Positions 1 through 64,000 of a DNA stretch of 64,000 bases are shown here, piece by piece (position 1 is the first letter of the stretch; every line of letters starts with the position of its first letter). The notes below the pieces were generated by a model that searched no databases, had not been told where the DNA came from, and saw only the letters and a program-made list of their open reading frames with translations. The DNA lies in contig NZ_BPWE01000002.1 of NCBI RefSeq assembly GCF_020884755.1, positions 186,001-250,000 on the forward strand. Direction: 5' to 3'. A program made the position numbers and the translations under genes. Origin of the DNA: Bifidobacterium mizhiense. Lineage in GTDB: Bacteria > Actinomycetota > Actinomycetes > Actinomycetales > Bifidobacteriaceae.

Positions 1-30
1 GCAAACAACTGTCCAATAATATACCACCAA

Positions 31-50
31 CCGGACCCGCTGGGGCCCGG
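31..50 (-). terminator. Probable terminator downstream of pgi
   Basis: An 8-bp inverted repeat (31-38 with 43-50, 4-base loop, one G-T pair) lies just beyond the pgi stop codon. Read on the minus strand it is a GC-rich hairpin followed by a T- and A-containing stretch but no clean T-run. Function is inferred from position. Confidence 0.45.
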
Positions 51-57
51 CATGACA

Positions 58-1755
58 TCAGCGGCGGTGGGCCCTGTAGAAGGCGATCAGGGACTTGGTG
101 GACTGGTCCTGCTCGGCCAGCGCCTGGTCATCCCGGGAGATGGCCGGGGTGATCTCGCGGGCCAGCTTCTTGCCCAGCTCAACACCCCACTGGTCGAAGG
201 AATCAATGCCCCAGACCGTGCCCTCGGTCAGCGTGATGTGCTCGTAGAGGGCGATCAGCTCGCCCAGGGCGGCCGGAGTCAGCGCATCGCCGAAGATGGA
301 GGTGGTGGGCCGGTTGCCGGTGAAGACCCGGGCCGGAACGATGGCCTCCGGAGTGCCCTCGGCGCGGACCTCGTCGGCGGTCTTGCCGAAGGCCAATGCC
401 TTGGTCTGGGCCAGGAAGTTGGCCAGGAAGAGCTCATGGACGTCCTGGTCCCCGTCCTTGGCTGGATTGGGGGTGTTGGCGAAGGCGATGAAGTCGGCGG
501 GGATCAGACGGGTGCCCTGGTGGATGAGCTGGTAGAAGGCGTGCTGGCCGTTGGTGCCGGGCTCCCCCCAGAAGATTTCGCCGGTCAGGCTGGTCACCGG
601 CGTGCCGTCCCAGCGCACGGACTTGCCGTTGGACTCCATGGTCAGCTGCTGCAGATAGGCCGGGAAGCGGTGCAGATACTGGTCATAAGGCAGCACGGCG
701 TGCGAGTGGGCGCCGAAGAAGTTGACATACCAGACGTTGAGCAGGCCCATCAAGGCCACCACGTTCCGATCCAGAGGAGTGGCGCGGAAGTAACGATCGA
801 CGGTGTTGAAGCCCTTGAGGAACTCCTCGAAACGCTCGGGGCCGATGGTGATGGCCAGGGAGGTGCCCACGGCGGAATCCACCGAGTACCGGCCGCCGAC
901 CCAGTTCCAGAAGCCGAAGACGTTGTCCGGATCGATGCCGAAGTCGCGCACCTTGTCCAGGGCGGTCGAAACGGCGATGAAGTGCCGACGGATGGCCTCG
1001 GCCGAGAGGTCCTCGCCGTCCTTGGACAGCAGGCCGCGCTCCCCCAGGCTCTTCAGGAGCCAGGCGCGGGCCTGGCGGGCGTTGGTCAGGGTCTCCAGGG
1101 TGGTGAAGGTCTTGGAGACGATGATGAAGAGCGTGGTCTCCGGATCCAGATCGCGCGTCTTCTCGGCCAGGTCGTTGGGATCGATGTTGGAGATGTAGCG
1201 GGCGCTGATGCCGGCATCCGCGTAGGGCTTCAGGGCCTCGTAAGCCATGACCGGGCCAAGGTCGGAGCCGCCGATGCCGATGTTGACCACGGTGGTGATC
1301 CGCTTGCCGGTCAGACCGGTCCAGCTGCCCGAGCGGACCTGGTCGGCAAAGGCATAGATGCGCTTGAGGGTGTCGCGGACGTCGCCGACAACATCCTGGC
1401 CGTCCACGATCAGCCGGCCGCGATCCTCCTCGGGACGGCGCAGGGCTGTGTGCAGGACGGCCCTGTCCTCGGTGTTGTTGATGTGCTCGCCGTTGAACAT
1501 GGCCTCGATCCGCTCCTCAAGGCCGACCTCGCGACCCAGCTGGGCCAGCAGTGACAGGGTCTCGGGCTGAATCAGGTTCTTGGACAGATCGATATAGAGA
1601 TCACCCAGCTCGAAGCTGAGCTTTTCGGTGCGCTGCGGATCCTTGGCGAACCATGCGCGCAGATCGATCCCCTGGCGCTGCATGTCGTCGAAGTGCTGGT
1701 GCAAGGCCGCCCAGGCCTTGGTGCTGGTAGCGTCCACTGGAGGATTGATGGCCAT
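58..1755 (-). CDS. pgi: Glucose-6-phosphate isomerase
   Basis: Cytoplasmic enzyme that interconverts glucose 6-phosphate and fructose 6-phosphate; in bifidobacteria it supplies fructose 6-phosphate to the phosphoketolase (bifid) shunt. The 565-residue product is the usual length of the long bacterial Pgi type. Visible family features are the [11 protein letters not shown] sugar-phosphate-binding segment, the SKTFTTLET signature, [11 protein letters not shown], and the C-terminal region around WGVELGK. I chose the ATG at 1755, preceded by AAAGGA 11 nt upstream, which gives [15 protein letters not shown]; the open frame runs 24 codons further upstream but without a ribosome-binding site. It lies 129 bp downstream of, and on the same strand as, the guanylyltransferase gene. 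Function is secure. Confidence 0.97.
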
Positions 1756-1829
1756 GGTTGTTCGGGTCCTTTCATGAGGTGATGCCCGGTCTACCGAGCA
1801 CCCGGTTCTGTAACCCAAACTACTCACAA

Positions 1830-1866
1830 AAGCAGACAGAAGACAACAAAATCAGTCAATCTGCTT
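1830..1866 (-). terminator. Weak inverted repeat between manC and pgi
   Basis: Seven-base perfect arms (1830-1836 and 1860-1866) enclose a 23-base loop. On the minus strand the second arm runs into TTGTG. It could end the guanylyltransferase transcript or be part of the pgi leader. The loop is long, so this is a tentative call. Confidence 0.25.
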
Positions 1867-1884
1867 GACCGAGCCGAATCGCTG

Positions 1885-3018
1885 TCAAAGTATGTCGTCA
1901 CAGCCGTACTGGGCCAACTTGGCCACCATGTCCTTGACTTCCTGACTGCGGGCCCGGGGGGCCACCAGGAGAGCATCGGGAGTGTCGACGACGATCATGT
2001 CATCCACACCCAGAAGGGCGACCGTGCGTTCCGAGCCTGGCACGACCATGTCTCCTGCTGAATCCAGATACATGACCCGGTCGGCATCCCCAAGAATCTT
2101 GATGTTGCGCCTGTTGGAGGACGGCAGCAGGCCGGCCACCGAATTGAAGTCGCCGATGTCATCCCAATCGAAGCCCCCTGGAACAACCGCCACGCCGCCG
2201 GCCGCCGATAGGGGCTCGGCTACGGCATAGTCGAAGGCGATCTTCTCGATGCCCGGCCAGTACTCCTCCATAGCCTGGCTGCGGGCCTGCCCGCCCTGAT
2301 CCCAGACCTGGGCGATGGCCATGACCGCGGCGTGGAGCTCCGGCTTGTAACGACGCAGGCAGTCCAGGAGCACCTGCGCTTGCATGACGAACATGCCGGC
2401 GTTCCATCGGTACTCCCCTGTAGACAGGTAGGCCTGGGCCGTAGAGGCATCCGGCTTCTCGACGAATTCGCTGACCAAGCGGGCATCAGGGGCCCCGGGA
2501 ATGCGATCGGCCAGGGAGGGTCCTTGGTGGATGTAGCCGAAGGCGGTGGAGGGACGGGAGGCGGCGATGCCGATGGTAGTCACAAAACCGGCCCGGGCCG
2601 CCGCCACCGCCTGCTCCACTGAGGCCGCGAATGCTTTGTCGTCTCGGATGACGTGGTCGGCGGCAAAGGAGCCCACGATGATTTCCCCGCCGTGCCGCTG
2701 GGCCAGTACAGCAGTCGCCAAGGCTATGGCCGCCGTGGAATCGCGAGGAACCGGCTCGGCGAAGAGCGCGTCCTCAGCCAGATCCGGAAGCTGCTGACGC
2801 ACCTGGTCCACATGCCGCTGGCCAGTGGAGACGACCACATGGTCAGCCCCGCAGATGCCGGCCAGCCGGTCAAAGGTGCCCTGGATCATTGTTCTGCCTG
2901 ATCCCAACAGATCATAGAGGAACTTGGGCCGGTCCTGGCGGCTCAATGGCCAGAGCCGGGTGCCCACACCACCGGCCGGAATGACGGCATAGAAATCATT
3001 GAGATCCATGCCTTCCAT
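1885..3018 (-). CDS. manC: Mannose-1-phosphate guanylyltransferase
   Basis: Makes GDP-mannose from mannose 1-phosphate and GTP, a precursor for mannosylated glycans and exopolysaccharide. The nucleotidyltransferase signature IPAGGVGTRLWPLSRQDRPK sits at the N-terminus, followed by FAADHVI (metal and sugar binding), FGYIHQG, FVEKPD and WNAGMFV, all in the order expected for the family. At about 377 residues it is the single-domain form without the phosphomannose isomerase extension. The start is uncertain: ATG at 3018 or 3009, or TTG at 3057; no strong ribosome-binding site precedes any of them. It is divergent from the tRNA pair that begins at 3132. No polysaccharide cluster is visible next to it, so its product may feed a pathway elsewhere. 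Confidence 0.9.
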   Translation of the reverse strand: MEGMDLNDFYAVIPAGGVGTRLWPLSRQDRPKFLYDLLGSGRTMIQGTFDRLAGICGADHVVVSTGQRHVDQVRQQLPDLAEDALFAEPVPRDSTAAIALATAVLAQRHGGEIIVGSFAADHVIRDDKAFAASVEQAVAAARAGFVTTIGIAASRPSTAFGYIHQGPSLADRIPGAPDARLVSEFVEKPDASTAQAYLSTGEYRWNAGMFVMQAQVLLDCLRRYKPELHAAVMAIAQVWDQGGQARSQAMEEYWPGIEKIAFDYAVAEPLSAAGGVAVVPGGFDWDDIGDFNSVAGLLPSSNRRNIKILGDADRVMYLDSAGDMVVPGSERTVALLGVDDMIVVDTPDALLVAPRARSQEVKDMVAKLAQYGCDDIL

Positions 3019-3081
3019 TGTGTCAAGAAGCTTGTACACCCTCGGCCCGAAGTGCAAGGCGTTTTTATCGCGCGCATCCAG

Positions 3082-3087
3082 TATGAT
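3082..3087 (+). promoter_or_regulatory. Candidate -10 box for the tRNA pair
   Basis: TATGAT lies 45 bases before the first tRNA base. No convincing -35 hexamer is visible at 16-18 bases upstream. The call rests on sequence and position only. Confidence 0.35.
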
Positions 3088-3131
3088 GTGACATGTTGTC
3101 TTCTTCCGGCAGGTCCGGACGGGAGGCGAAG

Positions 3132-3204
3132 GCCACTTTAGCTCAGTTGGCAGAGCGTCTCACTCGTAATGAGAAGGTCGACAGTTCGATTCTGTCAAGT
3201 GGCT
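3132..3204 (+). tRNA. tRNA-Thr (anticodon CGT)
   Basis: The 73-base sequence folds as a complete cloverleaf: acceptor GCCACTT pairs with AAGTGGC, the D arm is GCTC/GAGC, the anticodon stem is TCTCA/TGAGA with loop CTCGTAA, and the T arm is GACAG/CTGTC with loop TTCGATT. The discriminator base is T. CCA is not encoded. It reads ACG codons. It is followed 40 bases later by tRNA-Leu, and the pair appears to be the ancestor of decayed copies found between the surface-protein genes to the right. Confidence 0.97.
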
Positions 3205-3244
3205 CTTTCACCAGCTGCCCTTTCAACGGCAGGGCATGTCGTAC

Positions 3245-3325
3245 GCGCGAGTGGCGTAATGGTAGCCGCGCAGGATTTAGGTTCCTGTGTCTTCGGACGT
3301 GTGGGTTCGAGTCCCATCTCGCGCA
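3245..3325 (+). tRNA. tRNA-Leu (anticodon TAG)
   Basis: A class II tRNA of 81 bases. Acceptor GCGCGAG pairs with CTCGCGC, the anticodon stem CAGGA/TCCTG encloses the loop TTTAGGT, and a long variable arm (GTGTCTTCGGACGT) precedes the T arm with GTTCGAGTCCC. The discriminator is A, as leucine tRNAs require. CCA is not encoded. It reads CUA (and possibly CUG) codons. Confidence 0.97.
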
Positions 3326-3337
3326 CAGGTATTAAGA

Positions 3338-3363
3338 ACAGGGCCCGCAAGAACAGGCCCTGT
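3338..3363. terminator. Hairpin between tRNA-Leu and surface protein gene 1
   Basis: Eight-base perfect arms (3338-3345 and 3356-3363) with a 10-base loop separate the plus-strand tRNAs from the 3' end of the minus-strand surface-protein gene. It probably serves both directions. A second small GATCC/GGATC hairpin (3366-3380) touches the stop codon. Homologous hairpins sit in the same place behind the other paralogues. Confidence 0.7.
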
Positions 3364-3378
3364 CTGATCCTGCCGGGA

Positions 3379-6312
3379 TCAGTGGCGGCTTTCCTGCTTG
3401 TTCCTCAGGCAGGCCACGAAGCCCACCAGACCAAGGGCTATCAGCAGCATGATCTTGAGCATCGAAAGCGGCCAGCCGCCGGTAAGAGGCAGAGAGGACG
3501 TCGAGGGGCGGAATTCCAGCTCATGCGACACTGACGCCGACTGGTTCCCGCCCTGGAACCTGCCTTGGGCATCAGGGCCCTCGGCATCGTCGGAAAGCAC
3601 CTGAGCAGTAAACTCACCCTGGTTGACACCCTCAGGCGGAGTCGCCTGCCATGAACCCTGGTCCCCCACAATGACATCGGTGCTGTTGTTGCCATTTCCA
3701 GGCCAGGTTATCCGGACAGCGGTCCCCTTGGTCTCGGGAATCTTCCTGTCCCCGTCCACATACTTGTAGGCTTTGCCAGCCACTTGGAAGACGTCGTACC
3801 GCTCCAAGACCAGTGTGGTGGGTGTCATGTCGACCTTGCGCTCGATGGATGCCGGGTTCGAGCGTAGGTTCATCGGGTTGATCATCTCAACCTGGAAGGT
3901 ATAGGTCTGCGTCTCGTCACTGCCGTTATAGCCAGCGAACTTGTCAGCAGGAATATCCAGCGACCAGGACCAGGTGGAATCCGCAGTCTTGGTCAAGCCC
4001 AGCGTAAGACCTGTCGCGGAATCCGCGACGGAAGACACCGTGCTGACCACCGCATCCCTCTGGAAGGTGTTGGCCGAGGTGGTCAGCAGACTGGTCCAAT
4101 CAGAGACAGCATTCTGCTTCATGGAAATGGCCATCCTGGAATCCGTCATCCCCAGCCCTCCCGAGGACCATGCCGTATACACAGGCGACACCTCACCCTT
4201 GAATGTCACCACCGAATCCGCCGGCAGACTCCCGTTTACCGTATGGGGCACCGTGACCGCGAGCTTGCTCGCATCCGGGACGTTTTCACCCGAGACGAAA
4301 TAAGCCGTGCCGATATTCGAGAAGAAGGAGGTCAGGCCGAACCCGGAGATAGACTCAGTTACCCAGGCATGATAACGTCTGTAGCCGCTGTACTTGTTGC
4401 CCGGATCCGGGGACGGATACAGCTTGTTCGTGTCATGTATCCGCCAGGAGCCCCCCTGCTTGCTGCCGGTGTCGACCTCGCATACGGTTTCACCCAACCT
4501 GAATCCCCATGTGTCCGAGCTTTTCACCAGGTCATCACCATTCGCGCCCTGGCCCTCCACAATGGGATTGTTGGGATCCTCGCCGTAGAGAGTGACCTTG
4601 TTAGGGCGCGCAGCATCCTTTGAGGGCGTGCACTCACCACTGATTACCGGATCAAGCTTGGTCGTATACACGCTCCCAGAAGCATCCAAATCGGCATCCG
4701 CATCATTCTCGATCTTGGTGATGGTCGGATCATCGGGACGAGGCACATCATACTTATAAAAGGCACTATTGATCGTCCAGCCCGCAGAGATATTCGTATC
4801 CTTCTCAACGGTGGACATACCATCGTTTATCCCTACAAGACCAGCACTCTTGGGGTTGTACACTTCAGGACTGACGGTACAAGCGCTGCCGTCCCGATTC
4901 GTAGTAACAGGCCAAGTGACCATCTTGAAGTAACCGTCAAGATCCTGCTTCTCCTTGGCCTCCTTGAAATCAATCCCGCCATCATCCTTCTGAGCAGGCA
5001 TGAGATTGCCATCCTTATCAGTGGCAAAAAGCACGTTGGGGTTGTCGAGATACCTCGGATCCTTTGGGCTCACGTTGAAAGCGGAATACTTACTGACTTG
5101 GGCTGCCTTGCTGGTCGTAGTAGTCGCCGTATTAGGAGACGGCTGCTGCCCTGTCACCAGGACCGGCTCAGGGGTCAGCTCATTGACAGGCACCCACTCG
5201 CTGTCCTTGAGAGCCACCCACTGGTAATAGTACGAATTGGTCTCAGAACAGATGCCATCAGGATTATCACTTGTACTGCCACGCGGATTCAGCCAGTACA
5301 CGAAGAAGGAGCGTGCCGGAGCTGTGCCCGGAGCAGTGGCATTTATATCTCCCATTGTATTATCGCTATAAGCCGGAAAACCATAGTCGGTCACCATACC
5401 CCAATTAGCCTGATGGTTTTGATAAAGATTTGGGTTGCTGTCCCATCCAACCCAAGAATACGGGCCACTGCACTTCATATCTGCTTTGCTGTCCAAGCAG
5501 TAACCCATATACACTTTCATCTGTTTGTCCTGGGACATGCTCGCCGTGATATTTGAATATCTATCCTGAGCCTGTAAATCACTCATGGAAGCCGGATCAA
5601 AACTTGTGCAGTTATTTGTAGTCCAAGACCAGGAAGAAGTGCCGCAAGACAGGATGTCATTCTGGTCACCAACGATGGCAAAGACATTCAAGGGTTCGGG
5701 GTGACCGCCAACCGCAAATTTCGCGGGATCTGTAGACTTATCCGCGATGTTCATATCGCCCTCGATGGATATGGTCAGGTAGTCGTACAAACCAGAATTG
5801 ATTATCTTATGAACGGTGAAGAACTCTTTGTGGTTCTGGGCCCAGGCTAAGGCTCCATCATAAGCGTTGGCATTTTTGTTGCTGTCTACGTAATCATCTG
5901 GAGTAATAGTGTTCATATACCGCACGCGTCGGTAATAGCTAGGATTGTCAGAACCAACAAACTGATATATGAAAGATAGATTGCATTGTGACGGATTACT
6001 GGTGTCAGTTTGACCAACACCGACACAATCCGGCTTGAATTCATTGTGTTTCACACGCAGGATGAAGTCCATGCGCAGCTCATCCTGGTAGGCATCGATC
6101 CTGTCGTTGAAGGCCATCATCCTATAGAGCTTCGGTGTTCTGCTGGCCGTTTCGTCCTGTCCATCAACGGCATTGGCCCGATTGGCCGAAAGGGCGCTCA
6201 GCCCCAGCGGAACAACCATGGCCAGCGTCGCCAGAAGGGTTACCAGAACGGCGATGATCTGACGGCTGACATGCTGCGGACCCTCGGCGCTCCGTTCTTG
6301 TAATCGCTTCAA
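3379..6312 (-). CDS. Surface protein 1 of a six-copy tandem family, LPXTG type
   Basis: Function unknown; predicted cell-wall-anchored adhesin-like protein of 977 residues. Numbering from the ATG two codons upstream: a signal peptide with hydrophobic core 21-43 and an Ala-X-Ala site near 50; a cysteine-containing N-terminal region to about 390 ending in the shared stretch ELTPEPVLVTGQQPSPN; a middle region; then three segments that look like bacterial Ig-like domains (about 529-676, 684-830, 831-937); finally LPLTGGW at 943-949, a membrane helix and the tail RNKQESRH, the layout of a sortase substrate. Ten cysteines (98, 112, 225, 237, 274, 283, 357, 480, 563, 613) match all five paralogues. 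I chose the TTG at 6312, seven bases after a GGGGG ribosome-binding tract; the ATG at 6318 is only one base from it. The N-terminal half is closest to copy 6, the far end of the array. The promoter box seen in copies 3-5 is degraded here. No sortase gene lies in the window. Confidence 0.9.
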   Translation of the reverse strand: MKRLQERSAEGPQHVSRQIIAVLVTLLATLAMVVPLGLSALSANRANAVDGQDETASRTPKLYRMMAFNDRIDAYQDELRMDFILRVKHNEFKPDCVGVGQTDTSNPSQCNLSFIYQFVGSDNPSYYRRVRYMNTITPDDYVDSNKNANAYDGALAWAQNHKEFFTVHKIINSGLYDYLTISIEGDMNIADKSTDPAKFAVGGHPEPLNVFAIVGDQNDILSCGTSSWSWTTNNCTSFDPASMSDLQAQDRYSNITASMSQDKQMKVYMGYCLDSKADMKCSGPYSWVGWDSNPNLYQNHQANWGMVTDYGFPAYSDNTMGDINATAPGTAPARSFFVYWLNPRGSTSDNPDGICSETNSYYYQWVALKDSEWVPVNELTPEPVLVTGQQPSPNTATTTTSKAAQVSKYSAFNVSPKDPRYLDNPNVLFATDKDGNLMPAQKDDGGIDFKEAKEKQDLDGYFKMVTWPVTTNRDGSACTVSPEVYNPKSAGLVGINDGMSTVEKDTNISAGWTINSAFYKYDVPRPDDPTITKIENDADADLDASGSVYTTKLDPVISGECTPSKDAARPNKVTLYGEDPNNPIVEGQGANGDDLVKSSDTWGFRLGETVCEVDTGSKQGGSWRIHDTNKLYPSPDPGNKYSGYRRYHAWVTESISGFGLTSFFSNIGTAYFVSGENVPDASKLAVTVPHTVNGSLPADSVVTFKGEVSPVYTAWSSGGLGMTDSRMAISMKQNAVSDWTSLLTTSANTFQRDAVVSTVSSVADSATGLTLGLTKTADSTWSWSLDIPADKFAGYNGSDETQTYTFQVEMINPMNLRSNPASIERKVDMTPTTLVLERYDVFQVAGKAYKYVDGDRKIPETKGTAVRITWPGNGNNSTDVIVGDQGSWQATPPEGVNQGEFTAQVLSDDAEGPDAQGRFQGGNQSASVSHELEFRPSTSSLPLTGGWPLSMLKIMLLIALGLVGFVACLRNKQESRH

Positions 6313-6564
6313 TACCATACCCCCAAACCAAGATATAATTATCCCTTAGAGCGGCTCTACTTTGCTTTTAAATTGTCCCCAATGGTTTCGACCATATCAT
6401 AGAGATAATAAAATAGCATCATCGCTTTTTCTTTACACGCTTTACGAACACTGAAATTGCAAGCACGATCTGGGATACATATAGGGCGTTTCGCAACCGG
6501 TATTGCGGCGACCGTTTACGGTCCGTTTACAATCTTCATCTGACTGGTCTGGGTCGGAGTGGAG

Positions 6565-6660
6565 GCCACTTTGGCATGGCAAGATCGACAGTTCGATGCC
6601 GTCAAGCGACTCTTACTCCAGCTGCCTTCAGACGTGCGGGTTCGAGCCCCATCTCGCGCA
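6565..6660 (+). pseudogene. Decayed copy of the tRNA-Thr / tRNA-Leu pair
   Basis: Bases 6565-6611 match tRNA-Thr at both ends: the 5' GCCACTTT, and the 3' half around GATCGACAGTTCGAT up to the acceptor. The D arm and most of the anticodon arm are missing. The linker CCAGCTGCC also matches. Bases 6627-6660 match the last third of tRNA-Leu (variable arm, T arm GGGTTCGAGCCCCATC, acceptor 3' strand), and the first two thirds are deleted. Neither can fold into a tRNA. The order and strand are those of the intact pair at 3132-3325, so this is a duplicate that decayed in place. Confidence 0.88.
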
Positions 6661-6675
6661 CAGAAAATGCCAGCA

Positions 6676-6722
6676 AGGCCTGCCCCCATCCTCCTCATTC
6701 CATAGAGGTGAGCGCAGGCCCT
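6676..6722 (-). terminator. Hairpin downstream of surface protein gene 2
   Basis: GGCCTGC (6677-6683) pairs with GCAGGCC (6714-6720), and an inner CCTC/GAGG pair (6693-6696, 6705-6708) extends the fold. It occupies the same place as the T-tailed terminators of genes 4-6 but lacks a clear T-run. Confidence 0.55.
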
Positions 6723-6739
6723 ACCTTATGCCACCGAAA

Positions 6740-9625
6740 TCAGTATCGGCTTTCCTGCCTGTTCCTCAGGCAGGCCACAAAGCCAGCCAGACCCAATATC
6801 AACATCAACAGGATTTTGAGCACGGAAAGCGGCCATCCTCCGGCGAAGGGCAGGGATGAGGTGGAGGGCCGGAATTCCAGCGCATGCGACACCGCAGCCG
6901 ACTCGTTTCCTCCCTGGAAGTTGCCGCTTTGAGGATCACTGCTTTCAGCATCATCGGAGGCAACCTGAGCGGTGAATCGTTCCTGGTTTATCCCCTCAGG
7001 CGGAGTCGCCTGCCATGAACCTTGGTCTCCCACGGCGACATCGGTGCTGCTATTGCCGGGCCAAGTTATATGAACCATGGTGCCTTTGGTCTCAGGAACC
7101 CTGGTGTTGCCGTTGACATACTTATAGGCCTTGCCCGCCACTTGGAAGACGTCGTACCGCTGCAAGGTCAGAGTAGTTGGCGTCATGTCGACCGTCCGGT
7201 TGATGGAAGCCGGATCCGAAGGGACATTCAGAGGGTTGATCATCTTGACCTGGAAGGTATACTTCTCTGTCTCGTCGTCACCGTTGTAGCCGGTGAACTT
7301 GTCAGCTGGTATGTTCAAGGTCCAGGACCAGGTGGAAGCCGTCGTCTTGACAATATTGAGCACAGAGCCCGATGTCGGATTCGTGGCGGAAGACTTGGTG
7401 CCGGCTGCTGCATCCCGCTGGAAGGTGTTGGCCGGAGTGGTCAGCAAGGGCGTCCAATCCGAAGCAGTGTTCTGCTTCATGGAAACGGCCATCCTGGAAT
7501 CAGTCATCCCCAGCCCTCCCGAGGACCAGGCTGTATATATAGGTGAAACAGTCCCCTTGACGGTGACGACCGAATTCGCCGGTAGAATCCCGTTTTTCGT
7601 ATGGGGGACTGTGACAGAGAGCTTGCCATCCGGAGCATTCTCGTTGGAGACGAAATAGGCTGTGCCTATGTTAGAGAAGAAGGAGGTCAAGCCGAACCCG
7701 GAGGCGGACTCGGTCACCCAGGCATGATAGCGCCTGTAACCGTTGTACTTGTTGCCCGGATCCGGCGACGGGTACTGTTTATTGGTGTCCTGTATCTGCC
7801 AGGACCCTCCCTGCTTGCTCTTGGGATCGACCCTGCATACGGTCTCTCCCAGCTTGAACCCCCAGGAGTCCGAGCTTTTCACCAGATCGTCACTGCTCTT
7901 GCTCTGCCCCTCCTTGAAAGGATTGCCAGGATCCTCCCCGAACAAGGTAACCGTGTTGGGATGTGTGTCATCTTTGGAGGGAGTGCACTCACCGCTGACC
8001 ACAGGATCAAGATTGCCGGTATAGACGCTTCCTGAGGCATTCAAGGAACCGTCAGTATCATTCTGGATGTTGGTGATCGTCGGATCATCAGGACGAGGCA
8101 CATCGTACTTATAGAATGCAGTATCGATAGCCCATCCCGCGTCCAAATTCGTGTTTTTCTGAGCTGCAGGCATGTCGTCTGTTATCCCAACAAGACCATC
8201 CTGTTGCGGGTCATATATCTTAGTGGTGACTTCAGGAGTGCTTGCCGTCGGCTTGCACTGGGTGCCATCGTCATTAGTAGTGACAGGCCAAGTAACTAAT
8301 TTGAAATAACCATCGAGCTGCTGATACTCTTGAGCTTTCTTGAAGTCGATTGAACCGTCAGGCAACTGGGCGGGCATGGGGTTCCCATTCTTATCAGTTG
8401 CATACAATTCGTTCGAATTGCCCGAACTTGTTGGCAGATTGTACGCAGTGTTGTCATTGACCTGATATTGAAGACCCCAGGAACTGGTCAAGCCATTCAC
8501 GGCTGGCTTCTGACCTGTTACTAGCACCGGTTTAGGCGTCAACGCATCGACAGGAACCCATTGGCTATCCTTCTGTCCTACCCATTGGTAGTAATAAGAG
8601 TTGGTCGTGGAGCATATTCCACCTGCGCTGTTATTTCCACGCAAATTGAACCAATACACAAAGAAGGATTTGGGGGGCGCCACTCCTGGAACCGGCTTAT
8701 CTCCTATAGGAAATCCATAATCCGTTACCATGCCCCAATTGGCCTGGTGACCGCCATAGAGAAGGGGATTGTTGTTCCAGCCAACCCAGGAACCAGGCCC
8801 GCTGCACTTCGGATGCGGACTATCACCTAGGCAGGTGCCCATATACAACTTGATGCCCTTACCCTGGTCTGCAGTGATATTGGCAACTCTGTCTTGCACA
8901 TTACTACTGATAGTGCTGGGATCGAAGGTGCAGTCATTCGTAGTGTAGTCCCATGGAGAAGTCCATGGGGAACTTCCGCACAACAACGTATTGTTTTGCT
9001 GACCAACGATTGCGTAGACGTTCAAAGGTTCCGGATAACCGCCAGTGACGTAATATTTCGGATCATTGGAGGTATCCATATAGGACAAATCACCTTCTAT
9101 GGATACAGCAAGAAAATCATATAAACCAGAGTTGATTACTTTATGAACCGTAAAGAACTCGTCCTCGTTTTCCGCCCATTGCTGAGCACCGCCAGTAGGG
9201 TCGTTAGGGTTTGTCGAAATAGTATTCAGATACCGTATCCTGCGATAGTGGGACGGATTTTGTGCTCCTTCAAACTGATATGCGAAAGACAAATTGCAGT
9301 TTACTGAATCATAAGGAGAAGTATCACGCATCGGCACGCATTGCGGATCGAAATCGTTGTGTCTCACGCGCAGAATGAAGTCCATACGCAGCTCATCCTG
9401 GTAGGAATCAATCTTGTCGTTGTAGGCCAACATCTTATAGAGTAGCGGCTTCCGGCTTGCCGTCTCATCTTGCCCATTAATGGCATTGGCCTGACTGGCC
9501 GACAAAGCGCTCAGCCCTAGCGGAACAACCATGGCCAGGGTCGCCAGAAGAGTAATCAAAACAGCGACTATAGGGCGATCCACATGCCGTGGACCCTTAT
9601 TGCCCCTTTCATGCAATCGGTTCAA
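6740..9625 (-). CDS. Surface protein 2 of the tandem family, divergent, LPFAG anchor
   Basis: Predicted secreted surface protein of 961 residues with the architecture of its neighbours: signal peptide, N-terminal cysteine-containing region, three Ig-like segments, C-terminal helix and basic tail. It is the most divergent copy, especially in the N-terminal half (for example TPKPVLVTGQKPAVN for the usual TPEPVLVTGQQPSPN), yet keeps all ten cysteines. The sorting signal reads LPFAGGW instead of LPLTGGW: the codon for the essential threonine is GCC, one base from ACC, so standard sortase cleavage may fail or a different sortase may be used. The start was placed at the TTG (9625), seven bases after GGGGGG; a GTG one codon earlier (9628) is also possible. 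The -10 box of its promoter is degraded (TGCACT). Function unknown. Confidence 0.88.
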   Translation of the reverse strand: MNRLHERGNKGPRHVDRPIVAVLITLLATLAMVVPLGLSALSASQANAINGQDETASRKPLLYKMLAYNDKIDSYQDELRMDFILRVRHNDFDPQCVPMRDTSPYDSVNCNLSFAYQFEGAQNPSHYRRIRYLNTISTNPNDPTGGAQQWAENEDEFFTVHKVINSGLYDFLAVSIEGDLSYMDTSNDPKYYVTGGYPEPLNVYAIVGQQNNTLLCGSSPWTSPWDYTTNDCTFDPSTISSNVQDRVANITADQGKGIKLYMGTCLGDSPHPKCSGPGSWVGWNNNPLLYGGHQANWGMVTDYGFPIGDKPVPGVAPPKSFFVYWFNLRGNNSAGGICSTTNSYYYQWVGQKDSQWVPVDALTPKPVLVTGQKPAVNGLTSSWGLQYQVNDNTAYNLPTSSGNSNELYATDKNGNPMPAQLPDGSIDFKKAQEYQQLDGYFKLVTWPVTTNDDGTQCKPTASTPEVTTKIYDPQQDGLVGITDDMPAAQKNTNLDAGWAIDTAFYKYDVPRPDDPTITNIQNDTDGSLNASGSVYTGNLDPVVSGECTPSKDDTHPNTVTLFGEDPGNPFKEGQSKSSDDLVKSSDSWGFKLGETVCRVDPKSKQGGSWQIQDTNKQYPSPDPGNKYNGYRRYHAWVTESASGFGLTSFFSNIGTAYFVSNENAPDGKLSVTVPHTKNGILPANSVVTVKGTVSPIYTAWSSGGLGMTDSRMAVSMKQNTASDWTPLLTTPANTFQRDAAAGTKSSATNPTSGSVLNIVKTTASTWSWTLNIPADKFTGYNGDDETEKYTFQVKMINPLNVPSDPASINRTVDMTPTTLTLQRYDVFQVAGKAYKYVNGNTRVPETKGTMVHITWPGNSSTDVAVGDQGSWQATPPEGINQERFTAQVASDDAESSDPQSGNFQGGNESAAVSHALEFRPSTSSLPFAGGWPLSVLKILLMLILGLAGFVACLRNRQESRY

Positions 9626-9958
9626 CACGCTACCCCCCACACCACTATGCGACCATCTTCAGGGTCAGATGGACTGCACGCTAGATTTGTCGCCAGTGCA
9701 GACCACGAAACCCTAGAGCACAAGTACTGCATCTTCACTTATGACATCTTCTTTTTCCCTTTTACATGCTTTAAGAGTACCGAGACTGAAAGCGTGATCT
9801 GGGATTCAAACAAGGGTGTTTCGTGACCGTCCAGAGTCTTGACTAAACACAGTCTGCATTGGTGGGATGGGGGTCGGTTGAACAACGGCAGAACCCCCTC
9901 CCCACCCAGCCTTTCAACTTCATGAGGTGGGGGCGGGCCCTGGCTTATACTTTCGGGA
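9626..9958. other. Spacer between surface protein genes 2 and 3
   Basis: Contains the ribosome-binding tract and 5' block of gene 2, including an intact -35 TTGTGC (9718-9723, minus strand) but a degraded -10, then a strongly diverged remainder with no readable tRNA relic beyond a short AACAACGGCAG match to the tRNA-Thr/Leu linker, and the hairpin of gene 3. No protein gene is supported. Confidence 0.6.
9900..9932 (-). terminator. Hairpin downstream of surface protein gene 3
   Basis: CCCCACC (9900-9906) pairs with GGTGGGG (9926-9932) around a 19-base loop, immediately behind the stop codon of gene 3. Position matches the terminators of the other copies. No T-run is evident. Confidence 0.5.
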
Positions 9959-12862
9959 TCAGTGGCGGCTCTCCTGCCTGTTTCTCAGGCAGGCCACGAA
10001 GCCGGCCAGGCCAAGGGCTATCAGCAGCATGATCTTGAGCACCGAAAGCGGCCATCCGCCGGTCAAAGGCAAAGCCGAGTTGGAAGGCCGGAACTCCAGC
10101 GCGTGAGATACCGAAGCTGACTGGTTTCCGCCCTGGAACCTGCCCTGGGCGTCAGCACCTTCGGCATCGTCGGAATGCACCTGGGCAGAGAACTTACCCT
10201 GGTTGATCCCCTCGGGAGGAACCGCCTGCCATGAACCATGATCCCCCACAACCGCATTTGTGCCGCTGCCGCCGGGCCAGGTCACATGCACCACGGTGCC
10301 CTTGGTCTCGGGAACCTTTGTATCACCGTCCACGTACTTGTAGGCTTTGCCCGCCACCTGGAAGACGTCATACCGCTCCAGGACCAGAGTAGTCGGCGTC
10401 ATGTCGACCTTCCGCTCAATGGACGCCGGCTCTGACCGGCTGCTCGTCGGGTTAACCATTTCAACGCGGAAATCATACATTTGCTTCTCGTCGCTGCCGT
10501 CGTAGCCGCTGAACCTGTCAGCGGGTATATTCAGCGTCCAGGACCATGTGGATGCCGTTGTCTTGTTCAGGCCCAGCGTGAGGCCCGTCGCAGAATCTTC
10601 CACGGAAGACGTGGTGCCGGCTGCTGCATCCCTTTGGAAGGTGTTGGCCGGAGTGGTCAGCAAGGGCGTCCAGTCCGAGGCGGTCTTCTGCTTCATGGAA
10701 ACAGCCATACTGGAATCCGTCATCCCCAGCTCTCCTGAGGTCCAGGCCGTATATACAGGAGACGCCTCGCCATTGAACACAACAACTGAATCCGCCGGCA
10801 GGCTCCCGTTGACGGTATGAGGCACAGTGACCGCGAGTTTGCTCGCATCCGGTGTGTTCTCCTCGGAGACGAAATAGGCCGTCCCAACGTTCGAGAAGAA
10901 GGAGGTCAGACCGAACCCGGAGATAGACTCGATCACCCAGGCATGGTACCGCCTGTAGCCGCTGTACTTGTTGCCTGGGTCCGGTGAAGGATACTGCTTA
11001 TTGGTGTCCTGTATCTGCCAGGACCCTCCCTGCTTGCTCTTGGGATCGACCTTGCAGACAGTCTCGCCCAGCCTGAACCCCCACGTGTCCGCGGCTTTCA
11101 CCAGGTCCCCGCCATTCGAACGCTGCCCACCCGCAATCGGATTGGCAGGATCCTCGCCATAGAGAACAACCTTGTTGGGACGCGCAGCATCCTTGGAGGG
11201 CGTGCACTCACCACTGACCACCGGATCAAGCTTCGACGTATACACGCTCCCCGAAGAATCGAGAGCACTGTCGGCATCGTTCTCAATCTTCGTGATCGTC
11301 GGATCATCAGGACGAGGCACATCATACTGATAGAAGGCACTATTGATCGTCCAGCCCGCAGAAATATTTCGTTCTATATCCGAGCTGTCCATGCCGTCAC
11401 GTATCCCGACGAGACCTTTTTGATCAGGGTTGTATACCTCAGGGCTGACGGTACAAGCGCTGCCGTCCCGATTCGTGGTGACTGGCCAGGTGACCATCTT
11501 GAAATAGCCATCAAGATCCTGCTTGGCCTTGGCCTCCTTGAAATCAATCCCGCCGTCAGCTTTCTGGGCAGGCATAGGATTGCCGTTCTTGTCAGTGGCA
11601 AACATCTCATTGGGATTATCCGCTTGTTGAGGCAAGTTGAAAGCCGAATACCTACTGACTTGGGCTGCCTTGCTAACCGTGGTGGTGACCGAATTGGGAG
11701 ACGGCTGCTGGCCTGTTACCAGGACCGGCTCAGGAGTCAACTCATCAACAGGCACCCACTCGCTATCCTTCAAAGCCACCCATTGATAGTAATAGGAATT
11801 AGTTTCAGAACATATGCCATCAGGATTATCACTTGTACTGCCACGCACATTCAACCAATACACGAAGAAGGACCGTGCCGGGGCTGTTCCTGGAGCAGTG
11901 CCGGCGATTGCCCCAGTAGCAGTGCTCTTATAGTCAGGAAAACCATAGTCGGTTACCATGCCCCAATTAGCCTGATTGCCACCATAGAGATTTGGGTTGC
12001 TGTTCCAGCCTACCCAAGAATACGGGCCGCTGCACTGAAGATCAGCGCCCTTGCCCAGGCATGTCTGCATATACAAGGTGAAATCCTTGCCATCTGCCGT
12101 TAAGGCTGAGGTAATGTTGGATACCCTGTCCGGCGCATTAATCATGGTGTCAGGGTTAAAATTGCGACAATTATCGATTCCAGAGCTCCAACTCCATGAA
12201 CTACCTGGACGAAGACAAGATAGTGCGTCGCCCTGTTTGCCAACAACTGCGTATATATTCACCGGCTCGCTGGCACCACCAGGCTGATAGTATGACGCAT
12301 CAGCAGAATTCTTAAGGGCCAGATCACCCTCGATGGAAACGGTCAGATAATCATATAGACCGGAATTGATTATCGTGTGCACGGTGAAATACTCATCTTG
12401 ATTTTGTGCCCACTTATATGCTCCGGACCAGGGCTGATCCGAGGATGATGCTGAAGCTATGGTGTTCAGATACTTTATTCTGCGATAAAAGGAAGTGTCA
12501 TCTGACCCCTTGTACTGATAGACAAAGGCCAGATTACAACTGCCCTTGGTGTCGGCACCGTTGGTAGCATCGGCGCAAGAGGGGTCGAACTCGTTGTGCT
12601 TCACGCGCAGGATAAAGTCCATGCGCAGCTCATCCTGATAGGAATCAAGCTTGTTGTTGTAGCCCAACATCCTATAGAGCAGAGGCTTCCTGCTGGCCGT
12701 CTCATCCTGCTCATCGATGGCATTGGCCTGACCAGCCGAAAGCGCGCTCAGCCCTAGCGGAACAACCATGGCCAGGGTCGCCAGAAGGGTTACCAGAACG
12801 GCAATTATCGGACGGCTCACACCTTGTGAACCCTTAGCGCCCCGTTCTTGCAAACGCTTCAA
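9959..12862 (-). CDS. Surface protein 3 of the tandem family, LPXTG type
   Basis: Predicted cell-wall-anchored surface protein of 967 residues, function unknown. Signal peptide with hydrophobic core and ALSAGQANA site; N-terminal region of the type shared with copies 4 and 5 (TIASASSSDQPWSGAYKWAQN); three Ig-like segments; LPLTGGW, membrane helix, tail RNRQESRH. All ten family cysteines are present. The TTG at 12862 lies seven bases after GGGGGG, and an intact promoter (12931-12959) sits about 70 bases upstream, so this copy is likely expressed. The stretch following VLVTGQQPSPN resembles copy 1 in part (SKAAQVS) and copy 4 in part (short NLPQQADNPN form), a sign of mosaic origin. Confidence 0.9.
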   Translation of the reverse strand: MKRLQERGAKGSQGVSRPIIAVLVTLLATLAMVVPLGLSALSAGQANAIDEQDETASRKPLLYRMLGYNNKLDSYQDELRMDFILRVKHNEFDPSCADATNGADTKGSCNLAFVYQYKGSDDTSFYRRIKYLNTIASASSSDQPWSGAYKWAQNQDEYFTVHTIINSGLYDYLTVSIEGDLALKNSADASYYQPGGASEPVNIYAVVGKQGDALSCLRPGSSWSWSSGIDNCRNFNPDTMINAPDRVSNITSALTADGKDFTLYMQTCLGKGADLQCSGPYSWVGWNSNPNLYGGNQANWGMVTDYGFPDYKSTATGAIAGTAPGTAPARSFFVYWLNVRGSTSDNPDGICSETNSYYYQWVALKDSEWVPVDELTPEPVLVTGQQPSPNSVTTTVSKAAQVSRYSAFNLPQQADNPNEMFATDKNGNPMPAQKADGGIDFKEAKAKQDLDGYFKMVTWPVTTNRDGSACTVSPEVYNPDQKGLVGIRDGMDSSDIERNISAGWTINSAFYQYDVPRPDDPTITKIENDADSALDSSGSVYTSKLDPVVSGECTPSKDAARPNKVVLYGEDPANPIAGGQRSNGGDLVKAADTWGFRLGETVCKVDPKSKQGGSWQIQDTNKQYPSPDPGNKYSGYRRYHAWVIESISGFGLTSFFSNVGTAYFVSEENTPDASKLAVTVPHTVNGSLPADSVVVFNGEASPVYTAWTSGELGMTDSSMAVSMKQKTASDWTPLLTTPANTFQRDAAAGTTSSVEDSATGLTLGLNKTTASTWSWTLNIPADRFSGYDGSDEKQMYDFRVEMVNPTSSRSEPASIERKVDMTPTTLVLERYDVFQVAGKAYKYVDGDTKVPETKGTVVHVTWPGGSGTNAVVGDHGSWQAVPPEGINQGKFSAQVHSDDAEGADAQGRFQGGNQSASVSHALEFRPSNSALPLTGGWPLSVLKIMLLIALGLAGFVACLRNRQESRH

Positions 12863-12930
12863 TACAATACCCCCCAAATCACAATAAAATCATGCTCTAG
12901 AACAGATCAACTCTGCTTTTGACTTACCCC

Positions 12931-12959
12931 CAATTAAGGCAACTGCGCATAGAGCACAA
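12931..12959 (-). promoter_or_regulatory. Promoter of surface protein gene 3
   Basis: On the minus strand TTGTGC (12954-12959) and TAATTG (12931-12936) are separated by 17 bases. The same hexamers with the same spacing occur at the same distance upstream of genes 4 and 5, with different spacer sequences, which supports selection on the hexamers. Confidence 0.6.
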
Positions 12960-13167
12960 CAATGCATCTAAATTTTTCTTTGCCTTTTCAAGGCTACAGA
13001 AATTAAGGGCAATATCTGGGATTCAAATCGGGTGTTTTGCAGCCATTCAAGTTCTTGACCCTGACAGGCCCGGCAACCAGCCGACGAGAAGCAATATGCT
13101 GTCTTCCCTCAGTCCGGTCCAAATTGGTTGCGAATACTGCTCCGGCAATGGCAGCAGTACAGGAATT

Positions 13168-13222
13168 TAAAAAACAGGGCCCGTGCTCACCTTCATGGAA
13201 TGAAAAGATGAGTGCGGGTCCT
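13168..13222 (-). terminator. Terminator of surface protein gene 4
   Basis: Fourteen-base arms with a few mismatches (13176-13189 and 13209-13222) are followed on the minus strand by a run of six T. A typical intrinsic terminator. Confidence 0.85.
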
Positions 13223-13239
13223 GGCTTATACTTTCGGGA

Positions 13240-16143
13240 TCAGTGGCGGCTCTCCTGCCTGTTCCTCAGGCAGGCCACAAAGCCGACCAGGCCAAGGGCT
13301 ATCAGCAGCAGGATCCTGAGCACGGACAGCGGCCAGCCGCCGGTCAGCGGCAGGGAGGATGTCGAAGGCCGGAACTCCAGCGCATGCGACACCGGGGCCG
13401 ACTGGTTCCCTCCCTGGAACCTGCCCTGCGCGTCAGCACCCTCAGCATCATCGGAAAGCACCTGGGCAGAGAACTTACCCTGGTTGATCCCCTCGGGAGG
13501 AACCGCCTGCCATGAACCCTGGTCCCCCACAACGACATCCGTGCCGCTGCCGCCGGGCCAGGTCACATGCACCACAGTCCCTTTGGTCTCAGGAACCTTC
13601 CTATTCCCGTCCACGTACTTGTAGGCCTTGCCCGCCACTTGGAAAACGTCATACCGCTCCAAGGTCAACGCCGTGGGTGTCATGTCGACCTTCCGCTCGA
13701 TGGACGCAGGCCTTGAACGAACGTTCATCGGGTTGATCATCTCAACTTGGAAAGTATAGGTCTGCGTCTCGTCGCTGCCGTCGTAGCCAGCGAACTTACC
13801 GGCAGGGATGTTCAGCGACCAGGACCAGGTGGAATCCGCCGCCTTTGTAAGATTCAGCGTGAGGCCCGTCGTGGAATCCTCGACGGAAGACGTGGTGCCG
13901 GCTGCTGCATCCCTCTGGAAAGTATTGGCCGGAGTAGTTACCAAGCTGGTCCAATCGGAGGCAACATTCTGCTTCATGGAAATGGCCATCTTCGAATCAG
14001 TCATCCCCAATTTCCCCGACGACCAGGCCGTGTACACAGGAGATGCCACACCCTTGAACGTGACCATCGAACCCGTCGGCAGGCTCCCGTTGACCGTATG
14101 GGGCACCGTGACCGAGAACTTGCTCGCATCCGGGACGTTTTCGCCTGAGACGAAATAGGCCGTCCCGACATTCGAGAAGAACGAGGTCAGACCGAACCCG
14201 GATGTGGACTCGATCACCCAGGCATGATACCGTCGGTACCCGTCGTACTTGTTGCCTGGATCCGGCGACGGATACTGCTTATTGGTGTCCTGTATCTGCC
14301 AGGATCCTCCCTGTTTGCTCTTGGGATCGACCTTGCACTCAACTTCACCAAGCCTGAACCCCCACGTGTCTACGGTCTTCACTAAGTCTCCGCCGTTCTG
14401 GCTCTGCGCGTCACTGATGGGATTGGCGGGATCCTCGCCGTAAAGAACAACTTTGTTTGGATGCGCAGCATCCTTGGAGGGCGTGCACTCACCACTGATT
14501 ACTGGATCAAGCTTCGACGTATACACGCTGCCCGAAGCATCCAAGCTGCCATCTGCATCATTCTGGATGTTGGTGATCGTCGGATCCTTGGGGCGAGGCA
14601 CATCATACTTATAGAAGGCACTGTTGATCGTCCAACCCGCAGAAATATTCCGTTCTACATCCGAGCTGTTCATGCCGTCGTGTATCCCGACGAGACCCTT
14701 CTTATCAGGGTTGTATACTTCAGGGCTGACGGTACAAGTGCTGCCGTCCCGATTGGTCGTAACAGGCCAGGTGACCATCTTGAAATAGCCATCAAGACCC
14801 TGCTTGGCCTTAGCCTCCTTGAAATTGATGGAGCCATCCGAATTCTGGGCAGGCATAGGCTGACCGTTCTTGTCAGTGGCAAACATCTCATTGGGATTTG
14901 TCGGTTGTTTGGGCAAGTTGAAAGCCGAATACCTACTAGCTTGGACTTCCGCGCCTACCGTGGTAGTCAACGAATTAGGAGACGGCTGCTGGCCTGTCAC
15001 CAGGACCGGCTCAGGGGTCAGCTCATCAACAGGCACCCACTGGCCATCCTTCAGAGCCACCCACTGATAATAGTACGAATTGGTCTCAGAACATATGCCA
15101 TCAGGGTTATAGATAGTGCTGCCACGCACATTCAGCCAGTACGCAAAGAAAGAGCGGGGCGGAGCTACGCCAGCATCAGAGCCCGGCATTTTCCCAAGAG
15201 TAAGGCTATTGTAATCAGGAAAACCATAGTCGGTTACCATGCCCCAGTTGGACTGACTGCCTCCATAGAGTAAAGGATTGCCATCCCAGCCTACCCAAGA
15301 ATACGGGCCGCTGCACTGAAGATCAGCGCCTTTGCCTTGGCATGTCTGCATATACAGGGTGAAGTTCTTGCCATTTGCCGTTAAGGCTGAAGTAATGTTG
15401 GATACCCTGTCCGGCGCATTAATCATGGTGTCAGGGTTAAAAATGCCACAGTCATCGATTCCGGCGACCCAATTCCATGGAGTACCAGGAGCAAGGCAGG
15501 ATAGTGCCCCTTTCTGCTGTCCAACAACTGCGTAGATATTCACCGGCTCGTTGGCCCCACCAGGCTGATAATATGACGCATCAGCAGAATTCTTAAGCGC
15601 CAAATCACCCTCGATGGAAATGGTCAAATAGTCATATAAACCTGAGTTTATTATGGTGTGCACGGTGAAGTACTCATCCCTGTTCTGCGCCCACTTGTAG
15701 GCTCCGGACCAGGGCTGATCCGAGGATGACGCTGAAGCTATGGTGTTCAGATACTTTATTCTGCGATAATATGCTGGGGTTTCTGAACCCCTGTACTGAT
15801 AGACGAAAGCCAGATTACAACTGCCCGTGGTGTCGGCGCCACGGGTACCATTGGCGCAAGAGGGGTCGAACTCGTTGTGTTTCACGCGCAGAATGAAGTC
15901 CATGCGCAGCTCATCCTGATAGGCATCAATCTTATTGTTGTAGCCCAACATCCGATAAAGCAGAGGCTTCCTGCTGGCCGTCTCATCCTGTCCATCAACG
16001 GCACTGGCCTGACTGGCCGAAAGCGCACTCAGCCCCAGAGGAACAACCATGGCCAGCGCCGCCAGCAGGGTTACCAGAACGACGATGATCGAACGGCGCA
16101 CGTGCAGTGATCCCTCAGCGTCCCGTTCCTGCAAACGCTTCAA
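13240..16143 (-). CDS. Surface protein 4 of the tandem family, LPXTG type
   Basis: Predicted cell-wall-anchored surface protein of 967 residues, function unknown, closest overall to copy 3. Signal peptide ending ALSASQASA; ten conserved cysteines; three Ig-like segments; LPLTGGW, membrane helix, RNRQESRH tail. Part of the first Ig-like segment reads TITNIQND, which is the variant of the divergent copy 2, whereas copies 1, 3, 5 and 6 have TITKIEND: a patch that fits gene conversion. The TTG start at 16143 is seven bases after GGGGGG, with an intact promoter at 16212-16240 and a T-tailed terminator at 13168-13222, so the gene forms a one-gene transcription unit. Confidence 0.9.
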   Translation of the reverse strand: MKRLQERDAEGSLHVRRSIIVVLVTLLAALAMVVPLGLSALSASQASAVDGQDETASRKPLLYRMLGYNNKIDAYQDELRMDFILRVKHNEFDPSCANGTRGADTTGSCNLAFVYQYRGSETPAYYRRIKYLNTIASASSSDQPWSGAYKWAQNRDEYFTVHTIINSGLYDYLTISIEGDLALKNSADASYYQPGGANEPVNIYAVVGQQKGALSCLAPGTPWNWVAGIDDCGIFNPDTMINAPDRVSNITSALTANGKNFTLYMQTCQGKGADLQCSGPYSWVGWDGNPLLYGGSQSNWGMVTDYGFPDYNSLTLGKMPGSDAGVAPPRSFFAYWLNVRGSTIYNPDGICSETNSYYYQWVALKDGQWVPVDELTPEPVLVTGQQPSPNSLTTTVGAEVQASRYSAFNLPKQPTNPNEMFATDKNGQPMPAQNSDGSINFKEAKAKQGLDGYFKMVTWPVTTNRDGSTCTVSPEVYNPDKKGLVGIHDGMNSSDVERNISAGWTINSAFYKYDVPRPKDPTITNIQNDADGSLDASGSVYTSKLDPVISGECTPSKDAAHPNKVVLYGEDPANPISDAQSQNGGDLVKTVDTWGFRLGEVECKVDPKSKQGGSWQIQDTNKQYPSPDPGNKYDGYRRYHAWVIESTSGFGLTSFFSNVGTAYFVSGENVPDASKFSVTVPHTVNGSLPTGSMVTFKGVASPVYTAWSSGKLGMTDSKMAISMKQNVASDWTSLVTTPANTFQRDAAAGTTSSVEDSTTGLTLNLTKAADSTWSWSLNIPAGKFAGYDGSDETQTYTFQVEMINPMNVRSRPASIERKVDMTPTALTLERYDVFQVAGKAYKYVDGNRKVPETKGTVVHVTWPGGSGTDVVVGDQGSWQAVPPEGINQGKFSAQVLSDDAEGADAQGRFQGGNQSAPVSHALEFRPSTSSLPLTGGWPLSVLRILLLIALGLVGFVACLRNRQESRH

Positions 16144-16211
16144 TACAATACCCCCCAAACCACAATGAAATCATGCTCCAGCGCAGATCGACTCTGCTTT
16201 TGACTCATCCC

Positions 16212-16240
16212 CAATTAAGCCAATTGAATGTGGAGCACAA
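16212..16240 (-). promoter_or_regulatory. Promoter of surface protein gene 4
   Basis: TTGTGC (16235-16240) and TAATTG (16212-16217) on the minus strand, 17 bases apart, as for genes 3 and 5. Confidence 0.6.
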
Positions 16241-16443
16241 CAATGCATCTTCATTTTCATTACGACTTCAAAGCGTACTGAGATAGAAAGCGTGATCCGG
16301 GATTCAGGTAGGGTGTTTCGCGGCTGTTCAAGTCTTGCCCCTGGTAGGCCCGGCACCCGACTGACAAGAAGTAAATATTGTCTTCTTCCGACCGGTCTGG
16401 ATTAGGAGCAAATGTTGCTTTGACAACGGCAGCGGCAGGGGGA

Positions 16444-16500
16444 TTAAAAAACAGGGCCCGCGCTCATCTCCATGGAATTGGAAGGATGAGAACGGGCCCC
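16444..16500 (-). terminator. Terminator of surface protein gene 5
   Basis: Long arms (about 16453-16468 and 16485-16500) form a GC-rich hairpin followed on the minus strand by TTTTTT. Homologous to the terminators of genes 4 and 6. Confidence 0.85.
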
Positions 16501-16517
16501 GGCTTATGCTTCCGAGG

Positions 16518-19424
16518 TCAGTGCCCGCTTTCCTGCCTGTTCCTCAGACATGCCACGAAGCCGACCAGCCCCAATGACATCAGCAGTAGGATCCTGAGCA
16601 CCGAAAGCGGCCATCCGCCGGTCAAAGGCAAAGCCGAGTTGGAAGGCCGGAACTCCAGCTCGTGAGACACCGCAGCCGACTGGTTCCCTCCCTGGAACCT
16701 GCCCTGGGCGTCAGCACCCTCAGCATCATCGGAAAGCACCTGGGCAGTGAACTCACCCTGGTTGATCCCTTCAGGAGGAACCGCCTGCCATAGGCCTTGG
16801 TCCCCCACAGTAGCATCCGTGCCGCCACCGCCAGGCCAGGTCACATGCACCACGGTCCCCTTGGTCTCGGGAACCTTCGCATCCCCGTTCACATACTTGT
16901 AGGCCCTGCCCGCCACCTGGAAGACGTCATACCGCTCCAGGGCCAACGTGGTGGGCGTCATGTCGACCTTCCGCTCGACAGAGGCCGGACCCGATCGGAT
17001 GTTCATCGGATTAACCATTTCAACGCGGAAATCATACGTCTGCGTGTCGTCGCCCCCGTTATAGCCGGTGAATCTGCCGGCGGGTATGTTCAGCGTCCAG
17101 GACCATGTGGACGCCGCCGTCTTGGACAGGCTAAGCGTGAGGCCCGTCGTGGGATCCGTGACAGAAGACGCGGTGTTGACCGCCGCACCCCTCTGGAAAG
17201 TGTTGGCCGGAGTGGTCACCAAGGGCGTCCAGTCTGAGGCAGTCTTCTGCTTCATCGAAACAGCCATCCTGGAATCCGTCATCCCCAGACCCCCCGAGGA
17301 CCAGGCGAGATAAGTAGGTGATACTTCACCCTTGAATGTGACTGCTGAACCTGCGGGCAGGCTCCCGTTTACCGTATGAGGCACGCTGACCGAGAACTTG
17401 CTCGCATCCGGAACGTTCTCGCCCGAGACGAAATACGCCGTCCCGATATTCGAGAAGAAGGAGGTCAAACCGAACCCGGAGATAGACTCGACCACCCAGG
17501 CATGGTACCGCCTATACCCGCTGTACCTGTTACCCGGGTCCGGAGACTGGTATTGCTTGTTCGTGTCCTGTATCTGCCAGGACCCTCCCTGCTTGCTTTT
17601 GGGATCGACCTCGCACGCAGCCTCACCAAGTCTGAACCCCCACGTGTCCGAACTTTTCACCAGGTCCCCGCCATTCGAACCTTGCCCACCCACAATCGGA
17701 TTGGCTGGATCCTCGCCGTAGAGAACAACCTTGTTGGGACGCGCAGCATCCTTGGAAGGCATGCACTCACCACTGACCACCGGATCAAGCTTGGTCGTAT
17801 ACACGCTCCCCGAAGCATCCAAACCCGCATCCCCATCATTCTCGATCTTGGTGATAGTCGGATCGTTAGGACGGGGCACATCATACTTGTAAAACGCCGT
17901 ATTAATCGTCCAACCCGCAGACAGATTTCGGTCTATATCCGAACTGTTCATGCCGTCACGTATACCGACGAGACCCTTTTTATCAGGGTTGTACACTTCA
18001 GAACTGACCGTACAAGTGTTGCCATCCCGATTCGTGGTAACAGGCCAGGTAACAAATTTGAAGTAGCCATCAAGATCTTGCTTCTCCTTGGCCTCTTTGA
18101 AATTGATGGAACCGTCCGAATTCTGGGCAGGCATCGGATTGCCGTTCTTATCGGTCGCAAAAAGCACATTGGGATTATTGAGATACCTTGGGTCCTTTGG
18201 ACTTACGTTGAAAGCCGAATACCTGCTGACTTGATATTGCTTACCTACCGTGGTGGTGACCGAATTAGGAGACGGCTGCTGACCTGTCACCAGGACCGGC
18301 TCAGGTGTCAACTCATCAACAGGCACCCACTCGCTATCCTTCAAAGCAACCCACTGGTAATAATAGGAATTGGTCTCGGAACATATTCCATCAGGGTTAT
18401 AGATGGTACTGCCACGCGGATTCAGCCAGTACGTGAAGAAAGACCGCGATGGGGCTGTGCCCGGATTGGTGCCATTGATACTTCCAACACTGGTGTCAGA
18501 ATAGGCAGGAAAACCATAATCGGTCACCATGCCCCAATTAGCCTGATTCCCGCCATAGAGATCTGGCTGGTCATTCCACCCAATCCAAGAGTACGGTCCG
18601 CTGCACTGAAGATCAGCGCCCTTGCCCATGCAGTCGCCCATATATAGCTTGAAGTTCTTGCCGCTCGCCGTTAAGGATGAAGTAATATTCGATGTCCTAT
18701 CCGGCGCGTTGATCATCGTGTCAGGCTTAAAAGTGCCACAATCGGCAATACCCCAGCCCCAGGAAATACCGCCACAAGACAGTGCCCCCTGCTGTTGGCC
18801 AACGACCGCAAAGACGTTCAAGGGCTCATCAGTACCACCAGCTTTATAATCTGACACATTGCTGGAAGTATCCCTGAGATTCAAATCGCCCTCGATGGAA
18901 ATGGTCAAATAGTCGTATAAACCAGAGTTGATTATCGTGTGTACGGTGAAGTACTCATCTTGATTTTGTGCCCACTTGTAGGCTCCGGACCAGGGCTGAC
19001 CCGAGGATGATGCTGAAGCTATAGTGTTCAGATACTTAACCCTGCGATAGTATGACTGATTTGTCGAACCAAGATACGGATAAACAAAGGACAAATTACA
19101 AGCACCCCTGGTATCGACACCACCGGAGGCATTGGCGCAAGAAGGGTCGAAATCGTTATGTTTCACACGCAGGATGAAGTCCATGCGCAGCTCGTCCTGA
19201 TAGGAATCGATCTTGTCGTTGTAGGCCAACATCCGATAGAGCAGGGGTTTCCTGCTGGCTGTTTCATCCTGTCCGTTGACGGCATTGGCCTGACTGGCTG
19301 ACAGAGCGCTCAGCCCAAGCGGAATCACTATGGCCAACGTCGCCAGAAGGGTTACCAGAACGGCGATGATCTGACGTTTCATATGTTGTGGACGCTTGGT
19401 GCCCCGTTCCTGCAAACGCTTCAA
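16518..19424 (-). CDS. Surface protein 5 of the tandem family, LPXTG type
   Basis: Predicted cell-wall-anchored surface protein of 968 residues, function unknown. Signal peptide with IIAVLVTLLATLAIVIPLGL core; ten conserved cysteines; three Ig-like segments; LPLTGGW, membrane helix, tail RNRQESGH. It is a visible hybrid: the first part of the N-terminal region is of the copy 3/4 type (TIASASSSGQPWSGAYKWAQN), then switches to DEPLNVFAVVG and LYMGDC as in copies 1 and 6, and later shares FNVSPKDPRYL with copy 1. The open frame extends 24 codons upstream of the TTG at 19424, but that extension runs into the promoter (19494-19522); the TTG lies seven bases after GGGGGG as in every other copy. Confidence 0.9.
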   Translation of the reverse strand: MKRLQERGTKRPQHMKRQIIAVLVTLLATLAIVIPLGLSALSASQANAVNGQDETASRKPLLYRMLAYNDKIDSYQDELRMDFILRVKHNDFDPSCANASGGVDTRGACNLSFVYPYLGSTNQSYYRRVKYLNTIASASSSGQPWSGAYKWAQNQDEYFTVHTIINSGLYDYLTISIEGDLNLRDTSSNVSDYKAGGTDEPLNVFAVVGQQQGALSCGGISWGWGIADCGTFKPDTMINAPDRTSNITSSLTASGKNFKLYMGDCMGKGADLQCSGPYSWIGWNDQPDLYGGNQANWGMVTDYGFPAYSDTSVGSINGTNPGTAPSRSFFTYWLNPRGSTIYNPDGICSETNSYYYQWVALKDSEWVPVDELTPEPVLVTGQQPSPNSVTTTVGKQYQVSRYSAFNVSPKDPRYLNNPNVLFATDKNGNPMPAQNSDGSINFKEAKEKQDLDGYFKFVTWPVTTNRDGNTCTVSSEVYNPDKKGLVGIRDGMNSSDIDRNLSAGWTINTAFYKYDVPRPNDPTITKIENDGDAGLDASGSVYTTKLDPVVSGECMPSKDAARPNKVVLYGEDPANPIVGGQGSNGGDLVKSSDTWGFRLGEAACEVDPKSKQGGSWQIQDTNKQYQSPDPGNRYSGYRRYHAWVVESISGFGLTSFFSNIGTAYFVSGENVPDASKFSVSVPHTVNGSLPAGSAVTFKGEVSPTYLAWSSGGLGMTDSRMAVSMKQKTASDWTPLVTTPANTFQRGAAVNTASSVTDPTTGLTLSLSKTAASTWSWTLNIPAGRFTGYNGGDDTQTYDFRVEMVNPMNIRSGPASVERKVDMTPTTLALERYDVFQVAGRAYKYVNGDAKVPETKGTVVHVTWPGGGGTDATVGDQGLWQAVPPEGINQGEFTAQVLSDDAEGADAQGRFQGGNQSAAVSHELEFRPSNSALPLTGGWPLSVLRILLLMSLGLVGFVACLRNRQESGH

Positions 19425-19493
19425 TACAATACCCCCCAAAATCACAATGAAATCAAGCTCTAGACCAGATCGACTTTGCTTTTGACTTATCCC

Positions 19494-19522
19494 CAATTAA
19501 GCCAACTGTATATAGAGCACAA
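19494..19522 (-). promoter_or_regulatory. Promoter of surface protein gene 5
   Basis: TTGTGC (19517-19522) and TAATTG (19494-19499) on the minus strand with 17 bases between them, identical in plan to the promoters of genes 3 and 4. Confidence 0.6.
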
Positions 19523-19663
19523 AAATGCAGCTTCATTTTTTACTACGCAGCTAAGAGTACAGAAATTAGAAGCATTATCTTGGATTCAGATAAAATATTC
19601 TATAATCGGCGTTTCGCGACCGTCTATGGTCTTGATTCCAGCTGGTCTGGATTGGAGGGCTGG

Positions 19664-19716
19664 GCCGTTTTGGCTCAATTGACAGAGCACCTGATTGGTA
19701 ATGCTGTCAAGCAGCT
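19664..19716 (+). pseudogene. Decayed tRNA-Thr copy with tRNA-Leu flank
   Basis: Aligns with tRNA-Thr from its first base: a mutated acceptor strand (GCCGTTT), the D arm (GCTCAATTGACAGAGC) and GGTAAT from the anticodon arm. A deletion removes the 3' anticodon stem, variable loop and most of the T arm, and the end (GCTGTCAAGCAGCT) matches the tRNA 3' end. The following bases CTTTCACC and GGCAACGACAGG match the linker, and GGCACGAATAGTG near 19757 weakly matches the start of tRNA-Leu. It cannot fold as a tRNA. It retains the half that the relic at 6565 lost, so the two copies decayed independently. Confidence 0.82.
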
Positions 19717-19791
19717 CTTTCACCAAGCACCTTTGGCAACGACAGGACACACTGTAGGCACGAATAGTGTATTGGCACCCCCATGAAAGTT

Positions 19792-19845
19792 AAAAAAACA
19801 GGGCCTGCCCTCACCTCCTAATTCCTCGGGGTGAGAACGGGCCCT
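19792..19845 (-). terminator. Terminator of surface protein gene 6
   Basis: Arms at about 19800-19815 and 19830-19845 form a hairpin followed on the minus strand by a run of seven T. Homologous to the terminators of genes 4 and 5. Confidence 0.85.
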
Positions 19846-19862
19846 GGCTTATACTTTCGGGA

Positions 19863-22787
19863 TCAGTGGCGGTTTTCCTGCTTGTTCCTCAGGCAGGCCA
19901 CGAAGCCCACCAGGCCAAGGGCCATCAGCAGCAGGATCCTGAGCACGGAAAGCGGCCAGCCACCAGTAAGAGGCAGGGAGGATGTCGAAGGCCGGAACTC
20001 CAGCTCCTGCGACACCGAAGCTGACTGGTTCCCGCCCTGGAACCTGCCCTGCGCGTCAGGGCCCTCGGCATCATCCGAAAGCACCTGGACGGCGACATCC
20101 CCCTGCTTCATCCCCTCAGGAGGAACCGCCTGCCAAATGCCCTGGTCCCCCACAGCCACATCCGTGCCGGTATTGTCAGGCCAGGTCACATGCACCATGG
20201 TCCCCTTGGTCTCAGGAACCTTCGTATCACCGCCCGCATACTTGTAGGCCCTGCCGGCCACCTGGAAGACATCATGACGATCAAAGGTCAGCGTGGTAGG
20301 CGTCATGTCGACCTTGCGCTCGACAGAGGCTGGGCCCGAACGAAGGTTCATCGGGTTGATCATCTCAACCTGGAAGGTATAGGTCTGCGTCTCGTCGCTG
20401 CCATCGTAGCCAGTGAACCTGTCAGCGGGTATGTTCAGCAACCAAGACCAAGTAGAAGCCGCCGTCTTGGTCAGGCTAAGCGTGAGGCCGGTCGTAGAAT
20501 CTGAAATGGAAGATGCGGTGCCGACTGCTGCATCCCTCTGGAAAGTGTTGGCCGGAGTAGTTACCAAGCTGGTCCAGTCCGAGGCAGTGTTCTGCTTCAT
20601 GGAAATGGCCATCTTGGAATCAGTCATCCCCAGCTTCCCCGAGGACCAGGCCGTATACACAGGCGACACCTCACCCTTGAACGTGACCACCGAACCTGCC
20701 GGCAGGCTCCCGTTGACCGTATGGGGCACCGCCACCGAGAACTTGGCCGCATCCGGCACGTTCTCGCCCGAGACGAAATAAGCCGTGCCAACATTCGAGA
20801 AGTAGGAAGTCAGGCCGAACCCTGACGTGGACTCAACCACCCAGGCGTGATAGCGCCTGTAGGTGTTGTACTTATTGCCGGGATCCGGCGACGGATACTG
20901 CTTATTGGTGTCCTGTATCCACCAGGACCCTCCCTGCTTGCTGCCAGTGTCGGTCTCGCAAACAGCTTCCCCCAGCCTGAACCCCCACGTGTCCGAGCTT
21001 TTCACCAGGTCATCGCCATTTGTGCCCTGACCATCCGCAATCGGATTGGTGGGATCCTCTCCATACAGGACAACCGTATTAGGATGCTTGTCATCCTTGG
21101 AAGGCGTGCACTCACCGCTGATTACCGGGTCAAGCTTGGTCGTATACACGCTTCCAGAAGCATCCAAGCCGGCATCAGCATCGTTTTCGATCTTGGTGAT
21201 CGTAGGATCATCAGGACGCGGCACATTATACTTATAAAAAGCAGTATCAATCGTCCAACCCGCAGAGAGATTCGTATCCTTTTGCGCGGCGGACATGTTA
21301 TCGTCAATCCCCACAAGACCAGCGCTCTTGGGGCTGTACACCTCAGGGCTGACGGCTGTACATTCCGTGGCATCAGAATTCCTGGTGTCAGGCCAGGTCA
21401 CCAGCTTGAAATAGCCGTCAAGATCCTGCTTCTCCTTGGCCTCCTTGAAATCAATCCCGCCATCAGCCTTCTGAGCAGGCATAGGATTGCCATCCTTATC
21501 AGTCGCAAAAAGCACGTTGGTGGTATTCGCATACTTTGGGTCGGTCGGATTAACGTTATAAGCGCCATTGGTATTGACCATGCCCTGCAGTCCGTAGGTG
21601 GTAGTCAAAGTGTTGGGACTCGGCTGCTGGCCTGTCACCAGGACCGGCTCAGGAGTCAGTTCCTTAACAGGCACCCACTGGCTGTCCTTAAGAGCCACCC
21701 ACTGATAGTAATAGGAACTGGTCTCAGAACATATGCCATTGGTTTTGTTGCCTGGACCACGCAAGTTCATCCAATACACGAAGAAAGACCGTGCCGGGGC
21801 CGTGCCCGGGGCTGTGGCATTTATATTTCCAACCGTACCATCGCTATAAGCCGGAAAACCATAATCGGTCACCATACCCCAATTAGCCTGATGGTTTCGA
21901 TAGAGATATGGGTTGCTGTCCCACCCAACCCAGGAATATGGGCCGCTGCATTGCAGGTCGTCTCCTCCGCTACCCAAGCAGTCACCCATATACACTTTCA
22001 TCTGTTTATCCTTCGATAAACTCGCGGTGATATTTGAATATCTATCCTGCAAGTTGCTCATGGAGGCTGGATCGAAAGTTGAGCAGGTTTCGGTACCCCA
22101 TGCCCACGAAGAACTACCGCAAGACAGGATGGTATTCTGATCACCAACGATAGCAAAGACATTCAAGGGTTCAGGGTGACCACCAGCCACGAACTTTGCG
22201 GGATCTTTAGACTTATCCGCAATGTTCATGTCGCCTTCGATGGATATAGTCAAGTAGTCGTATAAACCCGAATTGATTACCTTATGAACAGTAAAGCGCT
22301 GCAGATGATTATCAGCCCACGCTGTAGCTCCATCATATGCATACCCAGTTTTGTTATTTTCAAGATAATCATCTGGAGTTATAGTGTTTATATACTTTAC
22401 ACGATGATAATCTGCAGGGTTATCAGAACCAACATACTGATATACAAAAGATAAATTGCAATTTGACTTACCACCGGTGTCTGCCTTACCAAGGTCGATA
22501 CAATCCGGCTTGAACTCGTTGTGTTTCACGCGCAGGATGAAGTCCATGCGCAGCTCATCCTGATAGGTATCGATCCTGTCGTTGAAGGCCATCATTCTAT
22601 AGAGCAGAGGCTTCCTGCTCGCCGTCTCGTCCTGTCCATCAACGGCATTGGCCTGACTGGCCGACAGAGCACTCAGCCCAAGCGGAACGACCATGGCCAG
22701 TGTCGCCAGAAGGGTTACCAAAACGGCGATGATCGAACGGTTCACGTGCAGCGATCCCTTATTGTTCCGTTCTTGCAATCGCTTCAA
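19863..22787 (-). CDS. Surface protein 6 of the tandem family, LPXTG type
   Basis: Predicted cell-wall-anchored surface protein of 974 residues, function unknown, first in transcription order. Its N-terminal half matches copy 1 at the other end of the array (RMMAFNDRID, TITPDDY, NVFAIVGDQN), whereas part of the middle reads MVNTNGAYNVNPTDPKY, distinct from all others. Ten conserved cysteines, three Ig-like segments, LPLTGGW, membrane helix and tail RNKQENRH complete the layout. The TTG start at 22787 follows GGGGG by seven bases. The promoter equivalents are TTATCT (22878-22883) and GTATTG (22855-22860), 17 bases apart and weaker than those of genes 3-5. No tRNA relic lies upstream, so this is the outer edge of the array. 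Confidence 0.9.
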   Translation of the reverse strand: MKRLQERNNKGSLHVNRSIIAVLVTLLATLAMVVPLGLSALSASQANAVDGQDETASRKPLLYRMMAFNDRIDTYQDELRMDFILRVKHNEFKPDCIDLGKADTGGKSNCNLSFVYQYVGSDNPADYHRVKYINTITPDDYLENNKTGYAYDGATAWADNHLQRFTVHKVINSGLYDYLTISIEGDMNIADKSKDPAKFVAGGHPEPLNVFAIVGDQNTILSCGSSSWAWGTETCSTFDPASMSNLQDRYSNITASLSKDKQMKVYMGDCLGSGGDDLQCSGPYSWVGWDSNPYLYRNHQANWGMVTDYGFPAYSDGTVGNINATAPGTAPARSFFVYWMNLRGPGNKTNGICSETSSYYYQWVALKDSQWVPVKELTPEPVLVTGQQPSPNTLTTTYGLQGMVNTNGAYNVNPTDPKYANTTNVLFATDKDGNPMPAQKADGGIDFKEAKEKQDLDGYFKLVTWPDTRNSDATECTAVSPEVYSPKSAGLVGIDDNMSAAQKDTNLSAGWTIDTAFYKYNVPRPDDPTITKIENDADAGLDASGSVYTTKLDPVISGECTPSKDDKHPNTVVLYGEDPTNPIADGQGTNGDDLVKSSDTWGFRLGEAVCETDTGSKQGGSWWIQDTNKQYPSPDPGNKYNTYRRYHAWVVESTSGFGLTSYFSNVGTAYFVSGENVPDAAKFSVAVPHTVNGSLPAGSVVTFKGEVSPVYTAWSSGKLGMTDSKMAISMKQNTASDWTSLVTTPANTFQRDAAVGTASSISDSTTGLTLSLTKTAASTWSWLLNIPADRFTGYDGSDETQTYTFQVEMINPMNLRSGPASVERKVDMTPTTLTFDRHDVFQVAGRAYKYAGGDTKVPETKGTMVHVTWPDNTGTDVAVGDQGIWQAVPPEGMKQGDVAVQVLSDDAEGPDAQGRFQGGNQSASVSQELEFRPSTSSLPLTGGWPLSVLRILLLMALGLVGFVACLRNKQENRH

Positions 22788-22993
22788 TACGAAACCCCCA
22801 AATCCCGATGGAATCATCTGCTAGAACAGATAAGCTCTGTTTTTAAGTTGTCCCCAATACCGCCGACTGTATCACAGAGATAAAAAAATCGCACCTTCGC
22901 GTTTTCTTTACATAAATCAAGCATAACCGGGCGCTCAGAGCATAATTGTCGACGCTTCACGACCGTTCGCCGTACGGAATCTATAAGGATTTA

Positions 22994-23680
22994 TCAGCCT
23001 CTAATATGGCCGTCGCCCAGCACCCAGCTGACAAGAATCGGCATGATGGCCGCCAGGGCCTTGCCCCTGTGCGAAATAGCATTCTTTTCATCCGAGGTCA
23101 TTTCCGCCGAGGTCAGCGGCTGCTGGCCGCTGGCGCGCCCAGGCTGATCACGGGGCACGAAGATCGGGTCATAGCCGAACCCGTTGTCCCCTCGTGCCTG
23201 ACGGATGATGCTTCCGGGCATCTCGCCGATCCTGGTCACCTGATGCCCCCGGACGGCGTACCCCGGCACATCCGGAACGACCAGGGCGGCAGCACAGACA
23301 AACCGTCCTCCTCTGTGGTCGTCGGGAATGTCGTTCAGCTGGTTCAGCAAGAGCTCCAAGTTGGCCTGGTCGTCGCCGTGGCGGCCGCTCCACCGTGCCG
23401 AAAGGATCCCCGGGGCGGCGCCCATCACATCAACGACCAGCCCCGAGTCGTCCGCCAGCGCGGGCAGGCCTGACTCCCGAGCGGCCTGCCCAGCCTTGAG
23501 AAGGGCGTTCTCCTGAAAAGTGGTGCCCGTCTCTACCGGATCGGGCAGGCCCAACTGGCCGGCCGAAACCAGCTCGATCGTCTGACCCTCATCGGCCAGG
23601 AAACCGCCGAGGATGCGACGAAACTCAACGAGTTTGCCCTCGTTGTGCGTGGCCACAACCACTTTTCTGGCCTGCCCCAT
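22994..23680 (-). CDS. rdgB: Non-canonical purine NTP pyrophosphatase (XTP/dITP diphosphatase)
   Basis: Hydrolyses XTP, ITP and dITP to the monophosphates and so keeps deaminated purines out of DNA and RNA. The 228-residue product shows the HAM1/RdgB marks: VVVATHNEGKLVEFRRIL at the N-terminus, TGTTFQENALLKA, ADDSGLVVD, SARWSG, GDNGFGYDPIFVP and the C-terminal SHRGKAL. The start is ATG at 23680 with GAGGAGGAT four bases upstream. It is 35 bases behind rph on the same strand; rph-rdgB is a common actinobacterial pair and they are probably cotranscribed. Confident. Confidence 0.96.
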   Translation of the reverse strand: MGQARKVVVATHNEGKLVEFRRILGGFLADEGQTIELVSAGQLGLPDPVETGTTFQENALLKAGQAARESGLPALADDSGLVVDVMGAAPGILSARWSGRHGDDQANLELLLNQLNDIPDDHRGGRFVCAAALVVPDVPGYAVRGHQVTRIGEMPGSIIRQARGDNGFGYDPIFVPRDQPGRASGQQPLTSAEMTSDEKNAISHRGKALAAIMPILVSWVLGDGHIRG

Positions 23681-23715
23681 ACCGATCCTCCTCGCTGAAA
23701 TACCTGTTCCGGACG

Positions 23716-24480
23716 TCAGTCGGATGCCAGAGCCTTGCGCTGAGCAGCCTGCAGCTCCTTGTTCCCCTTGGTCGCCAGGTCCAGCAAGAGGCCGAGCTCC
23801 TGACGGGTGAGTGGGCGATGCTCCGCTGTTCCCTGTACCTCTATGAAGTCGCCGGAGCCGGTCATCGACACGTTCATATCGGTCATGGCCCTGCTGTCCT
23901 CCAGATAGGGAAGATCCAGCATGGGCTTGCCATCGATGATGCCCACCGAGACGGCCGAGACGCAATCCTTGGTCACCTTGTCGGCACTGCGGATGTGATG
24001 GTGGTCCTGGGCCCATCTGAGGGCGTCGACCATGGCCACATAGGCACCGGTGACCGAAGCTGTACGGGTGCCGCCATCGGCCTGAAGGACATCGCAGTCA
24101 AGCTGGATCTGATTCTCGCCCAAGGCCTTCATATCCACCACACCGCGCAGGCAACGGCCTATCAGCCGGCTGATCTCCTGGGTGCGGCCGCCGACCTTTC
24201 CCCGGACCGACTCGCGTGCAGTCCGGTCGCTGGTGGCCCTGGGAAGCATGGCGTACTCAGCCGTGACCCAGCCCAGGCCGGAGTCCTTGCGCCAACGGGG
24301 CAGCGTCGGTGTGAAGGAGGCCGTGCACATGACCCGGGTCTTGCCGCACTCGATCAGCACCGATCCCTCGGGGGCCTCCGTCCAATGCCTGGTGATGACG
24401 ACCGGCCGCAACTCATCAGCCGCCCTGCCGTCAGGCCGCAGCACGGCACCCTCCTGGAGCATGTCCTTGATAGCAACCAT
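23716..24480 (-). CDS. rph: Ribonuclease PH
   Basis: Phosphate-dependent 3'-5' exoribonuclease that trims tRNA 3' ends. The 254 residues have the family order: [13 protein letters not shown] at the start, [31 protein letters not shown], the [26 protein letters not shown] region (given here as the phosphate-binding stretch around the two arginine-rich turns), [20 protein letters not shown], and [20 protein letters not shown]. Length is typical. It heads the rph-rdgB pair on the minus strand and ends 35 bases before rdgB begins. Confident. Confidence 0.97.
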
Positions 24481-24546
24481 CAGTGATGATCCTTTCCCGT
24501 TCCGCCCAGGCTCCCCTGGTCTGGTCCCTATTATTCCGTCAGCCGT

Positions 24547-25185
24547 CTACCGATCAATAGTCAGCGGTGTCTTGGCCGGCAGGATGCGATCAATCAGGAA
24601 GATGACCAGCGACAGGGCGAAGAAGACGACCAGATACTCAGCCATGTTGACCGTCAACTGGGCCCATCCCAAGTGCCCGAGATCCAAGAAGGCATAGGGA
24701 TAAGGGTTACCGCCCGCCTCCGGTCCCGAATGGGGCCAGATGGCGGCCCTGATCAGCACAAAGGCTACATAGAAGGGGAAGTAGATCAGCCAGGTCAGCA
24801 CATTGTGCCAGTGGAAACGACGATGAGGGTCGAACAAGAGGAAATCCACCGTTGCCATGATTGGGCTGATGACGTGAATCATCCATGTGGTCCTGATGCC
24901 CAGGACCAGCTGGTAGTCCGTGCTGTTCAGCCCCAGAACCAGGATGGCCACCAGCCCAGTAATAACAATGTAAAGCGTCAGGCAGCCCTTGAGCCAGGCT
25001 GGAGGCTGGATGCCCTTGAGCAGGGTGGCCGCCCCGGCCCAGAGCATGACCAGACCCAGGGCGATATTGGTCTGGAAGGTAAAATAGACCCACTTGTTGC
25101 CGATCCCCAGCAGCCAGGCCTCGTAGGTGCCACCCAGGCAGAAAAAGGCGATCAGCAACCGGTAGATACCCACGACGAATCTCAT
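24547..25185 (-). CDS. Pr6Pr-type integral membrane protein
   Basis: Function unknown. The 212 residues contain about six hydrophobic helices, with the conserved positions I associate with the Pr6Pr membrane family: YFTFQTN after the first helices, a His-containing WMIHVISPIMATVDFLLFDP segment, a YFPFYVAFVLIR helix, and the motif NPYPYAFLD before the last helix. I chose ATG at 25185 (MRFVVGIYRLL); the frame is open for 60 more codons but that part would run antiparallel into the start of the divergent pncB gene at 25292. It lies between rph and pncB with no functional link visible. Confidence 0.75.
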   Translation of the reverse strand: MRFVVGIYRLLIAFFCLGGTYEAWLLGIGNKWVYFTFQTNIALGLVMLWAGAATLLKGIQPPAWLKGCLTLYIVITGLVAILVLGLNSTDYQLVLGIRTTWMIHVISPIMATVDFLLFDPHRRFHWHNVLTWLIYFPFYVAFVLIRAAIWPHSGPEAGGNPYPYAFLDLGHLGWAQLTVNMAEYLVVFFALSLVIFLIDRILPAKTPLTIDR

Positions 25186-25291
25186 GCGGATCAGCTTAGC
25201 CCGACCATAGGAGGGCAGGGCAAGCCTGTAGGTCGGCAGAGGATTAGACTGGGGGCCAACCAAGGGCTTTTCCACCCACAAAGGGGAAGAT

Positions 25292-26638
25292 ATGAACGCA
25301 GAAAACAATAGTAAGGACACCGGAACCTCGACGGCTCTGATGACCGACATGTATGAATACACCATGCTGGATGCCGCCCTGCAGGATGGTACGGCCGGGC
25401 GACGATCCGTCTTCGAGGTCTACACCAGACACCTGCCGGCAGGGCGCCGCTACGGAGTGGTAGCAGGCACCGGACGGATTCTGGATGCGCTGGCGGATTT
25501 CCACCCCAGCGAGGACGAGCTGCGCTTCCTGTCCGACCGTCACATCGTTAGCCAGACCACCATCGACTGGCTGGAACACTTCCGATTCACCGGAACCATC
25601 CGCGGCTACCGGGAGGGCGAGATATTCTTCCCCGACTCCCCCATTCTGCAGATCGAAGGCAGTTTCGGCGAGTGCACCCTGCTGGAGACCCTGATCCTTT
25701 CCATACTCAACTACGACTCGGCTGTGGCCTCGGCCGCCTCCCGCATGGTCACCGCGGCCAAGGGCCGGCCCTGCATGGACATGGGCGCACGCCGGGCCAA
25801 CGAATATGCGGCCGTGGCAGCGGCCAGAGCGGCCATAGTCGGTGGATTCCAGGGGACTTCAAACCTGCTGGCGGCCAAGCGATACGGCTTCAAGGCCATC
25901 GGCACCGCAGCCCACTCATTTACCCTCCTGCATGACAATGAACGCGAGGCCTTCCAAGGACAGATCCAGGCCCTGGGCAAGGGAACCACCCTGCTGACCG
26001 ACACCTACTCCATCGAGGAGGCCGTCAGGACAGCCGTCGAGGTGGCAGGACCTGAGCTGGGTGGTGTCCGCATCGACTCCGGAGACTTGGGCTCGCTGGC
26101 CCAGCAGGTCCGCGCCCAGCTGGACTCCTTGGGAGCCACCAAGGCCACTATCACCGTCACCAACGATCTGGACGAGTACGCCATCGCCTCCCTGCAGGAC
26201 GCCCCGGTGGACTCCTACGGGGTCGGCACCATGCTGGTCACCGGTTCGGGGGCCCCCACCTGCGCCATGGTCTACAAGCTGACCGAGCGAGAGAATTCCG
26301 ACGGAGTTATGCAGGCCGTCGCCAAGAAGTCGGTGGGCAAGGCCTCAGTGCCGGGACGCAAGCTGGCCTACCGCTCCTACCACAACGGAGTGGCCGATGC
26401 TGAGCACGTCATCTCGGGCGCTGAGGATGCGCTGGCAGCCTATACGCCCGAGCAGGACTGGCGGGATCTGCTGGTCACCTACGTGGATCATGGCCAGGGC
26501 AAGCCAGAGTTCCAGGGTGAGCAGGCCGTACTGGACGCCCGAGAGCACCGGGCCAAGGCCCTTAAGGAGCTGCCCATCAACGCCCTGAGCCTGATGAAGG
26601 GGGAGCCGGTCCTGCCCACCCTAGTGAGGACTATCTAA
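25292..26638 (+). CDS. pncB: Nicotinate phosphoribosyltransferase
   Basis: First enzyme of the Preiss-Handler NAD salvage route: nicotinate plus PRPP (with ATP) to nicotinate mononucleotide. The 448 residues begin with the typical LMTDMYEYTMLDAALQDG and continue with the phosphate-binding RIDSGDLGSLAQQVR region and GVGTMLVTGSGAPTCAMVYKL, hallmarks of the family. The ATG at 25292 is preceded by AGGGGAAGAT. It overlaps the following aldo-keto reductase by one base (TAATG), so the two are likely cotranscribed and translationally coupled. Confident. Confidence 0.95.
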   Translation: MNAENNSKDTGTSTALMTDMYEYTMLDAALQDGTAGRRSVFEVYTRHLPAGRRYGVVAGTGRILDALADFHPSEDELRFLSDRHIVSQTTIDWLEHFRFTGTIRGYREGEIFFPDSPILQIEGSFGECTLLETLILSILNYDSAVASAASRMVTAAKGRPCMDMGARRANEYAAVAAARAAIVGGFQGTSNLLAAKRYGFKAIGTAAHSFTLLHDNEREAFQGQIQALGKGTTLLTDTYSIEEAVRTAVEVAGPELGGVRIDSGDLGSLAQQVRAQLDSLGATKATITVTNDLDEYAIASLQDAPVDSYGVGTMLVTGSGAPTCAMVYKLTERENSDGVMQAVAKKSVGKASVPGRKLAYRSYHNGVADAEHVISGAEDALAAYTPEQDWRDLLVTYVDHGQGKPEFQGEQAVLDAREHRAKALKELPINALSLMKGEPVLPTLVRTI

Positions 26639-27657
26639 TGAGCACACAATCCGAAACCTACCAGCCCGACCCGAGTCGATACGATTCCACCACCTACCGG
26701 CCGTGTGGCGACAGCGGTCTGAAACTGCCACCCATCTGCCTGGGCTGCTGGCACAACTTCGGCGACACCACGCCCCTGGATCGTATGCAGGAGCTGTGCA
26801 CGACGGCCTTCGACCACGGCATCACCCATTTCGACCTGGCCGACAACTACGGGCCTGAACCGGGCGCCGCCGAACGCAACATGGGGATCATCCTGCGGCG
26901 ATGCTTCAGTCATCACCGCCAGGAGCTGATCATCTCCACCAAGGCTGGTTATGAAATGTGGCCCGGCCCTTACGGGAACCTTGGCTCACGCAAGCATCTG
27001 CTGTCTGGACTGGACCAGAGCCTGAAACGGCTGGGGCTTGACTATGTGGACATCTTCTACCACCACCGCCCCGATCCGGACACACCCCTAGAAGAGACCA
27101 TGGGCGCCCTGGCCCAGGCGGTCACCAGCGGCAAGGCCCTCTACCTGGGACTGTCCAACTACGACGGGCCGACCATGGCACGGGCTGCGGCCATCCTGAC
27201 CGAGATGCACGTCCCCTTCGTCATCAACCAGAACCGCTACTCCATCTTCGACAGAACCATCGAGGACAACGGGCTCAAAGAGGCCGTGATGAAAGAGAAG
27301 AAGGGACTGATCACCTTCAGCCCGCTGGCCCAAGGGCTGCTGACCGACCGCTACCTGCACGGGATTCCCGAGGACAGCCGCATTCGGTCCGACGGTCGCT
27401 TCCTCAAGGAGTCTGCGCTGACCCCTCAGCGGCTGAAGCAGATTCAGGACCTGAACGACCTGGCCCGTCAACGCGGCCAGAGTCTGGCAGAGATGGCCCT
27501 GGCCTGGTTGCTCAGGGACCCGGCTGTCACCTCGGTGCTCATCGGCGCCTCCAAGCCCGAGCAGATCCTGGACAATCTCAAGGCTGTCCAGTCGGCCGAC
27601 TTCAGCCGGGAGGAACTGGAGATGATCGACCGGATCGCCTTGGACAAGCAGTCCTGA
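26638..27657 (+). CDS. Aldo/keto reductase, YghZ (AKR14) type
   Basis: NADPH-dependent carbonyl reductase of 339 residues. It closely follows the pattern of E. coli YghZ (L-glyceraldehyde 3-phosphate/methylglyoxal reductase): LPPICLGCWHNFGD, HFDLADNYGPEPGAAE with the catalytic Asp and Tyr, ISTKAGYEMWPGPYG with the catalytic Lys, YVDIFYHHRPD with the catalytic His region, FSPLAQGLLTDRYL, and VLIGASKPEQI for NADPH binding. A role in detoxifying aldehydes such as methylglyoxal is inferred from the family. One-base overlap with pncB upstream. Confidence 0.9.
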   Translation: MSTQSETYQPDPSRYDSTTYRPCGDSGLKLPPICLGCWHNFGDTTPLDRMQELCTTAFDHGITHFDLADNYGPEPGAAERNMGIILRRCFSHHRQELIISTKAGYEMWPGPYGNLGSRKHLLSGLDQSLKRLGLDYVDIFYHHRPDPDTPLEETMGALAQAVTSGKALYLGLSNYDGPTMARAAAILTEMHVPFVINQNRYSIFDRTIEDNGLKEAVMKEKKGLITFSPLAQGLLTDRYLHGIPEDSRIRSDGRFLKESALTPQRLKQIQDLNDLARQRGQSLAEMALAWLLRDPAVTSVLIGASKPEQILDNLKAVQSADFSREELEMIDRIALDKQS

Positions 27658-27682
27658 AGCAACCCGGACCGCTCAATAGCGC

Positions 27683-28003
27683 TCAGTGGCTGCCACCGGT
27701 CATCTGCTCGTAGATGCGCTTGCAGTCCGGGCAGACCGGGTACTGGGAGGGGTCATGCTTGGGCACCCAGACCTTGCCGCAGAGGGCCACGACCGGTCGG
27801 CCGGTCAGCTTGGATTCGGCGATGCGCTCACGGGAGACGTAGTGGGCGAACCGGTCCGCATCGCCCTGGTCGTTCAGCCGGGTTTTCTCGGCGGTCTCGG
27901 TGTCCGGACGGTCCAGCACAGCCGTGCCAGTGCCCTGGTCGGGGTTCTGCTCCCGCTCCGGATCCTCCATGCGAATGCTCTTGCTTGCAGTCATGATATC
28001 CAT
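27683..28003 (-). CDS. DUF3039 protein
   Basis: Small protein of 106 residues, function unknown, found widely in actinobacteria. The conserved part is the C-terminal half: RFAHYVSRERIAESKLTG, VVALCGKVWVPKHDP and PVCPDCKRIYEQM. The Cys of ALCGK with the CPDC pair suggests a metal site. Two start codons are possible, ATG at 28003 or at 27994; no clear ribosome-binding site distinguishes them. It converges with the aldo-keto reductase and is divergent from coaD, whose promoter it shares. Confidence 0.85.
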   Translation of the reverse strand: MDIMTASKSIRMEDPEREQNPDQGTGTAVLDRPDTETAEKTRLNDQGDADRFAHYVSRERIAESKLTGRPVVALCGKVWVPKHDPSQYPVCPDCKRIYEQMTGGSH

Positions 28004-28043
28004 GGTACGGCGGCGAGCTACACGTTCGCTCCCTATGACGCGC

Positions 28044-28049
28044 TACGCT
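28044..28049 (+). promoter_or_regulatory. -10 box for a leaderless coaD transcript
   Basis: TACGCT ends seven bases before the coaD ATG and no ribosome-binding site is present, the geometry of actinobacterial leaderless mRNAs. See also cysS, trmD, the ABC-F gene and ffh. Confidence 0.5.
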
Positions 28050-28056
28050 GAGAATC

Positions 28057-28566
28057 ATGACTATCGCTGTATGCCCTGGCTCATATGATCCGGTCACTTC
28101 CGGCCACATGGATGTGATCGAACGTTGTGCCTGCTTCTTTGAGACGGTCCACGTGGTTGTGGCCGTCAATGCCGCCAAGACCCCCATGTTCAGCGAACAG
28201 GAGCGGGTGGCCATGATCCGCCGTGCCCTGGACGAGGACGGATACCCGAACATCACCGTAGCCTCTACCGATGGCCTGATCACCGACTACTGCCGTAAGG
28301 TGGGCGCCTCGGTCATCGTCAAGGGACTGAGGCAGAACGGGGACTATGAAGCCGAGCTGGGCATGGCCCTGGTCAATCGCAAGCTGTCCGGGGTGGAAAC
28401 GCTCTTCCTGCCAGCCGATCCGGTGAGGGAACACATCTCCAGCACCATCGTCAAGGATGTGGCCAGGCATGGAGGGGACATCACCGGCATGGTCCCCGAC
28501 AGCGTCGTGGATGCACTGATAGACACCTTGCACAGGGACACACCGCACACGGAAAAGAGCCAATGA
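28057..28566 (+). CDS. coaD: Phosphopantetheine adenylyltransferase
   Basis: Transfers AMP from ATP to 4'-phosphopantetheine, the penultimate step of coenzyme A synthesis. The 169 residues carry the nucleotidyltransferase motif [16 protein letters not shown] with the T/HxGH-type TSGH, then [30 protein letters not shown], and [16 protein letters not shown] near the end. Length is normal. Its stop overlaps the start of the next gene (ATGA), so it heads the coaD / SepIVA-like / DUF177 operon. Confidence 0.96.
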
Positions 28567-29255
28567 TGAACGAGCAGACCCAGGAAAGGGACGATGACGA
28601 GCCTATCGACGACTCGACCCGAGCGAGCGCTCCCAGGTCCGCAGTCGACATGAAGGACCTGCCCGACCTGCAGGAGGATCGAAGCGAGAGCGGGAACCCC
28701 CGATCGGAATTCACCACCGTCTATGACATCATCGACAGGATCCAGGCCATGCTGGACGAGGCCAAGGCCCCCATTTTCAGCCCGGGACTGGTCAAGGTGG
28801 ACCGGGACGAGCTGGCCGACGACCTCAACGAACTCAAAAAAATGCTGCCAGTGCAGTTGGAGCGGGCCTCGGCGCTCATGAGGGAGGCGGAACGCCGGCT
28901 GAATACGGCGCAGACCCAGGCCAACGCCACCATATCCGACGCTCAGAGCCGAGCTGCAGACATCGTCAAGGAGGCTGGCGAGCAGGCCCGCTTCCTGGCC
29001 GGTCAGGAGAACGTGGTGGCCATAGCCCGGCAGAATGCCCAGACCATCATTGACACGGCCCAGGCCCAAGCAGACCGTCTGGTCCAAGGGGCCGATGGGT
29101 ATGCCGCCCAGGTCATGGGCGAGCTTGACACCCAGCTGGGCAAGATGAGTCAGGATGTGCGTGCCGGTCTGGAGGTTCTCCACCAGCGTGAGCAGGAGGC
29201 AGCGCGTAGCATGAACGCGTCAGTCTCGGATCAGGGAAAGGAGACGCAGGGATGA
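28563..29255 (+). CDS. SepIVA-like coiled-coil protein (DivIVA superfamily)
   Basis: Probable cell-division or cell-growth scaffold of 230 residues. After an acidic, low-complexity N-terminus (about 1-50), the stretch [22 protein letters not shown] is the conserved entry of this family, and residues about 75-215 are a long alanine- and glutamine-rich coiled coil. There is no membrane segment or catalytic motif. Context is decisive: it lies directly before DUF177 and rnc, the order of Mycobacterium Rv2927c (SepIVA), Rv2926c and rnc. It overlaps coaD upstream and DUF177 downstream by four bases each (ATGA). Annotation pipelines may call such proteins simply ATPase or hypothetical. Confidence 0.78.
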
Positions 29256-29872
29256 GCAGACCAGAGGATTCCCCCTGGGCGGTTTCAGTGGCCCAGGTGT
29301 CGACGCGGGCAGGGCAGAGCACCCAGGTGGACCGCGATTTTCCAGCCCCTGAGGGCATTGGCGACCAGGTAGTGGGCATCCCGGCAGGAACACCCGTGCA
29401 CGTGAAGGGCGACATCGACTCCCTTGTGGACGGACTCTTATTGCAGGCCCATATCAGCGTGCCCCTGAAGACCGAATGCACCCGCTGCTTGAGACCCGTG
29501 GATACCAGCCTCCAGGACGATCCGGTGGTTTTCTTCCCCTACAAGGATCCAGAACCGGAGCCGACCCATGGCAAGGAGGAGATCCTGGCCGAACAGGAGG
29601 AGGCCAGCGGTCAGACCTATCCTCTGGCCAGCGGGGGCGCCTTCATGGATCTGGAGGCCCTGCTGCGCGACACCCTGGTGGAGGCCCTCCCCCTGCAGCC
29701 CCTGTGCCGACCAGACTGCCGGGGTCTGTGCCCCCAGTGCGGCATGGATCTGAACGACCATCCCGATCACCACCACGAGATAATGGACGACCGCTGGGCA
29801 GCCCTGGCAGGACTCAAACAGCGCTTGGAGCAGGAGGAGAACCCCGGCAACGACGGCCAGGCTGGCGAATGA
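29252..29872 (+). CDS. DUF177 (YceD-like) protein
   Basis: About 206 residues. DUF177 proteins are linked to ribosomal RNA/large-subunit maturation and almost always sit next to rpmF, as here. Visible features are the ECTRCLRPV motif in the centre and a C-terminal cysteine cluster CRPDCRGLCPQCGMDLND, together a likely zinc site. Start overlaps the upstream gene by four bases. Biochemical role is not established from sequence. Confidence 0.88.
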   Translation: MSRPEDSPWAVSVAQVSTRAGQSTQVDRDFPAPEGIGDQVVGIPAGTPVHVKGDIDSLVDGLLLQAHISVPLKTECTRCLRPVDTSLQDDPVVFFPYKDPEPEPTHGKEEILAEQEEASGQTYPLASGGAFMDLEALLRDTLVEALPLQPLCRPDCRGLCPQCGMDLNDHPDHHHEIMDDRWAALAGLKQRLEQEENPGNDGQAGE

Positions 29873-29885
29873 CCGGAGGTTGCGG

Positions 29886-29891
29886 TAGACT
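29886..29891 (+). promoter_or_regulatory. Candidate -10 box for rpmF
   Basis: TAGACT lies in the 64-base gap between DUF177 and rpmF and would start a transcript with a short leader that includes the rpmF ribosome-binding site (AGAGGA). The -35 region is weak. Confidence 0.35.
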
Positions 29892-29936
29892 GCTCTACGC
29901 TTAAGCTCGAAGTATTCGATCGAAACAGAGGACAAT

Positions 29937-30131
29937 ATGGCACTGCCAAAGTACAAGACCTCGCGCGCCAACACCCATTCCCGGCGCGCCAACTGGAAGA
30001 CCCAGGCCGCCGCTACGGTGACTTGCCCCAACTGCGGAGCCCCTGCGCTGCCGCACATGGCATGCCCCAGCTGCGGCATGTACCGCGGGCGCGTCTACCG
30101 CGACGCCATTCGCTCGCAGTTCAGCAAGTGA
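29937..30131 (+). CDS. rpmF: 50S ribosomal protein L32, zinc form
   Basis: Component of the large ribosomal subunit, 64 residues. The N-terminus [20 protein letters not shown] is typical, and the two CxxC pairs (CPNC, CPSC) make it the zinc-binding C+ form. AGAGGACAAT precedes the ATG. It is followed by a clear terminator at 30162-30194. L28 at 59214 is also of the zinc form. Confidence 0.97.
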
Positions 30132-30161
30132 GCCAATCAGCGAACGATACGCAATGAGAGA

Positions 30162-30194
30162 ACCCCGGCCATCGACGGGTGGCAGGGGTTTTTC
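30162..30194 (+). terminator. Terminator after rpmF
   Basis: AACCCC (30162-30167) pairs with GGGGTT (30186-30191) and is followed by further T residues. It lies before the rnc start chosen here and argues against the upstream ATG at 30154 as the rnc start. Confidence 0.75.
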
Positions 30195-30273
30195 CATATC
30201 ATCAGAGGGCAAGGCCGAGAAAGCGAGAAAGGCCATGCAGACAGAGCAGTCCGGAAAGGATCAGGAAAACCAT

Positions 30274-31035
30274 ATGCAACAGGAGGAACAGGAGCAAGTG
30301 GATTCCGGCAACCAGGCGGCTGAGGAGCTCTTCCAGGCCCTGGGTGGCAGGATCAGCCCGGAACTGCTGGTGCATGCCCTGACCCATCGCTCCTTCGCCC
30401 ATGAGCACCCCGGCATGCCCAACAATGAACGGCTGGAGTTCCTGGGCGACGCGGTTCTGGAACTGGTGGCCACCGAGACCCTATACAAGGTTCATCCAGA
30501 CATGACCGAGGGCCAGCTGGCCAAAATGCGGGCCAAGGCTGTCTCCGAAGAGGCACTGTCGGCCATCGCCCGGAAGAAACTGCACCTGGGGCAGTATATT
30601 CTTCTGGGCCATGGCGAGAGCGAAAACGGTGGGGCCGACAAGGACTCCATACTCTGCGATACCGTCGAATCGTTGATCGGATCGGTCTTTGTGGAACACG
30701 GCATCGAGGGGGCCAGGACCACCGTCCATACCCTTCTTGACGACACCCTGGCCGAGGTAGCCACCGAGGGGCCGGCACTGGATTGGAAGACCTCGATCAC
30801 CGTCAAGGCCCACAAGCTGGGCTTGGGCGAGCCCCGGTACGCCATGGCGGTCTCCGGACCGGAATACGCCCAGGTCTTTACCGCCGAACTGCGTCTGGAG
30901 GACGGCGGGACCGTGATCGGCAAGGGCCGGGCCAGTAGCAAGCGGAAGGCCCAGCTGGCTGCTGCCGCCCAGGGGTGGAAGCGGCTGGACGACCAGGATC
31001 TGCTTGCGACTCTGCGCGCCGAGCAATCCTCCTGA
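30274..31035 (+). CDS. rnc: Ribonuclease III
   Basis: Double-strand-specific endoribonuclease that processes rRNA precursors and structured mRNAs. The catalytic domain shows HALTHRSFAHEH, the signature NERLEFLGDAVLELV and DTVESLIGSVFVEHG, holding the metal-binding Glu and Asp residues. A double-stranded RNA-binding domain follows (DWKTSITVKAHKLG ... GKGRASSKRKAQLAAAA). I chose ATG at 30274, seven bases after AGGA, giving 253 residues; ATG at 30235 is an alternative, and ATG at 30154 overlaps the rpmF terminator. The order rpmF-rnc is conserved in actinobacteria. Confidence 0.95.
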   Translation: MQQEEQEQVDSGNQAAEELFQALGGRISPELLVHALTHRSFAHEHPGMPNNERLEFLGDAVLELVATETLYKVHPDMTEGQLAKMRAKAVSEEALSAIARKKLHLGQYILLGHGESENGGADKDSILCDTVESLIGSVFVEHGIEGARTTVHTLLDDTLAEVATEGPALDWKTSITVKAHKLGLGEPRYAMAVSGPEYAQVFTAELRLEDGGTVIGKGRASSKRKAQLAAAAQGWKRLDDQDLLATLRAEQSS

Positions 31036-31252
31036 GGTTCCAACCGAAATTCCGGCATGCGGTACTGCGCCAACGCCCCGACCAGACCCCTGTTTAGACT
31101 ATGGGCATAACCCGGAAGCACGCCGTCACGAACGGCACAGGTGCCTCCTCCTGATCGGGATTCGTCCGCCTACCCCGCCGACGCTCCGACAGGTTCGTAT
31201 TTCGACATGCACGGCCGCAGGTCGGCGCGCAGTCTGGAGGTCGAGAGGAAAC

Positions 31253-33193
31253 ATGAGTCTGCCGACACCTCTGCAAGCATTCAGCTCGGTACCCAAGAAC
31301 TGGGACCATGACGACAAGGATGTCCCCGCCCAAGGCGAGCCCATGACGGGAGCCCAGGCGCTGATTCGGTCCCTGGAGGATCTGGGGGTCACCCAGGTCT
31401 TCGGCGTTCCTGGAGGCGCTATTCTGCCCGCCTACGACGCCATTGACGAGCAGGTGCGCTTCAACTTCACACTAACCCGCCACGAGCAGGCAGCCGGCCA
31501 CGCAGCTGAGGGCTACGCCGTCTCCACAGGCAAGGTGGGGGTCTGCCTGGTGACCTCCGGACCCGGAGCCACCAACATGGTCACCCCCATAGCCGATGCC
31601 ATGATGGACTCGGTTCCCTTGGTAGTGGTGACCGGCCAGGTGGGTGTGGACTCCATCGGCACCGACGCCTTCCAGGAGGCCGACATCGTGGGCATCACCT
31701 ACCCGGTGGCCAAACACTCCTATCTGGTGACCAAGGCCCAGGACATCCCCCGGGTCATGACCGAGGCCTACCACATCGCCCGCTCAGGAAGACCCGGGCC
31801 GGTAGTGGTGGACCTGAGCAAGACGGCCCAGAACGGCAAAATGCTCTACTCCTGGCCCCAGGAGATGATTCTGCCTGGCTATAACCCGGTGACACGGGCC
31901 CACGGGCACGTCCTGGATGATGCCGCCCGGCTCCTGGTCCAGTCGCACAGGCCTGTCCTCTATGTGGGCGGCGGCGCAGTCCGGTCGGACGCCCGTCGGC
32001 AGGTCCAGGAACTCGTGCGAGCTACCGGTGCCCCCATGGTCACCACCCTGCCTGCGCGAGGCATCGTACCTGACTCCGATCCTGCAGTACTGGGAATGCC
32101 CGGCATGCACGGCACGGTGGCCGCCAACGGGGCCATCCAGCACTCCGACCTGCTGGTGGCTGTGGGCACTCGCTTCGACGACCGGGTGACCGGCAGCCTG
32201 GAAGATTTCGCCCCGGTGGCCAGGGTCATCCACATCGACATCGACCCGGCCGAAATCGGTAAGAACCGGCAGGCAGACGTACCCATCGTCGGGGACGTGG
32301 GCCAGGTGCTGGACGACCTGATCCCGGCACTCAAGGCGGCCCAACGCACCTGGGGCAAGCCCGACCTCAAGCCCTGGTGGCGACTGATCGACGGCTGGCG
32401 GCACGACTACCCCACCACCTTTGAGCCCAGCCCGGACGGCACCCTGGCCCCCCAGTGGGTGGTCCAAACCCTGAGCAACAAGGCCGATCCCAACACCATC
32501 TGGGTATCCGGCGTGGGTCAGCACCAGATGTGGGCCAGCCAGTTCATCGACTTTGAACGCACCCGCTCCTGGGTCTCCTCCTGCGGACTGGGAACTATGG
32601 GCTACGGCCTGCCCGCCGCCATCGGCACGGCCATCGGTACCAGGGAACAGGAGGATCCGCGACCCGTCTGGCTGATCGACGGGGATGGCTCCTTCCAGAT
32701 GACCTCCGAGGAGCTGGCCACAGCCGGGCAGGCGGGACTGCCCATCCGCATAGCCATACTCAACAACTCGGTCTATGGCATGGTGCGTCAGTGGCAGACC
32801 CTCTTCTACGGCAGCCACTATTCCCAGACCAACCTGGAGGACGGCGGCGCCAAGCCCACAGACGGCAACGGCATCCCCGACTTCGTCAAACTGGCCGAGG
32901 CCTATGGCTGCCTGGGACTGCGTGCCTTTACCCAGGAGCAGGCCCTGGAGGCCATCGATAAGGCCAACGCAGTGACTAACCGGCCGGTCCTGATCGACTT
33001 CCGCGTCTGGAAGGATGCCATGGTGTGGCCCATGGTCCCGGCAGGCGCCTCCAATGACACCATCATCTACAAGCCGGGCGTGCAGCCCCTGGCCGGCATC
33101 CGTCCGGAGCAGGAGCAGACCGAGCCGCATGAGCAGACCGGAGCCGACCGGGCAGCCATGGCCAGCGACGCCGCCGGTCGCATGAACAAGTAG
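31253..33193 (+). CDS. ilvB: Acetolactate synthase large (catalytic) subunit
   Basis: Thiamine diphosphate enzyme that condenses two pyruvates to acetolactate (or pyruvate with 2-ketobutyrate) at the start of valine, leucine and isoleucine synthesis. Of 646 residues; it shows VFGVPGGAILPAYDA, the catalytic Glu in TRHEQAAGHAAEGYA, VCLVTSGPGATN, and the ThDP-binding GDGSFQMTSEELATA ... NNSVYGMVRQWQ. The ATG at 31253 follows GAGAGGAAAC. ilvN lies 14 bases downstream. The 217-base leader after rnc shows no run of Ile, Leu or Val codons, so a classical peptide attenuator is not evident. Confidence 0.96.
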   Translation: MSLPTPLQAFSSVPKNWDHDDKDVPAQGEPMTGAQALIRSLEDLGVTQVFGVPGGAILPAYDAIDEQVRFNFTLTRHEQAAGHAAEGYAVSTGKVGVCLVTSGPGATNMVTPIADAMMDSVPLVVVTGQVGVDSIGTDAFQEADIVGITYPVAKHSYLVTKAQDIPRVMTEAYHIARSGRPGPVVVDLSKTAQNGKMLYSWPQEMILPGYNPVTRAHGHVLDDAARLLVQSHRPVLYVGGGAVRSDARRQVQELVRATGAPMVTTLPARGIVPDSDPAVLGMPGMHGTVAANGAIQHSDLLVAVGTRFDDRVTGSLEDFAPVARVIHIDIDPAEIGKNRQADVPIVGDVGQVLDDLIPALKAAQRTWGKPDLKPWWRLIDGWRHDYPTTFEPSPDGTLAPQWVVQTLSNKADPNTIWVSGVGQHQMWASQFIDFERTRSWVSSCGLGTMGYGLPAAIGTAIGTREQEDPRPVWLIDGDGSFQMTSEELATAGQAGLPIRIAILNNSVYGMVRQWQTLFYGSHYSQTNLEDGGAKPTDGNGIPDFVKLAEAYGCLGLRAFTQEQALEAIDKANAVTNRPVLIDFRVWKDAMVWPMVPAGASNDTIIYKPGVQPLAGIRPEQEQTEPHEQTGADRAAMASDAAGRMNK

Positions 33194-33207
33194 GAAAGGG
33201 GCACCAC

Positions 33208-33762
33208 ATGGCCAATTATCCAGCATCCAAGCCCGGTTCCGAACGGCACACCCTTTCCGTCCTGGTCGAGAACCGCCCCGGCGTCCTGGCCAGGGTGGCT
33301 GGCCTATTCGCCCGGCGCGCCTTCAACATCAACTCCCTGTCCGTCTCGTCCACCGAGCGAGACGACATCTCCCGGATCACGGTCACGGCAGACGTGGAGG
33401 CCGTCCCCCTGGAGCAGATCATCAAGCAGCTCAACAAGCTGCTGCATGTGCTCAAGATCGTCGAACTCAAGGGCGACGAGGCCGTGGAGCGCGAGCTGGT
33501 CATGATCAAGGTCAAGGCCAATGAACGCAACCGCTCCGACGTGCTGGAGATTGTCAAACTCTTCCGCGTACGTGTGGTTGATGTCCATCCCGAGTCCCTG
33601 ACCATTGAGGCTACGGGGGCAGAGGGCAAACTGGAGGCCCTGCTGCGGCTGCTGCGGCCCTTCGGCATCATCGAGCTGGTCCGGTCGGGCGCCGTGGCTG
33701 TTACCCGGGGTCCCCGGGCCCTGAGCGAGAAGGTGCTGGGCTCCCAGATCACCGGCCGCTGA
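33208..33762 (+). CDS. ilvN: Acetolactate synthase small (regulatory) subunit
   Basis: Binds the catalytic subunit and confers feedback control by branched-chain amino acids. The 184 residues start with an ACT domain (HTLSVLVENRPGVLARVAGLFARR, reported here as residues about 9-32, then FNINSLSVSSTE) and continue with the conserved C-terminal domain (ELVMIKVKAN ... GIIELVRSGAVAVTRG). Length is as expected. RBS GAAAGGGGCACC precedes the ATG. Cotranscribed with ilvB. Confidence 0.96.
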   Translation: MANYPASKPGSERHTLSVLVENRPGVLARVAGLFARRAFNINSLSVSSTERDDISRITVTADVEAVPLEQIIKQLNKLLHVLKIVELKGDEAVERELVMIKVKANERNRSDVLEIVKLFRVRVVDVHPESLTIEATGAEGKLEALLRLLRPFGIIELVRSGAVAVTRGPRALSEKVLGSQITGR

Positions 33763-33792
33763 TTCCTCCTGTAATCCTGGAAGGTGGTGCGC

Positions 33793-34452
33793 ATGGCTGA
33801 CGATGTGACGGCGGGAATGAGTAGGACCGGCCGAATCGAATGGGAGCGGATGGTATCCGGTCAGGTCTATCAAGACACCCATCCCGACATCGATCGCCAA
33901 AGGGAACGTGCAGAGAACCTCTTCCTGGAGTACAACAGGACCGGCCCTGGGCAGAAGCAGGAACGGCGACGGATTCTGGAAGACCTGCTGGGCCAGATGG
34001 GACAGGATGTCGTCATCAATCCGGACTTCAGATGCGAAGTTGGTTGCAACATACGGATCGGCAGCCAGACGCTGATCAATTACGGCGCCGTCATGCTGGA
34101 TAACGCTCCGATCACCATAGGCAGGAACGTGTGGATAGGCCCCGGTGTAGGGCTCTTCTGCACCAACCATGCCCTGGACTATGAGGAGCGGAAGGCTGGC
34201 GCCTGCCTGGCCCGACCCATCGAAATCTGCCGGGGAGCCTGGCTGGGTGGCCACGTAGTCGTCCTGGGAGGAGTGCGGATCGGCCGTGGAGCCGTCATCG
34301 GAGCGGGATCTGTCGTCACCCATGACATACCGGATCAGGTAGTTGCGGTCGGCAACCCCTGCGCTGTCCTGCGATCTATCACCGATGCGGACAAAACCGG
34401 TTACCTGGACAGAATTCATCAGCGTAACCAGGAGAACGACCAGGACCAATAA
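33793..34452 (+). CDS. Maltose/galactoside-type O-acetyltransferase
   Basis: Acetyl-CoA-dependent left-handed beta-helix enzyme of about 219 residues. An N-terminal maltose-acetyltransferase region (ERMVSGQVYQDTHPDI ... RERAENLFLEYNRT) precedes hexapeptide repeats: CNIRIGSQTLINYGAVMLD, ITIGRNVWIGPGVGLFCTNHALD with the catalytic-type His, WLGGHVVVLGGVRIGRGAVIGAGSVVTHDIPDQVVAVGNPC. I chose ATG at 33793, eight bases after GGAAGG; GTG at 33784 is the alternative. It follows ilvN by 30 bases. The true substrate is unknown, as is common in this family. A paralogue lies at 61700-62377. Confidence 0.88.
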   Translation: MADDVTAGMSRTGRIEWERMVSGQVYQDTHPDIDRQRERAENLFLEYNRTGPGQKQERRRILEDLLGQMGQDVVINPDFRCEVGCNIRIGSQTLINYGAVMLDNAPITIGRNVWIGPGVGLFCTNHALDYEERKAGACLARPIEICRGAWLGGHVVVLGGVRIGRGAVIGAGSVVTHDIPDQVVAVGNPCAVLRSITDADKTGYLDRIHQRNQENDQDQ

Positions 34453-34501
34453 TCCCTCTCCCCTTGAAAAGCCCACAGCTCATTCCATCCAAGGCTGGCG
34501 G

Positions 34502-34507
34502 TAGATT
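34502..34507 (+). promoter_or_regulatory. -10 box for a leaderless ABC-F transcript
   Basis: TAGATT ends eight bases before the ATG at 34516, and there is no separate ribosome-binding site. No good -35 is seen. Confidence 0.45.
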
Positions 34508-34515
34508 GGGGAATC

Positions 34516-36480
34516 ATGCCCATCTATGATCTCGGTCTGGAACACGTCGCTCTATCTTTCGCCACCAAAACCATCTTTACGGATGTGACGCAGGGCATTT
34601 TCGAGGGCGATCGGATCGGCATCGTGGGCCGAAACGGTGACGGCAAATCCACACTGCTGCATCTGCTGAAAGGCACCAAGGAACCCGATCAGGGCCGGGT
34701 GACTATGCGCAATGGACTCACCTTCGGCATGCTGGACCAACGTGATCCCCTGAAGGACGAGGACACGGTCCGCAAGGCTGCCTTGGAGAATCGGCAAGAC
34801 TACGAGTGGGCTGCCGACCCCCGATCCCGTGAAATCGTCGAGTCCCTTCTGGGCGGCATGGAGCTGGAAGCCAAGGTGGGCACCCTGTCAGGCGGTCAGC
34901 GCCGCAGGGTGGATCTGGCCCGGCTGCTGCTCCGGGATTGGGACATCCTGGCCCTGGATGAGCCGACCAATCATCTGGACCTGCTCACCATCCACTGGCT
35001 GGCCGAACACCTGAAGAACCGCTGGGCCAAGAACTCCGGAGCCCTCCTGCTGGTCACTCACGACCGCTGGTTCCTGGACGAGGTCTGCACCTCCATGTGG
35101 GAGGTGCATGACGGAACCATCGACCCCTTCGAGGGTGGCTACAGCGCTTACATGCTCCAGCGGGTGGAGCGCGAGCGCCAGGCGGATCTGGCCGAGACCA
35201 AGCGCCGCAACCTGGCCCGCAAGGAACTGGCCTGGCTGACCCGAGGCGCCCGGGCCCGATCGACCAAGCAGAAGTTCCATGTCAAGGCGGCGCAGGAACT
35301 GATCGCTGACGTGCCACCCATGCGCAACAGCCTGGAGCTTAAGCGGATGGCCACCTCCCGCCTGGGCAAGCAGGTGGTGGACCTGGTCGACGTGACCAAG
35401 ATCTATCCAGGGGCCGACCCCGATACCGATGGAAACAAGAACGACCGGGTCCCCTCCCCCCATGCCGAGCGCCCTCTGATGGGTTCGGTGACCGTGGCTA
35501 CCGATCCTGACAAGAATGTTGAAGACGGCCAGGACCGCCCGAGCACTGCAGCGGCCGACACCCTCACTATCAGCGGACATAAGGTCCTGGACGATGTGAC
35601 CTGGTTGATCGGCCCTGGCGATCGATTCGGCATCGTAGGTGCCAACGGAGCAGGCAAGTCCACCCTGCTGGGTCTGATTGACGGCAGCGTGGCTCCCACA
35701 GCAGGACACGTCAAAGTAGGTAAGACGGTCCGCTTTGCGGTGCTGACCCAACGTCTGGACGAGCTGGAGAAACTGGGCCGCTATCGGATCAAGGAGGTCC
35801 TCAGCCGCTACAAGCCCACCTATCTGGTGGAGGGCAAGGAGGTATCCCCTAGCCAATTGATGGAGCGCCTGGGCTTTGAAAGCTCCCAGCTGATGACCAG
35901 GATCAGTGACCTGTCAGGCGGACAGAAGCGCCGCATGCAGCTCCTGCTCATCCTGCTGGACGAGCCCAACGCACTGATCATGGATGAGCCAGGCAACGAC
36001 CTGGATACCGACATGCTGGCCGTCATGGAAGACATGCTGGACTCATGGCCGGGCACCCTGATCGTGGTCTCCCACGACCGCTACCTGCTGGAGCGGGTGA
36101 CCGACCAGCAGTTCGCGCTGATCAACGGCAAGGTGGTTCATCTGCCCGGCGGTGTCCAGGACTACCTGGACATGGTCGAGTCGGCCGACCGTGAGGCTAC
36201 GGATGCACCGGGCCAGGCATCAGCCAAGGAGACCGGGAATCACAATCAGGCCAAGGCCGAACGTGTTGCCAGGCGAAATCTGAGCAAGCAGGCCTCCGCC
36301 ATTGAACGCAAGCTGGCCAAGCTGGCTGATCAACGCAAAGATCTTGAACGACAGATGGCTGAGCACGACCCTGGCGACTACCAAGGTCTCAACGAGCTCA
36401 ACAGCAAGCTCAAGGATCTGACCGGACAGTCGGACCAGTTGGAAGAGGAGTGGCTGACCATCGGAGAGGAGCTGGAATAG
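34516..36480 (+). CDS. ABC-F family ATPase, Uup-like
   Basis: Soluble protein of 654 residues with two ATP-binding domains and no membrane part; ABC-F proteins act on ribosomes or, for Uup, on ribosome assembly and DNA-linked processes. Domain 1: GRNGDGKST (Walker A, about 37-45), LSGGQRRRVDLA, LALDEPTNHLD. Domain 2: GANGAGKST, LSGGQKRRMQLL, LIMDEPGNDLD, where Gly replaces the usual Thr. A charged linker of about 60 residues and the ABC-F interdomain region separate them, and residues about 560-654 form a lysine- and glutamate-rich coiled coil as in Uup. It ends two bases before the convergent amidotransferase gene. Resistance function cannot be judged from sequence. Confidence 0.9.
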   Translation: MPIYDLGLEHVALSFATKTIFTDVTQGIFEGDRIGIVGRNGDGKSTLLHLLKGTKEPDQGRVTMRNGLTFGMLDQRDPLKDEDTVRKAALENRQDYEWAADPRSREIVESLLGGMELEAKVGTLSGGQRRRVDLARLLLRDWDILALDEPTNHLDLLTIHWLAEHLKNRWAKNSGALLLVTHDRWFLDEVCTSMWEVHDGTIDPFEGGYSAYMLQRVERERQADLAETKRRNLARKELAWLTRGARARSTKQKFHVKAAQELIADVPPMRNSLELKRMATSRLGKQVVDLVDVTKIYPGADPDTDGNKNDRVPSPHAERPLMGSVTVATDPDKNVEDGQDRPSTAAADTLTISGHKVLDDVTWLIGPGDRFGIVGANGAGKSTLLGLIDGSVAPTAGHVKVGKTVRFAVLTQRLDELEKLGRYRIKEVLSRYKPTYLVEGKEVSPSQLMERLGFESSQLMTRISDLSGGQKRRMQLLLILLDEPNALIMDEPGNDLDTDMLAVMEDMLDSWPGTLIVVSHDRYLLERVTDQQFALINGKVVHLPGGVQDYLDMVESADREATDAPGQASAKETGNHNQAKAERVARRNLSKQASAIERKLAKLADQRKDLERQMAEHDPGDYQGLNELNSKLKDLTGQSDQLEEEWLTIGEELE

Positions 36481-36482
36481 CC

Positions 36483-37208
36483 TCAGTCGGCGGCCAGCTG
36501 AGCGGCCTGGGTCGAACACCTGGCCGCAAAGGCAGAAAAGATGGCATCGGCCAAGGGCTGCATCTGTGGCATCCCTTTGATAAAATCGTCGCGCATTTTA
36601 GCGATCTTGGACTTCTTCATCGTGCCGACCATGCTCGGCACCTGCATCCATTCCTCGAAGATGGGCGCCGTCACCTCCAGGTGGAACTGCAGGCCCAAGG
36701 CTGATCCAAGTCGAAAAGCCTGAACCTTGGTTGCCTGGGAGCGGGCCAGAAGCTTGGCCCCCGGAGGCAGAGTGACCTGGTCGGCATGCCAGTGCAGCAC
36801 ATCCGTGTTCTTGCTCCACATGGCCACATCGTCGTCCTGCCCCACCCAGCGGATGGGCCCCATGCCGTATTCGGGCTCCTGGTCCCGCATCAGGGTGCCT
36901 CCCAGGGCTCGCGCCAGAATCTGATGACCCAGGCAAATCCCCAGAATGGGCTTGTTGGCAGCCATCGCAGCCTTGGCCAGCTTGGTCTCCGCCTTGAGTC
37001 CGGGGTGATGCGCGTAGTCGTCAGCCGACATGGGCCCGCCCATCATGACCAGTCCCGCCAACTCCCGCGAGCGCGGCAGCTTGGGCTTCTTCTCGTCCAC
37101 GATATTGGTGATCTCGGTATCCAGCCCGCACTCCTGGAGGTTGTCGAGAATGCGACCTGGCTTCTCCCAATCCACATGCTGGAGCACCAGCACCCTAGGT
37201 TTCGCCAT
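36483..37208 (-). CDS. Class I glutamine amidotransferase-like protein
   Basis: 241 residues with the flavodoxin-like GATase1 fold. The nucleophile elbow GICLGHQILARALGG holds the catalytic Cys, and GLQFHLEVT gives the His (with a following Glu), so the triad looks intact. GLVMMGGPMSADD supplies the oxyanion part. Resembles the stand-alone GMP-synthase-like or YfeJ-type amidotransferases; the acceptor substrate is unknown. The start ATG at 37208 (MAKPRVLVLQHVDW) is preceded only by a weak GGAA. It is divergent from cysS and convergent with the ABC-F gene. Confidence 0.85.
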   Translation of the reverse strand: MAKPRVLVLQHVDWEKPGRILDNLQECGLDTEITNIVDEKKPKLPRSRELAGLVMMGGPMSADDYAHHPGLKAETKLAKAAMAANKPILGICLGHQILARALGGTLMRDQEPEYGMGPIRWVGQDDDVAMWSKNTDVLHWHADQVTLPPGAKLLARSQATKVQAFRLGSALGLQFHLEVTAPIFEEWMQVPSMVGTMKKSKIAKMRDDFIKGMPQMQPLADAIFSAFAARCSTQAAQLAAD

Positions 37209-37264
37209 GATTCCATTCTTGCACACATGCCGTCGGACCGGGTCTGCAGGCTCGGCATTTCCTC

Positions 37265-37292
37265 TTGGACGGTCAGCAAGCCTTGGTAGGCT
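37265..37292 (+). promoter_or_regulatory. Promoter of a leaderless cysS transcript
   Basis: TTGGAC (37265-37270), a 16-base spacer and TAGGCT (37287-37292), ending seven bases before the cysS ATG. The bases CAAGGGT between them are too close to the ATG to be a normal ribosome-binding site. Confidence 0.55.
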
Positions 37293-37299
37293 CAAGGGT

Positions 37300-38877
37300 A
37301 TGGATACGAGTTCGCAACCGCATGATTCCAAGGCTTCAGTCAGCCTGGCCGCAGCTGGTCTGCGTCTGTATGACACAGCTGATCACCAGGTGACCCCCTT
37401 CAGACCCATCGAACCGGGCAAGGTTGGCATCTACGTGTGCGGGGCCACGGTGCAGAGCTCGCCCCACTTGGGCCATATCAGGACCACCTTGGCCTTCGAC
37501 GTGATCAGGCGCTGGCTGCTCAGACTGGGCTACCAGGTGACCCTGATCCGCAACGTGACCGACATTGACGACAAGATCCTGACCAAGGCGGCAGCCAACG
37601 GCCAGCGCTGGTGGGAGCGGGCCTACATCTACGAGCGCGAATTCACCCATGCCTATGAGACCATGGGAGTCCTGCCACCCACCTACGAGCCCCGAGCCAC
37701 CGGGCATATCCCCGAGATGATCGACCTGATCCAGCGCATCATCGACCGCGGCCACGCCTATGTGGTGCCCGACGAACAGGGCCGCCCATCAGGCAATGTC
37801 TACTTCGACGTGGCCTCCTGGCCTGAGTATGGTGCCCTGACCCACCAGCAGACCGGCACCCAGCCCGCTGACGAGCAGGCCGCCGCCAACGACCGGCTAG
37901 GGCCCAGCATCGACACTGATGACCAGGCTGCCGATACCGATGAGGAGCCCGGCAAGCGAGACCCCCGCGACTTCGCACTTTGGAAGGCACCCAAGCCTAC
38001 AGACCCGCCCACAGCTCGCTGGCAAACCCCCTTCGGCACAGGTCGGCCGGGCTGGCATCTGGAATGCTCAGCCATGAGTCACCGCTATCTGGGTGCGGAT
38101 TTCGACATCCACGGAGGCGGCCTGGACCTGCGCTTCCCCCACCACGAGAATGAGATGGCCCAGTCGCACGCAGCTGGCTGGGGGTTCGCCCATCGATGGA
38201 TGCACACGGCCTGGGTGACCCAGAAGGGCGAGAAGATGAGCAAGTCCCTGGGCAACGGACTGTCCGTGGAACAGGTATTGTCTCAGCATCCGGCCTGGGT
38301 GGTGCGCTACGCGCTGGTCTCGGTGCAGTACCGGTCCATGCTGGAGTGGTCCGACCAGTCCCTGCAGGAGGCCGAAGGCGCCTACGAGCGCGTCAGCAAT
38401 TTCGTGGACCGTGCCGGGCGGATCCTGGGCGCGCAACCCGAGCGTGACCGTGTGGCGGGACTGAGTGCGGACGATCTGCCAGAGGACTTCGTACAGGCCA
38501 TGAATGACGACATCAACGTCTCAGGCGGTCTGGCCGCCCTCTATGCGCTGATCCGTCAAGCCAACGCTGTCATGGATGCGGACCCGGAAGCTCGGGACCG
38601 GAAGTGGCTGGCCAATGCCCTGCTCCAGGTCAGAGCCATGCTGGATGTCTTCGGACTTGATCCTCTCGATCCCCACTGGGCAGGGGCCGCAGCCGACCGT
38701 GACGACCAAGCCATGAATACTCTGGATGCCTTGGTAGGCCAGCAGTTGAAGGAGCGCGACCAAGCACGAAAGGATCATGACTTCGCCCGGGCCGATGCCA
38801 TCAGGGATAAGCTGGCGGCGGCCGGCGTGGCTGTTGCGGACACACCCGCTGGCAGCACCTGGGACCTGAGCCGCTGA
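37300..38877 (+). CDS. cysS: Cysteinyl-tRNA synthetase
   Basis: Charges tRNA-Cys. The 525-residue class I synthetase has the zinc-binding Cys in VCGATVQ, the HIGH equivalent PHLGHIRT, PGWHLECSAMSHRYLG and DIHGGGLDLRFPHHENE (further zinc ligands), and KMSKSLGN. Residues about 175-212 are an acidic insertion (TDDQAADTDEEPGK) typical of no core motif. I chose ATG at 37300 (MDTSSQPHD) because of the leaderless promoter just upstream; the frame is open further upstream but overlaps the divergent amidotransferase. A LacI-type gene starts four bases after its stop. Confidence 0.96.
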   Translation: MDTSSQPHDSKASVSLAAAGLRLYDTADHQVTPFRPIEPGKVGIYVCGATVQSSPHLGHIRTTLAFDVIRRWLLRLGYQVTLIRNVTDIDDKILTKAAANGQRWWERAYIYEREFTHAYETMGVLPPTYEPRATGHIPEMIDLIQRIIDRGHAYVVPDEQGRPSGNVYFDVASWPEYGALTHQQTGTQPADEQAAANDRLGPSIDTDDQAADTDEEPGKRDPRDFALWKAPKPTDPPTARWQTPFGTGRPGWHLECSAMSHRYLGADFDIHGGGLDLRFPHHENEMAQSHAAGWGFAHRWMHTAWVTQKGEKMSKSLGNGLSVEQVLSQHPAWVVRYALVSVQYRSMLEWSDQSLQEAEGAYERVSNFVDRAGRILGAQPERDRVAGLSADDLPEDFVQAMNDDINVSGGLAALYALIRQANAVMDADPEARDRKWLANALLQVRAMLDVFGLDPLDPHWAGAAADRDDQAMNTLDALVGQQLKERDQARKDHDFARADAIRDKLAAAGVAVADTPAGSTWDLSR

Positions 38878-38881
38878 ACCC

Positions 38882-39892
38882 ATGTCCGACATACGCGACG
38901 TCGCCAGAAGGGCCGGAGTCTCGGTCAGCACAGTCTCCTATGCCTTCTCCGGCAAGCGTCCCGTCTCTCCGGAAACCTACCAGCGGATCATGCAGGCCGC
39001 CGACGAACTGGACTACGCCGCGGATGCCGGAGCCCGGATGCTGCGGGCCAAGCGCAACCAGATCGTCGCTCTAAGCGCCCCGCTGCGCCCCGGGCAGAAC
39101 CGGGCCTCCTACGCAGATTACTTCATCGAGATGGCCAGCTGCGAGCATGCTCGTGGCTACGACTCCCTGCTGCTGACCGCTGAGAACGGCGTCGAAGATA
39201 TCCGGCGGGTCACCCGTAGCAATCTGGCAGACGGGGTGGTCCTGATGGATCTGGTGGACGATGATATCCGTGCCGCCCAGGCCGCATCATACAGGCGCCC
39301 CTGCGTGGCCCTGGGAGTGCCTCGGCAGCACGCGGCCTGCGCCTGTGTGGATTTGGACTTCGATCTGATGGGCCGCATGGCGGTGGAAGCCATGGCCCGA
39401 GCGGGACGCAAACGCCTGCTCTTTCTGGAGGATCTGGAGGGCGAATACCGGCGTGGGTCCGGTTTCCGCCTTATCCTGCTACGCAGTCTCAAGAACTGGG
39501 CCCGCCGCCTGGGCATGGATCTGCAGCTTCAGCCGGGACCTACCGGCAGCGATCTGGCCTACACCCAGCAGGTGCTGGATGTCATCCATCACGGCCACAT
39601 CGATGGCCTGATTGGCCAGATCCGCCCCTCCCTGCTGGACACCGTGGTGATCCGCATGCGCTCGGACGGCGTGAGCATTCCCGACGACGTGGCCGTTCTG
39701 TCCTGCGCTGCAGGCAAGGTCAGCCCCACTCTTGAGCTTCAAGGAATCTCTGAGATTCCCCTTACACCCCGTTCACTGTGTGCCAAGGCTGCGGAGTTGC
39801 TGACCCAGGCTGTGGAGGAGGGAGCCTCCCTGGCCGGTCGAGTCCAACTGGAGCGACCAAGGCTGATCGACCGCTCTTCCATCAGCCGATAG
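38882..39892 (+). CDS. LacI family transcriptional regulator
   Basis: Sugar-responsive DNA-binding protein of 336 residues. The helix-turn-helix IRDVARRAGVSVSTVSYAFS is at residues 4-23, the hinge helix GARMLRAKRNQ near 55, and the rest is a periplasmic-binding-protein-like effector domain (LVDDDIRAAQ, GVPRQHAACACVDLD, RKRLLFLEDLEGEYRRGSGF). It starts four bases after cysS without its own ribosome-binding site, so it is probably translated by coupling. It converges with the GH172/ABC-importer operon, the likely target; two LacI-type palindromes lie upstream of that operon (44372 and 44437). Confidence 0.92.
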   Translation: MSDIRDVARRAGVSVSTVSYAFSGKRPVSPETYQRIMQAADELDYAADAGARMLRAKRNQIVALSAPLRPGQNRASYADYFIEMASCEHARGYDSLLLTAENGVEDIRRVTRSNLADGVVLMDLVDDDIRAAQAASYRRPCVALGVPRQHAACACVDLDFDLMGRMAVEAMARAGRKRLLFLEDLEGEYRRGSGFRLILLRSLKNWARRLGMDLQLQPGPTGSDLAYTQQVLDVIHHGHIDGLIGQIRPSLLDTVVIRMRSDGVSIPDDVAVLSCAAGKVSPTLELQGISEIPLTPRSLCAKAAELLTQAVEEGASLAGRVQLERPRLIDRSSISR

Positions 39893-39915
39893 AAGCTGGA
39901 GGCCCCCAGAGTCGC

Positions 39916-41046
39916 TCAGCGGGGCCGACGATCCCGCTCTCCTGTCTCCAGCACGTGTTGCGGGAAGGGCTGATGAGGCTCCTGCTGGTACCAGTAAGCC
40001 ACGCTGGCCAGGTCGTCCTGACGCTCGAAGTAGCCCTGTTCGTCCACGCCTATCTGCTGCAGGGTCACTTTGATATCGCTGGCGAAAATAATGGGGTCAG
40101 GGATGTGCCAGCGGTAGAACCCCCTGGTCACCGGGGTGTCGGCATCCCAGTACTGGGATTCGCGGTTGTCCAACTGCCTGGAGTGGAAGGGAAATCCCAT
40201 GTAGGCCCCGCTGTAGGTGACCTCGTGCATGCGATCATCCGCGTCCTGCCCAGCAAAGCTCCAGGCGCCGCCGAAGTAGTCCTCACTGCCTGTGGAGCAC
40301 CAGGTGGGATAGTCCTTGTCTCCGTCAAGGTAGACCTTGACCTCGCCCTCGCCCCACCAGCGGCTCTCCAGGGCAGTCAGAGCCAGATAGGTGCCCACGT
40401 AGGAGCCCCGGCCATGCACCCCGTCCAGGATCACGTAGTCCTGACCCAGTTCGGTGACCCGCTGACGGCGCCACTGGGCGTGGAAGGTCATGACCTCCTT
40501 GGGCAGCTCATCCTTCTCCACATAGTCGATCTGGTAGAAGAAGGCCTCGATGGGCTCGTTGTGGCGGTTGCGCAGGACGATCCTGGCCCCGTCATGGAAG
40601 GGCATAGGCCAGTAGCAGTTGAAGCCGCGGCGTGGGTAGACGGCCACAGGCACGGACTCCACCCGGCAGGCCTGGGCGTGGCCACAGCAGAAGAAGTCGC
40701 CCAGGGGCACGCAGACGGAGGGCGTCTGTTCGCCGTCCCAGTAACACTCCAGGATCAGATTGCGCAGGACGTTAGGCCCGGTGGGCGAGGTGGCATCGGT
40801 CACGGTCATCCAGATATGACGGATCTCGCCTGCGCCTGACAGGTCGGCCAGGACCATGTCCTGCCCGGGAGGAATGTTCTTGAGGCAGGGGGTCCCTTTT
40901 CTGGATGGACCGAGATTGCTGGCTGTCATGGCCGCCCTGCCCTTGCCTCCCCGAGGGTTCTCGGCATTGATGCAACGGGTGCGGTCTGTGGATGGGCGGG
41001 TCAGCGCCTCAAGAGCGTTGGTGATGTTCGGCATGGTCATACCCAT
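39916..41046 (-). CDS. DUF2961 / GH172 family glycoside hydrolase
   Basis: 376 residues, no signal peptide, hence cytoplasmic. DUF2961 proteins form glycoside hydrolase family 172, whose known members act on D-fructofuranosides (a bifidobacterial difructose dianhydride enzyme) and D-arabinofuranosides. The core motifs are visible: AGEIRHIWMTV, CYWDGEQTPSVCVPLGDFF, RGFNCYWPMPF, WWGEGEVKVYLDGD (Glu 233, 235) and STGSEDYFGGAWSF (Glu 255); I infer the catalytic glutamates lie in the last two. It is the last gene of an operon for an ABC sugar importer, so it probably cleaves the imported oligosaccharide. Start ATG at 41046, with AAAGG about 11 bases upstream. Exact substrate unknown. Confidence 0.88.
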   Translation of the reverse strand: MGMTMPNITNALEALTRPSTDRTRCINAENPRGGKGRAAMTASNLGPSRKGTPCLKNIPPGQDMVLADLSGAGEIRHIWMTVTDATSPTGPNVLRNLILECYWDGEQTPSVCVPLGDFFCCGHAQACRVESVPVAVYPRRGFNCYWPMPFHDGARIVLRNRHNEPIEAFFYQIDYVEKDELPKEVMTFHAQWRRQRVTELGQDYVILDGVHGRGSYVGTYLALTALESRWWGEGEVKVYLDGDKDYPTWCSTGSEDYFGGAWSFAGQDADDRMHEVTYSGAYMGFPFHSRQLDNRESQYWDADTPVTRGFYRWHIPDPIIFASDIKVTLQQIGVDEQGYFERQDDLASVAYWYQQEPHQPFPQHVLETGERDRRPR

Positions 41047-41139
41047 GGTTGTGGTTGCCTTTCATATTCGGGCCGTCCGCTCCCCTCCCCTGCCTTCTTG
41101 CAGCAGGCGGCCATGTTCAGTGTACTTGTCAACGGCGGT

Positions 41140-42021
41140 TTACTTGACAGCGCCAGCCACTATCCCCTGCGAAAGCTTCCGCTGGAAGAAGATGAAGAAG
41201 ATGATGGTGGGAATAATGCTGAGCAGGGAGGCAGAAGCCAGGTCGGTAGCAGCCATGGTGTGCTGCCCCTGCATGGTCGCCAAGGCCAGCGGAATGGTCT
41301 GCGTCTTCTCGCTCATCAGGAAGGCCATGGGGATCATGTATTCGTTCCAGGTCCAGATGAAGAAGAAGACGAAGAGGACGCTGATGGTCGACCAGGACAC
41401 CGGCAGCACGATCTTGCGCAGAATCTGCCAGCGCGAGGCCCCGTCGACAGTGGCCGCCTCCAGGATGGCCTGGGGGAAGGTCCCGTAGACCGAGGAAAGC
41501 AGATAAGTACCGTAGGCACTCTGGATGATGGTGAAGATGATGATGATGGACCACTGGGAGTTATAGAAGCCCATCCACTTGAACATGACGTAGAGCGGGT
41601 AGAGCAGGGCCTCCTGGGGGACCATGTTGGCCAGCATGATGAACAGGAGGATGACCGTGTTGCCCTTGACTCTGCCGATGCCCAAGGCGAAGGAGTTGAG
41701 GACCGAAAGCAGGACCCCGACCACGGCGACCACCAGGGAGATCAGCAGAGAGTTGCCCAGCTTGAGCGGGAAATTGCTCTTGTTCCAGAAGGAGATGATG
41801 CCGTCCATGCTGAAGTGGGCGGGCACGGAGAGGGGGCCTGTGGCGTTGTAGTCAGCCGTGGTCTTGAAGGCGTTCAGGACCAGAATCAGCAGGGGGAAGA
41901 GCATGATTACGGCTCCCGCGATCAGCAGGATCAGACCGGCCCAGTCCCCCCAGGTGCGGATTTTATGGGCGTGCCGGGAGGACACCCGGGCGTCGGCTTG
42001 CAGTGTGGCTTGATTATTCAT
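41140..42021 (-). CDS. ABC sugar importer permease, MalG type
   Basis: 293-residue inner permease of a carbohydrate uptake-1 transporter. Six membrane segments are visible, the first at about 27-49. The loop that docks on the ATPase reads EAATVDGASRWQILRKIVLPVS, the EAA motif of the family. ATG at 42021. It lies 20 bases downstream of the partner permease and 93 bases before the GH172 gene. No ATP-binding subunit is encoded in the operon, so a shared MsmK-like ATPase elsewhere must energise it (inference from the family). Confidence 0.93.
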   Translation of the reverse strand: MNNQATLQADARVSSRHAHKIRTWGDWAGLILLIAGAVIMLFPLLILVLNAFKTTADYNATGPLSVPAHFSMDGIISFWNKSNFPLKLGNSLLISLVVAVVGVLLSVLNSFALGIGRVKGNTVILLFIMLANMVPQEALLYPLYVMFKWMGFYNSQWSIIIIFTIIQSAYGTYLLSSVYGTFPQAILEAATVDGASRWQILRKIVLPVSWSTISVLFVFFFIWTWNEYMIPMAFLMSEKTQTIPLALATMQGQHTMAATDLASASLLSIIPTIIFFIFFQRKLSQGIVAGAVK

Positions 42022-42041
42022 GATGTGCTTCCTAGCCTTCC

Positions 42042-42977
42042 TCAGGCGATGCTCTTTTGCACGCGCTTTTGCACGATGGTGAAGACGATGGAGAAGATGA
42101 CGATGACCACGGTCAGGGATGTCGAGATGGCGGCGCCGTAGCCCACCTGCTGCACCTGGAAGAATTGGTTGTAGGAGTAGTAGGAGGGAACCATGGTGGA
42201 GGTGCCGGGCCCGCCCTTGGTCAACAGATAGACCGGGGCGAAGGTCTTCAGGGCACCGATGGTGGAGGTGAGAATGACCACTAGCAGCTCCGGAATGATG
42301 GAGGGGAGGGTGATGACACGGAACTTCTGCCACCAGTTGGCCCCGTCCAGGCTGGCCGCCTCGTAGAGTTCAGGGTCTACCCGCTGCAGTCCGGACATGA
42401 AGATGACGATGGGATAGCCCAGCTGGATCCAGATCAGGATGACCATGAGAATGGGCAGGGCCGTGGTGGTCGAACCCAGCCAGTTATGGGCCAATCCGCC
42501 CAGGCCGATCTTGGTCAGCAGGTCGTTGACCGCACCGTCTTCAGGCCGGAAGATCCAGCCCATGATGATGGTGGCCACGGCCACAGGCAGAACCTGGGGA
42601 AGGTAGTAGAGGGCCCGCAGGGTCGAGGAGGTGTGGGGGCCGAACTTCTTCTGGATCACGTCGGTCAAGGCCGAGGAGATCAGCAGCCCCAGGACGGTGG
42701 GAATGATGACGATGGCCACAATGATCCAGAGGGTGTGCCCGAAGGAGACCCAGAAGGTCGAGTCGCCCATGAGCCGTCGCCAGTTACGCAGACCAACCCA
42801 TTTGGTCGGTCCCACCCCCCTCCAACGGGTGAAGCTCAAGTAGATGTTCCAAAAGATGGGCACGATGACGATGGCCACGATGCCTATCAGACCGGGAATC
42901 AGATAAGGGACGAACCGCGAGGGCGCACTGCCCGGGATACGGGACTGCGCCTTCTTCCTGCTATGTGTGTCAGACAT
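42042..42977 (-). CDS. ABC sugar importer permease, MalF type
   Basis: 311-residue permease. An N-terminal cytoplasmic stretch precedes a first helix at about 26-47 (YLIPGLIGIVAIVIVPIFW), followed by five more. The EAA loop is EAASLDGANWWQKFRVITLPSI. ATG at 42977 is preceded by AAGGAGAG at seven bases. Second gene of the operon, 31 bases after the binding-protein gene. Confidence 0.93.
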   Translation of the reverse strand: MSDTHSRKKAQSRIPGSAPSRFVPYLIPGLIGIVAIVIVPIFWNIYLSFTRWRGVGPTKWVGLRNWRRLMGDSTFWVSFGHTLWIIVAIVIIPTVLGLLISSALTDVIQKKFGPHTSSTLRALYYLPQVLPVAVATIIMGWIFRPEDGAVNDLLTKIGLGGLAHNWLGSTTTALPILMVILIWIQLGYPIVIFMSGLQRVDPELYEAASLDGANWWQKFRVITLPSIIPELLVVILTSTIGALKTFAPVYLLTKGGPGTSTMVPSYYSYNQFFQVQQVGYGAAISTSLTVVIVIFSIVFTIVQKRVQKSIA

Positions 42978-43008
42978 GCTTCTACTCTCCTTGGCGGATT
43001 GACGCAGC

Positions 43009-44319
43009 TCAGTCGTCATCCAGATCGAGCTGGGCGACACCGTCGTCGTAGTTCTTATGCAGAGTGTCCAGAACCTGGTCGGGGCTCTTGGTGCCGTTGA
43101 CCAGCTCTTGGAAGGCAGCCGGCATGGCGTCGGTCAGGTTGGGCGCAGGGTAGTCGGGATAGTAGCTCATCCGGCTGGCGTCCGAGGCTTTGGTGTATTC
43201 ATTGACCAGATCACGACTCTTGGGGTTGGTGATGGCATCCGTATCGGCCGCCACTGGCACGCCGCCCTTGTTGCCGATGTAGTTCTGAACCTCTTTGGAC
43301 AGGACCACGTTGATATAGCGGGCTGCGGCATCCTTGTGCCGTGACTTCTGCGGAATGACCAGCAGGTTGCCCGCGCAGCCCTCGACCATCTTGGCCCCTG
43401 GGAAGATGGATGCCGTCCAGTCGAAGGCCTTCACCTGCTCCATGAAGCGGGTCTGGTTCCAGGTGCCGGTCTGGTAGATGGGATAGGTCCCCTTGATGAA
43501 TGCCGTGGTCGTGTCCTCGGCCTTCATACCGGTGGCGTTTTTGGAGATGTATCCCTTGTCGATCCAGTCGCGGATGGTATTCGTGGCGAAGGTCAGCGGC
43601 TTGCTGCGCCAATTGACCGGATGCTTGTAGAGCTGCCAGTCGTCAACGAATTGGGCATCGGCCTTGGTCATGGCCAGCTGCCACCAGAGCCAAAGCACCC
43701 CGTACTCCTGGGCATCGGCCGCTATGGGCGTGACCCCGTGGCTCTTGAAGGCCTTGAGGGCAGCCACGAACTGGTCAAAGGTTTGCGGGATGGGGATCTT
43801 GTACTTGGCAAAGAGGTCCTTGTTGTAGTAGACCCGCTGCATCTCCGCGTAGGAGGAAACCCCGTACCAAGTGTTCCCGTCCATGACGCCACGCTTGTCG
43901 TACTTGCCCACTGCTGCTGCCTGGCCACGCACCTTCTTGTCCCAGCCGTACTTCTGCACATAGGGCTTCAGGTCGGTCAGCAGCTGCAGGGTGGACAGGA
44001 CCCCGGCCGAACCGTTGCCGCGATTGGACTCCATGACATCCGGGGCGTCGTCCGAGTTGAGGAATTGGCTGCCATTCTGGGCGATCTGAGTGAAAGACTT
44101 AACCTCGAAATCCACCTTGATGCCAGTCTGTCGAGTAAATATATCAGCAGCCTTCAGCCAACCCCGGGCCTGACCGCTGCTGGGCTCCTCGTAGTACCAG
44201 ATCTTGATGCTGGACGGGTGGGCTTCCTGGGGAGCATCACCCCCCGATCCGCAGGCCGCCAGCGGCAGGATCGACATGGCCAGGGCCAGGGCCGCCCCGA
44301 TCCCTCTTCTGATCTTCAT
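43009..44319 (-). CDS. Sugar-binding lipoprotein of an ABC importer
   Basis: Family 1 extracellular solute-binding protein of 436 residues. The signal peptide ends in the lipobox LAACGSGG, so Cys 23 would carry the lipid anchor. Conserved SBP features include DVMESNRGNG, the KYKIPIPQTFDQFVAALKAF-type segment near 185 and a typical AARYINVVLSKEVQ region. AGGAG lies five bases before the ATG. It is the first gene of the importer-GH172 operon, behind two LacI-type operator palindromes. The ligand is presumably the glycoside attacked by the GH172 enzyme. Confidence 0.93.
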   Translation of the reverse strand: MKIRRGIGAALALAMSILPLAACGSGGDAPQEAHPSSIKIWYYEEPSSGQARGWLKAADIFTRQTGIKVDFEVKSFTQIAQNGSQFLNSDDAPDVMESNRGNGSAGVLSTLQLLTDLKPYVQKYGWDKKVRGQAAAVGKYDKRGVMDGNTWYGVSSYAEMQRVYYNKDLFAKYKIPIPQTFDQFVAALKAFKSHGVTPIAADAQEYGVLWLWWQLAMTKADAQFVDDWQLYKHPVNWRSKPLTFATNTIRDWIDKGYISKNATGMKAEDTTTAFIKGTYPIYQTGTWNQTRFMEQVKAFDWTASIFPGAKMVEGCAGNLLVIPQKSRHKDAAARYINVVLSKEVQNYIGNKGGVPVAADTDAITNPKSRDLVNEYTKASDASRMSYYPDYPAPNLTDAMPAAFQELVNGTKSPDQVLDTLHKNYDDGVAQLDLDDD

Positions 44320-44353
44320 GATGGCTCCTAACTTCCTTGCATCCTTGCATCCA

Positions 44354-44359
44354 TCTATA
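44354..44359 (-). promoter_or_regulatory. Candidate -10 box of the importer-GH172 operon
   Basis: On the minus strand TATAGA lies about 35 bases before the binding-protein ATG and 13 bases downstream of the first operator palindrome, so a bound repressor would block the promoter. No clear -35 is seen; the palindrome occupies that place. Confidence 0.5.
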
Positions 44360-44371
44360 GCGATTCAATAT

Positions 44372-44387
44372 GTCGAAAGGTTTCGAC
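44372..44387. promoter_or_regulatory. LacI-type operator 1
   Basis: GTCGAAAGGTTTCGAC: seven-base perfect arms around a two-base centre. This has the length and TTTCGA-type arms of LacI-family operators. The nearest LacI-type gene is at 38882. Confidence 0.75.
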
Positions 44388-44436
44388 TTCGGGTGTATTG
44401 CAGGGCTCAAACCATCTCCGTCGATGCACTCAAGAT

Positions 44437-44452
44437 GTCGAATCGTTTCGAC
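44437..44452. promoter_or_regulatory. LacI-type operator 2
   Basis: GTCGAATCGTTTCGAC: the same motif with one arm mismatch and the central CG usual in this family. Centre-to-centre distance to operator 1 is 65 bases, about six helical turns, so looping between two dimers is conceivable. Confidence 0.7.
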
Positions 44453-44716
44453 TCAGTATAGAAGCCAGCCGGGGATCATGTCAAGAAGACACAAAGTGGA
44501 CTCATGTCTTTCTTTTGTGTAGCTACTCAGATCCTCTAGCTCCCCTCGTCATGATCCATATACTGATGTTCAATCAATGTTCCCGAACTTCTCAAGGGTA
44601 AAAGCACTACAACTGTTAGCCCAGCAATATCGAATTCTTCTGAACTGCCTATGTTTGTTTGGTCGGCTCTGGGCACGGGCCTTACGGAACAATCGGCCAA
44701 TCTCCCGGCTGACAGG

Positions 44717-44722
44717 TAGACT
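44717..44722 (+). promoter_or_regulatory. -10 box for an almost leaderless ffh transcript
   Basis: TAGACT ends nine bases before the ffh ATG. The only ribosome-binding candidate is GGGG four bases from the ATG. The -35 is not convincing. Confidence 0.4.
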
Positions 44723-44731
44723 TGGGGCATT

Positions 44732-46348
44732 ATGGCAGCATTTTCATCTTTGACCGATCGGCTCTCCCAGGCCTTCACCCATCTGCGTTCCAAGGGGAAG
44801 CTGACCGAGGCCGATATCGATGGCACAATCCGCGAGATCCGCCGCGCCCTCCTGGATGCCGATGTCTCCCTGGACGTGGTGCGATCCTTTACCGGACGCA
44901 TCCGGGAACGTGCCCTGGGCGAGGAGGTCTCCAAGGCTCTGAACCCGGCCCAGCAGGTGGTCTCCATCGTTTACGACGAACTGACTGACATCCTGGGCGC
45001 GGGAGTGGATCGACCACTCAATTTCGCCAAGAACCCGCCCACAGTCATCATGCTGGCTGGCCTGCAGGGTGCCGGCAAGACCACGTTGGCCGGCAAGCTG
45101 GGCTACTGGCTCAAGGATGCCGGTCACACCCCCCTGCTGGTGGCGGCCGACCTGCAGCGGCCCAATGCGGTCACCCAGCTCCAGGTTGTCGGTGAACGCG
45201 CAGAAGTACCGGTCTACGCCCCCGAGCCGGGCGTGCAGACCAGCGGATCCGAGCTGGCGGCTCCCGGACAGGTCACAGGCGATCCGGTCAAGGTGGCTGC
45301 CGATTCGATCAGAGTGGCCAAGGACAAGCTCTACGACGTGGTCATTATTGATACGGCCGGCCGGCTGGGCGTGGATCAGGAGCTGATGGAGCAGGCACGC
45401 AATATCCGCGATGCCGTTCACCCCGACGAGATCCTCTTCGTCATCGATGCCATGATCGGCCAGGACGCGGTCGCCACAGCCAAGGCCTTCGACCAGGGCG
45501 TGGACTTCACCGGCGTGGTCCTGTCCAAGCTGGACGGCGATGCCCGTGGCGGCGCAGCCCTGTCGGTGGCCTCGGTGACCGGCAAGCCCATCCTCTTCGA
45601 CTCCAACGGCGAGGGCCTCAAGGACTTCGAGGTCTTCCACCCTGACCGCATGGCCTCCCGCATTCTGGATATGGGCGACATCCTGACCCTGATCGAGCAG
45701 GCACAGCGCCAGTTCGACGAGGAGGAAGCCCGTAAGGCCGCCGGGAAGATGTCTGAAGGCAGCTTCGGCCTGGACGACTTTCTGGAGCAGCTCCAGCAGG
45801 TCCGCAAGCTGGGCTCCTTCAAGAGCATCCTGGGCATGATCCCGGGCATGGCCCAGCACCGCAAGGAGCTTGAACAGTTCGATGAGAAGGAAGTGGATCG
45901 AACCCAGGCCATCATCCAGTCGATGACTCCTCAGGAACGACGCGACCCCAGCATCATCGACGGCTCACGACGGGCCCGAATCGCCTATGGCGCCGGCACT
46001 ACGGTCTCGGCTGTCAACGGCCTGCTGCAGCGGTTCGAGCAAGCGGCCAAGATGATGAAACGCATGACCAATGGCAGCCGCTCGATCCCAGGCATGGGCG
46101 GCATGGGCGCTGGCGGCGGCAAGAAGGGCAAAAAAGGTAAGAAAGGCCGCAAGGGTTCCCGTTCAGGCAATCCCATGAAGCGGGAGGCCGAAGAGAAGGC
46201 GTTACGCGAGCGCCTGTCCGGCAAGGGCAAATCCTCCGGCGGCTCGGCCTTCGCCAAGCGCCCTGAGACTCCGCAGATGCCTGAAGGCCTGCCGGATCTG
46301 CCCCCCAACCTTGGCGGTGGACTAGGCGGCCTCTTCGGCGGCCGCTAA
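44732..46348 (+). CDS. ffh: Signal recognition particle protein Ffh
   Basis: GTPase that, with the SRP RNA, targets nascent membrane proteins to FtsY and SecYEG. The 538 residues show the N-domain (LTEADIDGTIREIRRALLDADV), GTPase motifs GLQGAGKTTLAGKL, DLQRPNAVTQLQ, DTAGRLGVD, SKLDGDARGGAAL, and the methionine-rich M domain (GMIPGM, RRARIAYGAGTTVSAVN, AAKMMKRM) with a lysine- and glycine-rich tail. Between the second and third motifs there is a proline- and glycine-rich insertion (about 165-185). Heads the group ffh-EEP-rpsP-khpA-rimM. Confidence 0.97.
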   Translation: MAAFSSLTDRLSQAFTHLRSKGKLTEADIDGTIREIRRALLDADVSLDVVRSFTGRIRERALGEEVSKALNPAQQVVSIVYDELTDILGAGVDRPLNFAKNPPTVIMLAGLQGAGKTTLAGKLGYWLKDAGHTPLLVAADLQRPNAVTQLQVVGERAEVPVYAPEPGVQTSGSELAAPGQVTGDPVKVAADSIRVAKDKLYDVVIIDTAGRLGVDQELMEQARNIRDAVHPDEILFVIDAMIGQDAVATAKAFDQGVDFTGVVLSKLDGDARGGAALSVASVTGKPILFDSNGEGLKDFEVFHPDRMASRILDMGDILTLIEQAQRQFDEEEARKAAGKMSEGSFGLDDFLEQLQQVRKLGSFKSILGMIPGMAQHRKELEQFDEKEVDRTQAIIQSMTPQERRDPSIIDGSRRARIAYGAGTTVSAVNGLLQRFEQAAKMMKRMTNGSRSIPGMGGMGAGGGKKGKKGKKGRKGSRSGNPMKREAEEKALRERLSGKGKSSGGSAFAKRPETPQMPEGLPDLPPNLGGGLGGLFGGR

Positions 46349-46378
46349 CCGCCTCCCTCCTGCAGGAGACAATGGCAC

Positions 46379-47341
46379 GTGAACACCCTTCTCTGGATTC
46401 TCTTGGGACTCATCGCTTTGTGGATGGCCCTGCGCTTCCTGCCGGCCGGAGCCGACTGGCACCGTCCTCTGGTGGAGCTGATCGCTCTGATCGACCTGTT
46501 GGCCGTTCCCCTGCTGGCCATACTGATATGGACGGTCTTCACACGCGCCTGGCCTCAATGCCTGTTGGCGTTGGTAGAACTTATCCTGGTCAGCTGCCAG
46601 CGACTGGGCTACCGGCTGCCTCCAGCAGACCGGACCAGCCATCCATCTTCCGACCATGGACTGAGTGTCATGACTTTGAACTGCCGCTTCGGCCGAGCCG
46701 ATCCTGAAGAAGTCGTGCGTTGCGTGCAGGCCTATGGAATTGAAGTGCTCGCCCTGCAGGAGGTAGAGGGAAGACTGCTGGAATCGCTCCAGGATGCAGG
46801 CCTAAATCAGCTCCTGCCCTATCTGACGCAAGGGGTTGCAAACCCTGAAGACAACGGTGGCCACAACGTTATTTTCTCGGCCAACCAACCCGTCAAAGCT
46901 TCGCCATCGGCCGTGAACCTTCCGGCAGCTGCAATACCCCTGGTCGAGCTCAAGACCAGCTGTGGGCCGATTCGAGTGGCCAGCGTCCATCCCAAATCAC
47001 CCCAACGAGGTGCCAGACAGTGGGGCATAGGTATCGCTGCGCTGACCAAACTGACCCAGCCGCCCGTACCAACCATCGTCATGGGCGATTGCAACGCCAC
47101 CCTGCAGCATCCGACCTTCCGCGCCATGCTGGCCAAATCCGGGCTGCATGACGCTTCTTTGCACTTGAAAGCCGGTAGCCATCCGACTTTTCCCTCAGCT
47201 AGCGCGCTCCCTCCGTTGATCGAAATCGACCATATTCTGACGGACGGCGACCTGGTCCCGCAATCCATGCGTGCCCTCCGCATTCCAGGCAGCGACCACC
47301 GAGCTCTGGTAGCACAATTGACTCTACAGCGTCGGCTCTAG
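46379..47341 (+). CDS. Membrane-anchored endonuclease/exonuclease/phosphatase family protein
   Basis: 320 residues. Two or three N-terminal hydrophobic segments (about 1-18 and 33-70) are followed by an EEP domain: VMTLNCRFG (metal-site Asn), LALQEVEG (catalytic Glu), VASVHPKS, IVMGDCNATL (Asp and Asn), EIDHILTDG and GSDHRALVAQL (final Asp-His). This is the DNase I / inositol phosphatase fold. Topology would place the domain outside the cell, like other actinobacterial members next to the membrane. Substrate unknown. The start is GTG at 46379, 11 bases after AGGAGA. It sits between ffh and rpsP, an unusual insertion in a translation gene group. Confidence 0.85.
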   Translation: MNTLLWILLGLIALWMALRFLPAGADWHRPLVELIALIDLLAVPLLAILIWTVFTRAWPQCLLALVELILVSCQRLGYRLPPADRTSHPSSDHGLSVMTLNCRFGRADPEEVVRCVQAYGIEVLALQEVEGRLLESLQDAGLNQLLPYLTQGVANPEDNGGHNVIFSANQPVKASPSAVNLPAAAIPLVELKTSCGPIRVASVHPKSPQRGARQWGIGIAALTKLTQPPVPTIVMGDCNATLQHPTFRAMLAKSGLHDASLHLKAGSHPTFPSASALPPLIEIDHILTDGDLVPQSMRALRIPGSDHRALVAQLTLQRRL

Positions 47342-47383
47342 ACACCGTACAGGCTTACCACCTGCCATATCCCTCGGTTGAGG

Positions 47384-47389
47384 TATACT
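47384..47389 (+). promoter_or_regulatory. -10 box upstream of rpsP
   Basis: TATACT gives a transcript with a leader of about 117 bases before the rpsP start. A matching -35 is not evident. The leader holds no obvious gene. Confidence 0.45.
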
Positions 47390-47512
47390 TTTGCTGTTAT
47401 TCATGTCCGGAGGAGCCCTCTCATTCCGACGGCCGTGAGGAACACGCCAGGAGCGCCACCATGCCCCACATGGAGACGCCGCCGGGCACACCAAGTACCA
47501 AGGAGAGCCGTT

Positions 47513-47971
47513 TTGGCAACCAGAATTCGTCTGAAGAGAATGGGCAAGAAGTTCTACCCCTTCTACCGCGTGGTCGTGGTCGATTCCCGCAAGAAGCGCG
47601 ATGGCAAGGTCATTGAGGAGATCGGCACCTACGATCCCAACACCCAGCCCTCTTCAATCAAGATCGACTCCGAGCGCGCCCAGTACTGGCTGGGTGTGGG
47701 CGCTCAGCCCAGCGACCCTGTCTTCAACCTTCTGAAGATCACCGGCGACTGGCAGAAGTTCAAGGATCTGCCCGGCAAGGAGGGCACCCTTAAGGTGCCG
47801 CAGGCCGAGGTCGACGCCCAGGCTCGCATCGAGCAGGCACAGAACGAGGCCCAGAAGCTCAAGGCAGCCAAGTCCGAGGCTGATGCCAAGGCCAAGGCCC
47901 AGGCGGAGAAGGAAGCCCCCAAGGCCGATGAGTCGGCAGATGCCGCCCAGGCCGAGCAGGCAGCTGAGTAA
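47513..47971 (+). CDS. rpsP: 30S ribosomal protein S16 with C-terminal extension
   Basis: Small-subunit ribosomal protein. The core (about 1-80) has [20 protein letters not shown] and [14 protein letters not shown], and [14 protein letters not shown]. Residues about 85-152 are an Ala-, Lys- and Glu-rich extension of the kind seen in actinobacteria. The start is TTG at 47513, seven bases after AAGGAG; this alone gives the universal N-terminus, and the open frame upstream (from 47378) has no ribosome-binding site and a composition unlike S16. khpA follows after 35 bases. Confidence 0.96.
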
Positions 47972-48006
47972 GGCACATTCATCAAAGATTGGAAGGACCG
48001 GCTAAC

Positions 48007-48240
48007 ATGCTTGCACAGGCCGTTGAGCACCTGATCAGGAACATCGTGGACTTTCCCGATGACGTGTCGGTCAAGTCCCACGAGAACTCTCGCGGAGAGC
48101 TGTTGAGGGTACGGGTCAACCCCGAGGATATCGGCCGTGTGATTGGCAGGGGCGGCAGGACCGCCAACGCCATCCGCACCGTGATCCAGGCGCTGGCCGA
48201 CCACAAGGTGCGCGTCGACATCATGGATGTGCGCCGGTGA
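48007..48240 (+). CDS. khpA: KH-domain RNA-binding protein KhpA
   Basis: 77-residue single KH domain. The GxxG-type RNA-binding loop is IGRGGRTANAIR within DIGRVIGRGGRTANAIRTV, flanked by the expected strands. In other bacteria KhpA binds RNA with KhpB and affects cell size and division. I chose ATG at 48007 (MLAQAVEHLIRNIV), ten bases after GGAAGG; an in-frame ATG at 47989 would add six residues. Its stop overlaps the GTG start of rimM by four bases (GTGA). Confidence 0.93.
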   Translation: MLAQAVEHLIRNIVDFPDDVSVKSHENSRGELLRVRVNPEDIGRVIGRGGRTANAIRTVIQALADHKVRVDIMDVRR

Positions 48241-48842
48241 GCCCCAGCCGGTCCACCAATCACGACCCGCAGGGTCCGGACCCTCAGCAGCCAAGGTTGC
48301 TGAGGGTCTGCCGTATCGGCCGCGCCCAGGGACTCAAGGGCGAGGTCAACGTATATGCTTACACCGACGAGCCTGAGCGGCGATTCGCCCCAGGTTCCCA
48401 GTTACAAACCAAGGACGGACAGGTTTTCACGGTAGCCTCCTCCCGCCGCTTCAAACAGCGTTGGATCGTCCTCTTCAAAGGGGTGGAAGACAGGAACGCC
48501 TCCGAAGCACTGAACGGCATCGAACTGTATGTCCAGGCTGATCCAGCCGAGGAGCTGGCACAGGAGGATGCCTGGTACCCCGAGGATCTGATCGGACTCG
48601 AGGTTCGCATGGCCCCAGGCAACTCACTGGGTGAGCCTGCCGGACGAGTAGTCGGCCAAGTCAGCGACGTGCTAGACGGTGTAGCCCAGCAGCAGCTGCA
48701 GATCCGCATGACTACCGAAGAAAACGACGACGACGCGGAAGGGCTGATACCCTTTGTCGAAGCCCTGGTGCCCCAAGTCGACATTGAAAATGGGTACGTG
48801 GCCATCGATCCGCCTGGAGGACTTCTGCCCGGTCTGGGCTGA
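48237..48842 (+). CDS. rimM: Ribosome maturation factor RimM
   Basis: Assists 30S head assembly by binding S19. The 201 residues hold the N-terminal RimM domain (LLRVCRIGRAQGLKGEVNVYAYTDEPERRF is the typical entry; see residues about 20-50) and the PRC-barrel-like C-terminal part (WYPEDLIGLEVRM ... IPFVEALVPQVDIENGYVAIDPPGGLL). GTG start coupled to khpA. The usual next gene, trmD, is not adjacent: it lies 6.2 kb away at 55058. Confidence 0.94.
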   Translation: MSPSRSTNHDPQGPDPQQPRLLRVCRIGRAQGLKGEVNVYAYTDEPERRFAPGSQLQTKDGQVFTVASSRRFKQRWIVLFKGVEDRNASEALNGIELYVQADPAEELAQEDAWYPEDLIGLEVRMAPGNSLGEPAGRVVGQVSDVLDGVAQQQLQIRMTTEENDDDAEGLIPFVEALVPQVDIENGYVAIDPPGGLLPGLG

Positions 48843-48860
48843 GTCCATCTTTCAACAAAA

Positions 48861-48913
48861 CCGTAAGTGGGGAGTCAGCGCCCCTTTTCGAGCCGCTGAC
48901 TCCCCACTTACGG
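48861..48913. terminator. Long perfect inverted repeat between rimM and lutC
   Basis: Two 20-base arms (48861-48880 and 48894-48913) are perfect complements around a 13-base loop. It lies between the convergent ends of rimM and lutC. On the minus strand it is followed by TTTTGTTG, so it can end lutC; on the plus strand there is no T-run. The stem is much longer than other terminators in this window. Confidence 0.75.
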
Positions 48914-48947
48914 GAATGCGCCTGCCTAAGCAGGAAATCTTATTGAG

Positions 48948-49652
48948 CTACATGTCTTCAACCACCAGATATGTCATATCCAGGGGGCCATGTACGCCCA
49001 CCACGATCACCATCTCGATGTCGCCCGTGTTGGAGGGGCCGGTGATGAAGTTGATGTTAGAGGTCTTGAGCTCGCCCGAGACCAGGGCCGGATCATAGTA
49101 GTCCATGGCCTGCCGGGTTCGGGGCAGGATCTTGGACTTGCGGATGATGCTCAGATAGTGCACCGGCAGGAAGTGGAAGGCACGACCCTGACCCGGGGTG
49201 GTAGCCACGGTGATGGTGCCGGACTCGGCCAACAGGAAGTCCGCAAAGGCGATGGCCGTACCGGACTCGTCGGCGGTCTTGATGTTCTCTTCGCGGCTGG
49301 CTCCCGGCTTCCAAAAAGTAGCGGGCGGGTTCAGGCCGTCCCTCCACTCCTCCAGTCCGAAGTCTGCGAACAGGTCGGAGGTGGGCAGCATCACATGGTC
49401 ACTGTCATCCTTGCGTGAATCGATGAACTCATCCAGAGCAGTGGGCAGGCCAGCCTTGGTGCAGGTGCGGAAGTCCACATGGACAGCCTCGCTGCTCTTC
49501 CGGGCGATCTCCAGCAGCTCATCCTGGGTGTGGCCAGACAGGGTGGTCTCCGGCAGATCGTTGACCGGCACCAGAGGATGATCCTTGAGCTGGTGGCGGG
49601 GCCGTCCGCTCTTCTTGGCCAGGTAATCCAGGAATACCTCACGATCGGTCAT
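48948..49652 (-). CDS. lutC: Lactate utilization protein C (LUD domain)
   Basis: Third component of the LutABC L-lactate oxidising complex. The 234-residue LUD-domain protein shows TADESGTAIAFADFLLAESGTI, HFLPVHYLSII and FITGPSNTGDIEMVIVVGVHGP; the last segment is the family hallmark. Starts with ATG at 49652, overlapping the lutB stop by four bases (ATGA). Last gene of lutABC. Confidence 0.92.
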   Translation of the reverse strand: MTDREVFLDYLAKKSGRPRHQLKDHPLVPVNDLPETTLSGHTQDELLEIARKSSEAVHVDFRTCTKAGLPTALDEFIDSRKDDSDHVMLPTSDLFADFGLEEWRDGLNPPATFWKPGASREENIKTADESGTAIAFADFLLAESGTITVATTPGQGRAFHFLPVHYLSIIRKSKILPRTRQAMDYYDPALVSGELKTSNINFITGPSNTGDIEMVIVVGVHGPLDMTYLVVEDM

Positions 49653-51154
49653 GCCTGCTGCTCCTTCTTGTGATGAGCGAACCAACTGCGGAAGTTCTGC
49701 CCGTGCTTGGGCGGATCCGGCAGATCACGAACCTTGGTCCATCCGCCGAAGACGAAGGGCATCCATTCCACGTGCCGATCACTGGCGAAGAGGTTCTTGG
49801 CTGTCTCCGGCTGCTTCTTGGATATGGGCGTCAGCATGGTGTGATCCACCCCTAGGGCGGTGCGGAAGAGCGAGGAATGGCCGGTGCCCAGGCCCATGAC
49901 CCTCATGACCGTGTCGTCGATCAGATTGGCCTGGGACTGATCATCCATCATGATCCGCCTGTGCTCGATCATGAGCTGATGCAGGGGGATCTTGACCGGG
50001 CAGGTGGCCGTGCATGCTGCGCACAGGCTGCAGGCGTAGGGCAGGTCCCCGAAGTCGTCGTAGCCTCCGTCCAGCACCGGCGAAAGCACCGAACCCACAG
50101 GACCGGGATAGATGGATCCGTAGCCGTGACCGCCGATGTGCCGGTAGATGGGGCAGACGTTCAGGCAGGAAGCGCAACGGATGCACTGAAGAATAGGCTC
50201 GAAAACCGTTCCCAGAGCGTTGGAGCGCCCGTTGTCCAGAATGACCACATAGACATCGTCCGGTCCGTCCGACTCCTGGCCGGTACGTGGTGCGGTGTAG
50301 GTCAGATAGGAGGTCAGCTTCTGGCCGACAGCGGACCGGGCCAGCATGTTATCCATGGTCTCGGCCTCTTTCATGGTCGGCACCAGACGCTCCATGCCCA
50401 TGACCACCACCTGGGTCTTGGGAATGCACATGGCCAGGTCGGCGTTGCCCTCGTTGGTCACCAGGTTGATCATGCCCGTGTCAGCCACAGCGAAGTTGCA
50501 GCCAGTGATGCCCATGTCGGCTTCGAGGAAGTGCTTGCGCAGAACCTTACGCGAGAAGCGAGCCATGTGCTGAGGGTCGTTGTCGCCCTTGTAACCCAGC
50601 TTCTTCTCGAAAACCTGCCGAACCTGCTCGCGGTTCTTATGCAGGGCGGGGAAGACCAGATGGGTGGGCTGATCCCAGTCGTCCTCTTCCAGGATGAACT
50701 CGGCCAGGTCGGTCTCCAGAACCTCCAGGCCGGGCACCGTCATCAGCGTAGGATCCAGGTTGATCTCACTGGTCACCATGGACTTGCTCTTGACGACGTG
50801 CTTGGCCTTCTTTTCGATGGCGATCTGCTTGATGTACTGGGCAGCCTCATCGTCGGTCTGGGCGAAGAAGACGTGGCCGCCGCGCTTCTCCACGTTGTCG
50901 GCAAACTCCTCCAGGTAGTCAGGCAGGTAGCGGATGACGTGCTGGCGAATCTGCTCGCCCAGGTCGCGCCACTGCTCCCAGTTGCCCAGTTCCTGGCGGG
51001 CAGCCTCACGCTTGACCCACTGGGCATCCTGGGCCTTGGCCACGGCCTGTTGGGCGAATTGATCCTGCTCGGACTCTTTGACCCTGGTCAGGAAGGGAGC
51101 CTTGCTGGTCCGCAGATATTGCGCGGCCTTCTTGCCATTGACCATGCTGCTCAT
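49649..51154 (-). CDS. lutB: Lactate utilization iron-sulfur protein B
   Basis: 501-residue electron-transfer subunit. A LUD-type N-terminal domain (HVVKSKSMVTSEINLD ... GCNFAVADTGMINLVTNEGNADL) is followed by two 4Fe-4S ferredoxin motifs, CIRCASCLNVCP and CSLCAACTATCP. This matches LutB/LldF of Bacillus and other bacteria, where the complex converts L-lactate to pyruvate. Four-base overlaps (ATGA) join it to both neighbours, so the three genes are one operon. Confidence 0.94.
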   Translation of the reverse strand: MSSMVNGKKAAQYLRTSKAPFLTRVKESEQDQFAQQAVAKAQDAQWVKREAARQELGNWEQWRDLGEQIRQHVIRYLPDYLEEFADNVEKRGGHVFFAQTDDEAAQYIKQIAIEKKAKHVVKSKSMVTSEINLDPTLMTVPGLEVLETDLAEFILEEDDWDQPTHLVFPALHKNREQVRQVFEKKLGYKGDNDPQHMARFSRKVLRKHFLEADMGITGCNFAVADTGMINLVTNEGNADLAMCIPKTQVVVMGMERLVPTMKEAETMDNMLARSAVGQKLTSYLTYTAPRTGQESDGPDDVYVVILDNGRSNALGTVFEPILQCIRCASCLNVCPIYRHIGGHGYGSIYPGPVGSVLSPVLDGGYDDFGDLPYACSLCAACTATCPVKIPLHQLMIEHRRIMMDDQSQANLIDDTVMRVMGLGTGHSSLFRTALGVDHTMLTPISKKQPETAKNLFASDRHVEWMPFVFGGWTKVRDLPDPPKHGQNFRSWFAHHKKEQQA

Positions 51155-51969
51155 ACCAGAGCCCCCTCTTCCTTGGCAGCCCTGACGGAACCCACAGCCC
51201 CATCGCCAGCAGAGCGGCCTTCCACATACTTGACGCGGCTCATGTCCACGTTGTGATTGAGCACCTCAGCCAGATGCATGATGGTGATCTTCTCGCCGCG
51301 CCGGTTGAAACGGCCGCCGATGTTCATCAGGCAGCCTGGATCGCAGGAGATGAGGACACTGGCCTTGGTGCTGAGCACGTCATTGACTTTCTCGTCCACC
51401 ATCTGCTTGGAGATCTCAGGCTCCTTCATGGAGAACATACCGCCGAACCCGCAGCAGTTCTCGATATGCGGCAGGGGAACCATGGTCAGACCCTTGACGT
51501 GGTCAAGCAGAACAAATGGGCTGGTCCGCTCCCCCAGCAGCCGTGTCATGTGGCAGGAACGGTGGTAGGTGGCCACGGCGTTGAGTTCGGCGCCCGCGTC
51601 CAGCACACCCAGCACACGATAGAGGAACTGCGAAAACTCATAGGTCTTGTCAGCCATGGTCTGAGCCTTGGCGGCATAGACCGGGTCGTTCTTGAGATGG
51701 AAGGGCAGCTCCTTGAGCATATTCACGCAGGAGCCCGCCGGACCCACGATGTAGTCGGCATCCACGCTCAGCAGGGCATCGACCTCGTTGCGCATGACCT
51801 GCATGCTCTCCTTGACATACCCGCTGTTGAAAGTGGGCTGGGCGCAGCAGATCTGCTGCTTGGGAAGGTAGGTGTCACAGCCGAACCGTTCCAGCACCTC
51901 CACCATGGCCTTCCCCACGTTCGGAAACATGAGGTCCACCACGCAGGTGGAGAATATTACTACTTTCAT
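51151..51969 (-). CDS. lutA: Lactate utilization protein A (CCG-domain iron-sulfur protein)
   Basis: 272 residues with two cysteine-rich CCG domains: CCAQPTFNSGY with CVNMLKE in the first, and CCGFGGMFS with CDPGCLMNIGG in the second, the metal-binding pattern of LutA/GlpC-type proteins. First gene of lutABC. GAGAGG precedes the ATG. No LutR or lactate permease gene lies next to the operon. A weak in-frame-free leader ORF ending at its start codon was judged chance. Confidence 0.93.
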   Translation of the reverse strand: MKVVIFSTCVVDLMFPNVGKAMVEVLERFGCDTYLPKQQICCAQPTFNSGYVKESMQVMRNEVDALLSVDADYIVGPAGSCVNMLKELPFHLKNDPVYAAKAQTMADKTYEFSQFLYRVLGVLDAGAELNAVATYHRSCHMTRLLGERTSPFVLLDHVKGLTMVPLPHIENCCGFGGMFSMKEPEISKQMVDEKVNDVLSTKASVLISCDPGCLMNIGGRFNRRGEKITIMHLAEVLNHNVDMSRVKYVEGRSAGDGAVGSVRAAKEEGALV

Positions 51970-52325
51970 TACCGCACCTCTCTACAACCTTGCACGCCAG
52001 GTCCGAACCAACTCCGGATCGCGGAGAAACCCAACATCACTTGAACCCCTGATCCTTCCAACGCATCGCTGCCTTGCGACCAACCACGCCCATGGGGACA
52101 CCGATGTGCAATCCTGAAAGGACCCATCATTATCATGGTCTCGACCTGGAATTCGCACCGTCGGGAATCGCCCACCCTCAGCTTTTGAACGTGTGAGATT
52201 TACCACATATATGCTACCACGGCAGGCTGGGAAGCGGTGGCATGTCAAGGACGAGCGGCGACTCATCCATTCGCTACAGTGGAATACAACCCTGCCAGTT
52301 CGTCCTCGGGAAGGGAAATCACGGC
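51970..52325. other. Divergent intergenic region between lutA and the YdcF-like gene
   Basis: 356 bases that must hold two divergent promoters. I see no convincing -35/-10 pair, palindromic operator, RNA gene or repeat. An AT-rich patch around 52196-52215 on the plus strand may be the YdcF-like promoter. Confidence 0.4.
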
Positions 52326-53342
52326 ATGACCAACTACTTGCAGCTCCTCCTGCTCTATGCACCCGCCATCATCTTCGGCTTGCTCTTCCTCTGGGACCTG
52401 CACAAGGAGCCACGACAGTTCCGCAATGCCATCTGGTTCCTGCTCCTGCTCCTGACCCTGGGCGGAGCGCTTCTTCTGCAGTTCGGGATGCGCTGGCTGA
52501 TCCTGCCCCTGGTCATCCTGCTCATTGCCTCTCCCCTCCTGGTGATCTGCTTCCTGCTGGCCAACACGGTCATCGTCATCCGACACGAGGGGATCTCCCT
52601 GACCACCCTGTTGCCGGGACTGCTTGCACTGGCCGTGGTGGCCTACATGTTTCTTTCGCCCCTCCTGGCTGGGTTTGGCGCCCCCTCATGGCTACTGAAG
52701 CTGGCTGGGCTGATCGATCTGGAAGCCACCTGGTTCTTCTTCTCCTTCCTGGCTCTGCTGCTCTATTCCAGCTTTTACAGGCTGCTGCCCCGCAAGCGTC
52801 GCTACGACTACATCATCATCCACGGAGCAGGTCTGCGCGGCGAAGAACCCACGCCTCTGCTCCGGGGACGGCTGGACAAGGCTGTGGACCTCTGGAAGCG
52901 GCAGGGACGCCTGGGGCGCTTCGTGGTCTCCGGCGGGCAAGGCCCCGATGAGGTCATCAGCGAGGCAAGGGCCATGGCTCAGTATTTGCGCAACTCGTGT
53001 GGGGTGCCAGCCGAGGCTATCATCATGGAGGACAGGTCGACCACAACCCTGGAGAACCTGCGCTACTCCAAGCAGATCCTGGATAACCGCTACGAGATGG
53101 GCACCGGGCCTGAGCATTACCGGGTGGCCCTGGTCACCAGCGACTACCACGTCTTCCGGGCCAGCGAATACGCCAGCAAGGTGGGACTGAATGCCGACGG
53201 GATCGGCTCACACACCAAGGGCTACTACTGGCCGACTGCTTTCATCCGGGAGTTCGTAGCCATCACCCGCATGCACTGGTGGCCCTACCTGGTCCTTGCA
53301 CTAGGCTGGGCCGTCTGGGTCGGTATCTCATTGCTGAATTAA
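52326..53342 (+). CDS. YdcF / DUF218 family membrane protein
   Basis: 338 residues. An N-terminal membrane part with about five helices (to about residue 160) precedes a DUF218 domain: DYIIIHGAGLRGEEPTPLLRGRLDKA, VSGGQGPDEVISEARAMAQYL, IIMEDRSTTTLENLRYSK, VTSDYHVFRASEYA, the motif order of the ElyC/SanA/YdcF family. These proteins are linked to cell-envelope processes; the fold binds small ligands, and no reaction is proven. A last helix lies at the C-terminus. ATG at 52326 is nine bases after AAGGGA. Confidence 0.88.
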   Translation: MTNYLQLLLLYAPAIIFGLLFLWDLHKEPRQFRNAIWFLLLLLTLGGALLLQFGMRWLILPLVILLIASPLLVICFLLANTVIVIRHEGISLTTLLPGLLALAVVAYMFLSPLLAGFGAPSWLLKLAGLIDLEATWFFFSFLALLLYSSFYRLLPRKRRYDYIIIHGAGLRGEEPTPLLRGRLDKAVDLWKRQGRLGRFVVSGGQGPDEVISEARAMAQYLRNSCGVPAEAIIMEDRSTTTLENLRYSKQILDNRYEMGTGPEHYRVALVTSDYHVFRASEYASKVGLNADGIGSHTKGYYWPTAFIREFVAITRMHWWPYLVLALGWAVWVGISLLN

Positions 53343-53372
53343 CACCATTGGCCTTCCAGAAGGAATCAGAGG

Positions 53373-54776
53373 TCATACAACCTGAACCCCACCCTTATCC
53401 TGACGGGCCAGGCTACGCTCTAGGAACCAGGCCACCAAGAGGATGACCAGGACGATGAGCAAGACGAAAACGAAAGCCCAAACGGCCCCGAACTGGAAGG
53501 CCTGAGCGCCGGCATGAATCCCTCTGGCCTTGGGCATGCCCGTGATGATAGCGGCCAGAACGCCGGTCGAGGCGGCGCCTGAATACTGCTGAAGGGTGTT
53601 GAAGAGCGCGTTGCCGTCAGGCACCAGTTTGGCTGGGATATGCTGCAGTCCGACCGTGAGCAGATTGTTGAAGACGCAAGCCTGACCGACCATGTAACAG
53701 GCGTAGAGAAGAACCATCAGGGGGACGGATAAGTGCCGGCTGAGGACCAGGAAACCTAAGGCCGAGAAGAAGAAGGCAGTGCTTCCCACAGCGAGCAGTC
53801 CGCGCAGACCATGGCCATCCAAATAGCCGCCCGTGATGGGCTGGCAGAGGGCCGAGAGCAGGCTCCCCGGCAGCAGAAGCAGGCCGGCCACAGTGGAGGT
53901 CTCTCCCAGCACGGACTGGGCCATGTTGGGCAGGACAAATGTCAGGCCAATCTGAACGAACTGGACCAGGAAGTAGAGGATCAGGGCAAGGGTGAAGGTA
54001 CGGTTCCGGAAGACCACGATGTTGATCAGCCTGGTGCGCTGATGCGTAAGGGCCCAGATCCCTGCAACCAGGGCCAGAACACCGATGAACAGAGACAGCC
54101 AGGTAATAGGACCGTGCACATCCAGGGTGCTCAGCCCCAGGGTCAGTCCAGTCAGGAAAATACCCAGAAGAAGGAACTGGAGCCAGGCAAAGGGTCCGAC
54201 ATGGGCGCTCTCCCTGTCTACTGAGATGAGTGCTATGACCCCAAAAACCAGCTCTATGGGCAACACGATCAAAAAGATTGCTCGCCAGGATAAGGCTTGG
54301 ATAACGGCCCCGCCAAAGGTCGGCCCCAGGGAGGGCGCCAGAGCCACCGCCATGCCGGCGCTGCCCACGTAGCGACCCTGAATGTGAAGAGGGACCTTCC
54401 TCATAATCAGAGAGAACACTAAAGGAAGGGCGATACCAGTGCTGATGCCCTGCAAGAGACGTCCCGCCATAAGGACAGGAAAGCACGGAGCAAGGATGCA
54501 CATCAGGTCACTGCCCAGGAATATTCCCACGCTGGCCAGAATCAATATACGGGTCGTGAATGAATGCTCCAGCCAAGCGGCGGCCAGAACCGTCAGGGCT
54601 ACCACCAGCAGATAGCCGGTGGTCAGCCATTGGACCGTGCCCAGCCCGGTGTTGAAGTACCGGGTCATCTCTGGAAAAGTGACATTCAGCGAGGTCTCCA
54701 AAAGAACCCCGCAGAAGGCGAGCCCGGCAGTGCCGGTAATCAGCAGTTTTGTTCTCTTATCAACATGGTCGACCAT
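53373..54776 (-). CDS. MFS drug exporter, DHA2 type
   Basis: 467 residues with about 14 membrane segments. LLETSLNVTFPEMTRYF in the first helix, QWLTTGYLL in the second, and the helix 5 motif GMAVALAPSLGPTFGGAVIQ (motif C of proton antiporters) point to the DHA2 multidrug family. Start ATG at 54776 (MVDHVDKRTK), ten bases after GAGGAG. Substrate unknown. It converges with the YdcF-like gene and is divergent from trmD. Confidence 0.87.
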   Translation of the reverse strand: MVDHVDKRTKLLITGTAGLAFCGVLLETSLNVTFPEMTRYFNTGLGTVQWLTTGYLLVVALTVLAAAWLEHSFTTRILILASVGIFLGSDLMCILAPCFPVLMAGRLLQGISTGIALPLVFSLIMRKVPLHIQGRYVGSAGMAVALAPSLGPTFGGAVIQALSWRAIFLIVLPIELVFGVIALISVDRESAHVGPFAWLQFLLLGIFLTGLTLGLSTLDVHGPITWLSLFIGVLALVAGIWALTHQRTRLINIVVFRNRTFTLALILYFLVQFVQIGLTFVLPNMAQSVLGETSTVAGLLLLPGSLLSALCQPITGGYLDGHGLRGLLAVGSTAFFFSALGFLVLSRHLSVPLMVLLYACYMVGQACVFNNLLTVGLQHIPAKLVPDGNALFNTLQQYSGAASTGVLAAIITGMPKARGIHAGAQAFQFGAVWAFVFVLLIVLVILLVAWFLERSLARQDKGGVQVV

Positions 54777-55044
54777 GGACCGTCCGCTCCTCACATATCA
54801 GACTGTTCGCATAGCCATCACCACGGATCCGTACGGCATGACATCGTCCGATGCCGCTCTCATTGCTGTTTGCGCAACGGTTATAGCTCTCTGGCTGCGT
54901 TGATGACATCTTCCAAGGTGGCGCCGGGCTGACAACCGCATGCTACGACGAGCCGGTTCGCCTCCACAACTTTTGAAGACCCAGCCAGTGTAGCACCCGC
55001 AGACGCACCAATCCGTGTCCACTCCGAACCTAAACCAGTTTCGG

Positions 55045-55050
55045 TAAAGT
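55045..55050 (+). promoter_or_regulatory. -10 box for a leaderless trmD transcript
   Basis: TAAAGT ends seven bases before the trmD ATG and no ribosome-binding site is present. It gives trmD its own promoter, as needed now that it is cut off from rimM. Confidence 0.5.
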
Positions 55051-55057
55051 TGGTGAC

Positions 55058-56008
55058 ATGCAAATCGATATCGTCTCCGTCTTCCCCGAGTACTTTGACG
55101 TAACTGGACTCAGCCTGCTAGGCAAGGCCCAGGAGAAAGGCCTGGTGACCATACGCGCCCACAATCTGCGCGACTGGACCCATGACGTGCATCACTCCGT
55201 AGACGATACGCCGGTAGGTGGCGGAGCAGGCATGGTGATGAAACCCGAAGTCTGGGGCCAGTGCCTGGACGACCTGCTGGACATGCCAGACGGATCGACT
55301 CAGCAACAACCGTCTACGGACCAGACAGCCGACCCCGCTGATGTTATAGAACACAAAGAAGCAATGAAGAGTTCCAGCGACACAAGCGACGGCATAGCAT
55401 CCGAGGCAGATTCATCTGCAGACAGCCACGAGGCCGGCGTGACCGAACCAGTCCTGATCTTCCCTAACCCATCCGCGCCCCTGTTCACCCAGGCCGATGC
55501 GACCGAGCTGTCACAGGCGAAGAGGTTGGTATTCGGCTGCGGCCGCTACGAGGGCTACGACGCACGCATCCCCGACTACTACCGAAGCAAAGGGGTCGAT
55601 GTCCGAGAGTACTCCATCGGCGACTACGTGCTCAATGGAGGCGAGGTGGCCGTCTCGGTCATGCTGGAGGCGATCACCCGACTCCTGCCCGGCTTCATGG
55701 GCAATCCTGAATCCATCGTGCAAGAGTCCTACACCGGGGATGAGCCGCTGCTGGAATATCGCCAGTACACACGTCCCACCACCTGGCGTGGCATGGCCGT
55801 TCCCGAGATACTGACCAGCGGCGACCACGGAAAGGTGGACAGATTCCGGCGCGACGAGGCCATCAGGCGAACCAGTCGGATCCGTCCCGACCTGATTGCC
55901 CGATTGGACTGCTCAACCCTCGATAAGCATGACCGCCATCTCTTGGAGGACCTGGGCTGGGATACACGGAAAACCCACCCGAGACCTCTGGACCAACCAT
56001 CAGACTGA
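55058..56008 (+). CDS. trmD: tRNA (guanine-N1)-methyltransferase, with an acidic insertion
   Basis: Methylates G37 of tRNAs using S-adenosylmethionine. SPOUT-fold motifs are present: HSVDDTPVGGGAGMVMKP, VFGCGRYEGYDARI, SIGDYVLNGGEVAVSVMLEAI (knot region), QYTRPTTWRGMAVPEIL, SGDHGKVDRFR. At 316 residues it is about 60 longer than E. coli TrmD. The excess is residues about 78-128, a Ser-, Asp- and Gln-rich stretch without hydrophobics, placed between two core strands where it could loop out. Normally in the operon with rpsP and rimM, here alone. Confidence 0.95.
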   Translation: MQIDIVSVFPEYFDVTGLSLLGKAQEKGLVTIRAHNLRDWTHDVHHSVDDTPVGGGAGMVMKPEVWGQCLDDLLDMPDGSTQQQPSTDQTADPADVIEHKEAMKSSSDTSDGIASEADSSADSHEAGVTEPVLIFPNPSAPLFTQADATELSQAKRLVFGCGRYEGYDARIPDYYRSKGVDVREYSIGDYVLNGGEVAVSVMLEAITRLLPGFMGNPESIVQESYTGDEPLLEYRQYTRPTTWRGMAVPEILTSGDHGKVDRFRRDEAIRRTSRIRPDLIARLDCSTLDKHDRHLLEDLGWDTRKTHPRPLDQPSD

Positions 56009-56048
56009 TCTGTCGTTAAATTGATCAACCTTTCAATTACAGGACTAA

Positions 56049-56648
56049 TCAGCGGGCTGTCAGATAATAGACTGCAGTTTCCCCATAGGTACGAGCCTGG
56101 TCGATGGCCCATCCTTCAGGAGCCGCGGGCGGCGGTGTGCGTGTCGATCGCTCCAGAACGATCATGCCTCCATCGTCCACCATTCCTTGGGTAGTCAGAC
56201 CGGTCATAATGCTTTGGCAGTCCTCCGTCGACAGGTCATAAGGCGGGTCCATGAAGACCAGGTCGAAGCATGCTTCGGACAGACTGGCATCCTCATGACC
56301 AGAGGAGAGGGGACGAACAAAGCGCTCGGCACGGTTTCTACTGACGCGAATATCCATGGTTTGATCCCAGGCCGGATGATGGCGCAACCCTGCGGCCGAA
56401 CGTGACAAAAGTCCGGCGACACGACCAGAAGACTCCACAGACACCAGGCTCTGTGCACCGCGGGAGAGGGCTTCAAATCCCAAAGCCCCTGTGCCGGCGA
56501 ACAGGTCCAAGACCCGAGCGCCGGACAACAGGTCTTCGGACTCCAGATGGGAGAAAATGGCCTCCTTGGTGCGATCGGTGGTGGGCCGGGTGCCCTTGAG
56601 GGCTGCGGGAATGGGGAATCCCTTGAAGCGGCCGGCAATGATGTGCAT
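56049..56648 (-). CDS. rsmD: 16S rRNA (guanine966-N2)-methyltransferase
   Basis: 199-residue SAM-dependent enzyme. MHIIAGRFKGFPI at the start, RPTTDRTKEAIFSHL, VLDLFAGTGALGFEALSRGA (SAM binding) and the catalytic VFMDPPYDL are all present. It lies 16 bases behind recG on the same strand; in actinobacteria recG-rsmD-coaD is a common order, but coaD is far away at 28057 here. Converges with trmD. Confidence 0.95.
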   Translation of the reverse strand: MHIIAGRFKGFPIPAALKGTRPTTDRTKEAIFSHLESEDLLSGARVLDLFAGTGALGFEALSRGAQSLVSVESSGRVAGLLSRSAAGLRHHPAWDQTMDIRVSRNRAERFVRPLSSGHEDASLSEACFDLVFMDPPYDLSTEDCQSIMTGLTTQGMVDDGGMIVLERSTRTPPPAAPEGWAIDQARTYGETAVYYLTAR

Positions 56649-56664
56649 ATGGTCTGTTGTCCTT

Positions 56665-59112
56665 TCAGCTTGAGACCAGGAAGCCTTCGTTGCCCCTCAT
56701 GAAGTCCAGAACGGCGCCAGCCAGCTCGGGCTGCCCGGCCAGAGCGGGGTCGGATTCCAGGAGTTGGCCTGCCTGGGTTCGGGCGCGGGCGATCATGGGC
56801 GCGTCGGTGACGACTCGCAGAAGCTTCAGAGAAGAATGGCCACCGGACTGGGCATCACCCAACACGTCGCCGGCTCCTCTGATGCGGATATCCTCCTCGG
56901 CGATTTTGGCCCCGTCAGTGGTGTCACGAATGACCTCAAGCCGCTCGGTAGCTAGAGAATCCGCAGGGGCACGCGAGATCATGAAGGCCCAAGAGTCGGT
57001 GCCGCCGCGTCCCACCCTGCCACGCAGCTGATGAAGCTGGGAGAGCCCGAACCGATCGGCATCAAAGATGACAATGCAGGAGGCTTGGGGCACATCCACC
57101 CCCACCTCCACCACAGTGGTGGCTACCAGCAGGGGCGTGCGGCCCGAAGCGAAATCCGCCATAACAGCATTCTTTGTGGCGTCGTCATCCCGACCAGTCA
57201 GCGTGGCCATGGCAATGCCTTGGAATTGCGGCAGAGCAGCCAGTCGCTGACTCATTTCGGCCACCGAGTGCAGAGGCGGACGCTGGCCATCACCTTGGCC
57301 TTCCTCAACCAGCAGTTCAGGTTGGGAGTCAGACGCACTGGATTGGCCGGAGCGGTCTGAGGAGACCGACGGGTCGTCCTCATCGTCGATGCGGGCACAG
57401 ATGACATAGGCCCGCTCCCCAGCCTCGATTCGTCGACGCAGGTGCAGGAACATAGCACCCATGGTCGCTCCGTCAGACTCGGCGATGACGTGGGTACGGA
57501 CTGGTTTGCGGTTGCTGGGCAGCTCGGTCAGGGCGGAGATGTCCAGATCACCGAACCAGGTCATAGCAGCCGTGCGCGGGATGGGCGTGGCAGTCATGAT
57601 CAACAGGTGGGGAACGCGATCGGATTTGCGACGCAGCTCCTCGCGCTGCTCAACCCCGAAACGATGCTGCTCGTCGATGACGGTCAGGGCCAGATTGGGA
57701 GCCTGGAAGGTCTTGGAGAAGGCCGCGTGGGTGGCGATGACGATGCAGGGACGGCCCGAGGCCGAGACAGCCAGGGCAGAGCGGCGCTGGGCCAATCTCA
57801 TGCCACCGGTCAGCAACACCAGAGGCAGAACCAGCTGATCCGTCATGCGGATCATGGTGACGTTGTCCACAGGCTTATGGCGGCCTTCTACGGCAGTGGC
57901 GGTAACATCGGTGTCCATGGCCTTGAGCATGCCGCCGATGGAGGCATAGTGCTGCTCGGCCAACACCTGGGTCGGAGCCACCAGGACGGCCTGATGACCG
58001 GCCTGGACCGCCTGGAGCATGGCTGCCAGGGCCACTACGGTCTTGCCAGAGCCGACCTCGCCCTGCAGAAGTCGCTGCATGGGCTGATCCTTGGCCATGT
58101 CAACACCGATATCATTGATGACCTGACGCTGGCCATCGGTTAGCTGGAACGGCAGGGAGTCGATGAAACGGGCAGGCAGGGAGTCTGGATGGTCGGCGCC
58201 CGAATTCGCACATGGATAAGTAGGCTGCTGCTGGGTCTGGCGACGGGTCTGCAGGAGTGCCGTCTGCGAGACGAAAGCCTCCTCGTAGCGCAGGGTCTTG
58301 CGCGCCGCAGCGAAGTCCTCAGGGCTTTCGGGCGCATGCATGCCCAAGAGGGCACGGGCACGATGCATCAGCCTTTGGTCGACACGGACCTGCTCGGGCA
58401 GCACATCAGGTATGGCTCGGCCCAGCGCTTCCGGATCAATGCGGACCTCGGCACTGGGCTGCTCCTCTTCGACCCCATCGGCCTGCGCCAGCAGACGCAG
58501 AAAACCCAGAATGACATCGTGAATATGGTCCGAGGAGATTCGGGAGCTGGCATGATAGACCGGCCGCGGGCGACGGACACGTTCCAAGGCCTCGTCAAGG
58601 CTGGCTACATCGGGTCGAGAAGCGTCCGCCATAACTTCTCGATCGGCATCGGCAACAACCAGGGTCTCCGGATGGGTGAACTGGAGCTGGTCCATGTAGA
58701 TGCCGGGCTCACCGGCCACGACCAGATCCGCCCCTACCTGCAGCCGACGGACCATCCAGTCCATATAGGGCTTCTTGTGAGAGAAGAAAACCAGCCTGAC
58801 CGCCAGTGGAGTGCCGCCTTGACTACCGACGAAGGCTGCATCGTCCACCATCACGTCCAGCCGAAAACCCCGGTGCCCGCTCAGTGGCACCAGACGCACC
58901 TGCTCGACCCGGGCTGCGAATGCACAGGGCTCACCCAGCCGAATGCCGGCAATAGTGGTGACCTGCATGGGATCAGTGATGCGGAAAGGATAGTAGGTCA
59001 GCGCGTCCCCCACCGTGACCACACCCAGAGCCTTGAGGGCGCTCACCCGACGCCTGTTGGCCACCAGCGAGGCCACGGTACTGTGCAGACCAACACGAGC
59101 CACTGCCGACAT
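56665..59112 (-). CDS. recG: ATP-dependent DNA helicase RecG
   Basis: Branch-migration helicase that remodels stalled forks and Holliday junctions. The 815 residues include the wedge/OB domain (LKALGVVTVGDALTYYPFR, TIAGIRLGEPCAFAARV), helicase motif I GEVGSGKTVVA, motif II VIDEQHRFG, motif III TATPIPRTAA, and motifs V-VI (TTVVEVGVDVPQASCIVI, QLHQLRGRVGRGG). An Asp-, Ser- and Gln-rich insertion sits near 580-620. Longer than the E. coli protein (693) because of this and a longer middle region. Confidence 0.96.
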   Translation of the reverse strand: MSAVARVGLHSTVASLVANRRRVSALKALGVVTVGDALTYYPFRITDPMQVTTIAGIRLGEPCAFAARVEQVRLVPLSGHRGFRLDVMVDDAAFVGSQGGTPLAVRLVFFSHKKPYMDWMVRRLQVGADLVVAGEPGIYMDQLQFTHPETLVVADADREVMADASRPDVASLDEALERVRRPRPVYHASSRISSDHIHDVILGFLRLLAQADGVEEEQPSAEVRIDPEALGRAIPDVLPEQVRVDQRLMHRARALLGMHAPESPEDFAAARKTLRYEEAFVSQTALLQTRRQTQQQPTYPCANSGADHPDSLPARFIDSLPFQLTDGQRQVINDIGVDMAKDQPMQRLLQGEVGSGKTVVALAAMLQAVQAGHQAVLVAPTQVLAEQHYASIGGMLKAMDTDVTATAVEGRHKPVDNVTMIRMTDQLVLPLVLLTGGMRLAQRRSALAVSASGRPCIVIATHAAFSKTFQAPNLALTVIDEQHRFGVEQREELRRKSDRVPHLLIMTATPIPRTAAMTWFGDLDISALTELPSNRKPVRTHVIAESDGATMGAMFLHLRRRIEAGERAYVICARIDDEDDPSVSSDRSGQSSASDSQPELLVEEGQGDGQRPPLHSVAEMSQRLAALPQFQGIAMATLTGRDDDATKNAVMADFASGRTPLLVATTVVEVGVDVPQASCIVIFDADRFGLSQLHQLRGRVGRGGTDSWAFMISRAPADSLATERLEVIRDTTDGAKIAEEDIRIRGAGDVLGDAQSGGHSSLKLLRVVTDAPMIARARTQAGQLLESDPALAGQPELAGAVLDFMRGNEGFLVSS

Positions 59113-59162
59113 ACCCGATCACCTCCCGTAAGCGCCGACCATCATCCCTCAGGATGACAAGA

Positions 59163-59189
59163 ACCCCCGGAGCTTATGCCCCCGGGGGT
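59163..59189 (-). terminator. Terminator of rpmB
   Basis: Eight-base arms (59163-59170, 59182-59189) around an 11-base loop, followed on the minus strand by TTCTT. It lies between rpmB and recG. Confidence 0.8.
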
Positions 59190-59213
59190 CCATATACGAC
59201 CGACAAACCGCAC

Positions 59214-59408
59214 TCAGGCGGCGATGCGCTGCACCTTGCCGGCCTTGAGGCACTTGACGCAGACGCGCAGACGCACATTCTGACCATCAACGGTGGTGTG
59301 CACCGACTGCAGGTTGGGGCGGAAGATGCGCTTGTTCCGGATATGCGAATGAGAAACACTGTAACCGATCTGCGGGCCCTTGCCGCACACCGCGCAACGA
59401 GCTGCCAT
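59214..59408 (-). CDS. rpmB: 50S ribosomal protein L28, zinc form
   Basis: 64-residue large-subunit protein: [21 protein letters not shown] at the start, RFRPNLQ-like IFRPNLQSV, and a second CxxC in [11 protein letters not shown], so a zinc-binding C+ form. ATG at 59408 preceded by AAGGAAG. One-gene unit with its own terminator. Confidence 0.97.
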
Positions 59409-59532
59409 GATGACTTCCTTTACGTTGTTTTCCAAGTCGTCCCAGGTGTCCTTGCCCGCAACGCAAGGCTACGGATGAACACACAACTTTGTTAGACTAC
59501 TACATTCCGTCAAGTAAGGCAAATCAGCGGTC

Positions 59533-60558
59533 TCAAGCACGAGGAGGCTTGCGGAAGATGCCAATCAGTGATTGGAGCACTCCGCAGAACACCCCGCCGA
59601 TGATCCAAATGGCCCAGAATGGGATGCGCCACCCGAAGAGGTTGTCATAATTGCCCGAGAAGAGCATGGTCAGGGCCACCAGCGTACAAAGACCCATGAT
59701 GGTTCCGCTGATGGCATTGCTTATCCGGTGCTCATACCGGTAGGTATCCCAGCGACCGTCCTCGACGGAATCAATCTGCCTGTTGTAGGCCCGGAGGTTC
59801 ATCATCCTATGGCTTGTTCCCGCATGGACCAGCAGAAAGACCCCCAGAGCCAGGAGAAGGAAGAAAACGAACCCCCTGACCTGATCGGACCAGCCCCAGA
59901 TCAGGAATCCAGCAGAGTTGATCCCCACATCCAAGAGCACGACAGCCAGACCGCAGACCAGCTCCCAAGTAGTCTGCCGATAAACCCGCGAGCGCTCCTC
60001 ATCGGTATAGAAATCCGCTACATAGGGATGTCGGCGGCGAAAATCCCTTCTGGCGGAAACCGCCGGTATCAAACAGGCCAGGCCCAGGACGATGCCGATC
60101 ATCAGAGCAAGGAAGGCCAGACCATTCTGTGCGTCGGTCGGCTGACTGACTGCGGCGAAGAGACCACTGAAAGCCAGTCCCAGCATGATAAGGGCGATGC
60201 CGAAAGCCATCCGCAGGCTGTAGGCATTGCTGAAGGAGGCGTATCCGGTCACGTCTTCCGCAGCAGACTGAACAGGTATAGTCGTGTGCGTTGTCGAAGT
60301 CGTCTGCGCGGCATCCTGATGGTCAGGCTTGGACGCACGCTGCCCGGAACCCGGATGCCGAACATCGCCTAGAACCAGGTCATCAAGAGTGCAGCCGAAG
60401 AGGTCACAGATGGCCAGGAGCTTGTCCATCTCAGGATATGCCTTGTCCGACTCCCACTTGGACACCGCCTGACGGGATACCCCCACCAGCATGGCCAGCT
60501 GCTCCTGAGTCATGTTGCGCTGCGAACGCAGATATTGCACATTGGTTCTGAAACTCAT
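59533..60558 (-). CDS. XRE-type transcriptional regulator with membrane domain
   Basis: 341 residues. Residues 1-64 are an XRE helix-turn-helix (LRSQRNMTQEQLAMLVGVSRQAVSKWE is the DNA-binding part; AYPEMDKLLAICDLFGCTLDDLV follows). After a Thr- and Gln-rich linker (about 70-105) come about six hydrophobic helices to the C-terminus. Such membrane-tethered regulators often control a neighbouring ABC transporter; here a lone ABC ATPase is divergently placed at 60931. A 17-base palindrome (60575-60591) lies just before the start codon. Confidence 0.85.
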   Translation of the reverse strand: MSFRTNVQYLRSQRNMTQEQLAMLVGVSRQAVSKWESDKAYPEMDKLLAICDLFGCTLDDLVLGDVRHPGSGQRASKPDHQDAAQTTSTTHTTIPVQSAAEDVTGYASFSNAYSLRMAFGIALIMLGLAFSGLFAAVSQPTDAQNGLAFLALMIGIVLGLACLIPAVSARRDFRRRHPYVADFYTDEERSRVYRQTTWELVCGLAVVLLDVGINSAGFLIWGWSDQVRGFVFFLLLALGVFLLVHAGTSHRMMNLRAYNRQIDSVEDGRWDTYRYEHRISNAISGTIMGLCTLVALTMLFSGNYDNLFGWRIPFWAIWIIGGVFCGVLQSLIGIFRKPPRA

Positions 60559-60930
60559 AGTGTTCTTTCTCCAGATCGGCAGATTGCCGATTCAACCAGC
60601 AACGAGACCATGATGAAACGTGCAGGGCTCCGACCGCCACCAGCTTTGGGTTGCACCCGACAAAGACACCAATATTTTCTGTCAACCGACGGTTGCATCC
60701 TTGCAATTCCAAGGAAGCAGGTGGTCGCTGAATCCCTATCAGCCCCCCTCCGGCAAGCAATACGTCCCCTCTATGTTCACGATACATACCCTTCAGGAGG
60801 GAATGCGAATCCTGCAGACCACAACCCTGAATCGTCCCCGATTCGACCCTGAAAACACCCTGACAGGAGCTCTGGCCATGGTCTTATAGAGGTAGGAACC
60901 AGGCAGATGACGACTGAAAGGAAGGCAACG
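60559..60930. other. Divergent intergenic region between the XRE regulator and the ABC ATPase
   Basis: About 370 bases. Besides the palindrome at 60575-60591, a 28-codon frame at 60803-60889 starts two bases after AGGAGGGA and ends 17 bases before the first possible ATPase start; this could be a leader peptide but coding is not supported. No RNA gene or terminator is evident. Confidence 0.45.
60575..60591. promoter_or_regulatory. Palindrome upstream of the XRE regulator
   Basis: ATCGGCAGATTGCCGAT: seven-base perfect arms with a three-base centre, 17 bases before the regulator ATG. A candidate self-regulatory operator, or a hairpin in the 5' leader. Confidence 0.5.
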
Positions 60931-61740
60931 ATGCAGCATCGGGCGATCAAGGATCCATACGCACAACCGCTCATTCTGGACAAGATCTGCTACGACTACG
61001 GAACGCGACAGAAGCAGGGCGCCCGGGTGCTGGACGAGATCAGTCTGGAATGTCAGGCGGGAACCTGGACGGCCATCATGGGTCCTTCGGGCGCCGGCAA
61101 ATCGACCCTCCTCTATTGCGCCGCGGGACTGCTCCAGGTCAGACAGGGTAGAGTAGCCATCGCCGGGGAGGATCTGACCCGGATGAAAGAGAAAGAGCTA
61201 ACCAGGCTCCGGCGCGACCACATCGGCTTCGTTTTCCAGGACTACAACCTGGTCAACGCCTTCACCTGTTTGCAGAACACCATGTTGTCTAGCCTTTTCG
61301 GCGGCAGGAAAATCTCCGCCCAAGCAGCACTGTCTGCCCTGTCGAACGTCGGATTGGAGGGGTACGCCAGCACCTATCCAGCTGACATGAGCGGAGGCCA
61401 GCAGCAGCGCGTGGCCATCGCTAGGTCCCTGGCCGCCAGCCCGGAGATTATCATGGCCGACGAACCCACCGGCGCCCTGGACACTCATAGCTCGCGGGAG
61501 GTCATGGACCTCTTCGACCTAGCCGTCCGCAGCGGCCAGACCATCCTCATGGTGACTCACGACCCCAACGTCGCCGCCCGCGCCCACCGGGTCATCTTCC
61601 TCCAGGACGGGCGCATTCAGGCCGCTTGCCCGGGCGGAGACCCACAGACCATAGCCCGGCAGCTGGCCAGCATGGATGCTGCGCCAAACCAGGAGGCTTT
61701 CAGCCCTCCTCTGACAGTTCCATCCGATCAGCCTCGGTGA
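60931..61740 (+). CDS. ABC transporter ATP-binding protein, LolD/MacB type
   Basis: 269 residues. Walker [11 protein letters not shown]-loop [12 protein letters not shown], signature [13 protein letters not shown], Walker [13 protein letters not shown], and the H-loop MVTHDPN are intact; ADEPTGALD is the hallmark of the MacB/LolD/FtsE class. No permease gene follows, so its membrane partner must be encoded elsewhere or lost. ATG at 60931 follows AAAGGAAGG; ATG at 60907 would add eight residues. Its last 41 bases overlap the convergent acetyltransferase gene. Confidence 0.88.
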
Positions 61741-62377
61741 TGGTACGAATTACCCGGCAGGGCACACCCACGGCCAGGGAGTCAGGTGCGATGTCATGGG
61801 TGACTACGGATCCAGCCCCGATAACCGCACCATCGCCGATGGTCACTCCCCCGGCCACGGTTACGTTTGATGCCAGCCAGCAGTTGGATCCGATGGTTAT
61901 TGGAGCACCCAACTCGTAGTCGAAGAGGGAACCATCCGTATGGCGCCTCAGATTCCGCTCCTGCCACCGCAGGGGATGCAGAGGGGTGGCCAGGGTGACG
62001 TTGGGGCCAATCATCACATCGTCGCCAATCTGCACAGGGCAGGTATCCAGAACGGTGAAGTTGAAATTGGCGAAGATGCGTGAACCAAATTTAGTAAAGC
62101 ATCCATAGTCGAAGTAGATAGGTCCCATAAAGTCAACGTCCTGACCATGTTCGGGCACCAGCTCGTCCAAGAGCCTGCTGCGCAGGTCCCGCTCCTGCTC
62201 AGAAGACGCATTAAAAAGACGGCAAAGTTCGTGGGCCTTGACTCGCAACTGACCCAGTTCAGGATCTGAGGCGTCATAGAGCTCGCCAGCAAGCATCAGC
62301 TCCCTCTGCGAGCGCCGATTTCCTTTACTGGCTCCGCCTGTCGCACCCGTCAGTTTTGAGTCCTTATCCATGGCCAT
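61700..62377 (-). CDS. Maltose O-acetyltransferase-like protein
   Basis: 225-residue hexapeptide acetyltransferase. The maltose-acetyltransferase N-terminal part (RELMLAGELYDASDPEL, RVKAHELCRLFNAS) and the beta-helix (IFANFNFTVLDTCPVQIGDD, MIGPNVTLATPLHP with the catalytic-type His, ITIGSNCWLASNVTVAGGVTIGDGAVIGAGSVVTHDI) match the Maa/NodL family closely. It is related to the protein at 33793 but nearer to the family norm. The 3' end overlaps the convergent ABC ATPase gene by 41 bases. Physiological acceptor unknown. Confidence 0.9.
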   Translation of the reverse strand: MAMDKDSKLTGATGGASKGNRRSQRELMLAGELYDASDPELGQLRVKAHELCRLFNASSEQERDLRSRLLDELVPEHGQDVDFMGPIYFDYGCFTKFGSRIFANFNFTVLDTCPVQIGDDVMIGPNVTLATPLHPLRWQERNLRRHTDGSLFDYELGAPITIGSNCWLASNVTVAGGVTIGDGAVIGAGSVVTHDIAPDSLAVGVPCRVIRTITEADRMELSEEG

Positions 62378-62571
62378 CCCATCGTTCCCGCGTCACTTCA
62401 ATGTCACTGCTACAAGTTTGCACTGCTTGCATATTCCCCACCCATGTAATCGTCTGGGTCAGACAGCCGGCAGCCACACGTACATTCGTCATCCTGCTGC
62501 GGACATCCGTTCACGCCAAGGATCAAGCTTGGTAGATTGGAGGCAGCGGAGGACCATGGCGAGGAGGAAAC

Positions 62572-63021
62572 ATGCGGTATGAGGTGAGCGAGGCTATTCC
62601 CGGGGATGCCAAGGCCATCCGTCAGGCCGTATTCGTAGAGGAGCAGGGCTTTCACAACGAATTCGACCAAACCGATGATGCCAGCCTCCATATCGTGGCC
62701 TATGACGGGAATAAACCCGTTGGGGTATGCCGAATCTTCCCTGACCGTGGCGAGACATGGACCCTTGGCCGGTTGGCGGTTCTGAAGCCCTACCGCGGCC
62801 AGCACCTGGGCGCCAATTTGGTAACCAAGGCTGAGGAAACCGCTCGGAGCCGCGGGGCCGACCGGATCACACTTCACGCCCAGGAGCGGGTGGCGGGCTT
62901 CTATAGGTCTCTAGGCTATAGGGACATGGGCGTTCACGACCAGGACGAGGGATGCCCGCACATGTGGATGGAAAAGCCTCTAACGAACAATGCTGGCAGC
63001 GAGTCAAAGGACGAGGCCTGA
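62572..63021 (+). CDS. GNAT family N-acetyltransferase
   Basis: 149 residues. IRQAVFVEEQGFHNEFDQTD is typical of the ElaA/YjcF-like branch, LGRLAVLKPYRGQHLGANLV is the acetyl-CoA-binding motif A, and FYRSLGYRDMG is motif B. Acceptor unknown. GAGGAGGAAAC precedes the ATG, and TAGATT (62533-62538) is a possible -10 box. It overlaps the MscS-type gene by one base (TGATG), suggesting coupling. Confidence 0.88.
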   Translation: MRYEVSEAIPGDAKAIRQAVFVEEQGFHNEFDQTDDASLHIVAYDGNKPVGVCRIFPDRGETWTLGRLAVLKPYRGQHLGANLVTKAEETARSRGADRITLHAQERVAGFYRSLGYRDMGVHDQDEGCPHMWMEKPLTNNAGSESKDEA

Positions 63022-63896
63022 TGAACCAGACCGTCAACTTTGCCAGCACAAGCGTCAATCCGGACAAGGATCCCATGGGAAGATCCGAACAGGCCATCTC
63101 CAGCTTCAGCGATGCCGTCATCTACTGGTTCCGCCAGAATTTCGGAAAGATCATCTTTCTGATCGTCGTGGCTGTCTGCGCCGCATTGATTTCCAAGATT
63201 GTAGCGGCGGCCATGCGACGTGCCCTGGAACGGACCAACCTGCCCAGTGCCTCCATCTTTGTCAACATCGTCCGCGCCCTGATCTGGATCTTTGCTGCTG
63301 CCACCGTCCTGCAACCCGTCTTCGGAATCAATCCATCCACAGTGGTCGCCGCCCTTGGCGTCAGCGGCCTGGCGCTCTCCTTCGGATTGAAGGACACGAT
63401 CGCCAATATCGTCGGCGGCTTCGGACTCATGGTCAGCAAGGTGGTCCAACCCGGAGACATCATCACCATCCAGGGCACCACCGGAACGGTCCGTGATGTG
63501 ACCTGGCGCCATACCATCGTCATCGACAGGACCGGCAACCAGCTGCTGATCCCCAACTCCATCCTCAACACCACGGCGCTTGAGAAGATCACCGAGGCCG
63601 GCGAGGCCGCTACCACGGTTCCCTTCACCCTGCGGGGGGATGCCGATATAGCCAGGTCCTCCCATTCCATTGCACAGGTGGTGGCCCAGGCAACCAAGGG
63701 CATGGCCATGCCAGCCAACCCACCCATCGTTCAGCTTCAGGGCTTCACCCCTTACGGCATCAAGGGCCAGGTAGTCATGTTCGCTAAGCAGGGCGTCATC
63801 GCCGCCGATATGCAGGATGCCGCCACCCGCGCTCTGGCCGGCCAGGACTACCTGGTTCAGGAAGCCGAAATCCAAGCAAACGACATTGAGCACTAA
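63021..63896 (+). CDS. Small-conductance mechanosensitive channel, MscS type
   Basis: 291-residue membrane channel that opens on hypo-osmotic stress. Three helices at about 42-64, 76-99 and 103-130; the third is the pore helix, starting STVVAALGVSGLALSFGL. The conserved beta-domain follows: VQPGDIITIQGTTGTVRDVT, HTIVIDRTGNQLLIPNSIL. Start is ATG at 63021, overlapping the GNAT stop by one base. Residues 1-40 are a variable cytoplasmic head. The last 104 bases of the window show no further gene. Confidence 0.92.
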   Translation: MNQTVNFASTSVNPDKDPMGRSEQAISSFSDAVIYWFRQNFGKIIFLIVVAVCAALISKIVAAAMRRALERTNLPSASIFVNIVRALIWIFAAATVLQPVFGINPSTVVAALGVSGLALSFGLKDTIANIVGGFGLMVSKVVQPGDIITIQGTTGTVRDVTWRHTIVIDRTGNQLLIPNSILNTTALEKITEAGEAATTVPFTLRGDADIARSSHSIAQVVAQATKGMAMPANPPIVQLQGFTPYGIKGQVVMFAKQGVIAADMQDAATRALAGQDYLVQEAEIQANDIEH

Positions 63897-64000
63897 CCAG
63901 ATGGCCTTTTCATCCTGCCAGGGAAATACAAAAGCGTGGTCTCTTCTCTTATGGAGATGCCGCATGCTCCGAGAACAACTCCACTTTAGGCCGATATACC

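Follow-up and report, generated by a model that had tools for sequence, protein, structure and literature searches.

Tandem genes for wall-anchored proteins are already known from bee-gut bacteria. RCC1-repeat LPxTG surface proteins have been described in bee Bifidobacterium (Bottacini 2012, PMC3447821; Ellegaard 2015, PMC4449606), and the available parts of these papers portray them as extracellular proteins encoded by tandem genes in variable number. The family described here, of which six members (g1 to g6) lie in the analysed stretch of 64,000 nucleotides (the window), resembles them in all these respects, as it does in belonging to the same bacteria and in its LPxTG-type anchor. However, its copies are positional orthologs, whereas the available text calls RCC1 proteins 'generally not positional orthologs' (Ellegaard 2015, PMC4449606). 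Neither RCC1 nor Flg_new occurs among the Pfam matches of four window copies or of 36 family members. The SLAP/DUF1542 proteins of honeybee Lactobacillus Firm-5 are likewise surface proteins of a bee-gut symbiont, encoded in tandem arrays that vary in copy number, but the same partial source gives them 1500-4600 residues, a YSIRK signal, and SLAP anchoring domains (PMC4449606), none of which is found in g1 to g6.

Like the Ig-stalk adhesins staphylococcal Bap, SiiE, and MpAFP, the six proteins have Ig-like stalk repeats, but they differ in a head that is unrelated in sequence in the searches made, in a short stalk, and in their tandem arrangement. Antigenic variation arrays of the vls and pilE/pilS type have one expression site, silent donor cassettes, conversion of the exposed domain, and variation among strains or within populations. 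In Plasmodium, according to the part of the source available, dimorphic merozoite surface proteins are shaped by gene conversion, and at one locus an exposed region exists in two highly divergent forms (PMC10919680), as with the E and X heads discussed below; the proteins are unrelated, however, and here the setting is a bacterial array. A stingless-bee paper (PMC10128065) discusses adhesion, in its available sections, for Gram-negative structures only. No published mention of the present family was found in the open literature searched, where its head domain is without earlier description; tandem LPxTG proteins of bee Bifidobacterium are already known through RCC1.

The window belongs to a genome of 2.09 Mb and carries the family as six long minus-strand ORFs (Table 1), in agreement with a preliminary description of six tandem, same-strand, wall-anchored genes. 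The array was said to end at 22787; it is real, but the ORF reaches 22817 from the most upstream start, a matter of start choice. Counted from that start, the ORFs have 966-992 residues, and the six proteins are pairwise 68-84% identical. When the translations are read, all six contain a signal peptide, a long ectodomain, and a C-terminal sorting signal composed of a hydrophobic stretch and a basic tail. The signal peptide, domain order, and anchor are indeed shared, except that the sorting motif, LPLTG in five genes, is LPFAG in g2. At E <= 0.1, Pfam Gram_pos_anchor is matched by only 1 of 36 family members. The genome contains two sortase candidates (PF04203 matches above cut-off), and all the hallmarks of a sortase-anchored surface protein (signal peptide, LPxTG-type motif, hydrophobic stretch, basic tail, and genomic sortase) are present; from these features, the g1 to g6 products are predicted to be displayed on the cell surface. 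G+C is 0.50-0.57 in bins lying fully within the array versus 0.58-0.65 in nearly all bins outside it.

Table 1. Features of the array and its borders (positions in the window).
Feature	Position	Strand	Description	Basis
tRNA-Thr(CGT), intact	3132..3205	+	array boundary	ARAGORN
tRNA-Leu(TAG), intact	3245..3326	+	array boundary	ARAGORN
g1 (slot F)	3379..6318	-	predicted surface protein, LPLTG	ORF; F clade of head tree
tRNA-Thr remnant	6581..6612	+	between g2 and g1	blastn, 84% over 32 bases
tRNA-Leu remnant	6623..6661	+	between g2 and g1	blastn, 90% over 39 bases
g2 (slot E)	6740..9640	-	predicted surface protein, LPFAG; alternative head elsewhere (two heads known for slot)	ORF; E/X profile; AU tests
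g3 (slot D)	9959..12877	-	predicted surface protein	ORF; trees
g4 (slot C)	13240..16158	-	predicted surface protein	ORF; trees
g5 (slot B)	16518..19496	-	predicted surface protein; extra copy, only in window genome among eight arrays	ORF; tree
g6 (slot A)	19863..22817	-	predicted surface protein	ORF; trees
g6 stalk	19965..21233	-	Ig-like/Fn3-like beta-sandwich domains up to LPLTG	domain and structure searches
g6 head region	21234..22643	-	ORF residues 59-528	structure-model input
rdgB-like gene	22994..24016	-	opposite array boundary	Pfam Ham1p_like, 4.7e-56; synteny

The head is about 440 residues long, aromatic-rich, and cysteine-rich. It has no Pfam, NCBIfam, or PDB sequence match, as expected from the earlier remark that the N-terminal region holds no recognisable domain, and a PDB sequence search with one family protein gave nothing useful. 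In fold searches with the whole model, the matches were taken up by the stalk; a single second-look VIA search listed no catalytic fold among the structural matches for the head, an absence that proves nothing. Among eight distant Bifidobacteriaceae loci picked for multi-head matches, five (L111-L115) have two tandem heads above a stalk part, which is undetected in L115, one (L116) reads head-stalk-head-stalk, and the remaining two have the usual order.

The family is narrowly distributed. A search with a single copy as query matched 20 of 59 genomes, all from the window's genus group. A 13-row profile search, in which at most four candidates were scored per genome, gave a match of any kind in 43 of 189 family genomes: the head region was present in 37, of which 20 came from the 27 genomes of the window's genus group and 17 from a second genus group, and six had the stalk part only. 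In a scan of 396 genomes across the phylum, the head was found in the window's own genome only, and there was a weak stalk match in one other. A scan of named genomes yielded 24 loci, every one with a Bifidobacterium title (B. indicum, xylocopae, aemilianum, ESL strains, and others). The named records closest to the window genome are B. apousia W8102, B. mellis, B. choladohabitans, and strains filed as B. asteroides, all of which we take to be bee-derived; the hosts of the named carriers are presumably honeybees, carpenter bees, and stingless bees, two metagenome bins aside.

In the window, the array is flanked by tRNA-Leu, tRNA-Thr, and manC on one side and by rdgB and rph on the other. The same site, between rdgB and tRNA-Leu/tRNA-Thr/manC, is occupied in seven other genomes, with five copies each in G014, G024, G005, G001, and G017, four in G013, and at least four in G011, where a contig end interrupts the array. 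G010, G003, and G025 have a single copy at the rdgB-tRNA site, distant members (xylocopae, indicum, and others) are located there too, and some genomes have additional copies at other loci. Seven genus-group genomes without the head were examined; six have no tRNA or manC within the fetched stretch. In G021 the site is empty, with rdgB, tRNA-Leu, tRNA-Thr, and manC in order and no family gene between them. A tRNA-Thr remnant is present in all eight arrays and a tRNA-Leu remnant in seven, and G008 has a second, almost intact tRNA pair between its first two copies. Such remnants and pairs between copies indicate that at least one duplication unit comprised a gene together with the tRNA pair. The third family copy of G008 (L039, 9114-12025) is split into three open frames.

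Each position within the array has kept its own identity. In a whole-gene tree of 44 copies (ORFs of at least 600 residues from 12 loci, without the G008 fragments or the broken final copy of G011), g6, g4, g3, and g1 group with their positional counterparts as classes A, C, D, and F, each with support 1.00. The g2 gene groups with five of its seven counterparts (class E), and the counterparts in G001 and G017 constitute class X; g5 has no counterpart or ortholog in other arrays. Divergent homologs and G020 were excluded from the trees, and G008_p3 from the stalk tree. Best hits, counted over positional slots without slot B and single-copy genes, fall in the same slot in 238 of 240 cases for the whole protein, in 224 of 240 for the stalk alone (misses mostly F taken for D or A), and in 206 of 240 for the head alone, where the 34 misses are 24 E/X and 10 C taken for D. 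In the head trees, A, C, D, E, and F each remain clades; in the stalk tree, clades of F and of E are rejected (p 0.00086 and 0.0002) and A is not (p 0.06). The trees also uphold the observation that g1 and g6 have a common head type and g3, g4, and g5 another.

Among the eight array genomes, core-gene dS is 0.11-0.25. Between slots, dS is 0.56-2.98 for heads (residues 50-390), the top values being near saturation, and 0.42-0.91 for stalks (residues 720-930). Within slots, array-gene dS exceeds the core value in most cases, with mean head values of 0.28-0.41 but 0.12 in slot A; great age is therefore not required for the C-D split (0.56), whereas the other slot splits are very old. Within-slot dN/dS is 0.05-0.39 in all regions and 0.07-0.23 in the head, and so gives, on average, no sign of diversifying selection within slots. 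Of residues 89-520, 12% are fixed within slots yet take at least three states when slots are compared, versus 0-2% in the other regions. This concentration in the head fits slot specificities that are different and maintained. For slot-A heads, dS between species (0.118) is lower than that of flanking core genes (0.196), and that of slot-A stalks is higher (0.333); perhaps one slot-A head recently spread between species.

One real head exchange is seen, at slot E, where G001 and G017 carry X heads and the six other genomes E heads. In a profile numbered by trimmed g6 (add 10 for the ORF), the difference between E and X is 0.09-0.14 up to about residue 82, 0.24-0.52 in 83-513, and 0.04-0.16 beyond, with one window at 0.24. 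The exchanged cassette, about ORF residues 90-520 of g6, matches the head as a module. AU tests reject E and X heads as one clade (p 0.00014) but not their union with the single-copy genes (p 0.15), and the E, X, and single-copy stalks form one clade.

Elsewhere, exchange has taken another form. The preliminary description had reported patchy similarity among the six genes and had attributed it to gene conversion or unequal crossing-over that recombines the exposed half and leaves the stalk unchanged. The patchiness is genuine: of the 120 ordered triplets that the six genes form, 27 reach p <= 4e-4 in a permutation test of the 3SEQ kind. The family also shows genuine gene conversion, but its recent traces are strongest in the stalk. 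When silent-site runs were evaluated for 74 pairs in eight genomes, three pairs reached 0/500 shuffles, all in the stalk: A-F in G014 (843-919), A-F in G024 (706-959, 85 sites in a row), and C-D in G024 (914-974). With 500 shuffles the p floor is 0.002, at which Bonferroni correction over 74 pairs is impossible. Nominal runs of lesser strength are found in other places, and two of these lie in heads (D-F, residues 305-355; p 0.016 in G014 and 0.010 in G001). In G024, A and F are identical from residue 604 onward except for one 30-residue window, and the G008 copies p1 and p2 have near-identical stalks and clearly diverged heads. Since the tracts are strongest in the stalk and near-identical stalks lie beneath diverged heads, recent exchange has chiefly concerned the stalk. 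The signal-peptide end is homogenised too, and heads stay slot-specific; constraint could be part of the reason why slots diverge less from one another in the signal peptide and stalk.

Taken with their architecture and restriction to one group, this slot-specific conservation suggests a role in adhesion, and host contact by such putative adhesins of a gut symbiont, as proposed earlier, is plausible. We consider it likely that the locus is a sortase-anchored, adhesin-like one of bee-gut Bifidobacterium with a fixed set of heads and exchanged stalks. The array would have grown by tandem duplication at the conserved rph-rdgB / tRNA-Leu-tRNA-Thr-manC site, at least once through a unit holding a gene and the tRNA pair. 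Each slot would have had its own head type already before the compared species diverged, and purifying selection would have retained it, presumably together with selection against the mixing of heads; conversion between copies would homogenise the stalks and the signal-peptide end, with the whole head cassette replaced only rarely, as in E/X. A cell in the bee gut would then most likely express several copies simultaneously and show several fixed binding specificities at once; candidate ligands are the host surface, food particles such as pollen, and other bacteria. Counting against this picture are the 34 head-alone best hits outside their slot, the slot-A stalks not being rejected as a clade, the large share of same-slot best hits among stalks, and the nominal runs and old D-like tract in heads.

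An antigenic variation array, in which recombination reshuffles the exposed half and thereby escapes recognition by the host or by phage, would also account for the mosaic signal in the triplets, the head cassette exchanged at slot E, and the extra copy g5. Against it, none of the window's 15 pairs has a significant silent-site tract (lowest p 0.116), and in the other arrays the tracts are strongest in the stalk, so that recent conversion aimed at the exposed domain is not seen. Nor are there truncated silent cassettes in the window beside one expression site; all six genes are complete and, as far as can be read from their sequence, each appears to have its own signal peptide, anchor, and conserved leader. 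Heads are under purifying selection. A lack of breakpoints together with a constant array had been named in advance as speaking against reshuffling; breakpoints exist, but slot order and identity are constant over the eight genomes, each of a different species, though copy number ranges from 4 to 6. Two individual mosaics also read differently on a wider view. The TITNIQND patch of g4, likened to that of g2, is present, but four of the six slot-C genes have it exactly and the remaining two with a single-letter difference, and it or a close form occurs in five of six slot-E genes, both X genes, and two of three single-copy relatives; it is therefore inherited, which rules out a recent transfer within the window genome. 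The change of type described midway through g5 is better explained by a B/C/D-like tract in slot F (g1), at about residues 300-423 and seen across genomes; the history of g5 itself is less clear because it has no ortholog. Slot-F heads have a D-like stretch at 300-410, an old exchange that did touch heads. With slot-specific heads, conserved order, and no tract in the window, fast reshuffling of heads is rejected, and antigenic variation seems to us very improbable.

Other readings concern what maintains the slots. If these were old, drifting duplicates, functionally alike and with stalks kept similar by higher constraint, the low within-slot dN/dS along the entire protein would follow, but synonymous divergence between slots is higher in heads than in stalks, for which protein constraint alone is insufficient; given also the near-identical stalks beneath diverged heads in G024 and G008, we regard such drift as very doubtful. 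Slot E might instead hold a balanced trans-species polymorphism that phage predation or competition maintains, with the proteins serving mainly as phage receptors or in interbacterial contact. In its favour, the tree of flanking genes does not place G001 and G017 as sisters (although support for the position of G017 is weak: 0.06, 0.72), but there are only two X genomes, between-species exchange explains them equally well, and nothing at the locus links it to phages, leaving the proposal unlikely. We give similarly little weight to the idea of an enzymatic or polysaccharide-binding head directed at the glycans of pollen as food, the slots being substrate specificities. Bee bifidobacteria digest plant polysaccharides and the extracellular head is rich in aromatic residues and cysteine, but it has neither a sequence match in the databases searched nor a catalytic fold among the listed structural matches.

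A fixed set of adhesin-like heads on exchanged stalks thus being our preferred reading, a bolder version of it, to which we give just short of even credence, is that the head is a new domain family confined to bee-associated Bifidobacterium and interchangeable on a shared stalk. Heads kept by slot over the age of several species, moved only as whole cassettes (E/X), above stalks homogenised by conversion, would amount to a lasting repertoire of unchanging receptors, the opposite of an antigenic variation array, and possibly a main determinant of bee-gut colonisation. No explanation of the hindgut persistence of bee-gut Bifidobacterium was found in the open literature searched, and the locus provides a short list of candidates: six genes, one new domain, and one exchangeable cassette. 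It also serves as a natural experiment, in which a tandem family homogenises one half of its protein and keeps the other diverse, and with the E/X pair one can ask what change of ligand follows when only the head is replaced.

Several smaller features accompany the array. A scan for promoters and terminators found no excess over shuffles (13 found versus 15.8 expected; 17 versus 16.1). By eye, in the alignment, a GC-rich inverted repeat with a long loop and a T run is visible in three of five gene spacers (e.g., 12878-13239), and each window gene start is immediately preceded by a conserved leader whose last bases form a G run. Phase variation via short tandem repeats was considered and rejected, there being only two weak 12-base arrays, both intragenic. 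Internal stops in homolog matches were dismissed as a biological signal since ORFs begin inside the match; most, we think, sit upstream of the true start. LPFAG replaces LPLTG in those slot-E/X copies whose C-terminus was inspected and in the ESL0200 single copy, and the single copies of G010 and G003 end in LPLTG; a different sortase preference is possible. In the slot-E copy of G005 (L034 / L051:19842-22646), a stop, through which the genome search reads on in frame, falls right behind LPFA, and this copy may lack the membrane part and be released instead of anchored.
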